Source of the DNA: Kappaphycus alvarezii
Lineage: Eukaryota; Rhodophyta; Florideophyceae; Gigartinales; Solieriaceae
Assembly: GCA_002205965.3 (NCBI GenBank)
Contig: NADL03000659.1
Span: 806,001-870,000 of the forward strand
Direction: 5' to 3'
DNA: 64,000 nt
Positions 1 through 64,000 of this stretch are shown here, in pieces. Position numbers and translations under genes: made by a program. Position 1 is the stretch's first letter. Every line of letters starts with the position of its first letter. The notes beneath the pieces were generated by a model that saw nothing but the letters and a program-made list of their open reading frames with translations, was not told where the DNA came from and made no database searches.

Positions 1-935
1 ATTAACACCCCTTGCTACCCATTTCTATCCCATTTCTATCCCTACTTCTCAGCTACCGCGCGCTATCCTCTATTGTCCATGTATACGGAATCTACACAGT
101 GTGGGCAGTTAACGCGACCAACAGAAGTCATTTGCTGCTCCAACTACATGACTCCGCGCATTATTCCGCTTAAAGTGTACAGAGCTGAAGTATATCGATC
201 GAATCAATCCAGTCAAATGCTCGCGTTTGGCCTCCGTTTTTCACTCTAAGTTCAAGTTTACTGTCGACAAGATTCTTAAATAAGTACTTCTTCCTTTTGC
301 AATTAACCGGATGTTCCGATCTTAAACGCTGAAAAGTCTATGTTTGAATTCTCTTCAGAGCCTTCGAGACCAGTTGGATCAATTTCAACCATTTAATTTA
401 TGCCCGGGACTCGGAAAATGTTGACGTTTTCCCTAAAGGGCCTACTTACACCGCTAAATCATGTATTCAGTGATTCATTTTCAACAAGCTAGTACTTTGT
501 GAATCTTTATTGTATTATATCACAGCATTTTACGTATTTAGTGATTTTTGCACAAAGTTACCGCTTTATTGACTACAAAGGACCCTAATAAGAAGAAAGC
601 GAGGTTGAAATAATTAAATTGATTCTGTTCATTTATGAAGATGGACCAGAACCACGCGGTACGTATCTCTGATAAATTAAAGAATGGCAGGCGCCATTCG
701 AATCCGGCTTTTTATACGAAACTTTAGTGCAATGGACATAGAAAGCTTTATAAAGGTATCAATAAGAAGTGCCTAAGGTAATGAGCGAGAAAAAGGTCGA
801 GGACCGTGCAACCACAGTGCGTCCGAAGGACCCTCTTTCTCTTTAAGCCCTATGAAAGAGAAATAGCTCGGAGTCTTTGGAGATGTGTGGTAGAGGCTCG
901 ATGAGCTATAAAACACTGAAAGTGGCAAGAAGGAT
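1..935. other. AT-rich stretch without a recognisable gene
   Basis: No open frame here resembles a known protein. The pyrimidine-rich stretch at about 11-80 (short CTATCC-type words ending in ATTGTCC) resembles one at about 6762-6845, with weaker echoes near 7200-7260 and 7568-7622. This suggests an old dispersed repeat. The rest is AT-rich with no tandem structure that I can see. Confidence 0.5.
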
Positions 936-1363
936 GTGATGCCAAAAAAGAGAGCTGTGGGGACGGTCCGTAGGACTGAGGTAAAGCGGCGGAGCCTTGG
1001 GCACAAGAGCGAAATGGCAGGAGCTGAGCGCGCAGCGGCGGCCCAGGCTCTGCTAGATGATTTCGATCCTCCCTCAGGGGACGTCGGTAAGCCTGCGGGG
1101 TGTCGATACACGTCCTCGACGGGGAACGGACACAAAGCCAAAAGGCAAACAACAAGGTGCGCAACACGCGCAAAGGAAAGGGGAAAAGGGGCGAAGCTTC
1201 GGGAGTGATTAAGCCAAAAGACTACAAAGCGATGACCAAAGGGGATAAACAGACAATAGCCAGCAACTCGGGAGCCGCATTCGAGCTGGTAAAGGTGGGC
1301 GCGAGGGTGGGAGCGCGGTTAATAGCCAAAACTTTGGTAGCTGTTTACTTTGGGCGCTACTAG
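936..1363 (+). CDS. Possible small basic protein in a GC-rich pocket, probably frameshifted
   Basis: Two overlapping forward frames, 936-1208 (90 codons) and 1100-1363 (87 codons), lie in a GC-rich island inside AT-rich DNA. The first begins MMPKKRAVGTVRR and has an alanine-rich segment. The second is rich in Lys and Arg and ends with a short hydrophobic stretch containing VGARVGARLIAK. They could be one frameshifted basic protein, but no family is recognised, and reverse frames are also open over part of the stretch. The base composition differs sharply from the surroundings, which fits either a remnant gene or an inserted fragment. No function can be given. Confidence 0.22.
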
Positions 1364-2256
1364 TTGCCCGTTCATAAATACTAAGTTAGCAGTTAGGCTG
1401 CTCTAAAGTTCGGACACGCGTCAACCAATTAGCTACTGTACACTTAATAAATATCAGTGGCGTTTGCCGGCCATTGGCATGCTCCTATAGGTCCATGACC
1501 CAGTATACGCTTGCCCTTTAAGGACAGTGAGAATAGACGCCTTAGAGTGATCGAATTTTGATCGCAAAATGGATCATCGATCCTATAAAGTAGACTGGGA
1601 GGGTCATTGAACTACAGAGAGACCCTTCTTTTTCGCGGATAAAACAGGAAAAATATCAGAATCCGAAGTTTACCGCAAGTTTAAGTCACTCTCTGAGTGA
1701 AATTAGACTAGTGTCTCGTGCAACCACATCCACTATCATGCAATCAGGTATTACTGCAATGAGCGGGAAACAAGAGCAGCAAGATAGTCCATTCTATTGA
1801 GAACGCCCTCACATTCGCCGAGACAACCATTCATCTGAGTAATAGTGCAAATTGAGCAATGTTCAGCAGATGTTTAAGGGTTGTAAGTTCTCTGGAAACT
1901 TGCTCGAATATATTGCAAGACTCTACAGCTCTATTCACTTTGCCCGTCAATACCATCCATTCAGCACACAGAATAAATATTATCTCTTTCACGCCCTCTA
2001 TTGTGACGCACGTAAGCTCTCCTTCGAGAATTGTAACTATGAAATAAAATATGTAGACATCGTAAAAGTCATAATGGGCGAATATGGATCCGATTAGAGA
2101 AAACTGCAGATCAAAGTAACATTGGAAAATTTATTTTAAGATATTTAAGGTATAATAATAGCATATCTGACGTATCTGAGAGTCTAACGTAACTGGGTTT
2201 CCATATGAAAGAGCTTTTCCCCACTACCCCAAGATTTTCGTGCAGAGGCTCATAAT
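1364..2256. other. AT-rich stretch, nothing recognised
   Basis: Only short frames (for example 1852-2097 forward) occur, with no recognisable motif. It could include the left end of the decayed copia element that follows, but no terminal repeat was found. Confidence 0.4.
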
Positions 2257-4980
2257 TTGTATTACCTAAGAAAATACGTAGCACAATTCCAAGATTGGTC
2301 CCGTATCCCCATTCAAAACTTTATCTCCCAAGGTTACTCTTCCAGCAGGTTCTTGAAAACTCTTCACGAGCCCATTCAAAACATGCCCCAGATTCGACTC
2401 CTTACTGGAACCGTAAATGACATTTTTTGTACCTTTCTAATAGAAGTTAATGACTTTTTGCCTATAATTATAGCTCATTATGGCCAGAATTCATCTAAAC
2501 TTAGGCACTAAAGGTAACAACATGGGTTGAATTGAGGAAACCGAAGTCTTCAACATGACCGCTTGTTTGAGATATCGTAATAGCGCAAAAAATGCCACAA
2601 ATGCGAAGCTCCGAACTGGAAACCGAGTAATTTTTGTGTCCCCGGTGCCATAATAGCGCAAAATGGCAGCCGAACTAGGGATGGAGAGTACTCTACCCAT
2701 TTTATTGCGGAGCTCGTTAAAAGTGAGGAATGTTCGTCATTCCATCACAAAAATGGTCTAGAGACTGATAAATTTTTTCAAAAAAAAAGAGGATTTAACC
2801 GAGTTAGACTCCTCACTTATCGACGAATCTTTGCCCCATCGAGAAAACTTCCGCTCATTTGATGAGAAACCGATTGAAGCCGCAGAGTACGACATACTTT
2901 TTACCCATATCTCTGCGAAAATGAGTAAATCTGATCGCTAGGCTTCTAGTTTTCGTCTGGGCTGCGGTTAACTTTCTAGCCACCACTTTTCACAAAGAAA
3001 TCACATTACAGAGGTCCGATGAAAAAATTACAAATCTTTACTGCAGATATATACACTTCTTAAATGAAGAATTAAATATCTCAAAATTTCCCTTTAAGTT
3101 TCCTTTGCAGTATCATTTCTCCCTAATCTTTTATTTCTCACAGGGAACTAAATTGAATATTTACCGTATTCGGTGCTCAGAACCGTAAAATACGACCTTC
3201 CCGTAAATTTGCGGATGCATCTTACAAATCACTTGTTTTCGCTTTACTCCCTCTAAATGTCCTCAATTGGATAATAGCCTTTCTGGTTAAGCTGTATATA
3301 CCGATGCTGATATTCACGCACTGCTCTGTATGGAAGTTTTGGATAAAGAATCTTTAAACCCTGCAATGTCTCCAACAGGCTTCTTAATTGCGTTTAAAAA
3401 GCCGCTCCGAGTCCAAAAGAAATCTATGTCAACATTTGGCACGTACTGACGATTAGGTCAGCTAGCAATCACCTTTATGCCGGGATATTATTCACCAGGA
3501 AATGAGCGACGCTAAAAAGCAGGAGATCATCTTTACTCTATGTCGACACATTGAAGGTTATCCTCCGCGAAGAAATAAAACCTGATGGCAACGGGTTACC
3601 GGGATGTTTCGTACTTTTGATCAATTACTCTATATAAGGTCAAGTTGAAAAAAGTCTCGCAATTTTATTGTAGGTCCCCGCGTTAAAATGAAAAAGCATC
3701 TTGGCGCGAACATCCATAACCGTCCAAATGAGTCTGTTAGACTCATCTTGGAACTCGCAGCTACCTTTGGCCTCAATTTTTGGACGGTAGGTGTCATTTC
3801 AGCTTTCGTATAGTCCTCAGAACCCTTATTTCCAGAGTCTGAAGATAAGGGTTCTGAGGACTATCTGAAGTTCAGACATCTATATCTAGAGTCCTGTACC
3901 AGATTTCGAATTAGAACTGGAAAAGTGCCTGACACTACTTCGCCCGGTATTTGGGCTATATAACGCAGTAAAATTACATCATACAACCCTTGATAAACTC
4001 CACCGCGAGTACATGAAAATTAAAGCACTTTATGTGTATCCCGCACTCTACCTCTTGGTTAAAAATGGCGGTAGAGGGGCATCATCGGTAGCGATTTAGA
4101 CGAACTTCTCTCTTGTGAGACAGAAACGCTTAGTGCTCTCACGACAGCGAAAAGGAGTAAATTCGAAATGAAATAAGTATCCGCGCTACTTTCATAATTC
4201 ATCGGCATGGTTCTCGACCAATAAGATGGAAACTTCTTCTTCAAGCAACTCTAGAATACGAAAATTATAATTTTTACTACCGGACGCAGTTTTTACACTT
4301 TTAAGATCCATACGCATGCTTGTGGCTTGTTTTTCGAACTCAAGGCCGGACTTTGTCTTCTAAATCGCTCAGAGAGTGCCAGTATCTGAGCAATTATTCA
4401 ATTTAAATAGATCAAAACCAATATGAAGAACTAAAAAGGCGATCAAACATGCCGTGGATAATCGGTTTGAACCTTAAATATTGCAATTGGAGGCTAATAA
4501 ACTAGCGAAAGCTGCTTTTTCGGACTCCTCGTTTGCCAACAAACAAGCTCTTAAGTCAAAACTCGGAGACATAGTGTTCACCACAGACATCAAGGACCCA
4601 GTAGCCCGTATTTCCTTCAACTTTTACAGCGCGTGAAAATTTTGTGTGATTTCCCGGGAGTTAATTGCGTTCATTGATACGCTCTGGTTCGATATTACAC
4701 TCTCCGAAGAAAGTAAATCATGTTGAACAGATCTATCCCAGTCTAGCCGCTCATCGGGCAGAAAATACTGTTTTAATTTATTTCAAAGGGATCGCGAACC
4801 TCTGAAAAATAGAGCAATGGTTGTTCTTGCATCCACAAGTTTAGAGATTCACAACAGATTATTTCCAGATAATGGCATTGCTTGAAGAATCCAACAAATT
4901 CCTGGTGGTCTCACGAAATTAATGGGCCATTAACTCCTCATAGATTTCAATGAGGCAGGTCAGGTAGGTATATAACAGGA
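2257..4980 (+). mobile_element. Badly decayed Ty1/copia-type retrotransposon polymerase region
   Basis: Reading across frames shows the order expected of a copia polyprotein. A Cys-containing stretch (CHKCEAPNW...NFC, about 2595-2640) could be the gag zinc region, but this is weak. A reverse transcriptase core follows at about 3660-4160. It contains VRLILELAATFGLNFW and SAFV followed by a stop codon and SSEPL, matching the family pattern of a block before AYVQS. A QTDD-like box survives as VAI-stop-TNFSL at about 4090. The RNase H segment at about 4489-4900 holds FSDSSFANKQ, equivalent to the TDASFAN motif, and ends in GGLTKLM, equivalent to the ADxLTK motif. Many stops and frameshifts show it is dead. 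The recognition rests on remembered family motifs, not on an alignment. Confidence 0.6.
3810..3864. repeat. Perfect 20-bp inverted repeat with 15-nt loop
   Basis: The left arm 3810-3829 (ATAGTCCTCAGAACCCTTAT) is exactly complementary to the right arm 3845-3864, with 15 nt between. It lies inside the reverse transcriptase part of the decayed copia element, so it looks like a local inverted duplication and not a conserved RNA gene. A hairpin transcript would be very stable. Confidence 0.9.
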
Positions 4981-5123
4981 AATTAGATTATGTTCTCAAA
5001 ATATTTGACTTTATTGATGTTTAATATCTTTAGTTATCACCACTAGGCTCTTTTCCCAAATAACTCAGCCACACAAATCTGTTAAACCCATTAAATCTCA
5101 AAAAAATTAACCGATTAATTACT

Positions 5124-5474
5124 GTGCTTGATATCAAAGCTCATCCCGGAGTAAAATATCAACTTGCGGTTAACGTCGATACAAACGAGATGGTCAACAG
5201 AAAATCAATTTTAGCTCGCAGCTTTAAACTCATAGATGAACTTCTCAAGCTCAGAAAGTGTACGGAAGGCTCAATCCAGTCGCTTTTGAGAGAAAGCTCC
5301 CCCATTAGAATTTTTGAGGAAGCTTACGCGCATTTTCATCGAGCACGCCAGAATTTCTGCCCTTTTCAGCCTTTTGAAGTATACAGAGACAGCATTGAAC
5401 CACTTCATCACCTTCTTTTAGGGCAAGAATCAAGTATACATTTCAATTTCGTTAAAAATGCTGTAGAAACATAG
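5124..5474 (+). CDS. Hypothetical open frame downstream of the copia remnant
   Basis: A 116-codon forward frame contains plausible protein-like stretches such as SFKLIDELLKLRKC and FEEAYAHFHRARQNF. It starts about 150 bp after the recognisable end of the decayed copia polymerase, so it could be a leftover 3' part of that element or of another decayed gene. No family is recognised. The upstream DNA in the same frame is closed by stops. Its composition matches the AT-rich surroundings. Confidence 0.28.
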   Translation: MLDIKAHPGVKYQLAVNVDTNEMVNRKSILARSFKLIDELLKLRKCTEGSIQSLLRESSPIRIFEEAYAHFHRARQNFCPFQPFEVYRDSIEPLHHLLLGQESSIHFNFVKNAVET

Positions 5475-5620
5475 CCAAGGTCCGTGACTATTGCGTACGG
5501 TCCGTCTTCATCAATATACTTGTAACTTTTTAGGTACTTTTGGCCCTTTTGAGCGCTGGGTCGCCAATTAAGCCGCAATTCCGAGAAAAATTTTACCGAA
5601 GCCCTTGATAATCGCCAGAT

Positions 5621-6091
5621 CTAGGCTCTTTTTTCATTTTTCATTCTAGCTTCCTCGCCGACGTTGTAGAACCAGGGGATAACTCGCAACCGCTTTTTTC
5701 CTTCTAAGATCTCTACAGGGATTTCTCGCACAGCCTTATTAATCTTTTGCGTGGGAAAGCACTTCTCATCTACCAAGTGATAGCTGGAACGTTTATTGAA
5801 TTCTACAACACTCTGATACACTTTTCCCACTATGAAGATGAACTCTCCTTCCTTTTGCCCATCACTGAACATCATTGAGTCTACAAACCACACCTCCTCG
5901 GCTTTCTCTCCATCCATGACATTATTCGTTGCTCTTTTTTCTTCAATAACCACTGATCCTTTATCCTCTTTTTCTGGGCTATCAATTACACTTGATTTCT
6001 CTTCACGATCATCTGATAACTTTGGGAGCTCGAAAGTATCACACTTGACCAATACAATCTCTCTTTCTGGATCTATGTCGCTTCTGAACAT
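5621..6091 (-). CDS. Hypothetical charged protein, 156 aa
   Basis: A reverse-strand frame of 156 codons starts with ATG at 6091 and ends at 5621. The N-terminal half is rich in Glu, Lys, Asp and Ser. The C-terminal half is better ordered, with EEVWFVDSMMF, EFIFIVGKVYQSVVEF and VREIPVEILEGKKRLRVIPW. It is one of the longest clean frames in the first 13 kb and shows the amino-acid mixture of a real protein, but I recognise no domain. It faces the 5124-5474 frame tail to tail, 146 bp away. It could be a host gene or part of a mobile element. Confidence 0.35.
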   Translation of the reverse strand: MFRSDIDPEREIVLVKCDTFELPKLSDDREEKSSVIDSPEKEDKGSVVIEEKRATNNVMDGEKAEEVWFVDSMMFSDGQKEGEFIFIVGKVYQSVVEFNKRSSYHLVDEKCFPTQKINKAVREIPVEILEGKKRLRVIPWFYNVGEEARMKNEKRA

Positions 6092-9000
6092 ATAGTCGGT
6101 AATTTCCTGACGGACATCACCCGTGAGGACCTGTTTTGAAGAATGCCCCCGAGAATGAACTTATTCTGAGTCTCTTCGCAGATTTACCCGAATTGCCAAG
6201 CTCTTCACTTGCCTCCCATGATCCCAACCCAGCTCACCCGAAACCCAGTTATAGTAAGAGGCTAGTGGCACCCGGAAGGTAACTTTCAGCAAATTCATTT
6301 AGTGCCACGCAAGCCAATCGATATCAGATATATCGAGGGCCTTCTGCAAAGACCGAGGAATGCGGGAGGTAGATGGTATATTTAATACTGTGCAAAGCCA
6401 CAGCCCTCGGATAAACTCCATTGGCTTTCGTTACAGTGTATTGCTCGGGATTCAAAGTTGCACCTGGCCCCCTTTGAGTGGACGGTTTTGCTTTCGAGGT
6501 TCGAAGTGCGTCCACCACATACTGTATCCGAACGTAATTTTGATAGCGCTGAGGAGCCTTTCATTACTGTGAATGTTGTCGCTGGACACTGCAATCAATA
6601 TTAAAGTAGCTTTCTCCTGTCGTACAAGATCTTTGCAGTCCTGCTTCTCTCTATTCCCTATTTTTCGACACCACAAGTAATGATTAGCAGCGTCGACATA
6701 ACCTGTTCATTATGCCGCAGAGCTTTCCAGCCCTGGCCCTCTCGTCGGCAATAAAGTCTATCTACCCCGTTTTGCTACCCTATTCTATCCTTAATATGTC
6801 TTTAAGTCTCAGCTATTGTCGTATATCCTTGATTGTCCAAGGACACGTTAGCAGTACTGCGACTGTTGCATCAAATACCAGTGCCTATTCAACAAGTGCC
6901 ATCAATAATTTAAAGGGCATTAGGAATAAATAAAAATCATTTGTCTTCTTTCTATTTACATCAGTGCAGCTGTAAGTCTTTCAAAACGTCGCCACATCCT
7001 GGGGTGCTTCTGTACGCCCAGCGATTACACTTCAATAACATACAGTACAGTAAACATTAATGCAAGGACTCCATGCCGATGGACAGACAAAGCTAGAAAG
7101 ACAACGGAGAACTCGCAATCATAAGGTTACCCATAGTTTGCTTCGTCAGAGTGCACTACGTCAGCACTTTCACTATCGACCTAGCCTATAATAAAATAAA
7201 CCTTCTCTTTTACCGCTCTATCCCGCTATGCGCCGAACTATTCACTATCCTCTCTCGTATGAATAATATTACTGTCGACCGTACACTACTAAGTCGCCCC
7301 GCGTGGTTCCGAGTTCCCGCGACACTGGCTGATGTTATACCGTAGTGTGTAAGTGTCGCGCACGTTGCCCTTGAAACTGTAAGGTGTCCAGGACAGAGAT
7401 TTCAAAGTGCTATATTTTCAAGTGCTACACTCACCGCCTTCCCTTCCAAAGAAAAAAAGAGAGGTACAATCGAGTGAGTTACAACTAACTCGTCAACGAC
7501 GAGTCCATAGTAAGCCCCATGTCGCCGCCCTGGGCAACTCTCTCTCTCTCCAGTGAACTTTATTTCATTACCATGCCCTCCTTTTCAACTACCCTTCCTA
7601 TCGACTAACGTCGCTGATTGTACACAGACGCGACAAGGGGAGTGTGGAAGGCACGGTCTCACGACACTGGCCGCCTTTCTTGAACCCTATATTTTTTCTC
7701 AATTCTCCGCTACATGTACAAGAATTTCATGAAGATATTTATCATTTTTACTGGCTCAAGCGACCACTTTCCTCAATAAATCCAAATTAAACTCCATTAA
7801 TTATAAAACAATCAAACGATGGACGTGCAGTATACTATCTGAAAACGGGATTTACACCCAAGCTCACTTACTTACATGTAAAATCAAATATAAGCGAATA
7901 CATGAATGTCATTGGGAATCAGAAGTGTAGTCAAGAACAGTCAGTTGGTTAAAGACAATTTCAGAGAATGGTTGCCATTAAGTGGATTTTCTTAGGCACT
8001 TTTCAATAACTATGAAGTAGTTTAATGGGTTTCAGAGCGATAAAATTACCTTTTCTTGAAAATTTTTTCGATGCCCAATTCAATTATCCTTGGATGGCAG
8101 AAGATAGAGGAACGGTGCTAGGAAATAATTAGTTGGAGAAATACACTTCTGTGAAATATGACAGGAGTAGTAACTTTATTTACACGTTTTGATCATCAAG
8201 AAATAAATCATTCAGCAAGAACTGAACAAATAATGCTGATTCTCCGATGTATTTCGAGCAAAGAAAATCTATTGCCATAACATCACATGTTTTTAGGTCT
8301 GAAATAGATATACAGTACGTAAGTATTATGGGAAATATTATTGCCCTCCTTGTGCTCAGAAATACCTCTGAATTTTGTATTACGAGGATGAGGTGAATCT
8401 GCAAAGAATTTTTATGGCTACATTTTGGTCAATGCGCTATAAAAAATCTACTGCAAAGATTCTTTGAATCTATATGAGGAAATCCAAAGGTATGGACAAT
8501 CAATTTCTGCTAGTGAATTACAATGAAAAATTATTAGAGTGACTGATTGAAAATAATCCTGTTTGGGACTGAAAACAGGGTTCCTCAGATTTCTTGTGGT
8601 GAAGATCGGGAAAACAAAAGTTTCCGGCACAATGGAATTACTCTTGTGATCACGACTAGAAATATTTTTCGAAATTCAAAAAAGAAAAAATGCTCTCAAA
8701 GTGCAATCCAACTTTTATTGTGATCGAAACACGTATGTAGCGAGTATCTTTGCATATTGAAGAAGAAAAATGAAGAAGAATTTTTTCATTTGTAATGGCG
8801 TTAGTGGGCGCGATAGCTTTCAGAAGAACTCTCCTCCCGTTCATGAGGATTTTTATGTTTAGATGAACCCTCTTTTGTTATCATAGATGCTTTAAATGTA
8901 TTATAAATATTTTATTTGGTATAAGTAGCTCTTTATATTACATTTCAGTGAGTGATTACGAAGAGATTATAAGAAAGCTTTTTTACCATTTATTTTAACA

Positions 9001-11752
9001 AAGGATCTTCTTCACCTAAAGTGCTACACATAGGTGATACCATGGTGGAATAGAAGCTAGCTAAATGTCATCTTGTCTTGCTTTATGTTTAAGAGGGGGT
9101 GGAAGAATCCTGAGAATCAAATAGCTGTATGTCTGTTCAGAAACACAGTGGTAGGTTTTTTATTTCCAGGGGATAAATTAGTAATTAGTTATCTATGAAT
9201 TTTAGGGTGTAGTAGCTACAGAAAAATTCTTGACAACTATCACACCCTAGAGTTCGTATTAACTAAGATGCAATTGCAATATATTCGAAGTTTTAGTGTA
9301 CTGTGGGGCAGATACAAATCATACAGAATTACTTTATTGTACAGCTGGGAGTAAAACTGTCAGAACTACCTTGAATCTTAATTTCAGAAGTAGTGGCCTC
9401 ATACTTTAAGTTGATGTTTCTTGAGAAATAAATGCCTATGTCACCAATTAGCTCCAAGAATTTAATCAATTAATTACATTGGCATTTTAAAATAAAAATT
9501 GAAATTTTTTAATGACGAAACTACACGTTACACTACAAGACTTCATTTTCCGGAGTACTCTTATTTCAGAAATAATTTTTTTGTTTTAAATCAGATTACT
9601 TGAGAGACTATTCCACGCGAAAGTTCAAATAACGAAGGATATCAAGAATTAAAACAACTAAAACATTAATCAGCGTTTTGGGTATCGAGAATAGTGTTCC
9701 ACGTGACCTGTCAGATGATGATGATGCGGTAACAGTAGTTGATATTTTTCAAAGGTCCACGCATAAAATGGGTAGAATGGAATATTTATGTCTCATAAAC
9801 CGGTTTTGAAAATACTTTTTCAGTAGATAATGAAAAAAATATAAGAGTCTACAGATCGGAAAATGCACGAAATATTACCAGCAGGAAATGGGCTTACAAT
9901 TGCCTGGATCGTAAAAGTTGAATTTTCGCCATGATAAAACATCAGCGAACACGACGGAGTACTTGAGATAGGCTCTCATTTTTTTAATACTGAAATAGAT
10001 CAGTCTTTTGGATCGTCAGACTTTTTACGGACTGCTAATGAGTTCGCTGAACATTTACAAGTAGTATTTGATTTCTGTGGGAAAGAATAAATCTTGATGC
10101 TTTCTACAATACTTAACACCGCCAAGATTTTATTCTTTCACTTAGATAGTATTGATGACCTTAAAGAAGGACTTAGGACTTAAAATAAAAGATGAAAATT
10201 ATGATATTTCAAAATATATAATTTCAAGCAATTTTGCACATCTAAAATTGGCAAGTCGACAAAGGGATAGATGTAATTATAATTACTTTATTAAGTTTCT
10301 TCTTTTCGCCAACAGAGTACATAGAATTAATTCTTGCTATTTCATCTAATTCCGTACATTTCTTTCCATATTTGACTAGAAAAGGAATCAGCGATGGAGG
10401 CCCAGTGATAATAATTGGAATAAAGCTCATCTGACAGGTACAAGAGGGCTCACGCCTTTTCATTAATGTTTCCGGGATACTTTTGTTTGATTTATATCAT
10501 TTTTGATTAGTACCCAGAAGTACAGTTATTCACCGAAACATACGCACGGCGTTGCTTGTTTGCAGAAATAATTATTAATATCTGCAGAGAGGGGGAATGG
10601 AATGGAGCATATAAATTTTCCCGGAAATGATAACAAATTTTCTTTTTATACACAAAAAGTAAAATTACAGGAAGAATATTGAGTGGAAGTAGCAACCGAG
10701 ATTCTCGGTTGAAGCGAATAGCGATTGAAATATTGAGCATATAAAAAAGTATACATAATCTCTCCTTGTCAGTGGGATTTCCAGGAGTTGCTCTTCTGTA
10801 TGTAATTCAAGTGAATTTTGTTGCTGTTCAATAATGTTTTAGTAGATGTATATTTTTCCAGATGAAAATTGAGTAGTAAATGATGAATTCGGGCGATCAT
10901 GAAAACGCAATTCTTGGGGAATATGTATTAATTACCTACCCTTTAATTGATTGTGGCCTCAGGGGGTCCAAGCACAGGATTCTAGGCTCAATATCGCACT
11001 TAGAGCTAATTGAGGACATCTATTTTGAATTTAAACGCTAATTATGATCGAAAAGAATTCTTAGAACTGCTTTTTTTAGTTTTCGGGCAATCTGCTACTC
11101 AAATAGTTCCCAAAACACGATGACAGCCGTACTGTATTATACTCATATATCTAATTCTGAGTACGCGATGATCTATACAAATATATGCTCCAAGAAAAGA
11201 ACTAAGCTGGTATAGGCCAGTATCATGAACACTCAACTCTTTCTTTAGCAACACTATGGTGAGAACTGAGGAGAAATTTGAAACAAATAAACACTCAAAT
11301 ACAGACTGGACTCAGCGGTGTTCTTCTTCAGCTTCTTAAATATCATAATCTGTAGCTTTATGCTTTCAGACTGCCTCTGTTCTTTTTCTTTCGCAGCCGC
11401 CATCGCCAATGCAGTAAATTCAATACCAAATTATCTCAATACGTGCAAATTTATGCTTTTAGGGATCTTCCTAGAACTTTTCCTAATTTTGCGCTTAATC
11501 GTATGTATTTTAAACTGCTCTTTTACCGATAAAGCTTTAAATTAGAAATAAATTTTCCGTTAGATGTTCAGGGCCTCCAATTTACATCTATCCAGCAGTG
11601 TGTTAATTAACCCTTGGGTATCTGAATTTGCTACTTGAACCCATGTAGCTATAAAATCACCCAAATTACCATATTAGATAATAAATTACTTGCTGTGATC
11701 TGAGCCATTTTTCAATCCGTACGGTGCAATTATGGATTTTTTCTTTACTCTT

Positions 11753-11792
11753 TGCACATATATGTAGGGACATGCACATATATGTAGGGATG
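11753..11792. repeat. 20-bp tandem duplication
   Basis: The unit TGCACATATATGTAGGGACA (11753-11772) is followed directly by a second copy (11773-11792) that differs only in its last two bases. It is local and minor. Confidence 0.85.
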
Positions 11793-12572
11793 CAATATTA
11801 GAGAGGTGAAAATATTGGCGCGATTGGTTTTCAAAGCGTTTCGTTTTTAGTATTCAGTGCATTTATTTATATTTTGAAGGATAACTCAAGGTCAATACAT
11901 ATTGTATGGACGAAGCCGCTGAAATATTCTGGGGTGGGAATATAGCGACTTAGCTGCAATTTAATTCGCGTTGAAGTATTTAGCGGGGTAATAAGTGCTC
12001 GATTATGAACTAACACTAATGGATCAAACTTGATCCGGGGATTTGTTATGGTGCACACTGGGAAATAGAAACTGGATATTGGGTAGATTGAAAATATAAA
12101 TGGACCTCACACTTTACATCCTTTTTCTCTTCTTTCACAAATTTTTGTTTCCATTTTTGAGCGATAATATTTAAAACTGTCTTTCAAATCCATCTATCAA
12201 AATTATATTGTCAATAAATTTTCAATTTAGTTTAATTTTCAGTTTTTTACGTAAAAACATACGCATGTCAAATTATTGATATATGTAATTTCTCAGTTAG
12301 TTTCTAAGTTGAAAATATTTCCTGTATTATTACTTAATGGTACTTATTAGTATATTTGTCCGAAGAATACAACCAGATTGTTATAAAATACCATGCTTAA
12401 TTATTTTGGAGAAGCAGAAGAATCTGTATAGCCAAATCCTGAAAGATGAAAATCTTTCTCAAGTTATCCGCATGACTTCTGAGAGCTTTCTTCTTTGTAT
12501 ATCAAATGTTAAGGATGGACAAGGGTAATTAGGGGTATCTGAAGCGCTGGAGATGCGAGTTGTGGCATTTTG

Positions 12573-12690
12573 TACTAGATTAATATCATAAAAATATCTG
12601 GGCACTCCTTCTGAGCTGTAAAAGATGCTGCGCTGTCGCAGCGAACTGTTTCCTTTCTGGGCTAGCACCATCACGAGCCCTTTTCGCATG
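12573..12690 (+). repeat. Dispersed repeat, copy 1 (second copy near 44.74 kb)
   Basis: This stretch and 44737-44850 share an ordered series of words: TACT, ATTAATAT, then a run of A, CTGGGCA, GAGCTGTAA, TGCTGCGCTG and GCACCATCA. Orientation is the same. The copies are diverged and slightly different in length. The family is unknown; a small transposon or LTR fragment is possible. TGCTGCGCTG also forms the core of the minisatellite at 42.4 kb. Confidence 0.6.
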
Positions 12691-14048
12691 ACAGTAAAAA
12701 CCAGCCTTAAAGTCTTAACAAATGGACACGTTTCAACTCGAGTTTCGATTCTCAATTACATTTTCGAACATTTCAGGCGTGTAATCTTTCAATGAAGCTT
12801 CATGAATAAATTTAAGAGGTATTAATAGTCACCCTTTAGGATATTCCGGGCCACAACCGACCATATCTTTTAATTATTAAATCACCCCACATTCCCCCTT
12901 TAATAACTCGACCGCTGAAAGTTTTTTCACGAAAAACATGCGGAACTCCATGGCAGAACTGCAAGTGCTGTACTATAGATTCTCGCAAACTGCACTGGAT
13001 AAAGCACTCAGTAAGACACACGATAAGATACAATTACATACAATACCACGCCCTGCACTGTAAGGGAGGGGTGTTTTTTGCATTTTACTTAGTTCTGATG
13101 TCTATCATTAAAAGGATGTGGAGCGGTTGCTTTCCAGAGCAGTGGGCTGTGGCGCTGTATACAGTCAATTGTGGTGCAAGAATAGCAGAAAGAAGCCATT
13201 GGTTCTTATAGCAGAGAATGGTCGTAAACTCCGAGCACCTGCATTTTCAGTGTGCTTTGGCCACATCAGGAATGCGGCCAACAACCATCAGCGGTTCATA
13301 GCAATGTTGTCCCATTCGGCCGAGACTCGGCGAATGAACAGCTTGGGCACAAACGAATGAAGTGATACTCTCATGCAGTCGGCAGGATGTACCGATTCAG
13401 ATTCTAAAGGAAAGGGACGGCAAGTTGGTAGGGCCATTTCAAAGAATGGTAAACAGGAGTGGGCCTGAGCAGGTAGAGCTCCCTAGTTTCTACTGGTGCA
13501 AGCAATTGTTGGAGCTACTTTTAGCATAAACCGTTAGAATGATATTTGCAAGTTTGTAGTCATGCGCAGTTCATTAGAGATAGGACTCCGTGGACTCTAC
13601 GGAGCACACTTGAGGAGTCTAAGACAGCAAGGGCGGGTGTAGCTTAGCAACAAAAGGCGTGAGGATTTGATCAACGGCAGTTAGCGGGTTCCCCGGCGGG
13701 GTTGGAGTTGAGCGAGGATGGAGGCGGCGAAACAGAAATCGGTAGCTTGCCCCCGGCTGTATGGTAGATAAGCGTGGACGTTGCCCCTGGAGGCCGTGAC
13801 GGAGACGAGTAAAGGGAGACCTGGGGACAATTAATTCAGACTGGGAGCTTGGATTGGTTTGGATTGGTTGCAGAACTCGGGTTCGTTGCATGGGCGCCAC
13901 AGGGACGGAGCTGCCTATACTAGCGTTCAATAAGCTGATCACCGCCAGTGGGGTATGGCTTATTTATTACAACAGTACGTACAGTACATGTGCGTGGTTG
14001 GACAAGAGTGATACTTTGGTGTGCTGCATAACATTGTAATGTACTGTT

Positions 14049-14813
14049 GTAAAATGCCTATGGCCGATTTGTGTATGTGATGCACCGTGAGCACGCGAGA
14101 TGTGCGAGATGCCGCGGCCCATTGAGCGATTTCGGAATTGGAGTCCGGACTTGGTGACCGTGAATGTGGGTTAGCAGGTGAGGGGGGGAAATTGGGGTGT
14201 TTTAATGATTGAAAAATAGTTTAGCCTATGTTCCAAAGCGCATCAAATAATTGGTACAAGTTGTCGGCATGAGGGAACCAAGAAATGGATTGTATCCGGT
14301 TCAAAGTCGATAGAAGGCTGACGCGAGACCAGCAAGCTGACAGGCCGCGTTGTACGTGGCAGAGTCCGTAGCGTTCCTTTGCATGAATATCCCGCGAACC
14401 GATCCGTATGATTCCATGGCCCTGACTGCAACGCTTCTTGCAACTTCGGTTATGACGGCGTAAGCCTCTGAGTGCCAACTACTGAGGGTTTATATGGGCA
14501 CGGGACGAGTCTGTCTCGAGAGGAAGTAGCGATAAAAGGTTGGTACATTCTGTGCTTTGCTGCTCGGGCTGCGTTAAGTGCAGATATTCGTTCTGATGCG
14601 GAAAAGACGCTGGAAAAGCGCGATTAACTATGCACTTTCCATGACCTGGGCGAGCGGCGCAGGCACACGATTAATTGAACGAGCGCGTGGCGCGCGGTGA
14701 ATGAGCGGCACTAAATGAAGGCCACAGTATGACTTGCTGCACTAAGGCCGTAGCACGAGCCTCTGCACTACGCGCGCATGTATAGCGCCCGATGGATGAG
14801 CAGCCTCAAATTA
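14049..14813 (+). repeat. Left terminal repeat of copia element, with a 397-bp insertion
   Basis: Bases 14049-14182 and 14580-14813 align in order with 19397-19770, the right terminal repeat. Shared landmarks are AAAAT-CCTATG, ATGCACCGT, GAGATGCCGC, CCATTGAGCGATTTCGGAAT, then TGCAGATATTC, ACGATTAATTGAACGAGCGC and GATGGATGAGCA. Between the two blocks, 14183-14579 is absent from the right repeat and looks like an insertion. The copies have clearly diverged, so the element is not recent. The exact repeat ends and target-site duplications could not be fixed. Confidence 0.7.
14183..14579. mobile_element. Insertion inside the left terminal repeat
   Basis: This block interrupts the left terminal repeat. 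Its start (a G run, then ATTGGGGTG and TAATGAT) and an internal stretch (CTATGTTCC, later GAGACCAGC, GTTGTAC, GCGT-CTTTGC) recur in the same order near 37265-37450, where a block is missing. It is therefore probably a member of a dispersed repeat family. It carries no convincing gene. Confidence 0.4.
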
Positions 14814-14899
14814 AGCACATGCTAGCATCTCTGCCTACGTCTACCACGGGTAATCGCTCCCTTAACTCAGCGTTCTCGTTTGTGACGAACCAGACGTCT

Positions 14900-17800
14900 A
14901 GAGCAAAGTACCCTGAAATGCTTTGCCGCTGGATCACTATTATCAACAAGATGTAGAAGTCTGACGGCAAGTCAAAGGGAATCTTATCGAGCGTAGGTAA
15001 TATGATTTTCCTCGCTTGTGAATGATATCTCGCAGAATCTCCTTTTACAATCCGAGAAGGCTTAGCAGATCAACCTAGCGGGATATTTTGATGACGCTGA
15101 TCGCTCGAAGCTCATCAAATGTATCATTGATACCACTGACTAAGACAGCCCCACAGAGAAGGTCCGTCAGGAATTGGACCTGCTAACTGACGTGCACACG
15201 TGTGCTCGTAAGAATGACGATCAGCCGGTGGAATTCGTCAACCGCTTCAAAGGGGCCGTGGGTCGTCAAGTGAATCACGCAGCGGGCATCGGCGAAAGCA
15301 CCAGCCGACAGTATGGTAGAATTCTCATTCGCAATGCTCAGCTCACCATGGACACTGCGAACGCCGTGAATTTACAGCTTATTACGTTGGCGCAGGCAAA
15401 GGAAAAGCTGCAAAGAAGGTGAAGGTCGATCTGTCGCTTAAGTTGGTGCAAAAGCTGCTGAAGAGCTCTTTACTGGCCGAATCCGCCGACACGAGCTCAG
15501 TGGAAGAACTCTCTGACGACTATCGTTCCTCTATCCGCATGAAACTCTTTGCAGTCGTGCAGGAGTCCACCAGCGCCGTAAGTGTCGAGTCGATCATGTT
15601 TTCTTTAAACGAGGCTATGGAAGCAGTGTCCCAAGTCAAGCTAAAGCCTGCCCAGGCTGTGTTCCTCGCTCGCGGATCAATGCAGGGGAAGTGAACCTCC
15701 GCAGAAATGGGGACATATAATAATTGCCCTGATGAGATCAAAGCGCGCACCAAGTGCCGCGCATGCAAGAGGTTTGGGCACTGGTTCCAGGACCGGAAGG
15801 AGTGCCGCCGGATCATCGCTGATAGAAATCGCGCTGCCGAAGAGCTAAAGAAGAACGGCGGCGAGCAGAGCCAGGGTACTGGGTCCCACAGCGCACCTAT
15901 CGCTGAAACTGACGAGAAGGGGAAATATGACTTTAGGGGTTCCCTTTTTCCGTAAAGAGGTCAATTGAGCTCCAAATTGACCTCAATCCAATTCTCGATA
16001 CAGGAGCCCCAACCTCCACCGGAGAGACATTTAACGCCTCTCGTCTGGCAGACGTACTTGGCGTACCACTTTCTCTTGACCCAATTGAGTGGACGTATTA
16101 CCACAGCTGGGGAGATTCGTGCGAATACGCGCCAAAGGTTCTGTACAACTGGAAGCTGACCTTGAACGACGCGAATGGAAATCCCACTACGTTCGTCTTC
16201 GACCTCGTCGATAGCGAGTCGCCGTTGATCGTAGGCCTCAACCTCGAAAAACATGCGGAAACCCTCAATTGCGCCAAGCTGCCGAAGATCCGCTTTCAAA
16301 GGCCATGCGATACGGCTGAGCAGACTATCTTCACCTACATCGCCCAGGACGAGGGAGGGTGCGAGCGACAGCGGCTGGTGTTTTTGGCACATCATGCGTC
16401 AACTGTGTGTTCTCCCATGGGTTTCGTTAAGAAGCGCTCTATGCTGAGCATTGTCAAGAAAGTGCACCGATCCTCTCACGCACATGCCAACGAGATGGAA
16501 AATTGATGTCGGACGCCAGGATGGACTCAGCAGAGATGAAGCGTGCATGTGACAAGGTTTTCGCTGCCTGAAAGGTCTGCACATCAACAGGGCGACCATC
16601 GGCCAAGACAAAAGTTTCTCTCACTCACGTGAACGTCGCCTTCAATGAGGAATTGCAGGCCGACTTCGTGACTGTGCATATTCACGAATAAAAGTTCGAG
16701 GTACTGAACATCGTGGTCATAGTAAATCGTTACGGGGAGTGATCAATTGCCGCGACTCGCGACTGTAAGAAAATGATGAGTATGATCGAATCCGACTGGC
16801 TTTACAAACATGGAGCTCCGAAGTCGTTCAGCGCGGACCCCGAATTCTGTAAAGGTTTCTTCCAGCGGTTTCTACGATCGCACGACATTAAGCTGAACGC
16901 GAGGCCGTCTCGGCCTTCGTCCAAGAACGTTACTGTCAAGAGAAACAACGGGACCTTCAAGCTCGTCCTACCGAAGCTCGCCATAAGGACCACCAAAGCA
17001 TCGCCTGCAAAGTTGGTAGCAAGAGCGTCGTTCATGTCCGATCTGTTCCATAGAAATGCTGTGCTAAGCGCATTCCAGCTAGCGCGGGGATACTCCCCTT
17101 CCATCGCCTGAGTCCCGTCTTCAGTTGTACCAAAGGAGATGCTTGACGCCGACGTGCAGGTGACACCTTCAGGTGCTGTCCAGAAAGCTTTATGAACGAA
17201 GCACTCGAAAATAGTTCGGCGCGATGCGCTTAGACCTGGGACGAGATTGAATGTGTTCTACAAAACTTCGAAACAGAACGATCCAGGCAGATAGATTCCG
17301 GCAGTGGTGGTGGAAGCGGGCGAACACCTGGTCAAGTGTCGCCGCTCATCGCGTGGAGCACCAATGAAAGTGGCGTACGAACATCTGCGGATCGCTCCGA
17401 GTGGCAATCTTTCCCGTGAGTTGATGGAAAGCACGCTTGAGAACTTCATGGGCAGCCCCGATCCGGATGAGGAAAAAAAAGCTCAGGCGGTGATGTACGG
17501 CAAACAAAATCGCGCTCAGCTCATGAGAGACGTTTTTGGTGACGACTCTGGGGGCCAGGACGAGGATGTCGGCGGATGGGCGCATCGCCGAAGCTTCTTC
17601 AGTACCCAAGTCGTTGGGACCCCTGAGAAGGACATCTGCAAGGGCGTTGCCAGCGGCCCAGACATTCCCCCAGGTGGCCACGTCGACCTGGTCAGTACTA
17701 AAGACCAGAGGCTTGATTACCTTCACGCGACGGTGGGTACAGAGCAGGTTTCTTACTCAAAAATATCCTCTGCGCCGCCGTGGCTGTTTGAGAAAGCTGT

Positions 17801-19339
17801 CAAGAAAGAGCTACAGGAAAACTGGGCGGATGCCTACGATGCGGTTCCAGAAAAAGACGTCCCAAACAGTGACAATGTGATTGGGTCACATGTTTTTTCA
17901 AGGTCAAAGTCGAGGAGGAGAACAAGAACGAACTGAAGGCCGGTCTATGCCCACACGGCAACCACGACAATGAGAAAGACGATATTCGCAAGTGCTCGTC
18001 CACAGCGCAGTTCCTCTTCATTCTTATCCTGCTCACGCTTTGTGCTGTGCTTCGTTTCGTGATCGGGTGTGTGAATGTTAATGGTTCCTACCTATAAAGT
18101 GGACTTTTCAAACGCTTCATTTACGTTCGCGCCCCCCCTGGAGATGGAGAAAGAAGCAATGTATGCTTTGGAAGCTCAAGAAGCTTCTATACGGCATGTT
18201 TGAAGCCAAGTTTCAGTGGGCTAAGGCAGTCTAACCTTGGATGCTCGAGGAGGTCGGCCTTGAACGCGTATTCGGCGTCAGCCATTTGTACGTCAAGCGG
18301 CGTAACGACGGTTAGATCCATCTCATCTTGGAAACGTGACAGATGACTTTTTAGTCGCCGGACAGAGAGTGGGCGTGGAATGGTTCGTTCAACAGTTCAC
18401 ATCGCGTTTCGAGGTTCGGAAAGCGATATTTGACGACGATGTCGTTTTCAACGGCGATGTAGTGACACGCGACCAAAACATAGATCTCTTTCTGCGTGTG
18501 AAAAACTATCTGGCAAGTATGCAGCCTGTCCCATTGAGCGAAGATCGAATGAAACGTGTAAGCGAACGCGCAACAGAGTTTGAGGTGTCTTCGTTCCGAT
18601 CACTGGCTGGACAGCTCGTCTGGCTTGAGTGGGGTGCGCCTCCGCAAGCGGCGCTCATCGGATCCGAGATGCAGCAGCGAGTCCCAAAACTCTGTGTGAA
18701 AGATATCCTGGAATACAACCGGGCACTGCATCAGCTCAAGAAACTCCGAGCTACCGTTTCGTTCCACATGCCGCACGGTTCGATCGTAGACGCTCGGATA
18801 GTCACATTCTCCGACGCCGCGTTCAACATCTGCTCGTCCAAAAGCTACATCCAATATGCATTTTCCAGTGGCGTCTTATACCGTAAGCGCTGCGGCGATG
18901 AGCGTACGTTTCATGCAGTTGACTGGGACAGCACGGAGCAGAGCCATGTGACGAACTTGTCGCACGGGGCGGAGATTGTGGCCTGTCGCGGCGCAGATGA
19001 TCACGGCTTGAACTTGAAGCATACATGTCGGTCAGTTTTGACCAACATGACCTCCCTCACGTTCTGATTGTGTACTTGAAGGGTCTGTTTGACACCATCA
19101 CAACGCTACATGATGGACAAGAATATCGACTGCGTCAAACAGTACAGCGCATACGCGATAGCGTCTAATCGCAATACATCACCATTATGCGGTGGGTTTA
19201 ATGACACGCGAGCGTTTGAGATGCTCTAACAAAACGCTCTACGCACTTTCACCGTTTGATGAACCGCATCGTGCCTTCAGGGAAGCTGGTTCTTCCACAG
19301 CATCAGACAATTGAGCTGGACAGTGTAAATTGGGTGTGA
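14900..19339 (+). pseudogene. Ty1/copia gag-pol polyprotein, broken in several frames
   Basis: Segments appear in copia order. Gag occupies about 14.9-15.7 kb. A zinc-knuckle-like CRACKRFGHWFQDRKEC is at about 15758. An aspartic protease with ILDTGAPTS starts at about 15991, in a frame open from 15937. The integrase has HRSSHAH and Cys pairs near 16465-16590, then QADFVTVH and SADPEF. The reverse transcriptase has NWADAYDAVPEKD at about 17820 and TDDFLVAG at about 18339. RNase H has FSDAAFN, and the C-terminal DALTKR is at about 19220, ending at a stop at 19337-19339. Position by position this is the family's usual order. The third integrase acidic residue, normally Glu in a VERN-type motif, reads Lys (TVKRNNG). 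Frameshifts separate the segments, so the copy is dead. Confidence 0.85.
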
Positions 19340-19396
19340 GTCGGCTCAAGGCAGTAGATCAGCTTGACCCCACTAGGGTGTGCGTAAAAGATGTGC

Positions 19397-19841
19397 GTAA
19401 AATTCCTATGACAGATCTGTATATGTAATGCACCGTAAGCACGCAAGATATGCGAGATGCCGCAGCCCATTGAGCGATTTCGGAATTGGCGTCAGAGCTT
19501 GGTGACCGTGAATTCGGTTTAGCAGGCAAGTGCAGATATTCCTTCTGATGCGGAAAGGACGCTGTAAAGCGCGGTTAACTATTCACTTCACATGAGCTGG
19601 GTGAGCGGAACAAGCATACGATTAATTGAACGAGCGCATAGCGCGCGGTGAATGAGTGGAACCAAATGAAGGCCACGGTACGACTTGCTGCACTAAGGCC
19701 GTAGCACGAGACTCTGCACTACGCTCGCACGCATGGTGCCCGATGGATGAGCAACCTCAAATGAAGGCCATAGTGCGAGACGCTGCACTACGCGGGTGTA
19801 TGTCGCTGCACTAGGTGAGCGAGCAGTGCACGGCTGATTTT
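19397..19841 (+). repeat. Right terminal repeat of copia element and left arm of large inverted repeat
   Basis: It starts 57 bp after the stop of the copia polyprotein, where a right long terminal repeat is expected, and matches the left repeat at 14.05-14.81 kb in the same orientation. It is also almost perfectly complementary to 20058-20503. It contains internal short repeats (AAATGAAGGCCA twice, GCACTACGC several times). Confidence 0.8.
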
Positions 19842-20057
19842 GGAGGAGTCCTTCCAGACGAAGGCCGAGTCGAGAGACGAATAATAGCGGACGGCTTCGG
19901 CCATAATAAACTTAGATTGGAGTGAAGATGAGTACCCAGAAAAGCCTGCTTGTGCCAATCACTTTGCCTTCACATACCAGCACTGCCCATTGATCCCATG
20001 TCGGACGTCAGGATCCTTGTTTTCTACGCATCAAATGAACTCCAATTTCCACATGGT
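19842..20057. other. 216-bp spacer of the large inverted repeat
   Basis: Unique sequence between the two 445-bp arms. A phrase near its end (ATGTCGGACGTCAGGAT) resembles one in the copia integrase region near 16505, so it may include internal element sequence. It has no open frame of note. Confidence 0.6.
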
Positions 20058-20503
20058 AAAATCAGCCGTGCACTGCTTGCTCACCTAGTGCAGCGACATA
20101 CACCCGCGTAGTGCAGCGTCTCGCACTATGGCCTTCATTTGAGGTTGCTCATCCATCGGGCACCATGCGTGCGAGCGTAGTGCAGAGTCTCGTGCTACGG
20201 CCTTAGTGCAGCAAGTCGTACCGTGGCCTTCATTTGGTTCCACTCATTCACCGCGCGCTATGCGCTCGTTCAATTAATCGTATGCTTGTTCCGCTCACCC
20301 AGCTCATGTGAAGTGAATAGTTAACCGCGCTTTACAGCGTCCTTTCCGCATCAGAAGGAATATCTGCACTTGCCTGCTAAACCGAATTCACGGTCACCAA
20401 GCTCTGACGCCAATTCCGAAATCGCTCAATGGGCTGCGGCATCTCGCATATCTTGCGTGCTTACGGTGCATTACATACACAGATCTATTATAGGAATTTT
20501 ACA
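20058..20503 (-). repeat. Inverted solo terminal repeat, right arm of the large inverted repeat
   Basis: It is the reverse complement of 19397-19841 with only a handful of differences seen by eye (near both ends and in GAGCGAGCAG versus GAGCAAGCAG). The arms are far more alike than the left and right repeats of the element itself. This implies a later duplication and inversion, gene conversion, or a second insertion of the same family. Confidence 0.9.
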
Positions 20504-20629
20504 ACTCTACAGTACTGTACAGTAATTTTACTTTACTGCACTAGATGCACTGGGAGGACAACCTCTGGAAGGATGTTCCCAGGCACACAGCTCACCGTGC
20601 TGAAGCCACCGTCGTCTGATACGCGGTCT

Positions 20630-21310
20630 AGCTTTTCGCGACTCTGAGGCGGCTGCCTTTCTGCAAGCACATCCGATCAATGCCACCAAAGTCTCTGATG
20701 CCCATTGGAGCATCATGCTCCGTCGCCACCTCGGTCTTCCAGTATACACGGGCTCGATTCCGCCGAAGTGTCATCATTGCCATGAGACGTTAGATCTGTA
20801 CGGAGACCATACAGCTGACCTCTGCTCCTCGGGATTTGGCCGCCTTCACCGGCATAACTCCATCCGTAACGCCCCCGCACATCATGTTTTCCGCGCTGCG
20901 CGTTTGGACTACAAGTTCGAAGTCCCTCTGTTAATCCTAGAACCGATTTTAGGCCTGCAGACCTCCTCGTGCAACCCCCGGCCCCTGCTATCGGCCCCAA
21001 GGAAAGGCCAATTGCCTATGATGTTACTATTGTCTCGCTGTTAAAACAGGCCTCTTTCACGAAAGCAAAGCAAGCCGCTGCAGACGGCGCCACGCAAGCT
21101 TACAGCAACAAGGTCCACGACCTTGAGCAAAAGCTCTCCAGGCGCCTTGTACCACCATCTGGCAACCCGTCTCGCCAGCCGAATTTCACCTTTCCACCAC
21201 TCGCCCTCGACTCCGTTGGGGCGGCGTCCCCGGCCACTGCTCTGTTTCTGGAAACGTTCATTCCGCGGATTGCGACCAGATACCACACCTCTGATGCCAC
21301 TAATTGCTAG
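20630..21310 (+). pseudogene. C-terminal fragment of a non-LTR-like reverse transcriptase element, copy A
   Basis: The forward frame contains HWSIMLRRHLGLP, then a Cys/His region (CHHCHETLDLYGDH, CSSGFGR, RHNSIRN), then EVPLL. A frameshift leads to RPIAYDVTIVSLL and FPPLALDS-GAASPA at about 21000-21290. The same order of blocks recurs in reverse orientation at 59.4-60.0 kb. The catalytic part is absent here. The Cys/His plus RHN block is typical of the C-terminal end of some element-encoded reverse transcriptases. The element clade cannot be named. The fragment abuts the inverted repeat, so its upstream part was probably lost. Confidence 0.7.
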
Positions 21311-21826
21311 CGAATCTATCAGCGCCTCAGCTGTGTTCTGTGGTCCTCGGTGGCTATGGCCATCATTTCCCGTGTCCCACTGGACGTGACCGACGTTCAC
21401 CATCCAGTTAGTTTTTAACTCATAGTCGGTCAGCGAGTGTTCACTCCAGGAACATCATGAGTAAACGAATTATTTAGCATCGGGGGTCCAGTAGCAGGAA
21501 CCGACTATGTTGCTAGCCAAGTGCTAACCGGGTGGTCCACGTCGGCCACGTGCACAGGTGTGCGGGACACGACAACGTTCGCCAGAGACAACCAGGTCGT
21601 GTAACAAGTAACACTGTAATGTACAGTACTGTACGATACTGAACTGTACAAGCAGCGTTGCCGTCGGGCGCCGTGCGATGTGTGACTAGCTCTTTGGTAG
21701 GTAACTTAACGCGGAATATCGCGGTCTTTACAGTACCCACGTCGACTAACTTTTTGCTGTGCAACCTGCTCCCCAAAGTGCTCCCCGCATCCACTGCAAA
21801 TAGCACATTACCAATTCAACCACACA
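21311..21826. other. Spacer upstream of the CS/Sel1 gene
   Basis: The spacer separates the reverse transcriptase fragment from the host gene. It holds a GTACAGTACTGTAC motif at 21621 and a stretch near 21505-21560 (AGTGCTAACCGGGTGGTCCA) that resembles one near 59240-59275. No TATA box or other promoter element stands out. Confidence 0.5.
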
Positions 21827-23491
21827 ATGACATTTATGCAACACTCGCCAGACCCAAAAGGCGTCACCATGCCAAGTGATAAAGTGCTCCAGGCAGACCA
21901 AAAACAGAATGCGAAACAAGTCGAGGCCGTCGTGTCGTCAAAAGCTCCCGAAGCCGAGGAACTCTCAACCGCTGTGCAGTCGGTTGTTGACAACGTCATA
22001 ACCAATGTCGCTCTCACCTCGTCTGTGGAAGATGAGAAGATCAAAGTTCAAAAGCTAATCACTGACCTTGTTTCAAGAGTCTCAAATGACGCTGCAAAGG
22101 CACCACCTGCTGTGGGCAAAGATGAAACATCCATGGAAACAAACAAAGAAAATGCCGGGGAGGGACCTATGAAGAAACCCGTAGGGGTTCCGTACGGTGA
22201 TCATCGCTTGAGACGCATTTGTTCGAAGCCGATAACGTGGATGCAAACGATGGACTCGATTACCCTTAATATTATCATTCCGGCCTGGGTGAGAAAGCAG
22301 CACGTGTCCGTCTCGTTTACTCCAGGTTCAGTCAAAGTACGTGTCGCCAGGGGTGAGCAAGTTCATGTTGAAGTTGATGAGCCGTTGGTGGCGCAGATTG
22401 ACGTAGACGGATGCACATGGGCGGTTGATGACACTGGTGGTCGTCGTCAGTTAACAATAGAGTTGGAAAAGGCCAAGGAGCATTGGTGGGCTCGCTTGTT
22501 CATGAAAGATGATCCGGAGTCGTACACTGTGGTAGACAATCGCAGCTTGCTGCAGGAGACAGCAGTGGTAGATATTCCGTGTGACGAAAATGGGGATGAG
22601 ATTGCAGGCGCTTTTGTGACAACAAGCTCGGATGAAGGCGAGCGACAAGGCGAGATCGAAAAAGGCAATCTGACTGGGAAGCTGAACGGTGAGAACAAAG
22701 TCACTGAGGACGCGAGTGTAGAGGAAGTTGTTGCCGAAACCGTCGAGGAAGTGGTAGATGCCGTCGCCAGCAAGGATACTGTAGACGAGGTGAATATCTC
22801 TGAGCGCAGTAGTATTGTGAGCAAATCATCGCAACAAGAGCGATCACAGCAGAAGGTGCTGACAAGGGAAGATTTAACGACCTTGGTCGCGCAATACGAG
22901 GAGACGTTTGAGAAAGGAGGGCTAAATGCGACTTCTGCGGCGATGCAGCTTGCGACTTTCCACCGACATGGAGTCGGCGTCGAAAAAGACGATGCGCAAG
23001 CGGCGCGGTATTACAAGTACGCATTGGAGCACGGACGGGCGGACTCGTCGGCGGCGTTTCAGTTAGGGCTTATATACAATTCTGGGGCGCCTGGATTGGA
23101 ACCCAGTCCGGAGCAGGCGGTGCACTGGTGGCAAATGGCGGCGGGGATGGGAAATGCGGTGGCCATGTTTAATCTTGGGGTGATGGCGATGAACGGATCG
23201 GGGTGTGACATGGATCCGGAACTGGCGACGCAGTGGTTTTTAAAGGCGCAAGCGCTGAACCCGCAACTTCGGCCACCGCAATTTTCTGCGGCTCAGTTGG
23301 AACAGAGATTTGCTATGGCGGCAAAGCTGAAGCGGCAAAGGGCCAAAGAGCTGAGGTCTCCTGAGGAGAAGAAGAAACGCAGGGAGGAGGCGCTACGAAA
23401 GGCGAAGACTGCTGGATATGCGACTATTGGAGTTGTGGGGGTAATAGTGTCGATTGTATCTGTCAGGTATTGGATGCGCAACCGGCTTTAG
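21827..23491 (+). CDS. Tail-anchored protein with CS (p23-like) domain and Sel1 repeats
   Basis: A single uninterrupted frame of 554 codons. Residues about 1-130 are polar and probably disordered. Residues about 136-228 form a CS domain, the fold of p23/Sgt1/NudC Hsp90 partners. It begins TWMQTMDSITLNIIIP and ends near KAKEHWWARLF, with the typical strand pattern. An acidic linker follows. Residues about 360-480 hold three Sel1-like helical repeats (AAMQLATFHRHGVGV, AAFQLGLIYNSGAPG, AMFNLGVMAMNGSG). A basic stretch rich in Lys and Arg precedes a single hydrophobic segment near residues 530-548 (GVVGVIVSIVSVRYW), ending RNRL. This suggests C-terminal insertion into an organelle or ER membrane with the domains facing the cytosol. 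A chaperone-scaffold role is inferred. An alternative start is the Met at codon 15. Confidence 0.9.
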   Translation: MTFMQHSPDPKGVTMPSDKVLQADQKQNAKQVEAVVSSKAPEAEELSTAVQSVVDNVITNVALTSSVEDEKIKVQKLITDLVSRVSNDAAKAPPAVGKDETSMETNKENAGEGPMKKPVGVPYGDHRLRRICSKPITWMQTMDSITLNIIIPAWVRKQHVSVSFTPGSVKVRVARGEQVHVEVDEPLVAQIDVDGCTWAVDDTGGRRQLTIELEKAKEHWWARLFMKDDPESYTVVDNRSLLQETAVVDIPCDENGDEIAGAFVTTSSDEGERQGEIEKGNLTGKLNGENKVTEDASVEEVVAETVEEVVDAVASKDTVDEVNISERSSIVSKSSQQERSQQKVLTREDLTTLVAQYEETFEKGGLNATSAAMQLATFHRHGVGVEKDDAQAARYYKYALEHGRADSSAAFQLGLIYNSGAPGLEPSPEQAVHWWQMAAGMGNAVAMFNLGVMAMNGSGCDMDPELATQWFLKAQALNPQLRPPQFSAAQLEQRFAMAAKLKRQRAKELRSPEEKKKRREEALRKAKTAGYATIGVVGVIVSIVSVRYWMRNRL

Positions 23492-23617
23492 TTTGTAGTG
23501 CTGTGCAAATGAATAGCGCAATGGTTACATTGCGCACTAACTAAGAAAACTGTTCAACTAGGGAAGCTTGTTCGATTGGGCGATAGCGAAAGTATGTTCA
23601 GGGTTGGAGAGAGCTTA

Positions 23618-24157
23618 CTAGGCTAACCGTTGTTGATCATTGGACGAGGTTTTCCGTTCCAGCCACTTGCCGGCGGCGGATGTAGGTGCAAACTGGTTAA
23701 TGACGCGGGTTCGTGGGTATCTTTGCAAGAGCTTTGGGGAGCCATCGGGATGCGAGCGGACCTTTTTCACGACAGGGACGGCCTCCTTGACATCGGCATA
23801 GTAGCGGACCTCATTTGCAAACGAGATGTTGCGCCTACTTGTGTCGAGGTCTGAAGTCGAGGACATTGTAGAGGTAGATTTGGAGTCACTGGAGGCAGCT
23901 GTAGATTGACTGACTTTTTTGGTCAACTGGTTGGTACGATGGAGGTGGTTTGCAGCGGTGCTGGAATAGGCCGGGGTGTTTCTTCGGTTGGCGAGGGTGT
24001 TGGAGCGGGTAATTTTTGCATTGCCGCGTTCCTCTTCCTCTACAAAACTCTTGACAAAGGGAGCGGTGTAGAGCCAGGAGAGGAAGATGGCCTGACGACC
24101 GCGGAGGGACTTTAAGAGCGGGGGTTTGGTGGGTTGTTGTTGTTGTAGTTCGGGCAT
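23618..24157 (-). CDS. Hypothetical basic, Ser/Thr-rich protein, 179 aa
   Basis: A clean reverse-strand frame from ATG at 24157. The frame is open upstream to a TAA but has no earlier Met, which supports this start. The protein begins MPELQQQQPTKPPLLKSLRG, has one moderately hydrophobic stretch (AIFLSWLYTAPFVKSFV), a Ser/Thr-rich middle, and a more conserved-looking C-terminal part (ISFANEVRYYADVKEAVPVV, then GKWLERKT). No domain is recognised. Its 3' end lies 127 bp from the 3' end of the CS/Sel1 gene, so the two genes converge. It is probably a real host gene, but this is a judgement on composition only. Confidence 0.5.
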   Translation of the reverse strand: MPELQQQQPTKPPLLKSLRGRQAIFLSWLYTAPFVKSFVEEEERGNAKITRSNTLANRRNTPAYSSTAANHLHRTNQLTKKVSQSTAASSDSKSTSTMSSTSDLDTSRRNISFANEVRYYADVKEAVPVVKKVRSHPDGSPKLLQRYPRTRVINQFAPTSAAGKWLERKTSSNDQQRLA

Positions 24158-27100
24158 TGTTGGGGTGGGGGGTGGGGAAGTTTCGGTTGGCGGTGAGGTG
24201 AAGCAGGGGAAGGAGAGGATGCGGGAGAGACGGCGGCGGCGGGGACGGTGCGGTGACGGTTGGGGGATCGGATGATCGGTGCTGGGATTCAGGATGGATG
24301 TAGAGGCGCGGGGGGTGTTATTTGAATTAGTTGAGTGGTCGTTGGAATTGGGTTTGCGAAGAGTCGAGAGGGAAATTTGTCGCGGGGGGATGTCAGTCGT
24401 GAGATTGGGTAGAAATGGGTCGGTGGTATGAGAAGGTTGGTTGAAAAAAGGTTTTTTTTTTTTGAGGGGGTGGGATGGGAAGGGTCCATGTAAAGCGATG
24501 TGGATTGGAGGTTTGTTTAAAGAGAGGGTTCCGTATGCGGGTTGATTACCTGTTGTGACCGAGGGATAGATAGCCCTTGATAAAGGCGGGGACCGTCGTT
24601 GGTTGGCAGGATCGGATGCGGGTTGGTTGGTACAGTGAAATATATTTTTACGAGTGGCTGGCGCGGGGGGTCGACGAGAAACGTCTTGGGGGAAGGTAAT
24701 ATCCTGGAATCTGGAATAGCGTAGAGTGCCGTCCAGTTACTGTACCATTGGGAAGCACAAGACACGATTGCCTCGATAGGGCCAGGATTGTAAGCTCAAA
24801 TTTTTTTATTGGTCGAGTCAGCGGCGAAGCGTTTGCATGTTTCATGCCTTACGGTACTGTCAACTGCGCTCTTTTTTGGATTCCGTTTCCATTCAAGTGT
24901 TCGTGAATGAGCACGGAAATATGGGGCAATAGGGCTCAATCGCATATGCGTGAAAATTAGGGCGAGAAAAGCACTTTATCATGTTGCTGTACTGTACTTT
25001 GTACAACAGTTGTACAGTAACTACCGTAGGCCATAGGCCATAGGCGCGTGCAGTACTGGACTGGAGTGGACTGGACAGGACTGTACAGTATATCTACTGT
25101 AGGGTGCCTTTGGTGTAATCCTAAGAGTGGTCCTATTTGTCTCTGATGACATTGTACAGTACAGTACATATACCTGCCTTGGCACTCACATTCATTGGGC
25201 CCCGCTAATGGAATCAATGCTACTATCTCCACTCATCTCCCAATCAATGGCCGCATTGAACGGGTACGCAATCTCATCCCTTTCTATTGTACACCACCTC
25301 CTGCCCATTCCTTCTTGAATTTGCCGCCACCCGCAAAGGACCGCAATGAAATGAACTAACTTACAAACTCTGGAGGCGTTTGTTCACTAGTCGCGCAACA
25401 GTTATTCCGAGTTTATTGGAAAAAATCAGTCTCATTCCCTGTTTTGTCTACTTTTCTAAATTCTTGTTGCGCAACAACTTGTGTCAGTTTTCTGTAAGAT
25501 GTCGCTGTAATATTCAAGTTTACTTACATCGCTCCCGCCTTACTGAACGTGCTTGTTGGTTGCAGTCCTCTTTTTGATGTACCAAGTTTAGTCTAATTGG
25601 TATACAGTACAGTACAGTATGCCTCAACTGGCACCATGGGACGACACTCTACTACCGTCTAATTTTATCAACAGATTGCACCGCAAACCAACATTGAATG
25701 TTTCAACCTTGGTGGTGTCGCGTCGAGTGGCTTCAGTTTCTACAATACCAACTTGATCATACGGTGTATCTAAACCTTTGTATTGTGCAAAAAGGTCGTC
25801 TTTTTAACAAACACATTAAACGAATAAACCCTCAAGCAACGTACGTTTGATCACATCGAAAAGAGCCTTTTTATTTCCTCGTTTGCCCACATCATTGATA
25901 GAGTTGCCTATACAGGCAGAATACACACATCTGTAGTTGCACAAGACAGACAGGCAAGTTCTCCTGTAGATATTTGTCGTGCTCGTACTGTATACAGTTA
26001 ATTCCGTCCCATGCATTATACATTACTCGAATAGCATTGCTATTCAGCATTCAACCATGTTCTTGACTGTGTGTTTGAATGCGTCGTGCACTGTACTGTA
26101 TTGTAAACTATTCTGTAGTTGTACCCGTAGCACTTCATCGCGTTGTGCAGATCCTGTAAACCGGATCCACTGTAAACTCAGTCCAACCACTGCCGCAAAT
26201 CCGACTCTATCGCATTTCAATAAGGGATGCTTGCCAAGCCAGGCTCAATCCAACGTTGGGGCAGATCCAACTTGATTCACATGTACGCGTTGACATTCAA
26301 TTGCACCCCATTTGGGCTGCCCTCCACAACCACAAAGTCAACCACAGCATCAGCACACTACTGCATCATGATCACACCTCTGTAAACATTTGAGCGACTT
26401 GCACCACCACACGACGTCCCTCCGTTATTGCTGCAAATGCCAGACCGCAAGTGAGACCCGCGGATAGCGACAATGGTGTGGCTTGAAGGTTGAGTGGCAA
26501 TGTCGATTGAGTGTCAGTACTGCACATTCGGTTGTATTGCTGTAACCGTACGGTCCAGTTGATTAAATGCTCTCAACAGTCAGTCCACACTCCACCACTC
26601 GGCTTGAGTTGCCAAATTACCTCATGCACAGACACATTTATGCCATTTATGCTGTACCCTAGGTACACGTACATACATTCCAAAGTACCGTACAGACCTC
26701 CTGACCCCCTATTTTGGTCAAAACACTCTGTAACGCTCAACTCACACGTCACAAGTCACCCACTTTCCACAGCAACAGTACAGTATTTTATCTTTGACTT
26801 GCACAGTAGAATACTGTACAGTAACCATGTGAAACCCGGCACATCTTCAACTGACGCCTCTACTTTCTCTGCCCTCCAAATCCACAACCATGATAATCAA
26901 AGCTTGTTGGCATGCAACAAGTGACATCCCGCAAACAATCCCGTCTTCTCTTTCGAGAAACTGCTCCACCTTCCACCCCAATGAAAATTCTACTTCCAAC
27001 AGTGAAACCACGCATGATATGCGCCTGCCTGTAACCAACTGAAACAGCTCTCCTCCCCGCACTCATCTCACTGCCTCACCCACCCTTATGAAACCCGCCC

Positions 27101-30100
27101 CTAGATCAAAACGCGCCCTGCACCGCAGAAACAAACACCCTTACCACTCGACACACGCCTGTTTCGCAACTGTACCACACCTGTCTACCCAAACAATCCA
27201 CTGACAAGCATCAATTCCTCTATTGGCGCAACCCGAAGTGACACCCACCATCTCGAGTGGCAAATTGCACACCTCTCCATACACCTCCCCCCTCCACCCT
27301 CGCATGCAAATCTACACCCCCACCATATCCCATGCCCACGTGGACAGTACCGTACCTCCACCACCCCCATCCCCTCCACCGCACTGTCCGTCAGCCACGC
27401 GCCAAACTCCCCTCCCTATACCAATGACATCAGTAATCCCGCATCTTCCAACCGTCCTTCAAATCCAACCTCTCTACCGCACACGTGTCGCCCGCATGTT
27501 CCAAACCCCCGCCTCACCGACACTCGCATCTGCCAGATATCCACCTCTCCATCATTCACGACCGTTGCATGCGCACCCATATCACGCACCTGCACTCGAG
27601 TCTGGATTTGCAACAGCCTAATGGTGCCTTGCATTGTGAAAAGCCGGTATCCCGTTCAACCGGGCTGCACAACATCCCACGTGACGCACTCTGAGTGTGG
27701 TTTCAGATGCCATTCCGTTTCCACCACACAGTTTATTCTAGTAGACTAGTGGGCGGGACACCACTCGATCCATGCCAAATGGCCTCAGCTTGTGTCGCTT
27801 GTCAAGTGCACAGATTAGATTGAGTCATTGCCAAACAGTCCCGTTGCGAGATACCGGATTGATGTGCTGTGTAAGGGCGATATCCTGTTCGTCTTGATGA
27901 TGCACCTTCATCAACTATCCCGGCGTGTGGCGAACCAATGGGCAACTTTGAAAGTGAGCTGAAGAAGGTCGAGCGGGATTGAGGGTGACGTTTGCAATGG
28001 ACCTGAGTTTTGGGCTGATAATGTGTGCATCTCTGTTGCACTCTCTCGCGTGGGCTAAATTTCGGGTATGAATTTGGAATGTTTGGTTTTCCTGGCCAGC
28101 AGGACATTGGAGTGATTTTTTTTGTTTATTACAGCAATGTCTGAAACAAGTACAGTAATTTTGTAAAGCTTGCTCCGTACAGTATTAAGGATACGAACTA
28201 ACCTTCCTCGCACCCGTTTCCGTTGGTAGCTAGCAAGTATGCAACAGATGCTGTTACGGTGGTATTACACCAAGACCCCAAAATTGGGATTGCTCTCTGC
28301 AACAAAACAAAGGTTACCCCAGACACATCCCATGCAATTGCGGGAAAGGACTATATACTGTTGGTTGTACGTTGATGCAAGGAAATGTGGAGGCGTGGTA
28401 ATGTGACCAACATCGTCGAAATCTGGCATGGACCTCATGTCCTGCCTAGGTTAAAGCGGTTCTTGAAGGCAAGGTTACCAGAAATCCTGAAAACTTGCAT
28501 CAAACGGTGAAGGAGAGGCCTTTGAAGGAATCACCGTCATTGACCTTCCCATGCACATCATGCCAATGGGCCGAGACACTCAGATTCGCATTTGCCTGAT
28601 ACTTATGATCGAGAGATAATTCTCATTTTACCTCGTGAGTGCCTCTCTCAAATACCGTTAAATGGTGGCTGAGGATGGCGGGCCTACCGTAAATGTTGTG
28701 CACGCATTACGTTTAATTCGGGCCCTGCGTTTTGACGATCTACTGTTAATCCTGTTACAACAATATTGCCTGATAGCTTCTCTGAACAACACTATACTCG
28801 GTGAGCATAGTATATTTGGTAAGGGGGGATGCGAGCGTGCAACTACTTGGGCCTGATTGCTGGCAAAAACATAAGAAGGAAACCGTCTGGAGTAACACGG
28901 ACCTACAGTATCTGCAGTACCGTCTCATCAGTAACGAGAAATTCAAAGCGCAGCATAGGATATGCATTCTCTTGAATCTGAGAGCCGCGATGAGTGCCCA
29001 CACAGGCTAGGCAACCGAGCGATGTCGCGCTCTCCAGTTGGAGTCCTGCATTACCACCACAGAATGAAACATGCAGTTGCGATATACATGTAATGCTCCA
29101 TTTTGAGATGAGCAGGACACACAAATTTACTGTGTCAACTTCCACATCCGCACAGGCCAGAATATCTCGTCGCACATTTTACATGAGATAAACAATGGAA
29201 TGGCCCTTCTCCCACTCATCTTCGCCGCGCTCCAACCGTAACCTTGTCAGTGACGGTAATTGTAAGATGAGCGAAACAGCCCGCCGCGCCCATACCAACG
29301 TTAAATATGGGCCAGGTGTTCACGACATGTTGAACATCTAACCGGCGCAGAATATCTATCCTACTCTATCCGAATCTCAATTACATCCTCGCTAGCATAT
29401 AGCTAATATCACGAAATATCGTGTCTGAACGACATCTTCCACCCTAACCATAGAATGGAGAAAAGGTGGAGCATGTGGAAGCAGCACCGCCAAACAACGT
29501 CAAAAGAATAGAAATGCAAGATTGCAACCACAGGTCTATGAAGTTGAAGACGTTTGGGTTTTCGCTCTGCAGGCATTTGTCCCTTGGGTCACGTACGTAC
29601 ATGCACCATTCTACTCACCCCGTTGAGGTCAATCAAGGGTACGGAAGATTTAGCGGCAGTTTCAGAATAATCTGAAATTTGCTCAAAGTCCTATCAGTGT
29701 ATCTCGTAGCAGCAGGCGTTGGGAACCGACCCAGAGTTAGACGTCAATGATCAACGGTTGCGACCATACGCCATGTGAGAAGACGATGCGTTCACTTAAC
29801 CAAGTCTTTCTGTTGAGAAGGGCAACATGGAAGTCTTTGTTACTTTCACGAGGCTCGTTGTGAGCAGGGCTGTATGATCTAAGAGTTGGGAAAACTATTG
29901 TTCCAGATCGCCATGGTTACATATCTCTCAAAAATCTTGGCAGATACACATTTTGCCGCTGTTCGTTAGCCTAGCTGCCATATCCTCACTCTCACGGCTG
30001 CTTGAGAACGGTACTAGACTAGGAGATGGTGCCGATGTGATAGCGTACTATCGCTCGTTGTGACAAGCACTTAATGGGCGTTCCAAAGATCACTGGAGTG

Positions 30101-33100
30101 AATCCTTTTCTGATAGGTCGCCGTATTGCTGTCAATGGTGGAAATATCTACAATGCACTTGTCTGCCAAAATTTCCGCACATCAAGGATGCAATACAATG
30201 CACACACACGCAAACATCCGCATGACCAAGCGTTTAGGGCACTCGTTGCTGCTGTACTGGCGGTTTTGTACTGCGGGAGACAAGACTGGTGTATCCAGTT
30301 AGCGGAGAGGGGATGGTTGGGATTGTGCGAGACGGTTGTACTGAGGAAATCTCAAACTACCGCAGTCAAGTGTAGCTTGTCAACAAGGCAGATACACTAC
30401 CCTCATTCAAGTACCATCCCGTGCCTCTCCGTTCATCTCCCTGCATTCCATCATTCTTTGCCATGGGCAGCACTAGCACGTCTCTTCCACACGCCCCTAT
30501 GGAGATATCCGCAATGCCTTGGAGATACACACATGATATCAGAGGTGCGCATTGTCATTTGCTAGTGCAGTTCCAGTCTCAATAGCAAGCCTCCATACGT
30601 CCATGTCATCTACTGCGCGCAAATGCCAACAGGGAAGGGTCAGGTATCTGCGAGAGAAATAGGACAACCAAACGTGGAAAAAGTTAGCATGATTTCCGAG
30701 CGGGTGGTAGTGTGAAATGAGGGGTGTCCCCAAGTCATGGTTTAGAATTACACGCGGGAAGCGCTGCGGGAGTTTGTCGCTGGCTGAGTGGTTGAGAACG
30801 AGATGGGGACGTGCGAGCGGGTAGATAAGCCATGGGCCGGTGAGCGAGCGAAAGGTAAAGTGGTGGCTGATCGCGTGATACAAATCACTGTGGTAATGCT
30901 TGTGAAGGGGCAAGCTGCGTGCTGCGTGCTGCGTGTTGCGAACAAGGTGTGATTGCACATTGAATGGGGTTAATGAAGATGCGGTATGTAAGGATATGTG
31001 TAGTGACCCGTGTGAAGCACTGAGGAAGACTTGTGTGATCACTGATGCCGCAAGTCTCAACTGCGGTCGGTCAAGCTTCAGGGACCAAACTGTTGCGCGC
31101 TAAGCTGGCTTACGGCTACCTTAGCCGTGCCGCACATACGTAATGCAACGAGAAAATGCAGTTTTCGTGCTTAGTCTTCCGCCAGCCGGACGGACGGCAT
31201 GGGAACTGACTTACACACATGGACATACTGTAATAGTGTGTGATCAACTCGGAAATCGTCGCATTTCGTTTAATTACAGTGAATTTTATGCTGTTTGGCA
31301 GTTGACAGGGAGTTTGCTTGCTCAACGAGAGGTGTGGCACCTTACGGTAGCACAGCAAGTGCCCATAGAATATTGGGTCAATCGAGGACAACCCTGCCTT
31401 ACCGATTGCTACAATCTGATTGTACTTGCCGGGGATGCAGTACCTACACATTCGGCGTCGACTCACCTTAGCTGAGCTTGTGCGCATCGCAACCGGATGC
31501 CCAAAAGTTACCCCGCGATGCCTAATTTGCACTCGGCTTTGCCCGCACCTGCACTTATCGTACCTTGAGTAACTGTTTTCAAACGCAGCAAATTGACGTA
31601 CAATCAAACACTGTAAGCCCATTAAGCATTCTGTACGGTTCTTTATGCAAACTACTGCACATTACTGTACATACCGTGTTAAATGCATTTACAGTATTTC
31701 TGCGAGGGGTGGTCGTCAAGCAATGGTAAACAAAGGATTACCGGTTACTCAGGTTGACACATTACCGTACGCAGTACTGTACAGTGCTACTGTACCGTGC
31801 GGTAGGACGCAGAATTACACAACTCGCCAAGGCGTGGGTACATTCATGACTACTGTACAGCAAACATCTGTGTCTGAGTTGCACAGTACAGTACAAGTGT
31901 ACAGATATCTCCATTATTACCGTTCAGCACAACGGTGAACTTGAACTGTAAGGAAAATCAGGGGACTTTTGTTCCGCGACACTGACTCTATCGTACTGTA
32001 CATGTGTAATGCGCTGCATGCTTCGTAAGGAAGGTCACTGCAAGAAAAAAGTTGACTTTGAAAAGAGGGCCTCCCCTTACGCACAGCGAGTGTTACAATG
32101 CGATATAGTGCCACCCATAGTAATTCAGCATCGAATAGGCACTAAACCTACTGTAAGCCCGCTCTATTACGCGGCTAGAAAATCAAGTCGAGTGCAGTAG
32201 GTCGTAAAATGTGGAGCGGGAAATTGTGGTGGCACTAAACTGTAAGAGTCACTATATGGACGCACTATACTGTATCGGGGCCTCTCAGCACTGTAAATGG
32301 CTTTGACCAAAAATGGATCACGGGAATAAGCAAAAAATTGTGGAGATGTAATCTAATTTGTGTACAAAATTCTCCACCTAGGAAAAAAAGGTAGAGAAAC
32401 ATGAAAGATGGAAAAAGATTACTAAGGTGAAATGCAAAGCACAACAAGGACCAAAGTAGTATCTTGCAAGGAAAAGATGGCCCACCAATTAGAAACCATT
32501 CTAGAAAAGGGAAAACAAAAGTTTGATGAATGCGATTGGTGCATGCCCGGGATAGATATTGTCTGGTGTGTTGTGTTTTGTATGACATGTGACGTGGTCA
32601 AATGGACGGTCCCTCCCGACTCCTCCTGGACCCCCTCTACCAAATATGGCAACCAAGGGTGCGGCGGAGGAGAATTCCCTGTGTGGGCCTCCAGGACCAG
32701 ACGACAAGTGAATCTTTGCATTTTTCACATCAACCCTCAATTTCAACGTTGCCACTTCAAGTCAACCATTGGCCAACATCCGTCAAGTACCAACGCTGAT
32801 CCGCCGCCAAGAATTCCAGTGATTCCCAAAACAAAAGGAAAAGTTCAGCTGGAGGGTTCCAAGTATTAAAAAAAAGAAAAAAAAAGGAATACTATACGTA
32901 GTGTACAGTACAGCGGTGCAAAGCTGTGTGTAAGACAAACATAAAAAACCCTTGAAAAGATGTAGCGTAAGCTGTTATGTCATAAGGTCTGTTCGTTGCT
33001 TTCCCTCCAATTTGAAATTATCATGGCAAATCCCAAGCGTCAGTCTACCAGTTCACCGGGCCAGCACCAGCGTGCCAAGTGGCGGCCTACCGCCAAACCA

Positions 33101-33643
33101 ACTTTGTATGTGGGCACATCACAGCCAGACGTCTAGTTGCCAGTATGAGGGCGGCCTAGTTCCGCCGCCCGTTTTGAGCAATCAATGGCGCGCGAAACCG
33201 CAAACCGTGAAGAATAGGCGCCATTTTTTTTTTCATTCGGCAAATATTACGGCCGACGGCGCTTGGTTTGATCCGTTGATTGGCCGCCGCATGCCCAAGG
33301 ACACTTGTATCATATCCTGCCATTTCTCACAGGTGCAACTTTTCAATTTTGCTGTAGGCCCTGCAAGTCTTGCTCTTTCTCCACTTATATTAATCGACAT
33401 CCGCCGTCGGCCGCCCATTACCCGGTCGTACCATCGCACAAAGCCATCACACGTAGCTAGCATCTTCCCTCCACATTCCCCCCGCCCTTCTCCTCCCTTA
33501 CTAAACTCTCCTCCTTTGGGTTTTTGCGCAGGTCGTCGTCCTCTCCATTATCTGCTTCAAGTCGCACGAGTCCTGCATTTTGGTTCACCCGTCTCCAGTG
33601 CAAACTTTTCTCACTTTTGGCTCAGTCTAACAACTTTACAACC
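24158..33643. other. 9.5-kb region without a recognisable gene; EF3 leader at its right end
   Basis: Open frames here (27223-27621 forward, 30074-30565 forward, 30539-31060 reverse, 31116-31622 reverse, 32432-32869 forward and others) overlap each other on both strands, lack domains and are often low in complexity, so none is called. The stretch contains many copies of a self-complementary TACTGTAC/GTACAGTA word (near 24988, 25153, 25601, 26812, 31771, 31883, 32902). The C-rich segment at 26.7-27.7 kb has strong strand bias. The last 160 bp before EF3 are pyrimidine-rich, as expected of a highly expressed gene's leader. Confidence 0.5.
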
Positions 33644-36600
33644 ATGTCCAAAACAGCTTCCTCCGTCACTTTTGCAGAGCCCGCAGCTGATGCTTCTCTC
33701 AAGGCTGCCTTTACCGCCGCCCTCGCTACAACTGAGAAACGTGTCGATATTGCCAAGGCCTTTGTTGATGAAAAATGCAACGACCTTGCTTGCCTTAGCC
33801 CAGCAGCAGGTTTAACTGATGCACTCAAGAGAGTTCTTTCCACCTCTGACAAGAAGAAGGCGGCTCAGCGTGAGGTTGCCCTTCTTATTCTTGAGGGTCT
33901 CGTCGCCAAGTACGGTGCCGTGTGTGCCCCGTATGTCAGTAGCCTTCTCGCCAACTGCCTCACGCTTATGTCGGACAAGAACTCGAAAATGTCCAGAATG
34001 TCGCCGGTCGAGTCACTGTCGCTATTGTCGACTCACTCAATCCTGTTGCAAAGCGGGCTATTTGCCTCAGCATGCTTGTGGACGCTTTGAGCATTCAAGC
34101 AAAGTGGCAAACGCAGGCCGGGTCTCTTGGACTCATTTCAAAGGTTGCTGTTGACGCTCCACAGGAAATTGGCTCGTGCATGCCGGAGTTGGTGCCCGCT
34201 GTTGCCCCACTCATGTGTGAGTCAAAGACAGCCCTTTCCAATGGTTCCAAGGATGCGATGGAGAAAATGTGTGCTGGGATTGACAACCCAGATGTGAAGC
34301 CGTTGATTCCCCATCTCATGAACGCCCTTGGGAACCCTACTTCCGTCGAAGATACAATCTACAAGTTGGCGGCAACTACCTTCGTGGCCCAAGTCGAGTG
34401 CAACGCCCTCGCAATCATCGTGCCGCTTCTCAAGCGAGCCTTCCAAACTCGCTCCACTCCTCTGAAGCGTATCTCCGCGAAAATTATTACGAACATGGCC
34501 AAGCTCGTTGAGAAACCAAGTGATGTGGAGCCATTCATTCCTACTCTCATGCCCGCTCTCAAGCGCGCCGCCGAGGAGATTTCCGATCCTGAGGCTCGTT
34601 CTGTTTGTGCCGAGAGTGTTGAAATTCTGGATGGAGCCGCCAAGGGTGAGGGCATGGCGGCAGAGCCCCCTCGTGTGCAGAGAGAGACTGTGCTCAAGAC
34701 CCTAGAAGAGTGCTGCGGTCCATCAGTTGGCCCTATGTTTGAAGCTGCCCTCAACTTTATCACGGACGAGGCCACAGTACTCATTGCCAACCAGGCCCTC
34801 GAAATTGAGGAGTGGAAGGTCTGCCTCGCGCCGATCCTGGAACCATTTGTCAGCTCTGGATCCGCGGAGGATGTCGCCCAGAACATGCTTACTGCCTGTT
34901 CCAAGTACATGACGGTGGAAGAAGAAGAGGAGGAGGAAGAAGATGCCGAGGAGTTGTGCCGGTGCAAATTCTCTCTTGCCTACGGTTCAAAGGTACTCCT
35001 CAACAACACAGACCTTCGCTTGAAGAGAGGCTTCCGCTATGGGCTTTTGGGTCCGAACGAGTGTGGTAAGACTACCCTGATGCGGGCCATTGCCAACGGC
35101 CAGGTTGAAGGATTTCCTCCTCCGACCGAAGTGAAAACCGTGTTTGTTGAGGCGGATATTCTTGGAGAATTGAGTCATTTGAACATTGTCGACTATGTCT
35201 TCGCCGATGAAGCCATCAAGGCTTGCAATATTCCCAGGGAGTCAGTGCGGAATGTCCTCTCCTCCGTCGGATTTACTAAACTCATGCTCGAGGGTGCAGT
35301 GTCCTTTCTTTCGGGTGGATGGCGTATGAAGCTCGCTCTTGCTCGTGCCATGCTTCAAAATGCGGATATCCTCTTGCTTGATGAGCCGACTAATCACTTG
35401 GATGTCGTCAACGTGAAGTGGGTTGAAGACTATTTGAACGGCCTGAAGGACGTGACGAGTATTGTCGTGTCACACGACAAGGGACTTTTGAACAACGTGT
35501 GTACCCACATCATTCAGATTGAAAACCTCAAATTGAAGTTGCATAAGGGCAATTTGACGAGTTTGTGAAGAAGGTTCCAAAGGCCAAGTCCTACTTCGAA
35601 ATGAAGCAGACCAAGCTCAAGTTCAAGTTCCCGAAACCGGGTAACCTTGAGGGTATCACATCAAAGGGTAAGGCAATCATTAAGATGGACAACGTCGTAT
35701 TCACTTACCCTGGCGCACATCGGCCGCAGATCGCTGGGGTGACCATCCGTTGCTCTCTTGCGTCACGTGTCGCATGTATTGGCCCCAACGGTGCTGGGAA
35801 GTCAACAATTGTCAAGTTGTTGACAGGGAACTTGAGGCAGACTCTGGCAATGTCTGGAAGCACGCAAACGCCCGTATTGGCTACATTGCTCAGCATGCAT
35901 TCCATCACATTGAGAATCACTTGGACAAGACTCCCAACGAATACATTCGTTGGCGGTACGCGTACGGTGAAGATCGCGAGGCCCTCGTGAAGGACACGAT
36001 GCAGGTTTCCGAGGAAGAGTTGAAGAGGATGAAGACTCCCATCCAGTACGTGTGGGTGACGGATGATGGTAAGGAGCATCGGATAAACTAGTCGTTGATC
36101 GGCTTACGTCGCAGCGTCGCACGAAGAAAGGTACAAAGAGCGACTATGAATATGAAGTCAAATGGGAGGGCAAACCATCCACATGGACAGCATGGCTGTC
36201 TCTTGAAAAGCTTGAATCTCTCGGATGGCAGAAGGCCATCAAGGCTGTCGACGAAAAAGTTGCGTCACGCGCTTCTGCCCACACTATGCCGCTCACGTCT
36301 TCTAATGTCGAGAAGCACCTTGAGAATGTTGGCTTGAACCGCGAATTTGGTACGCATTCCCGCATCGGATCTTTGTCGGGTGGGCAAAAGGTGAAGGTCG
36401 CGCTGGCTGCATCCGTTTGGAACTGTCCTCATTTGATTGTTCTTGATGAGCCGACTAACTACCTGGACAGGGAATCGCTTGTGGCATTGACATACGCCAT
36501 CAAGGATTTCGAAGGAGGTGTCGTCATTATTTCTCATAATTCTGAGTTCACCCAGGAGGTGTGTCCTGAAATCTGGAACTTGACCCCGGCCACGGATACT

Positions 36601-36852
36601 GAACCGGCTAAACTGAACCTGGAGGGAGATCTGGACTGGACAAAGAACGCAGAGAAGGAAAAAATTGAGATTAAGCAAATCACCGAAACTGTTGACGCTT
36701 ATGGCAATACAGTGAAGGTGAAGGCCCGGAGGACTAAGAAGAAGATGTCTCGACAGGAAAAGAAGAAATTGGACCGCAAGCGTGCAGCCCAAAAGGCTTC
36801 TGGGGAGTACTACGAGGGAATTAATGGGACTGATTCGGAGGAAGGATATTGA
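33644..36852 (+). CDS. EF3: Translation elongation factor 3 (ABCF ATPase), with four frameshifts
   Basis: EF3 is a ribosome-bound ATPase that helps release E-site tRNA during elongation. The start is the ATG at 33644 (MSKTASSVTF), after an ACAACC context. Residues about 40-320 are HEAT-like repeats. The first ABC domain has GPNECGKTT near residue 468, LSGGWRMKLALARA near 557 and LLLDEPTNHLD. The second has GPNGAGKST near 713, a chromodomain-type insertion (YEYEVKWEGK) near 836, LSGGQKVKVALAA near 910 and IVLDEPTNYLD. A Lys/Arg-rich tail ends the protein. Corrected length is about 1070 residues, close to the fungal protein. The frame breaks near 33986-33989 (AAAA), 35558-35560, 35826-35828 (GGG) and 36085-36087 (AAA). 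Each break is repaired by one added base, and nothing else looks damaged. The usual Walker A GCGKST reads ECGKTT in the first domain. Confidence 0.95.
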
Positions 36853-39800
36853 GAGTAGTTTGTGTAGAGAGTAAACCTGCTTGGCTTTTTTTGATGCAGC
36901 ACCTGTGCACCATACCGACTTGCACGCCATATTCCACAAATAGTAGATGAAAAGCCAAATCCCCTTCAATAACATTCAGCGAGTCATTGCAGCGCAGATT
37001 TGTAAACGTCTCATGGGCCGATTTGGAGAGCAAAGATCTGTCCCACATTTTCATTTTGGGCACTGATATATATATGACCTTTATTCAACAACCCCTCGTC
37101 CGACGTCGGACTGGAACCCCGACAGCCACTTCAGAGTGGGGAAGTTTGGGTTTTTTTACGTATAGAACATTTGATCGGTTGTATCCAGGCCTCTTGGAAG
37201 TGCGTTGCGAGGGACAAGTCGTCACTTGGTAACACTCCAGATGCCCACCATGCGTGCTGACAATCGTAATAGGGGGGGGAATTGGGGTGCTGTAATGATC
37301 AGGGATGTAGGACGGCTATGTTCCGAGACTAGGGGCGGCAGGTCTGTGTATTAGAGAGTCTGAAAAGGCTTGTGTGAGGCCAGCCGTAAGGCATGTTGTG
37401 TTGTACGAAACCGTCGCCGCAGCGTGTCTTTGCGTAAGGATGGACCCAAACACGGGTTTTTCTCCAGAGTCCCCTAAGTAGTCCTGATGAGAATTACCAT
37501 GATGGTGTACTGTACTCTCTGCCAAGGCAGGGCGTCTATTTACTGCCTCCCTGTCATCCGCAACGCTCAACCGGGCATGCATCACGAGCATCTAAGCGCT
37601 CGTCACCAACGGTTGACCACATGCGAGCATCATCTGCCAGCATTCTGACTATGAACCCGTCTGGTAAAAATCTTTGGATAAGTGCCGGGGATTCTGACTA
37701 CCAGGATGTCAGCAAAGCCGTTCATGTATGTCATGGGAGGGCGCCGAAGAATCCTGGAACATGTTTGGTGTGTGGGGTTGCGGTTGCCATCGGATGCAGG
37801 GAATTACCGTGGGGAAGGGGTAGAAGAATGTAGAGGACGGTAATTACAACGAAAGAAATGCACAAGTCTTTTCGGTTGACAGCTACAGCTACCTATCTAT
37901 GGTAGTGTCGGGTTGCTATTACGGGCTCTCAGGTGGCTATTTATGGTAACCAAAGCCAAGTCTCAAGTTTGAGTTTACGAAAAGTCTCAAGATATCTGAC
38001 GACGACTGCCATTGTATACATCCTATAGGGGTAAAGGCTGAAAAATACACTTTAATTGGCCAACAAAGGGGTTAGCTGGATACTACCGTCCAGGGTAACA
38101 AATGATCGCGTGGGATGATATGGGTTGCAGGGATGCAAGCGAAACGGTTCCGGTCATGCCAGAGACCGAACGACGGAGCTGATTTTTCGGTGCAGATGGC
38201 GGAGAATAGCAGCTGGATGGATCCGGAGTACAGCAAGATGATTGTCACTTGATTTTTGAGAACTGCAGCAGTGCGTGAGGAGTGGGCACCACCAGTGTCG
38301 AAGGCCATCGGAGCAATTGCGCAACCGACGGAATATTGTGGAACAAAAACCCAGAAAATGGAGCACTTGCTCAAGTTGACGGGCGTAACTTCGCACATTG
38401 TTTGCGGCAGCAAGGTACGCAGCAGGCTGGGGGCGGAGGCCGTGCAGCGGAGGACGGAGGATATGGAGGGACTCCCTACATCTAAAACTACGATGTTACC
38501 GTGCGCACGGTATATATCGTAGCTTTGGGGGTCCATAGAAGGGTCCCTGAAGGGCCGTCGGGGCCGTCGGGGACTGAGACAAGGATGCCAGCGGGGCTAA
38601 GGGAGGTACCCCGCGTGAAAGGGTAGGCTTCCTGGCTTGAAGGGGCGGCTGGCAAGGGTATTTCAGATATGGTTGTGACGATGGACTAGTGCTGGACCCA
38701 GGGCTGCATATGGTGGCGTGTTCACCTTTGGGGTTCATGGCAAAGCGTCATCGCGGGGACTTGAGAGGGAAGTGGTCGTCAACGACGGGAAGATCCACAT
38801 TTCAGCGGGGCAGTCTTGATCAGAACGGCATAGTACGTTTCCCCTTCGCAAGACTCATAAAGGACTGAGTCCGCTCAGAACTGCAGCAGTCGGGACAATT
38901 GAGCCTTGATAAAAGTAGTCAATATAGTTGATTTCGCACCTTTTCGGCATTCTCCCTCGAACGTCACCTGCGTCAACATCGTTGAACAGGCTTGTTGGAA
39001 AATGTAAAATCCTCACACAAACTTCCGCAAGTAAACGTGAACATGTTCAGCTCGAATCTAGCCTTCCAACGGGCGCACACTTAGCCCTGCCTATATTCAG
39101 AGCGGTATTCTCCTAACCCTCCGGATTGGCTGGCCTCTTTTTGCGAACAACAGATTTTTTGTTGTCCAAAAAGCGTAAATTATTCCACATGATGCAGTTG
39201 TAGAACAACAGGATGTGCATGTACGCAGGCACAGATGGAGTCTCTAGCCCTGACTTCGACAAAAAATCAGCCGAGGTCTTTGTACTTGATGTTTCAACTA
39301 TAAGGCCAGGAAATCCAGTTGATCCTAACAATAAAATTGCTGCTGGCGGTCAAACTTGATTTCGGACAACATGCACTAGTGGGACCTGCCACACACCACT
39401 GCGTATCTCTCAATATCGACACGACCAGGATCCTTCAACCTTGAGATTCCCCTCCCTTGCTGCAGGTTGACTCGCTCTCTTTCAACTTGAATTTTGCGCT
39501 AGCCAGATTTCTAACAGCTGTTTTCCTTGGCGGTTCTCACAACCTCGTCTAATTGGTTGCTATTAATGTCAGCATATGCCGAGGAGGATACTTTAGCTAC
39601 CGAGGCATTCGCGAATCGCTTACCAAGTGCGTTGCCCTCGGATGATTCCTCCTTCCTTGCTGATGTCGACATAGTGGAATCCTAGTTCCGCGACCTCGCT
39701 TTCGAAGCAATGATCCGTTTTTGATCCAGCCTAGTGTAAGTGATATGCCATCGGGAGCGAAACGATGCTTGTACCATAAACCGAAAGTGAGACATGTGTG

Positions 39801-40016
39801 CCGAAACTTAAGAAATGCCATAGTCCACGAGTAAATTCTTCCATGCAGCATGGGGTTTGAATGGGCTCGTGCTGAATCACAGCACCTGATATAAATAGAG
39901 CTCGTGCGGACCAACATGTGAGCCTTACCGTAGACTGCAAAACGCTACCCTCAACTATATCCCGAGAATTGCAGGGCCAAGGGACACCAATCCCATCGAA
40001 AAAGAACGTCTGCACG
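36853..40016. other. 3.2-kb region without a recognisable gene
   Basis: The longest frame is 38072-38536 on the reverse strand (154 codons), overlapped by other frames on both strands, with no motif I recognise. The segment near 37265-37450 resembles the insertion in the copia left repeat at 14.2 kb. The DNA upstream of the secreted protein gene shows no clear promoter. Confidence 0.45.
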
Positions 40017-40675
40017 ATGCGTCTTCCCACCTTTTTCTACTTTTTCTTGCTTGTTTGTCTTATGTCAAGTTTCGTACGGGCCTTCGAAGGAGATTTGACG
40101 TTTTATTTTCCCGAGAGCGGTATCACGGCTTGTGGAACAAGGCACACCTCATCGGAAAACATCGCGGCCTTATCGTTCACAGACTTTCCCAACCCTGGCA
40201 ACCCAAACAACTCGCCACTATGCCAGCAATGTGCTCTGATCCGCGGTAGCAATGGGGCGTCCGCTCTTGTAAGAATCCGTGATCGGTGTGCCGGTTGCCG
40301 ACCAGGAGACATTGATGTGACGACGTCTGTGTTTCAAAGGTTTGCGCCGTTGGCGGCCGGAAGAATTAGAGTGTCATGGGACTTTGCGCCGTGCTCTGGA
40401 TCATCGCCGGGCGGGTCGAATTTCTGCGGTACATCGTTTGCAGGCGCTGGAGCGTGCCAGAATAGTTGTCCTGGGGGATTGGATGGGGAATGCCCGCCCG
40501 GTCAGCGGTGCTTCGCATCGGTCACGTGCTCAGGGTCTGGTGGGGGATCGGGTACCTCTAATTATTGTGGAAGTTCGTACCAAGCGGCGATGGCATGTCA
40601 GAGCACCTGTCCGGGAGGATTGGATGGGGAGTGCCCCCTGGACAGAGATGCTTTGCCGCCGTTCCGTGCCCGTAG
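40017..40675 (+). CDS. Secreted double-psi beta-barrel (expansin/RlpA-like) protein with Cys-rich repeats
   Basis: The ATG at 40017 is preferred over the in-frame one at 39918 because it gives a clear signal peptide (MRLPTFFYFFLLVCLMSSF). The mature part begins GDLTFYFPESGITACG and carries a barrel domain with CALIRG, VRIRDRCAGC and GDIDVTTSVFQRFAP, the pattern of expansin N-domains and RlpA-like proteins. Two Cys-rich modules follow (FCGTSFAGAGACQNSCPGGL, then YCGSSYQAAMACQSTCPGGL), joined by Gly/Ser linkers. They resemble short modules seen in secreted carbohydrate-related proteins of algae. A wall-loosening or wall-binding role is inferred. As written, the second module breaks at a run of five C (40634-40638). 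One more C completes it as CFAAVPCP and moves the stop to 40673-40675. Confidence 0.8.
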
Positions 40676-40760
40676 AGAGGTGTTACTCTGCTTGCAGAAT
40701 TATTAACACAATGCATCCTTCTGTAGCTATTTGAATTGCAAAAGTACTGTAGTTGGGGGT

Positions 40761-40902
40761 AAACAAGCGCTTACATATCGTAGCAAGCTGACAAAAGCCT
40801 GAGATCTACATTGATGCGTGATCTGTCGCTCAAACAAGCGCTTACATATCGTAGCAAGCTGACAAAAGCCTGAGATCTACATTGATGCGTGATCTGTCGC
40901 TC
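40761..40902. repeat. Perfect 71-bp tandem duplication
   Basis: Bases 40761-40831 are followed directly by an identical 71-bp copy at 40832-40902. The repeat lies just downstream of the secreted-protein gene and has no coding potential. Exact identity implies a recent duplication or an assembly artefact. Confidence 0.95.
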
Positions 40903-42377
40903 ACACTGCGGTCAGCTTGCGGACCGGGAACCCTAAGACAGGCTTCAAGCACTGTATGGCAGCAGTAACCATGTGTAGGTATCATTACTCTGTACCACGA
41001 GGAGAGTGACAAACGGCCCCGAGCTACAGGTGCGCAGTGCGGTGATGAAGAGGCATCATACTAACAAGTATGTCATCCCATCGGTAAGTATAGGCATCTT
41101 GAGATTTATAGGGCGTGAAGGATTGCCCACTCCAGCGGAAGGGAAAGTATGGAATATTTAATCAAACTGATATGAAACGATGCAGTGGCGTCGCGCCCGT
41201 GTGTGATGCTTCTGGAGGGCCTTGCTCTACCGAGTTACAGAATTACCTTCATTGATTACCTGCATTGATGTATGCGTTTTTGAGGACCACTGACTTGGCA
41301 TTTGTGTAATAGCACACAACACAACTTCGTTATGTTTCAATCCATCTCATCTCGACTGACTACACTCAACCTTCACTTCATCTCGCTCGGCGCCCGCGCA
41401 TGGCGTGGGCGCCGGACTTTCATCCGGTTCTTCCCTCAGGAGATTGCCCGTCACGGCTGCAGAGCTCTCGCTCCAACGTTCTTGTCGATGGCCACATCGA
41501 GTGGATTGCCTCTCCGCGCCCCCAGTGCACGTGGACGAGCTGGGAAAGGTGTATAAGGACGGCCCTACTACTCGAACAAGGTTTGCGAAGTCCACCGTAC
41601 CCTGCCGCGCTCAAATCCACCGTCATTTTGACGGACTGCGAGGGGTTGCGGTCTTCACAGCCTTGCGGGCTTGTCGTCAAGCTCGCTCGTCCAGAGTTCT
41701 CGCCGTTGTCGTCGCCGTCTCTATCAGTAAGCCTATGTGCTTACAGCGGGAGTTTTTTAAGCCTCCTGAATCCTCGGTTCAGGTGGTGGAGTTTTCTTCC
41801 GGTCCCCTTCTCGCTTAAGTGGGCAATTGGTTTAGCCATTGCCCGGAGTCGTCCGTCTAGCCGAACCCAAGGTCCTGTGTAGTTCCGACTTGTCCTCAAA
41901 CAATAAAGCGTCATTCTTCTTCTTCTTTTTCATAGCTTTCACTTTACTAGAGTTAACTGAGTCTACATAACGTCTGTTTGCTGATGCTTGCTTTGTAGTT
42001 CGGTAGAGACGAGACTTATGAACCGAACCCCATAAAACCTGAATCACCACAATCGTTTTGAACCAAACCATTGAATTCTTTTTGAACTTCTTAGCCTGAA
42101 CCTCAACTTTGCTCTGAACAATATCACATATCGAATTATCAATCAATCCAGAACTTGACCAACTCCCTATCTTCACATTTGCCCATGACTTTATATAGAA
42201 ATAAATAATCGACCGAGCCAGCGGGAGGAATTTACATTGCATCGGAAATGTTCGCGATGGACCACTGTATATAAGTATTGCCACAACGGTTGAGAGAAGA
42301 GCGAGAAAGAGAGAGTCGAGAGATCAAAAACAGGACAACATGGAATGTGACGTAATGAAAATTCTAGGTATTATTTG
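40903..42377. other. 1.5-kb region without a recognised gene
   Basis: GC-richer DNA at 41380-41880 is open in two forward frames (41400-41882 and 41405-41818) and partly in reverse, which is what GC-rich non-coding DNA gives. No motif is recognised in any of them. The flanks are plain AT-rich DNA. Confidence 0.4.
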
Positions 42378-42487
42378 GCATGCTGCGCTGGATGAGCTTG
42401 CATGCTGCGCTGGCTGAGCTGGCATGCTGAGCTGGTTTAGCTGGCATGCGGCGCTGGCTGAGCTTGCATGCTGTGCTGGCTGCGCTG
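42378..42487. repeat. Five-copy 22-bp minisatellite
   Basis: Units start at 42378, 42400, 42422, 42444 and 42466, each with GCATGC at the start and an imperfect GCGCTGG-TGAGCT core. Because 22 is not a multiple of three, the reverse frame through it cycles through Gln/Pro/Ala/Ser-rich reading phases. Confidence 0.9.
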
Positions 42488-42708
42488 TCACTGTAATTAC
42501 AATTTTATTTTCAATTATTTTTAGAGGGATTCTTTGCATCGTACTGTGGCGGTGCAGATATGGCACATGGGTACTGTATAGGTGCTGCAAACTGTGAATG
42601 TTGAAAACTCTATATAAGGGACTGTTTGCACGAAATGATAGGAGTACTTGTGAGCCAGCATACCAAAGCGGGGCGCTCAACATATGAAGTCACACGCAAA
42701 GCATAAAG

Positions 42709-42990
42709 CAAGTTGGCAGAAAACTTCAAGCCCAGTCCCAAATAGTTAGGAAGTTGAGAGTCAGCTTCAGACTCAAGAAGCATTTATTTTAAGGTAATGA
42801 CTGAGCATAGGTGGTAGACCCTGCCCCTTTTATACTCAACCATCGCCCTAGAACTGTCGTCCTCATCCACCTCCTTTGGTTCTCACAACTGTACCACAGT
42901 AGCACTTTTGTCGCTTGCAACGCCTTTTTCTTGGGCTAATTGGTTCTGAGAATCTCTTTCCGTGCCGATTTATCCCTATCAGAATGCGCC
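42709..42990 (+). repeat. Dispersed repeat, copy 1 (inverted copy at 62.1-62.4 kb)
   Basis: It begins AGCAAGTTGGCAGA and contains CCCAGTCCCAAATAGTTAGG, AAGCATTTATTTTA, AGGTGGTAGACCCTGCCCCT, then GCTTGCAA, TTGGTTCTGAG and GATTTATCCCTATCAG. The same words occur in reverse complement and reverse order at 62113-62393. The copies are diverged by small gaps. A short LTR-type element is possible, because one copy carries a TTTATACT-like box, but no gene is inside. Confidence 0.8.
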
Positions 42991-43423
42991 GGTCATATTT
43001 ATCAAACGTCTCGTTTACCACAAAAGATATGCCTACTGACTCATTGAGCGAAGAGATCCAGTATGGTTCGGAATTACGATACGTAAGTAACTGAGTACAA
43101 GCTATGGGATCGCGAAATTACCCTTATAATCGACATAGTACACATTTTTTCTAGGGGAGGGTAATAATAAGAAATAGTAGCAGTAATTTTGTGTAGAACG
43201 TATTACGTCTGGCACTTTTTTTTGATTAGTTGAGGCTTGATTGATGAGTTTGATAGATTTATTTTGAGAGGATGACGAGTTTAGCAGAGATAGCTATCTT
43301 AAATACTAATTTGTAAACAAACATTCCACAAAAGCTTAGTCAAGCTACGACTACGGATTATGAAATCGGGAATTGCAGAAAAATATGTGTAATCAGAGTT
43401 GGCCTAGTATGCGGTACTACGAT

Positions 43424-43900
43424 TAGTTCCGAGTCATAGATTTGGCCTTCTGCGGAACAGTCGGGGACCGGTAGTATGGACAAAGACAGTTGGTTATCAG
43501 CAGTCGTGCATCTATGTTAGGTAGAGCCGGCCCGGTGTAGTACACACTAAATAAGTCCGAGCTATGTTTCGCATTCGGAGCAACAGTCAGGGCCGGTAGG
43601 ATCTGCAACGACTGCTGCCTATAGTTTCATGTGTCTACGATAGGTAGGGCCGGCCCCGTGAACTGGATAGTTCCGACTTTGTGCTTCCTGAAAACAACAG
43701 TCGCGAGCCAGTGAATAGATACCGACGATTGCTTGCCAGTTGTTGCCCGTTCTAGATGAAATAGCGCAGGCACAGTTTAGGATACCATTGAAAGGAAAAG
43801 GTATGGTATCGCCTTCGAAGAAACAGCTAGAAGACGGTAAGAAACATAACGACTTCTGGTTGGCGCGAGTCGTTTCTACACAGTAATACTGCACATTTGT
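43424..43900 (-). repeat. Diverged tandem repeat, units of about 115-130 bp
   Basis: Units begin with TAGTTCCGA-type words at 43424, 43552 and 43668, with a weaker fourth unit from about 43790. Shared marks within units are GGAACAGTC-like, GGTAG and GGTAG-GCCGGCCC. On the reverse strand the units encode parallel phrases (ARDCCFQEAQS, GPDCCSECET, VPDCSAEGQ), so the array may descend from a repeated coding region, now broken by stops. No family is recognised. Confidence 0.65.
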
Positions 43901-44736
43901 GGTTTCAACTTAATACAATATGCGTACTAAAGTCAAGGATCAAGATGAGCTCTGTACAGAACGTGAGAAAATAGCAGCCAATCAAAGTGCGAAAGAATTC
44001 CCAACGGTGAAGGCAGCATGCGTACTGTAATTACAGTAGTAGGTTACACTATATGCTTACAGTTTATAATCGCCCAAACCGTTGCCGCCGTGGGGGCTGC
44101 CACGGTCGTTAGAAAGTACTGTATAAATACCCCGCCGCCGGGTGACGCTACCACCGCCCCAGGCTCCAAGACACAGAGGGTTTATTGTTCTAGATCTACG
44201 AGTAAAGTAGCTGGAACTCTCCGAAGTTTGTTCAGCTCGGCCCCATCTATCTTTCCCGTCTACACTATCTTTCCCGCGCGCCCTCCCTTTTCTACTGTCA
44301 AACCTTTACGAGAATCTATTCAACGTTGTGATTGTACAGTTTGAGTCTCGCGTCTGTGCAAGAGCGAATAAGCGACATGTGCTAACCCCAGCATATATTT
44401 GTAGTGCATTATTACAGGCCAAAGTTATGCCAAGTGGTACATGTAGCAAGTTTAGTGGTGGAATTCTACTGTAAGCCCTATGAGCACAGATTACAATATC
44501 TGAGAAAACTACTAATCGTTGTATTCGACGGTTTGGCTTCCCCTTATTGCTACAAGAAGAAGTGTTCTCCCTTCTGATGGCTGATTATTCTTGTCTTAGA
44601 CTTGTTCCATTCGTCGGTACGCAATCCTGTATACAGACTATTTTAGCCCCTCTGCACTGTATATACAAGTACAGTACAGTGAAATGTAAAATTAGGCTAC
44701 TATAGAAAATAAAATTACTAGCCATAGTAGCGATTT

Positions 44737-44850
44737 GTACTCAATTAATATTACAAAAAATGCCTGGGCATTCTTGCTGAGCTGTAATAGGTATGTGCTG
44801 CGCTGGAACTACCAACTATATGCTTGCTGCGCTGGCACCATCATAAAACC
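44737..44850 (+). repeat. Dispersed repeat, copy 2 (first copy at 12.57 kb)
   Basis: It matches 12573-12690 in order and orientation (ATTAATATTAC, CTGGGCA, TGAGCTGTAA, TGCTGCGCTGG, GCACCATCA). It has an extra TGCTGCGCTGG unit compared with the first copy. Confidence 0.6.
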
Positions 44851-44879
44851 TTTCTACATAGCGATAAGAAGTCAGTGCA

Positions 44880-45765
44880 ATGAATAAAATGAAGAACAGC
44901 GAGCACATGAATAACGGAATAGGGAATTCATACTTAAGCAATCGCACGTGATGTGTGAGTGAACTCTACAGCGGTTCGAGATAATTCCACGAGCGAGTAA
45001 AATATTGCGCGTGGCGAGGGGGTCTATATGGCCACAGGCTCTGTTCAGAGGATGCTGTGCGATAGTAGTGAGACCGTCCGCCTGAACTGGTACTGAGCAA
45101 ATAAAGCGTATTTTGCTTGTTTACTCAGTTGACTATCATGCCCTCCCATGGCTTTAAACGGCAGGTGTGTGTTATAGTAATGCGGAAACACCAGACCCGC
45201 GAATAGTCGCCGGCTGTGTGAAGAGAGATCTCGCAATAAATTCGATCTAGATATTTTGACGAGTTTTTATTAAAGTGCACAGAGATGTCATCAGACGACA
45301 TTGATTGATTTCTCCCAGCGGCAGGCAGTGAACGCAGGTAAGGTCAGTTCCGCCCTAGTTTTATAGTACACTTCACTTTACGTGCGCTTTACCCAGAATT
45401 CCAACAAACTGAACAGGCTACGGACGACGGCGGTGAAATAAAGCAAAGCAGACAACCAGAGCATTCGACTAAGCCAAACACGCGACTATCAGCAGGATTG
45501 AATTTCAGCACAGCAAAAGGGCAGCGATAAGCGCAAATTACAGGAGGAGCCGACAGAAATAGCATGTGGCTCTAGCGAAGCGAAAATGAGAAAAACTAAG
45601 CAGAGAAATACCATATAAAGGATACAGTGGTGGTCTGATTCTCATGTAAGAGCAAATTGGACGGCAAGTTGTGCCGAATATCCTTGCCTACGATACCGGA
45701 AGCTATTTGAGTCCTCAACATCGACCAGCTTTACTATACTTTTACATCAGACATATCTACAGATA
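44880..45765 (+). repeat. LTR-like dispersed repeat, copy 1 (second copy at 52.74-53.19 kb)
   Basis: The block at 45405-45765 and the short block at 44895-44950 align with 52770-53185. Shared words are AACTGAACAGG, GACAACCAGAGCAT, ACACGCGACTATCAGCAG, GGCAGCGATAAGCGCA, CTAGCGAAGCGAA, ATATAAAGGAT, GTGGTCTGAT, ACCAGCTTTAC and ATACTTTTACAT. About 450 bp at 44950-45405 is present only in this copy and looks inserted. The shared ATATAAAGGAT is a credible TATA box, so the family may be a long terminal repeat. Confidence 0.7.
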
Positions 45766-48245
45766 TGGGCCCAGAGGGCACCTAATTTCTCGTTGACAGG
45801 CTCTTTTAAGCACCGATATTAACTATGTATTAAAAAACTTCCATTTCTGAGCAGGTGTGAGCGTTTGGATGCGGCTCGTAAGCGTATCTGCTAGCGGTTT
45901 TGGCCATGATATACATGCCGCAATTGACAATAAATAACGCAGATTGTTAGACATAGAGATGAAAGATGGCAGGATGGACTTACAAGTTGAAGAAGAAGAC
46001 GATTTCATGACGTTCGATCAATAAGAGAACGCTGTAGACACTTTTTTGCAGACTTTAGCAAAAAGATTACCCCACTGACACAGCAAAGTGTATTATCACA
46101 CTTGGACGGAAATTGTTGAACTGTAAAAGATTCAAGAATGAAAACTACACCGTATTCACAGAACGCTTAAGGAGCGTAGCAAAATTACACGTGGCTAAAT
46201 CACATATGAATTGCTTCCGCTACGCATCTACATAGCGAAGGAAGAGACACACGTTCCTTGATGTATATGTTGGGATGAATCTTGCAGAGCTGTCGGTAGG
46301 TCGTTTGAGGCTTATACGTGATGTTTTATTAAGGTTGTCCCGCACCAATTTCAAGGCGTACGACTAACGCAGAATCGTTTCCGACAATTTCAAAGCTAAA
46401 TTGGCGAATGGTGTTGTTAATATAAAGTTTTGTGACATCTTGCACACCAGCGACCGGTTTTGCGTCGAAGAACCCGTTACTCTATCCATATTAGTATGGG
46501 AGTTCGGGAGGGGATATCATAAGTTCCATCTTCAATAAGTCACATAGATGTGCAGCATTCTTGATGCCCCCAGTTTATCTCAGTGAGCCTGCATCATATA
46601 ATGGGTTAGGATCTAGCTTCGTGCTCAGTTTGCGAAGCATCGTATGTGTTGTGTGATATTAACTTTTTTGTGCTGGGGTTGTCCATCATAGCTGAGTTCA
46701 TGATGTCGAGCGCCGAATCTAACGCTTTTGTCCTGTCTGGAGTCAGTCTTGTGGCTGCTTTTATTTACCTCGTTACGCAAATCCGATGTAGTGCAAGTGA
46801 TGCTTGATGACTTTGAAATCCTTGTGTCTCTATGACCCTTCCCGTAGTACGTATATTCTAGGTCTCCAGCCCAGTAGTTAGGTCCGTTGCAATCCAAACA
46901 TCTGTATTTAGTTGTAGCGCCCATTCCATGTGTGACATAATCATTTACATTATCTTAGTGGCGACTGCTGGCTAACATCGTCCCAATTTTGTTCGTGACT
47001 GCGATATTCTCACAAGCACGATATTGCCTTTTGCCGTTTGGTCGCTGGAATTTACGCGTTTTAGCGCTGATATTGCGTCTTTTAGACCGATGTTCAGATT
47101 TATGCAGTCCTACTGGTCTCCCTTATTCGTTATTATCTCTGCTGTCTTAAGGAATGGCTCTATTTAAATTAGTTTGCGTTACTTTTTTTGCTACGAGTAG
47201 AATCAGGATGCTAGCATAAAGGGAGTCTGGTAGGTATTCATTATTCAATATTATCAAGGCCGTATGTCTGCATTTGCAGTTATGCATTCCTCAACACACA
47301 TAAAATAACGTTCAAATATAAACGTAATCACAGCCAAAATAAGAAAGGCATCATTGGGAGTAAGATACAGAGTGTCAAAGCTATCATCACCTATATCGAC
47401 AAGGAGACTTCATGATGTGACGCCGTCAACACGCTTAGGAATGGGATCTTTCTCTCTAATTAATTCTCCGGATCTTCGGCGTGTCGGTCATTTCAGCTGT
47501 ACGTACATATCAGCATTCTATATGAGGGCTACCAGCTAGCTTCGTGCCACAGACGCTTCTCGATTCTCGTATCAACTAATGTGCAACGCGAGATTTACAA
47601 AGAGCACTGCGCTTTCGAGTAAGCAATACATAGTACAAAGCAAAATAAAACTATGTGGGCCTTGTCTGGGTATGGTATGCCTTCATCAAAGGTAACGAAC
47701 ATGAAGAGTGGGTCAAAGCAGTAATTTTCGAACCGCACCACCACTATATAGAAGATTGGCGCCTGAGGAAGGGCTCTAAAGCGTGGGATCTGGTAAATAA
47801 AACAGCATACGGGGACGTGCTATTGGCATCTCATTCCGAGTTGTTACAGTAGCTAATGCGTTGTTCCATGGAAACAGAACTGGGCTATTTGGTGGGCATA
47901 GAGGGGGAGAAGAGTGAGATATAGCAGTAATATACAGTCCATCAAACAGAAATAGCCCTACTTCGTCACAAATACCAAGTGACACGACAAAATAAACCAT
48001 CGATATTGGTATAGCAATAGCGAATGGGCCGATCAATTATAGGCTACTGAATAACTAAGCACTCAGGGACATTGACTCAGGGACATTGACTCAATGACTA
48101 CAGACGTAAAAAGATTACCAAAGAGATGCAGATGCTCCAATCAGATAGACTGAGGGTACTTGGCGAAGTATAAGAAAAAATGGGATCGAAGTTGGTCACC
48201 ACAGAAGTTTTATGTTCTCACCTCCATGGATTATGGACGAAAAAA
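45766..48245. other. 2.5-kb region, mostly without genes, with one zinc-knuckle-like frame
   Basis: The DNA is AT-rich with short frames only. The reverse frame 46625-46924 is listed separately. The forward frame 47655-47852 (65 codons) has no recognisable motif. A directly repeated TCAGGGACATTGAC occurs at about 48062-48090. Confidence 0.4.
46625..46924 (-). pseudogene. Possible gag remnant with zinc-knuckle-like start
   Basis: A 99-codon reverse frame begins MGATTKYRCLDCNGPNYWAG, which resembles the first half of a retroelement zinc knuckle (C-x2-C followed by an aromatic residue and Gly), but the His and last Cys are not in place. The rest is rich in Ser, Lys and His. Copia pieces nearby at 48.2 and 49.2-50.3 kb make a retroelement origin plausible. 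This is weak evidence. Confidence 0.25.
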
Positions 48246-48518
48246 TTTGAAACAGAATATGAGGAAAATTGAGGCATAGCATTCAAAGAGGTTAATGAGG
48301 ACGAGATACCAGCAGACGCAATCAAGATACGATCGTGCATGGTTTATGAAGTGAGAACAGATGAAGAGGGATCTCAAATGAAGATAACTAGACTATTCTC
48401 TCATCGAAATGAAGAAAATTACAAAGAAAGAATCGGAAAAGACTCTGGAAAATACAACTTTGCATCTTCAGGCTTACGCCAGCACCTAACACGGTACTCG
48501 TATTTGAATTCCGTTTAG
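48246..48518 (+). pseudogene. N-terminal fragment of a copia reverse transcriptase
   Basis: Frame 48273-48515, open between a TGA at 48270 and a TAG at 48516, reads IAFKEVNEDEIPADAIKIR, MVYEVRTDEEGS, then ITRLFSHRNEENYKERIGK and SGLRQHL. This matches the N-terminal pattern of copia reverse transcriptases: a short helix, a V-x3-E-IP block, an R-x-V-x-EVK block, a KxRLVxxG-type block, then the SxRLL block. Flanking sequence gives no continuation, so this is an isolated fragment. The call rests on remembered family patterns. Confidence 0.5.
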
Positions 48519-49177
48519 CAGAGTTGGGAAACTGGCCTTTAATTTTCGAGCGCTCATGCTGTCTCTTCTACAGTATAGACGTGCTGTCCTGTCCGGAGAC
48601 ACATGTATTTGCAACATTTTAGATCCACGTGTAGGACCATGGCAATTATATATATCCCTTTAATCATCCCATTGCTCTAGTAATTAATGTAGGACTAATT
48701 AGCAAATATTGCCACAATAGGTGGCACCGTGACTACTTAGGGTCTTAAAACCCTAGGTCAACCCTCAGTAAACCTATAAAAAAATCCCCAAGCAAGTCTC
48801 CGACCACCATCACTGAGGACTATAGTAGTCTGAGTGCAGTTAGTCTAGACTTTGCCTAGTTTTTGTGACCGGCGAGCCTAGCGCTTCACAGGATCAATGT
48901 GCGTCCGGTGTTTCCACCACAGTCCCTAGTAGACAAACCCCGAGTTCGGAGCAGTCACGATCGTCGGTGACCAGAGTATTCACCTACTTGTTACTAACCC
49001 GTTACGGAGTTTATTGAAGTAGCATCACCTAACCTATCTAACCTATCTAACCTTCTCTTTTTACTATTTTACCCCTTTCTTTCTTCCAAGATCACACCCG
49101 CGGTTCACCTTGAGGATCGTAGAGCATCCTCCAAGACTAAGAGGCGCGCTCTACGGTCGCTCTACGCTGATGCGTAG
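48519..49177. other. Gene-free stretch, possibly LTR-derived
   Basis: No gene. From about 48690 the DNA has LTR-like traits: a CTATAAAAAAA box at 48774, a directly repeated ACCTATCTA at about 49030-49045, and a position beside a truncated gag-protease. No second copy was found in the window. Two small hairpins lie at about 49110-49155 and 49162-49177 (CTACGC-TGAT-GCGTAG). Confidence 0.35.
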
Positions 49178-50316
49178 CTAGACTAGTCTCTCGAAGAAGC
49201 TAACGCTTCTAATACCTCCCATAGGTGAGTGGCTGTTCCAAACCATGTGGTCAGATGCTCCTGAGTCGAGCAAAAAGGCATTCGAATTGACACTATTTTC
49301 CACAGTTGTCACGGAAAATCCTGGTTTCCCACTCCCGAAGTAACGCCCCTTGAGATTTTTCGCCCCACAATCGCACATGGCGGCTAACAATTGTGCATGG
49401 TTCGCATCTTAATTGTATGTCGCCTTACTCTCCTCATTACGATGCCCATGCTCATATTTCATCGGGCAACGTCGGGCAATATGCCCCTTCTTGTTGCACC
49501 GAAAACATCTTCGGTTCTCATCACTAGATCGATTCTCGTAGCTTCCTTTGTAGTTGCGAGTTCTCCTACCACCTGCAGCGAGAGCTTGCTCTGGATCTGA
49601 AGCTTCGGCAAGCTTCAGTCCGTCTTTTCCTCCTGCTGACGATGAATGATCGTCATACTCCTGGATTAATGTTGCTGTAACCGATTCCCAATCCAGTTTG
49701 TCTCTGCGCGTCTGGAGAGATGCAATGACTGCTCCAAAACGGGAACTTTGTTTGTCCTTTAATGATGAAACGAACATTGCAACCTGCAGATCCTCTTCAA
49801 CAGAGCTCCCAGTGGCCGCCAATCTGTTAAAAACTTCCTCAAACCCGTCCACCTAGTCCTGCATGGGCTCGATACGGTAGCTCATGCGAGAATCGCGGTA
49901 CTGCATTTGAACCTGCGTAGCTGTGTTTGAAACTAAGTGGCAGTCCTTCAGTCGGGTCCACATCTTGTAGGGGTTGTGCTTTACGGACAAACAAAGCCGA
50001 AGCAGGGATCTCTAAGACCTTGCATGATGATAGCACGCGCTGCAGAAACCTTCTTGACCGCAATATCACTCAGAGTGATCTTCTCTGAACCTCCTTCCTT
50101 CAGCAAATCGTTGATAACAGCATGAAGGACCCCTTTCGCCTGCAACGCCGCTTCAGTCCTTGCCAACCAAAGTTGAAAGTCCTCGCCGTACTTCCCACCA
50201 AACTTGTAAACTTTCTTGGAATCCTCCACAACCAAAGCAACAAAACGAAACAAAAAGGATACAACAGGCGAAAGAAACGATAGACCGAGACTACAGGAAA
50301 ATTTGAAGGAAAACAC
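49178..50316 (-). pseudogene. Copia gag-protease fragment, broken
   Basis: On the reverse strand, gag begins near 50250 with VYKFGGKYGEDFQLWLARTE and continues through frame changes to FEEVFNRLAATGS and SSLKDKQSSRFGAVIASLQ. A standard zinc knuckle CFRCNKKGHIARRC follows at about 49470. Next comes the classic copia protease signature FLLDSGASDHMVW at about 49250-49290. An in-frame TAG separates MQD from VDGFEEV at 49853-49855, and at least two frameshifts occur. The element stops shortly after the protease, so integrase and polymerase are missing. It differs from the copia element at 14-20 kb (DSGAS instead of DTGAP), so a second copia lineage is present. Confidence 0.85.
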
Positions 50317-50959
50317 AGGGGATCAATCGTTACAGGATATGGCGATAGTCTGGGCCCATAACCACTTGCAAATTGAGAGGAGGACTGCCCGCTTAGCCTC
50401 TTTCGTTTTACTCCAGCAGGCTAGATGCATTCTTAAGTACGCTAAAAATCCCACATCCTTCAAGTAAGGACTCTACGGGTTTCCTCCGAGCGTTACTGCT
50501 GTCCACAGATGTGGCTCCCGTACTTGGAAGTTGCTGTCCCAGCCACACAGATCACAATTATCTTCCGCCCAAAGTTATCCCATCCACAAATGGATGCAGT
50601 AGGCCTTGCTTCCGCTTTTGCCCATGCGACCCAGCCCCGATCAACAACAAAGGTTCAGTCGGTGGGGGTCTTTGGTCCACTGATCTTGACTCGACCATCC
50701 AAGCACAATTACTGACTGGAATTTCGGGGTCAGCTGGTTACGATATACCAAGTAATTTTAACTACCCAGGTGCGTTTCGTACATACTGTAACGATCAAAT
50801 GACTCATACAAAATCCTAGACAAGATGTCAAGAGTCGCATCATAGTCTCTCGAGATGCAACTCATCTATTTACGTTCAATCATAAGAATCCAATCAGCAA
50901 TAGTTCGGAAGGTACTCAATTTCAAGTAAATTCCCCCTGGAAAATGTGGGCGACATCAC
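50317..50959. other. Gene-poor spacer with one Cys-rich frame
   Basis: A forward frame at 50511-50819 (102 codons, starting MAPVLGSCCPSHTDHNYLP) contains several Cys early and a Gly/Ser/Asn-rich end. It has no recognisable domain, and a second overlapping frame (50509-50715) is also open. A recognisable LTR for the neighbouring gag was looked for and not found. Confidence 0.35.
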
Positions 50960-52080
50960 AGGCGGGCCCTCCCTACTCCTACATCTGTGGTACTTGACGA
51001 TGGGTATATACTGTAGTTGGCACCCATGAAGCCATTCGAACGGAACTACAGTTCCTCTCCTCCCCGGAGGTGCGCAGTTTGGGTGTAGACCTCCGCATCG
51101 ATAAGTGTGCCCGCCGGTGGCCAACCATCCCGACCCTAACTGGTCAGCAGTTTCTCCCATATGAGCTTCGGCAGAACTATGACGACGGGACAAAAGTGCT
51201 CCGCATTCCCATCGCGTCGGACCTAATCATGGAGCGCGAGTTCACAACGCACGTCACTTCGTTACAGCCTCTCCTCAAATCCCTCTTAACCCCGGAGGAT
51301 ACTCATGTAGCTCTCCACCTACTGCGGACCTGCTTTGGTGTATGTCGGATCAACTACCTCTTACGTGTAGTCCTCTCTAGTTCCACTCTCAAGGGAGCTG
51401 CTGAATTAGACACTACTGTTGAAGACAGGCTGCGGCGGATGGTGGGCGGGGTTCTGGACGCCGACACTTTTCGGGAATCACGACTTCCTATTGCGCGCTT
51501 TGAGCCCGCAAGCGAACATTTGGCATCGGGCTCCGCTCTGCTAAGCTGAATGCGGCGGCTGCCTTCCTTTCCTTCGTGTCCCTCACATGTGCCCTGTGCT
51601 CTACCCTTCTCCCTGTGCTACCGAACACTGCTCTCCAATCTTACACATCCGCAGTTCGGGCTCATGACGAGTGGAGGAGCAAGTGGAACCCGAGAAGGTT
51701 GTCCAGTTCACGGTTATAGACTCAAGGCAGCGGTTTGGGCAAGGGCAACTCGCTCGCCGATTTGAGTAAAAGGCCTTTGACGCTGTGCAAAAGGGGGATG
51801 AGAGGACCGCGGCATTCGGAGCCTCGTTGTCAGTGGATGGTTGCAAGGACTGGCTTTCATGCCAACCGGCTCTAGGCCTGAGCACCTACATCTCGGGCCG
51901 CAATTATAAGACGTGGTTGCAGTTTCAGGGCACCACTGCATCCTCCCGCTTCAAAATGCCACAAGGGGAAATGCCTTGGGCACGACTCGCAAGAACGGTT
52001 GTTTGTCGCAGACCTCTCCCAAGCCACCCGGCACCCTGCCCTCGAGCCCACGGCGTCGGTGAGAGCAATTCCGTATAGCG
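50960..52080 (+). pseudogene. Non-LTR-like reverse transcriptase fragment, copy B
   Basis: The catalytic box survives as LHLWYL followed, after a one-base shift, by DDGYI at about 50981-51009. The adjacent frame then gives VGTHEAIRTELQFLSS, LGVDLRIDKCARRWPTIP, KVLRIPIASD and HLLRTCFGVCRINYLLR. A later piece (SCQPALGLSTYI, about 51858) matches the domain before the C-terminal Cys/His block. It belongs to the same family as copies A and C (LNxxKxxxxWP-type block, LGxPI-type block). The finger domain and C-terminus are absent and frames shift repeatedly. Confidence 0.75.
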
Positions 52081-52739
52081 CCTGGTAGCAAGACTTATTT
52101 TGAGCGTCGAAGGCATCCGCAGCGGGGACTGGCGTTGCGGATGATCGACAGGCTGATATGCAGAGATGCGTAAAAGTAACTGCAGTATTATTTTTTTTAA
52201 GAAAATTGTCCAAATACCCATGTCATCAATTGATTACATCAATGTAATCAGATGACATTGGTCTTGTCGAATAGACACTAGTTGTGTAACACCTCCTAAA
52301 TATTGACAAGGTCTATTTCGATTCTCGCTAAGATTTATAAATTTAGAGCAAACAAAGCACCCTGTCCATGGAAACAACTGCTATCCCGGGTGGAGATGTT
52401 ATCGTGTAGTCGACAGCATAATGAAGTTGTGAATCAACCTCCGCTGATGTCGGCCCTTATTTCAGCCAAAATAGAACACAGTCGACACGTGGAACATATA
52501 GCAGCATTCAGCCAGGCTTTGACTGGAGATTAATTGCTACTCCTAAAATAGGAATAATTAGAGCGGCAAAGCAGTTCGAAGCACTCGATAAGACGGGTAC
52601 AAAACAGATCGGCATTAAAAAGCAAATAGACAGAGCATAAAAGCAAGAACTGCCACTAGACACGCGGATCAGAGATCAGCGGAGCAAGAGAAATACAACG
52701 ATCTGTGACAAGAACGCGTAAATGTGAAGGCAGCATGTG

Positions 52740-53185
52740 CACTCTCTTCGGCATCTAATGTTAGCACTCAACAGAGAGCATGAAATGAACAACATCGAAC
52801 TCATAAATTTCCGAAAATTCATACGCAAGCAATCGCGCGAACTGAACAGGTTACGGGCAACGACAGTGAAATCAGGCAAAGTAGACAACCAGAGCATGTG
52901 ACTGTGGTAGGCACGCGACTATCAGCAGAATTTAATGTCAGCACAGCAGACAGGCAGCGATAAGCGCACAACACAGGAGCCGAGACAAGTAGCATGCGAC
53001 ACTAGCGAAGCGAACAAGAGCAAAGTTAGCGCAGCAATAGCATATAAAGGATTTAGTAGTGGTCTGATCCTCAAGCAAGAGAACAACCACCTGCAACTTG
53101 TGACGAATCTACTTGCATCGCTACCCGAAGCGACTTGAGCCCTTAGCATCAACCAGCTTTACAATACTTTTACATTACGCATATT
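52740..53185 (+). repeat. LTR-like dispersed repeat, copy 2
   Basis: The partner of 44880-45765, in the same orientation about 7.5 kb away. It lacks the 450-bp block present in copy 1 and keeps the ATATAAAGGAT box at about 53042. The DNA between the copies contains unrelated pieces on both strands, so the two are not obviously the ends of one element. Confidence 0.7.
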
Positions 53186-54211
53186 CAGAACAGCAAAGAA
53201 TTGTTAGGATGGATTGTGTGTCCATCGTACTGTGAAGTGTACGAATTCCACCTGGGTGAAGTTCAATATCTGTAATTTTCGATATGTTTAGTTCAAATTG
53301 TGTCTGGCTGGTGTGACTTCGGCTAAAAGCGAATCGGATGTTTCACTGAGGGGCCAGTACAGTAGATGCTGCGACGAATCACATCTACAGTTAGTGCTGG
53401 GCGTAGTGTGGTATTGTACTGTACAGTACTGTACAGTACTGTACAGTACGGGGGATAAACTCGTTCAGTAGTCGAAATCATCTGACTGTTCAGTTTGGAA
53501 CAGTACCGAGTTCTGGAATTCCACTCTTACAGGTGGCTCACAAGCATACTGTACAGTACATTGCTGGACAAGAAGCTACATTGCATTTTGGATACTGTAC
53601 ACAAAAGTATAGAACATATTTCAAAAGTGTAGAAATAGAAACAACAGTTCGGATTGGCAGCAACATTGTAGCTATTTCATTGCGGTCTCATACTATTACG
53701 GTAGTCTTTGGGTTCAATTCTCCACTGTCAGTTCTTGCGCTTATCTGTGCCCGCTGCTTGCGTGGATTCTTAAAGCAAACACGCTACCGTCTGTAAGCTA
53801 ACACCCACTCACCTCCCCAGTTGAACATTTGGCCTTATTTCAGGAATGACATTACAGTACTTTCCAAATATTGAATTACCCAAATCTTTCCCCGCTACAG
53901 CAATGTAGTCTACGTCACACAAACATGACCGCAAAAAAGTAATATGAAATGTCACCAGTTTATTGCAAAAGCTGGGATTTTTGAATAGTATACACTAACG
54001 TAATTGGTGGAAACTTCGAGGTCCGCCCACCCCACGATTTGCCCCTAAAGCTCGAGACTTACAGAACACGTTTCTTCCCTCTTGTACAGTATGTATATAA
54101 AGCGTTGTCTGCGCTGCGGCAACGTCTCTGCTCTTTGTTATCACAACTTCGTTATAAACACCTGCGCCGGACTCACGTCTCACAACCTCAGCTTACCACA
54201 ACACTCTTGTC
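53186..54211. other. Gene-free stretch upstream of the proline-rich gene
   Basis: It holds the palindromic array at 53411-53450 and single copies of the same word near 53550 and 53595. Frame 53533-53796 (87 codons, forward) has no motif. Near 54083-54100 the sequence GTATGTATATAAAG provides a plausible TATA box about 115 bp before the next gene's start. Confidence 0.5.
53411..53450. repeat. Tandem array of self-complementary GTACAGTACT
   Basis: Almost four consecutive 10-bp units of GTACAGTACT. The array is its own reverse complement, so it can fold back or extrude a cruciform. Single copies of the same word are scattered through the window. Confidence 0.95.
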
Positions 54212-54857
54212 ATGTCCCACAACCAGCATCCTCCCCGGCTTCACGCCACCTACACCCCGAACCCAGCAGCCCCACCAACCCCGCAACACCCGTCCTCCCC
54301 AGTACCATTCATCCCCGTACTCCCAACAACCCGCGCCTCCTGGCTACCCCACCTCCTACTCCCACCCCCGAACACCGCCCCGGACTATCCCACTGCACCG
54401 CCGCCGCCAGGTTACCCCCCGCAGTCCACTTCCCCTTACCACCACTCCGCACCACCGACCGCACCTCCACTCCCGCCTCATGACATCAACCCACCTCCAC
54501 CCCGCCTCACGACATCCCCCACCGCCCCCAACAAATGCACCGTACCCTTACAACCCTGCTCCACCCAACAACCCGTATCCTACCGCTCCAGGGCCACAGC
54601 CCACATGGGGAGCTCCGGCCTCGTCTGCATCGTCGAAACCGTTGAAGAATCTTCAGGGCTTGCTCGCCGCAGGTGGCAAGAAAAAATTGAAGAAGAAAAA
54701 GGGTCTTGGTAAGGGCTTGGCCTTGGGCGCCGCTGCATTGTTTGGCGGACACCTGGTCGGTGAAGCATTCGAGGACGCCTTTGACAATGATTACGATGGC
54801 GGTTTCGGAGGCGATTTCGGCGGCGATTTCGGCGGCGATTTTGGCGGTTGCGAGTAG
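54212..54857 (+). CDS. Proline-rich protein with glycine-zipper C-terminus, frameshifted at C runs
   Basis: The most coherent reading starts at ATG 54212 (MSHNQHPP) and hops between frames at C runs: 54233-54236, 54365-54369, 54500-54503 and 54516-54520. Adding C at these runs gives a smooth protein of about 216 residues. The N-terminal two thirds is rich in Pro, Tyr and Ser, with QQPAPPGYPTSY, APPPPGYPPQSTSPY and a PPHDI motif occurring twice. The C-terminal part is in one clean frame: KNLQGLLAAGGKKKLKKKKG, then GLGKGLALGAAALFGGHLVG (a glycine-zipper-like hydrophobic stretch), then an acidic tail with three GGDF repeats and a final Cys. This layout resembles plant and algal Pro/Gly-rich membrane-associated proteins. 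The function is unknown. The start and frame path are inferred. Confidence 0.65.
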
Positions 54858-56510
54858 CTATGTTTCAGATTCGTGTACTGCAGACATCGTCCGAAAGCGC
54901 GGTTGTCGACTGTGCTGTTTGTTTGCCTTTTGACTTTGCTGTTGATGTAGCTGTGTTGGATGTGTAAAATTCAACTATTTCTGTGATTTTGGCACACGCA
55001 AAAAGTAAACTCTACCTAACTATTACTTAACAGGGCTCTCAACCATCACACCATTCAGTAAACCAAGAACGTTCGTTCTCCCCACTCTCCCTCATCACGC
55101 AACGAAACCACTGCAGAGCTTCCTCAACATTTCGCCGCTTCCGGCGCCCACCCCGCGCGACATGTCGTCGGGTGCGGGCGCGCCCACTTCCTCCCGTCTA
55201 GCCCGTTGCCCATGCAGATCAACACACCGCGACTGCTGCGCACTCGTTGCACCGATCTCGTCGACATCCTTGTCGACAGTACCGCCACCTCTCGCCCCGG
55301 AGCACGTTGGACGAACCGGGAATGGCGCGCAAAGATGGCGTTGCTTTTTGAACGGCGCTGTAAGACGGCGCTGTATGGTTTTCGTCAAGGTCGCCCGTCC
55401 GCGTTGCAGCTTGTCGCCGTCGCATCCTTCTGGGTGGTTTTTAATGGCACGCGAAGGAGCCTGTTTTTTCAAGCCGTGGGTGCCCTGTTCGGCAGGCTAC
55501 TTTCGGTGGGATTTTTTCCGGCTCCTCTCTCCTTTGTTTCACTTGTCCTCCCCACTCCCTGCAGTACTCAATACTAACAAGTCTGCGGTGAACCCTCCGT
55601 GTCTACCGAAACCCTCTCGCACGTCACTAATCGGTGAATAGCAGACTCTATCATCTACGGAAGCCGCCCCTATTATATTCAACCCCAAAGGCGTCCATGG
55701 GCAGGGGTCAAATGGGCGCGCGGTTGAGATTACTACGAGCACGGGATAGCCATGGATTTTTTCTGTGCAGGGTCTATACTTCACCTTGCTGGTGATGTAG
55801 TGATAGTGGCGGATGAGTGTTTTCCTTAAAACTAACCTATACCAACCCATTCAAGTAAACCACCCTATTTACACCAAAAACGTTCCCCCTAACTCTTCTG
55901 ATTTTTTTTGAAGTATACAACCGAGAGTAGTTTTTAATGCTACAAGTGTGACCTAGCGTGATGCTTGCCACGTTGTGAATTCCTAAAATGAGATTGTGCA
56001 TCCCTGTTCGTGCGTGGGGTTAAGCGCTGGGATCACCTAGTGAAGATTCATGATTGTCCTGAATCTTCTCAACTAGTCTTCGCACTAAAAGCATCCCTCA
56101 TCTCGTAATGCAGAGTTTCTCCCGCAAAACTGGAAAAACCCTGTCCTATGATCACTTGGCCTTAAAGGTTGGAGGCTGTAGTGAGCGAAAAACTACAAAT
56201 CACACTCCCCTTCCTAGTTGTTTTGCTTGCCTAGCTCAACCCAGATTTCCGTCGGTTATAGGAGGTTTCGACGCGGAGTTGGTACGGCTAGCGAAGTAGA
56301 AACTATTCTGTACAACATGCCCTTCGAGAAGCAATAGAGAGATTACGAAATAGAAATTCACTCGGCAAAGCACTGTAAAATGATACACGTGGTGCTCTCA
56401 TTATTATCTACAAAATTTTCCGAATAGCATATTACGAAATCCACGTGATTTGAGTAAATGAGTATGATGACGGCGAGCCCTTGCGCTAGTACTCCGCTGC
56501 ACTCAGCAGC
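54858..56510. other. 1.65-kb region without a recognised gene
   Basis: GC-rich DNA at 55110-55640 is open in two forward and two reverse frames at once, which argues against coding. One frame (55206-55577) has some protein-like phrases but no motif. The rest, to the Harbinger element, shows no terminal inverted repeat that I could pair with the right side. Confidence 0.4.
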
Positions 56511-57652
56511 ATGCGCCAGAAGGACTACTCGATCGGAAAGGCCAGGCAACGTCTTCGCTCCAGAAGACGGCGATTCCTTCTGGCGCTCGAATGCGATGCG
56601 GACGTGCAACTTCTACTTCGCACTAGTCAGTCCGCAGCTAGAGCGCGACGCGATGTCGGACACATTCGGCTGAGATCGCGACACATATCCACCATGCGCT
56701 TCAACCTTAACGCGTACAGTGAAGAGCAGTCGCTCTCTGAGTTTCGCTTTCGCAAGTCCGAACTTGGTACCGTGTGCGGCGTGTTGTCCTGGGGTGGAGG
56801 GCCAACAGCTCGGTCAGTCTACAGTTGCGAGGCTATTACAGCGACGTGTATCGTTCTGAAGCGCTTGTCCTTTCCTACAAGGTGGCGGGACCTGGAAACT
56901 GTGTTTGGAATGCGTGCTTCTGCGCTTTGTGAGGTATTTTGGGAGGTGGTGGAGGGTTTTATTGCGACAAGGGGAAGTCTCATCTAAACCTTTCGTTCAG
57001 ACTTGATGCACGAAAGGGCCCCGCTCTACGCCGCGCCATCTACGAGAAAGGGGCCCCTTTAGATAACTGTGCTGGATTTATCGACTGTACGAAGATACAG
57101 ATGAGTAGATCCGGTGGGAGAGGAAGCCTACAGCGTGCTTGTTACTCGGGACACAAAAGATTCCATTGCCTCATCTATCAGACGGTGACGACTCCCGATG
57201 GACTGATGTTCCACCTGTACGGTCCGGGGGTAGGACGCCGTCACGACATGACGCTATATTGTCAAAGCGGCATGGATCAGCAACTGCAATCTACAGTGGT
57301 GATAGGTGGACGACAGTATTGCCTGTACGGTGATCCCGCGTACATACTCCGAGCATGGCTTCAGGTTGCCTACGATCGAGCTTCGGCGACTGCTGAACAG
57401 CTGGTCTATAACAAAGGCATGAGATCTGTACTGGAGGCGGTCGAGTGGGCGTACAAGGACCTGAAACAAATCTGGTCCTCGCAGAACTACAAGCGTATGT
57501 TGCGGGTACGAAAGAGTCCAATTGCGTTGCTCTACAAGGCTGCAGCCTTGCTATGGAACGTTAGAGTCTGTCTACATCATGGCAGTGGGCAGACCAGTAG
57601 CTTTTTCTCATGTCCCCCACCTAGTTTGTCGCGCTATCTGATTATGCCGTAA
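56511..57652 (+). pseudogene. PIF/Harbinger-type DDE transposase with one frameshift
   Basis: The N-terminal part carries LSEFRFRKSELGTVCGVLSW and LKRLSFPTRWRDLETVFGM, the usual helical lead-in of Harbinger nucleases. The nuclease domain follows with GFIDCTKIQMSRSGG (first Asp), QRACYSGHKRFHCLIYQTVT, PDGLMFHLYGPGVGRRHD, LYGDPAY (second Asp) and AVEWAYKDLKQIWS (Glu). All three catalytic acids are therefore present. The first frame ends at a TAA just after a GGGG run at 56971-56974. One more G joins it to the second frame with a continuous protein. Apart from that break it looks intact, unlike its partner gene. The start codon is uncertain. Confidence 0.85.
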
Positions 57653-57834
57653 ACAGGGAGCGAGGGCGAGTGCTCGTGTCTTTGCACAGGCGCACCGCTT
57701 CGACCGAGTGGCTGAAGTCCGAGCGAAGCGAGGACGCACGGCAGCGCAGAGGAATGGCATGCCGTAAAAAGATCGCGATTGCCGAGGGAGAAGCGGCGCG
57801 CGGCAAAGAGAAAGTTCACTGAAAGCAAACGACG
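57653..57834. other. Short spacer between convergent Harbinger genes
   Basis: 182 bp separate the stop of the transposase from the stop of the convergent partner gene. No terminator or polyadenylation signal stands out. Confidence 0.6.
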
Positions 57835-58789
57835 TTACTGCAGTTTTTTTACTAGCGCACCAAGAACAGCGAGCACCTCCTTCCTCTCTTCGATGGCACC
57901 CTTTCTCTCTTCGCTCTCGATTGAAAGGCGACGCTGCTCGAGCTCTACCCTCTTCTCTTCTACCGCGAGGCGCAGGGACTCGTTCTTTTGTGCCTGCTCT
58001 AAGCGACCGGCTTCGCGCTCTTCCCGCTTCATTTCAAAGTCCACGAGCTGTTCCTCTAACTTCAGGCGCTTCTGTTCGAAGCTTTTGTGCGCTTGAATGT
58101 GTGGTCGCTCAACATGTTCCTTTCCTCATCGTCCGATTCCGAAGAAAGGTTCCGCTTCCTTCCCTTCATCCTCGCCGATCCAGCACTTCCTTCACCCCCG
58201 CCATTGCACTCATCTACCACCACTGCTGGAGTCTCTGCACTGTTACATCCACTGCGAGCCCTCGCTACAGCTCTTCCCTGATTTTCTCCCCAGCTTGTAG
58301 CAAAAGCTTGTCAAGCTCCGTCCTTTCATCCCTCTCAGCCCTCTTTGCCTCTTCTCATTCGTCCACAGCCAACATTACATCATCCAACAACACTTCCCTT
58401 TCTCCTCTGACTTCTATAATGCCAGAAGCGGCAGCATTGCTTCGCACAGCTTCGCAGTGGTCGCCTAGGATCTTCTTGAACCGATCGCTGAGCGTTTTTC
58501 AACTCGGCGCCGCAACCGAATCGAAGCATCCAGAAGGAAGGGAACCCTTGAAGAGAGCGAGAGCCTCTTCGAAGCGCGACTGTGCGTCTCCATGTGGAGC
58601 GAGGTGGGCGTCAACGGCGGAGACTGCTTTCAGCAGTTATATATCCCACGCGGAAGAGAACCGGATGCGCCGTTTTTTTGCGCCGGTCGGAGTGGCGGAG
58701 GCGGTCGGAGCGGCGGGGGTCGGAGCGACGGAGGCAGTGGAGGCGGTCGGAGCGGCGGAGGCGGGAGACTCCTCGATAAAGGGCGCCAT
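57835..58789 (-). pseudogene. SANT/Myb-like partner protein of the Harbinger element, decayed
   Basis: The reverse strand from ATG 58789 reads MAPFIEESPAS, an Ala/Pro/Thr-rich tail, then KKRRIRFSSAWDI, a stop, LLKAVSAVDAHLAPHGDAQ, FEEALALF and, after another stop, KTLSDRFKKILGDH. That is the shape of the trihelix/SANT DNA-binding domain of Harbinger accessory proteins. A middle part contains a basic KGRKRNL cluster. The C-terminal 70 codons (57835-58044) form a strong Glu/Arg coiled coil (MKREEREAGRLEQAQKNESL). The frame is broken by at least four in-frame stops and about two frameshifts. In this superfamily the partner protein brings the transposase to the element ends in the nucleus. Here it is clearly non-functional as written. 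Confidence 0.7.
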
Positions 58790-59372
58790 GATGGAGGAGG
58801 GGACGGGTCGGAGGTTGTACGAGTGTTAGTGATGGCGATGGTCAGGTCAGATGGTGATGGTTGGTTGTACATTTGGCGCCAAGCGGCCCCGCTCTTATGC
58901 TCCGTATGCGAGGGGTGCCCTGGCGGGTATTTTTCCCTATTTCGCAAACAGCCCCCGCAACTGAAAAATGAAATGGCAACGATAGCACTTTGCGTCTTAC
59001 ACAGTACAGGTGTACTACGTTTGCCGGCGAATGCCGCACAAGCGAAAATCATTTTTGCTCCGTAAACCCTCTAATGGTACTTATTACTAACATGTTTACT
59101 CATAATCTCATTACTCATTTTCAGTGGATAACATTTATTAATTTTATTGCATTAAGTATCTATAATTACGGCATTTGCACAATGCGTATCTGCGGCAGGA
59201 TCCGACTAAATACTGTACGGTACAGTACAGTATGGCTGGCTAAGAGCTAACCAGGTAGTCCACGTTGGCCATGTGCAGCAAAATCAGTGAAAAAATAGAT
59301 TTTGCAATAAAGGACCAGATTGTACAACAAATACGCCGATAGATGCGCATGCTGATAACACCAACGCACTTG
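58790..59372. other. Spacer between Harbinger partner and reverse transcriptase remnant
   Basis: It contains a TACTGTACGGTACAGTACAG stretch at 59211-59230. The stretch CTAAGAGCTAACCAGGTAGT at about 59241-59260 resembles one at about 21505-21560. No gene is seen. No terminal inverted repeat for the Harbinger element could be established. Confidence 0.45.
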
Positions 59373-61640
59373 TTAGACTTCCTTCGCGATGCGTGGCAAG
59401 AGACCCTCTATGAGGAGGATGGTAGCAGGGGAAGGCGAACGCAGGGAAATGAAGGCCGGCGGTTGGAACTCGAAATTGGGGGCCTGTATGGGTTTGTCGC
59501 AATGGGGGGAAGTCAACGTAACAGTTTTCGCTCCAGGTCGGTCACCTTGTTGCGGCTCGCAATTGCAACAGAACCGCCCACTTCCCGATTGGCCTTTGAT
59601 CGTACGTAATCCTTGAATTGCGACACGACGGTCAAATCGCAGGCGATCGGGCGGACCACGGTGCCGTCGGGAGCTGCTGCTGGGTGGACCAGTATGTCGG
59701 CGGGTTGCAGCCTTGGCTGGCTCGAGGAGCGGGACCTCGATCTGGAGGTCCAGGCCTGCTACACGGGCGATACGGCCGGCTATGACGTTGCAGAGCCGGT
59801 CATGCCGGTGCTTGCGACCGAACCCAGAGGGGCACAGGTCCAGTGCGTGGTCTCCTAACTTGTCCATCAGGCTTTTAAATTGCTCGAATTTCCGAGGAAA
59901 CTAGTCATCGTCAACGGGCAGCCCTAGTTAGCGTCGTAACATAATCTTCCAATGCACCGCCGACACTTCCGTGTCGGCAGAGTGATATGCAAAGAAGAAT
60001 ACGGCACCGGCTCCTTTGCTGAATGCGAAGCCGCGTATCCAGTGCCGCACTGCGGCGGCGGTGTGGTCGTCCGGATTCGGGGAACGAGCTCATACTTGGT
60101 CGTCCCAGTGTGTCTTGGCCCGTGCCTCCTACTGCACATTCATTAGGTAGGTTTGGACGTCGATGTGCGCTGCATAGAGGGGAAGCGTGTCGTGGGAGCC
60201 CAGGTCGACGGAGGACTAGGGGTGTCCAGGGATGCGGAGCACAATTTTGCGCGTGGGTATGGGGACTTGGTGTAGAAAGAAGGGCTTATCTTCGCGGCAT
60301 CGGGGGCCGGTGAGGGCAGTGGAGAGGGGTCCGATGTGTGCCCCGGTCCTGACATGGGCCAGTGCCTCGTCAATGAGACTTACGGCAACAGCACCGTGGA
60401 GGAACGGGTTGAGAAGTGAGAAGCAGAGACCACCATGTCGGAAGGGCAGGGTGGCCTGCGACCATTATTTGTCCGAGAGCGTGAAACCGTGAAGCTCCAC
60501 GAAGAACGATCGTTGCAGGGGATCAAAGACCTCGGCAGCGGGACGGGCGTCTGTCGGGTCGGCGAGCTTGAGGGCATGCTCGACTAGGCAGGCCGAGGCG
60601 CACAAGTGCCGTATGTGATAGCGCGCGCGGGGGTCGTCGACCTTGTGAAGCAGCTGCAGGGTGCGGCGGCAGCTATCGATGTTGCCTTGCAGGAACGAGT
60701 CTGTGAACAGGCGGTTGCCTATTCGAGCGTCCAATAGTTCGAGCTCGTCGGAGGAGCATTGGGCAGGGCGAAACTCACGGAGCAAGGCCTCGCGCGCTGC
60801 CTGTGGGACTGTTGGCCAGTAGATGCGGTGTCTCTCAGCATTGAGGTGCAAGCCGTATGTGGGTCCTTCTTCATGAAGTAGGCGGAGGGCTCTTCGGAGG
60901 TTGGGGAGGGACCCGATGAACGTACCGTTATCAGCATACCAGTGGTTCATGACGACACCTGTTTCCTCTGCGACCCGGCGCATTAGCGGCTGGATAGTGA
61001 TGGAAAACAGTACAAGCTGACAGGGTCGCCCAGCTGTGTACCTTGGGCACTCACAATGGTCGTATGGTGGCGGTCCGGCACTATCAACGGAGGTTGCGTA
61101 CGCCCGTAAACCATGTTAATAAACAACTAGGCCGGTAATCCTTCTGTCCGGGTCAAGGACGGCAGGTGGTCCAGTATTGACTGGCGATCAACTTGGTTGA
61201 ATGCGTTGTGCACGCCAGTGAGGACAGTGGCAGTATCGCAGCGGCGGGAGAAACGACAGAGTAGCGTGAGCGTCTCTTGGACAAACGCGTCCATTCCAGC
61301 CCTGATTCCATTTGCCATTTGGAATAGGGCGAGGAAGTCGCGAGTGTCGTCGATTGCTGCAGGGAGCAGCTTCTTCGTCACCAGGCGACGGAGGACTGAC
61401 AAGGGACCGGATCTTGTCGGGCTTTGGTCAAAGCGGAAGCGAAGTTGCAGCAGCCACGAGAAGCAGGACAGAGCATGACAGGTCGCCTCTGGCGATCAGA
61501 TCGACGAGTTGCGTGAGGACCCCCTTGCCCGTGACTCCAGCTTCTGGGCTGACTGGAGTCTGGACGAGGAGGCGAAACCAACCCGCTGGCGTGCGGTTAG
61601 GTCCAGAAGACTTATCGCGGGAGATGCGGCGAACCGCAAA
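59373..61640 (-). pseudogene. Non-LTR-like reverse transcriptase, copy C (longest)
   Basis: Read on the reverse strand. Fingers and palm start near 61402 (VLRRLVTKKLLPAAIDD, GIRAGMDAFVQETL, GVHNAFNQVDR). A frame change leads to SAQGTQLGDP at about 61040. The catalytic box is HWYADNGTFIGSL at about 60945, then GLHLNAERHRIYWP and RIGNRLFTDSF. Further down come HGAVAVSLIDEALAHV (about 60400), an HWKIMLRR-like block (about 59950), LGDHALDLCPSGFGRKHRHD (about 59860) and VTLTSPH/LRSPSPATI. The block order equals that of copies A and B. The second Asp of the usual YxDD box is Asn here (YADN), so it would be inactive even without the frameshifts. The family is not named. The 61403-61640 part is assigned by continuity only. 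Confidence 0.8.
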
Positions 61641-62112
61641 CTAGAGTGTCCCCTCACACCACTCGACTCAAGCCGCCCGTCTCTGCACCCGTGCTCCGGT
61701 TTTTCGCCGTTGCCTGGGCGCTACCTTCTTAACTGCCCACCCTGCTACCGCGTCGGTCCCGAAGGCGAACTGGCCCGTCATGCTACAACGCCATCCCGGC
61801 CTGACTGTTTATTCCGACTCCTTCCCAATTCGCTGCCAACACTGCCACAAGTCCCAGGGGGCCTGAGGAGACCACGCGAGTGACCATTGCTCGCACAGAT
61901 TCAGGCGTCTTCACAGGCACCACCACCTCCGCTATTCCATCGCCTCCCAGCTTGTGCGCACTGCTGGGCTTGATTGCCGGTTTGAGGCCCCGCTCCTCGT
62001 CTATGGGACGGAACCCCGCCCCCCTGCCCGCAGGTTGGTCAGCAAGATCGTCCTGCAGCATGAGACATCACCGTGGTGTGTCCCCTAAAGCCCTTTGACC
62101 TCAACAAAGCGG

Positions 62113-62393
62113 GCTGATAGGGATAAATCGGCAGGGGAAGAGATCCTCAGAACCAATTACCCCAAGAAGGAGGCCTTGCAAGCGACAGACGTGCTACCGT
62201 GGTATAGTTGAACGAACAAAAAGGAGTGGATAGGGGAGACAGTTGAATGGGCTGCAAGCAAGTATGGAAGGGGCAGGGTCTACCACCTATGCTTTGTGAC
62301 TAGGGTAAAATAAATGCTTCTTTGGTCTGAAGTTGAGTCTCAACTTCCTAACTATTTGGGACTGGGCTTGAAGTTGTCTGCCAACTTGCTTGA
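62113..62393 (-). repeat. Dispersed repeat, copy 2 (inverted relative to 42.7 kb)
   Basis: The reverse complement of the repeat at 42709-42990, with matching words AGCAAGTTGGCAGACAA, CCCAGTCCCAAATAGTTAGG, TTATTTTACC, AGGTGGTAGACCCTGCCCCT, GATTTATCCCTATCAG. Small insertions and deletions separate the copies. Confidence 0.8.
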
Positions 62394-62557
62394 CCTCTCC
62401 ATGAGGAAGCAGTTTACTCAGCTTATATAGACTTTTGGCTACCCCTAAAGTCCGAACAAAACTACAGAAGGTACCAGGAAATGCACAGAAACAATTTGTG
62501 TGGATGATATACTCTAAACAAAAGATACTTAAGAAACTAACAATCAATGAGGTCCTC

Positions 62558-63223
62558 TTATTTCCCATTCTCTAAATCAGATCCAAAAAACTCCTCTAAA
62601 ATATCCATGGTGTCCAAGCAGTCCCCACAAATATCTGCGAATGGCTCATAGCTCTCTATCCCCTCCTGGGAGATATGTAAACTACTAAAGATATCTCCAT
62701 CCGGTTCCAGCGTCGGCACCACTTCTTCCATACTCCCCAGACTAGGCCCCACCAGTCCAACACTTTCCATTCCCCCTGTTCCCTCATCCACCTCGTCCTC
62801 GTCCTCGTCCTCGTCCTCTTCCTCCATCTCCTCCATCTCCTCCTCTTCCTCCATCTCCTCCTCTTCCTCCATCTCCTGGTCTTCCCCCTCTTCTTAATCT
62901 TCCTCCTCTTTCTTCTCTCCATCCTCCCCATCCTCCCCATCCTCCCCATCCTTCTCCTGAGTCTCGTACAATAGCTCAGGGGCTAACCATTCCTCGAAGG
63001 ACTCCCCGCTCTCCTCCTCGACTTTTTCAGTCTCGTCCTCACTTAACTCCCTCGCCTCTTCTTCTATGAAGAGGCGGCGAACGAACTCGATGATTTGCTT
63101 CTTTGTTTGCCGCCGGATGTAGTCGTCGGCATCGGTTGGCCCGTAGGCGGCGAGACGAAGGCCATTGATGGGACGGGAAGGGCGGTTTTTGGAGATAGGG
63201 ACAGAGGGGCGATTTGACGTCAT
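62558..63223 (-). CDS. Acidic protein interrupted by one in-frame stop
   Basis: The reverse strand from ATG 63223 gives 109 codons (MTSNRPSVPISKNRPSRPIN, DADDYIRRQTKKQIIEFVRR, FEEWLAPELLYETQEKD, then GED repeats and KKEEED). A TAA follows at 62894-62896. The frame then continues unbroken to 62558 with long Glu and Asp runs (EEDEDEDEDEVDEG) and a less biased end (MESVGLVGPSLGSMEEVVP, HISQEGIESYEPFADICGD, DILEEFFGSDLENGK). The TAA sits inside a Glu codon tract (GAA to TAA is one change), so the two halves look like one protein of about 220 residues. An acidic transcription or chromatin factor is possible; no domain is recognised. Copy-number errors in the acidic repeats are also possible. Confidence 0.55.
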
Positions 63224-64000
63224 ATTTCTGGAAAAGGGGTGAGCGGGGTGTGTAGGGCGGGAGCAGTGATGAGCAAAATGGTCGGGAACGTTTAAAACTT
63301 GGAATGAAGGGGTTTAAATAGGCTCCCGGGGCAGGTTCTATAGATTAGAAATAGGTAAAATAAATCTGCAAGGGATTTTGTAGTAGTGCATTTGCGCCCT
63401 TTTTCTCAAAAAAACGAGTTTGGAGGAGGAGGTAAGCAAAAAGGGAAAAAGAACTTGATTCGGGGTCGATTCAGAGGGTTAAATACAGTATAAAAATATC
63501 TAGATAAAATGGAAGTAAATTTGGAGAGGACCGCGGTAATGATAAGCGAGGTTCAGGGAGGACGAGGAAGGACCGGAACTATAAGCAAATTTGGATAAGG
63601 AGAGGTAGTACAGTAAACTAAAGGCCTGTAGATGACGGCGACAAAAAAAATCTGCGCCTAAGACGGGCCATGCCCCCTGTGGCCTATTGCTCGACGACCT
63701 CGGACTTCGAGTAGAAGATCTCCCGTTTGCGCCCCGCTCGACCTGGTCCCCGAGCTCTTGGCTTCCGTTTCCAAACTACAGCCTTCGACACGCTCGGCGC
63801 ACCCTGCCCTGCCACTATCCGCCTCTTCGAAGACCACATATACCGCATTGCCCGCCGGTACCACACGACCGACAATGTGACCAGTCGATGCATCCATTAG
63901 CGTCTCAGCACGGTCCATTTGGTGTTACATCAACCCAGGCTGTCCTTTCAAATGCTCCACTGCATGCTGCTGTTGTATGTCCGAATCGGTGAATTTAAAA
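63224..64000. other. Right edge: upstream DNA of the acidic gene and an incomplete reverse frame
   Basis: 63224-63650 is plain intergenic DNA. From 63658 to about 63990 two reverse frames are open: 63658-63918 (VGRVVPAGNAVYVVFEEA) and 63684-63893 (KRRIVAGQGAPS, KAVVWKRKPRARG, REIFYSKSEVVEQ). They could be two halves of one frameshifted basic protein running in from outside the window. A forward frame (63687-63992) covers the same DNA, so no firm call is made. Confidence 0.3.

Follow-up and report, generated by a model that had tools for sequence, protein, structure and literature searches.

False deletions that fragment genes are an established feature of long-read assemblies, as described in the relevant parts of PMC12007338. 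The errors reported there are mostly false deletions, break the frames of many conserved genes and are patchy, and in all of this they resemble what we found in the red-algal DNA analyzed here. They differ in being strongly tied to homopolymers and in coming from bacterial nanopore data, whereas here runs of three or more account for only 14 of the 51 missing bases. Two of the genes concerned also have known relatives. The elongation-factor gene, EF3, resembles eEF3 of yeast (YEF3, New1) in having HEAT domains, two ABC domains, a chromodomain-like stretch in the second of these and a charged tail, and differs from it by a glutamate in place of a glycine in its first Walker A motif; eEF3 orthologs in red algae have already been reported, as cited in the part of PMC11378755 that concerns them. 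The other gene belongs to an element that an earlier note on this DNA named Harbinger. Like Harbinger (PIF-like) DDE transposons, it has a DDE_Tnp_4 match and at least 19 near-identical copies, but comparison with five sister copies shows that the copy studied here has been inactivated, by a stop codon and the lack of one base.

The window, that is, the whole 64,000-nucleotide stretch that was analyzed, corresponds to positions 806001-870000 of contig C655 in an assembly of 336,021,096 bases and 884 contigs. The following features are considered:

33644-36852, plus strand: EF3 (eEF3) gene, split into five pieces by four frame changes of one missing base each, placed by homology and open frames
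33970-33991, plus strand: EF3 frame change 1, placed where pieces 1 and 2 overlap in their HEAT_EF3_N matches
35547-35565, plus strand: EF3 frame change 2, placed by homology
35826-35843, plus strand: EF3 frame change 3, placed by homology and sequence
36073-36091, plus strand: EF3 frame change 4, placed where pieces 4 and 5 overlap in their open frames (by homology alone, about 36044-36091)
39876-40706, plus strand: open frame of a secreted, DPBB-like, Cys-rich repeat protein (the barrel protein), with a frame change near 40634
50928-52284, plus strand: dispersed repeat copy, used as a non-genic control, with 1 private one-base gap and 27 private substitutions against 14 other copies
53985-54857, plus strand: proline-rich gene, frame 0 open throughout
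56490-57652, plus strand: Harbinger-like DDE transposase copy, with TAA at 56985-56987 and one base fewer near 57034 than in five sister copies

Scans of the window for tRNA genes and Rfam families gave no matches, and neither did a Pfam scan of 20 further window frames. The window also contains an inverted repeat (19397-19841 and 20058-20502; 445-nt arms, 4 mismatches, no gaps, 216 nt between the arms) with relatives at 14036-14815. On the minus strand, at 62558-63313, two acidic open frames lie in one frame, split by a single TAA at 62894-62896 that could be a true protein end or a nonsense change.

The EF3 gene extends from an ATG at 33644 to a stop codon ending at 36852, and its pieces occupy frames 2-1-0-2-1 (start modulo 3). 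Pieces 2 to 5 gave in-register matches to yeast EF3 or New1 in the PDB. Piece 1 matched nothing in the PDB, and its sole match was the Pfam model of the EF3 N-terminal HEAT region (E = 5.7e-05, below the cut-off). Together the pieces supply HEAT and two ABC domains in the order typical of EF3. The four breaks proposed in the earlier note are indeed present in the written sequence, and frame arithmetic bore out their shared direction, one base being too few at 4 of 4. Away from the junctions, none of the 1,063 codons counted is an in-frame stop. The statement that the flanking protein shows no other decay is nearly right for EF3, except that the Walker A motif of NBD1 (about 35050-35080) reads GPNECGKTT against GPNGCGKST in yeast. 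This glutamate is a substitution that a dropped base does not explain, and it counts against an artefact. The second Walker A motif is normal (GPNGAGKST), and the remaining ABC motifs are all intact. Protein and DNA searches of the alga's own genome returned this gene as the only full match and found no second copy.

The barrel protein has a DPBB_1 match (E = 2.2e-05, 25 bits) below the cut-off of 28.8. It contains one full occurrence of the motif CPGGLDGECPPGQRCFA, and a second Cys-rich repeat is interrupted at about 40634 and resumes in another frame until the stop, so that the gene's own repeat supports the one break claimed there. Just after this gene, at 40762-40906, a 71-nt unit is tandemly duplicated. 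The breaks claimed for the proline-rich gene could not be demonstrated: there is no stop in frame 0 from 53985 to 54857, further frames are also open, and no family match was obtained. DNA searches of the alga's own genome found no second copy of either the barrel gene or the proline-rich gene.

The transposase (DDE_Tnp_4, E = 6.5e-18) could be compared with relatives, as a search of the alga's own genome gave at least 19 further copies that match the full query at 96-98%, and five of the 19 listed were cut out as sister copies. The GGGG at 56971, at which the break had been placed, is the same in 5 of 5 sister copies as in the window and is therefore correctly written. The gene is broken instead by a stop-making substitution, TAA at 56985-56987 where all five sisters have GAA, and by a base missing at a doublet near 57034. 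Three of the sisters (L077, L078, and L079) are open for 387 codons, and in L080 and L081 the frame from the same start stops at codon 44 and codon 12, with long open frames of 392 and 374 aa. Because the nonsense substitution and the missing base occur in a copy with 17 private substitutions, the break points to decay, at least in part, rather than to a slip at the run. In the window copy at least one nonsense substitution looks real, so that this is ordinary transposon decay, whether or not a base has also been lost. It also illustrates a trap of placing frameshifts by eye, in that two changes 50 nt apart mimicked one slip at a run.

Because EF3 has no second copy, we examined essential genes elsewhere in the assembly. 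The chaperonin family PF00118 has 59 matches in the genome, and many of its loci are split into two to six abutting pieces. Twenty of these loci were fetched, 16 of which form eight near-identical pairs on different contigs, as would uncollapsed haplotypes. Two of the pairs lie on contigs C585 and C447, where they are about 951 and 967 kb apart; these contigs (loci L034, L047, L048, and L053) resemble two haplotypes of one region, one error-poor and the other error-rich. Substitutions and one-base gaps in the eight pairs numbered 27/3, 46/10, 48/1, 64/7, 40/4, 24/9, 53/10, and 0/7, and the 67 gap events comprised 51 of one base, 9 of two bases, and 7 longer ones. The pair L048/L053 is decisive for base loss by the assembly: over 2,064 columns it shows 0 mismatches and 7 one-base gaps, all of the bases being absent from L053, the broken copy. 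Indels unaccompanied by matching substitutions were thus found between copies, elsewhere in the genome than EF3. Both copies are broken in three pairs (L038/L041, L039/L052, and L045/L049). Five pairs have one intact member, and measured against it the broken copies are short of 23 bases and carry 5 additional ones (p = 0.0009).

Loss also prevails at junctions outside the window, where frame arithmetic showed 33 of 42 to be short by one base and the remaining 9 to have either one base too many or two too few; 5 junctions with gaps over 60 nt were set apart from this count. One base is missing at 23 of 30 junctions in CCT genes, at 9 of 10 in HSP70 genes (the HSP70 locus on C120, with seven TGA, entered 2 of its 5 pieces), and at 1 of 2 in phycobilisome linkers (PF00427, with 17 matches over 15 contigs in a profile search of the alga's own genome). 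Among eukaryotes this linker family indicates a red alga; the control genome that gave matches was a cyanobacterium. The locus on C36 is opposite in direction, with 4 of 5 junctions +1, and counts against an artefact; the chaperonin copy there, L051 (C36:358300-360400), stands apart from the other loci in that most of its frame changes add a base. The loss is patchy, in that one-base gaps are uneven among the 16 loci (p = 2e-4) and some frames are long and whole, such as the 2,724 aa open in a GCN1-like match. The gap density of EF3, 1.25 per kb, is below those of L053 (3.39) and L043 (4.31). About 10 kb from EF3, a protein with a CS domain and Sel1 repeats (21710-23491) is open for up to 593 aa without a break, which counts against an artefact. 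The two window repeats that could be compared with their copies carry far more private substitutions than gaps (27 to 1 in the dispersed repeat and 17 to 1 in the transposase). Taken by themselves, these repeats do not show a raised error rate inside the window, again counting against an artefact.

The sequence context of the loss departs in part from what had been proposed. Among the 51 missing bases, the run length was 1 in 20, 2 in 17, 3 in 7, 4 in 5, and five or more in 2, against 27.9, 15.6, 4.9, 2.0, and 0.6 expected from base composition. Runs of three or more therefore hold 14 of 51, against 14.6% expected (one-sided p = 0.012), although gap placement beside mismatches may shift some gaps off runs and this share could be an underestimate. 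The excess comes largely from one copy, L053, with 5 of 7 missing bases in such runs (p = 0.001) against 9 of 44 in the other loci (p = 0.18). Runs are favored, clearly in one locus, yet most losses lie elsewhere. Of the proposal that the assembly under-counts homopolymers, base loss itself stands, being seen directly in paired copies and mostly involving one missing base, and the homopolymer part holds only in part. Clustering of the breaks at runs was not shown: 71% of 20-nt pieces taken at random from EF3 touch a run of at least three bases, and a run near each break is therefore expected. Uniform homopolymer compression was likewise unsupported, the run-length spectrum of the window being normal and some long frames being intact; the normal spectrum also counts against an artefact.

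Could shortened runs alone, with every break at a run, nevertheless account for the pattern? The relevant parts of PMC12007338 tie deletions in long-read assemblies to homopolymers, L053, the cleanest copy, fits this well, and the pairs with an intact partner have 9 of 23 missing bases in runs (p = 0.0035). We nonetheless consider it improbable, as 37 of the 51 missing bases fall on single bases or doublets, the excess outside L053 is non-significant, and long runs are not depleted in the window. Moreover, the base missing at EF3 site 3 may be the third base of any glycine codon, and the GGGG at 56971, the only named run testable by sister copies, is correctly written. Programmed ribosomal frameshifting or other recoding, which the earlier note had raised as its rival, would agree with the single direction of all four EF3 changes, but it is scarcely credible, because gaps also occur outside coding sequence and the standard zero-frame slippery heptamer, X XXY YYZ, is absent from the six junctions tested. 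When the count is restricted to bases that the broken copies in five pairs lack, there are 8 gaps in 2,498 bases outside coding sequence and 15 in 8,307 bases within it; the dispersed repeat has 28 private one-base gaps in 14 copies, and the partner copies of five chaperonin genes are open without any shift.

That EF3 is instead a real, recent pseudogene, with four one-base deletions and a damaged first ATPase site, is very unlikely, although the gene is single-copy, no intact copy was seen, and its Walker A glycine has become a glutamate. The one viral relative that we found, a single locus in a second scan of viral contigs, keeps the glycine (GQNGTGKTT); a first scan of these contigs gave none, and a tblastn search matched 261 phage records, none over more than 80% of the query, and the 20 matches listed were either ABC-F-like or without annotation. 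The sequence GPNEAGKST occurs in some SbcC/YhaN-type ATPases, and a glutamate at this position therefore need not abolish function. The clean pair L048/L053, unlike EF3, shows no substitution errors. Against decay stand the intact other ABC motifs, the same kind of breaks in essential chaperonins of this assembly, and the lack of stops in 1,063 codons. At the ratio observed in in-window repeats (207 mismatches to 9 gap openings, summed over 8 of 11 repeat pairs), four real indels should be accompanied by about 92 substitutions and by 3.7 stops (P = 0.026). The chaperonin pairs, whose ratio is inflated by errors, predict 0.9 stops, and with them the test is silent (P = 0.39).

Base loss in other genes of this assembly, together with its direction, patchiness, and context, is directly observed. 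For EF3 and the barrel gene the case rests on analogy, because neither has a second copy, and these breaks are very probably consensus errors of a long-read-type red-algal assembly. We infer both the long reads and the haplotype pairing: such an assembly would keep the two haplotypes of the alga mostly apart, and its poorly corrected patches and contigs would drop single bases at many types of position, with a mild preference for short runs. If EF3 and the barrel gene share this cause with the other genes, as we presume, both would be intact in the organism.

The finding as a whole is best read as an ordinary data artefact to which homopolymer runs contribute only in part, and one of its examples is an ordinary decayed transposon. 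In this assembly, essential genes (EF3, CCT subunits, HSP70) could be mistaken for pseudogenes or the pattern taken for recoding, and paired copies offer a simple internal test without reads, namely indels without substitutions. There is only a slim chance that the alga's only eEF3 is truly decaying, or functions with a glutamate in the P-loop of its first ATPase site; if so, a red-algal lineage would have been caught losing or rewiring eEF3. The broken genes of the window are probably, in their majority, intact in the living alga, their apparent breaks arising from patchy single-base loss in the assembly.
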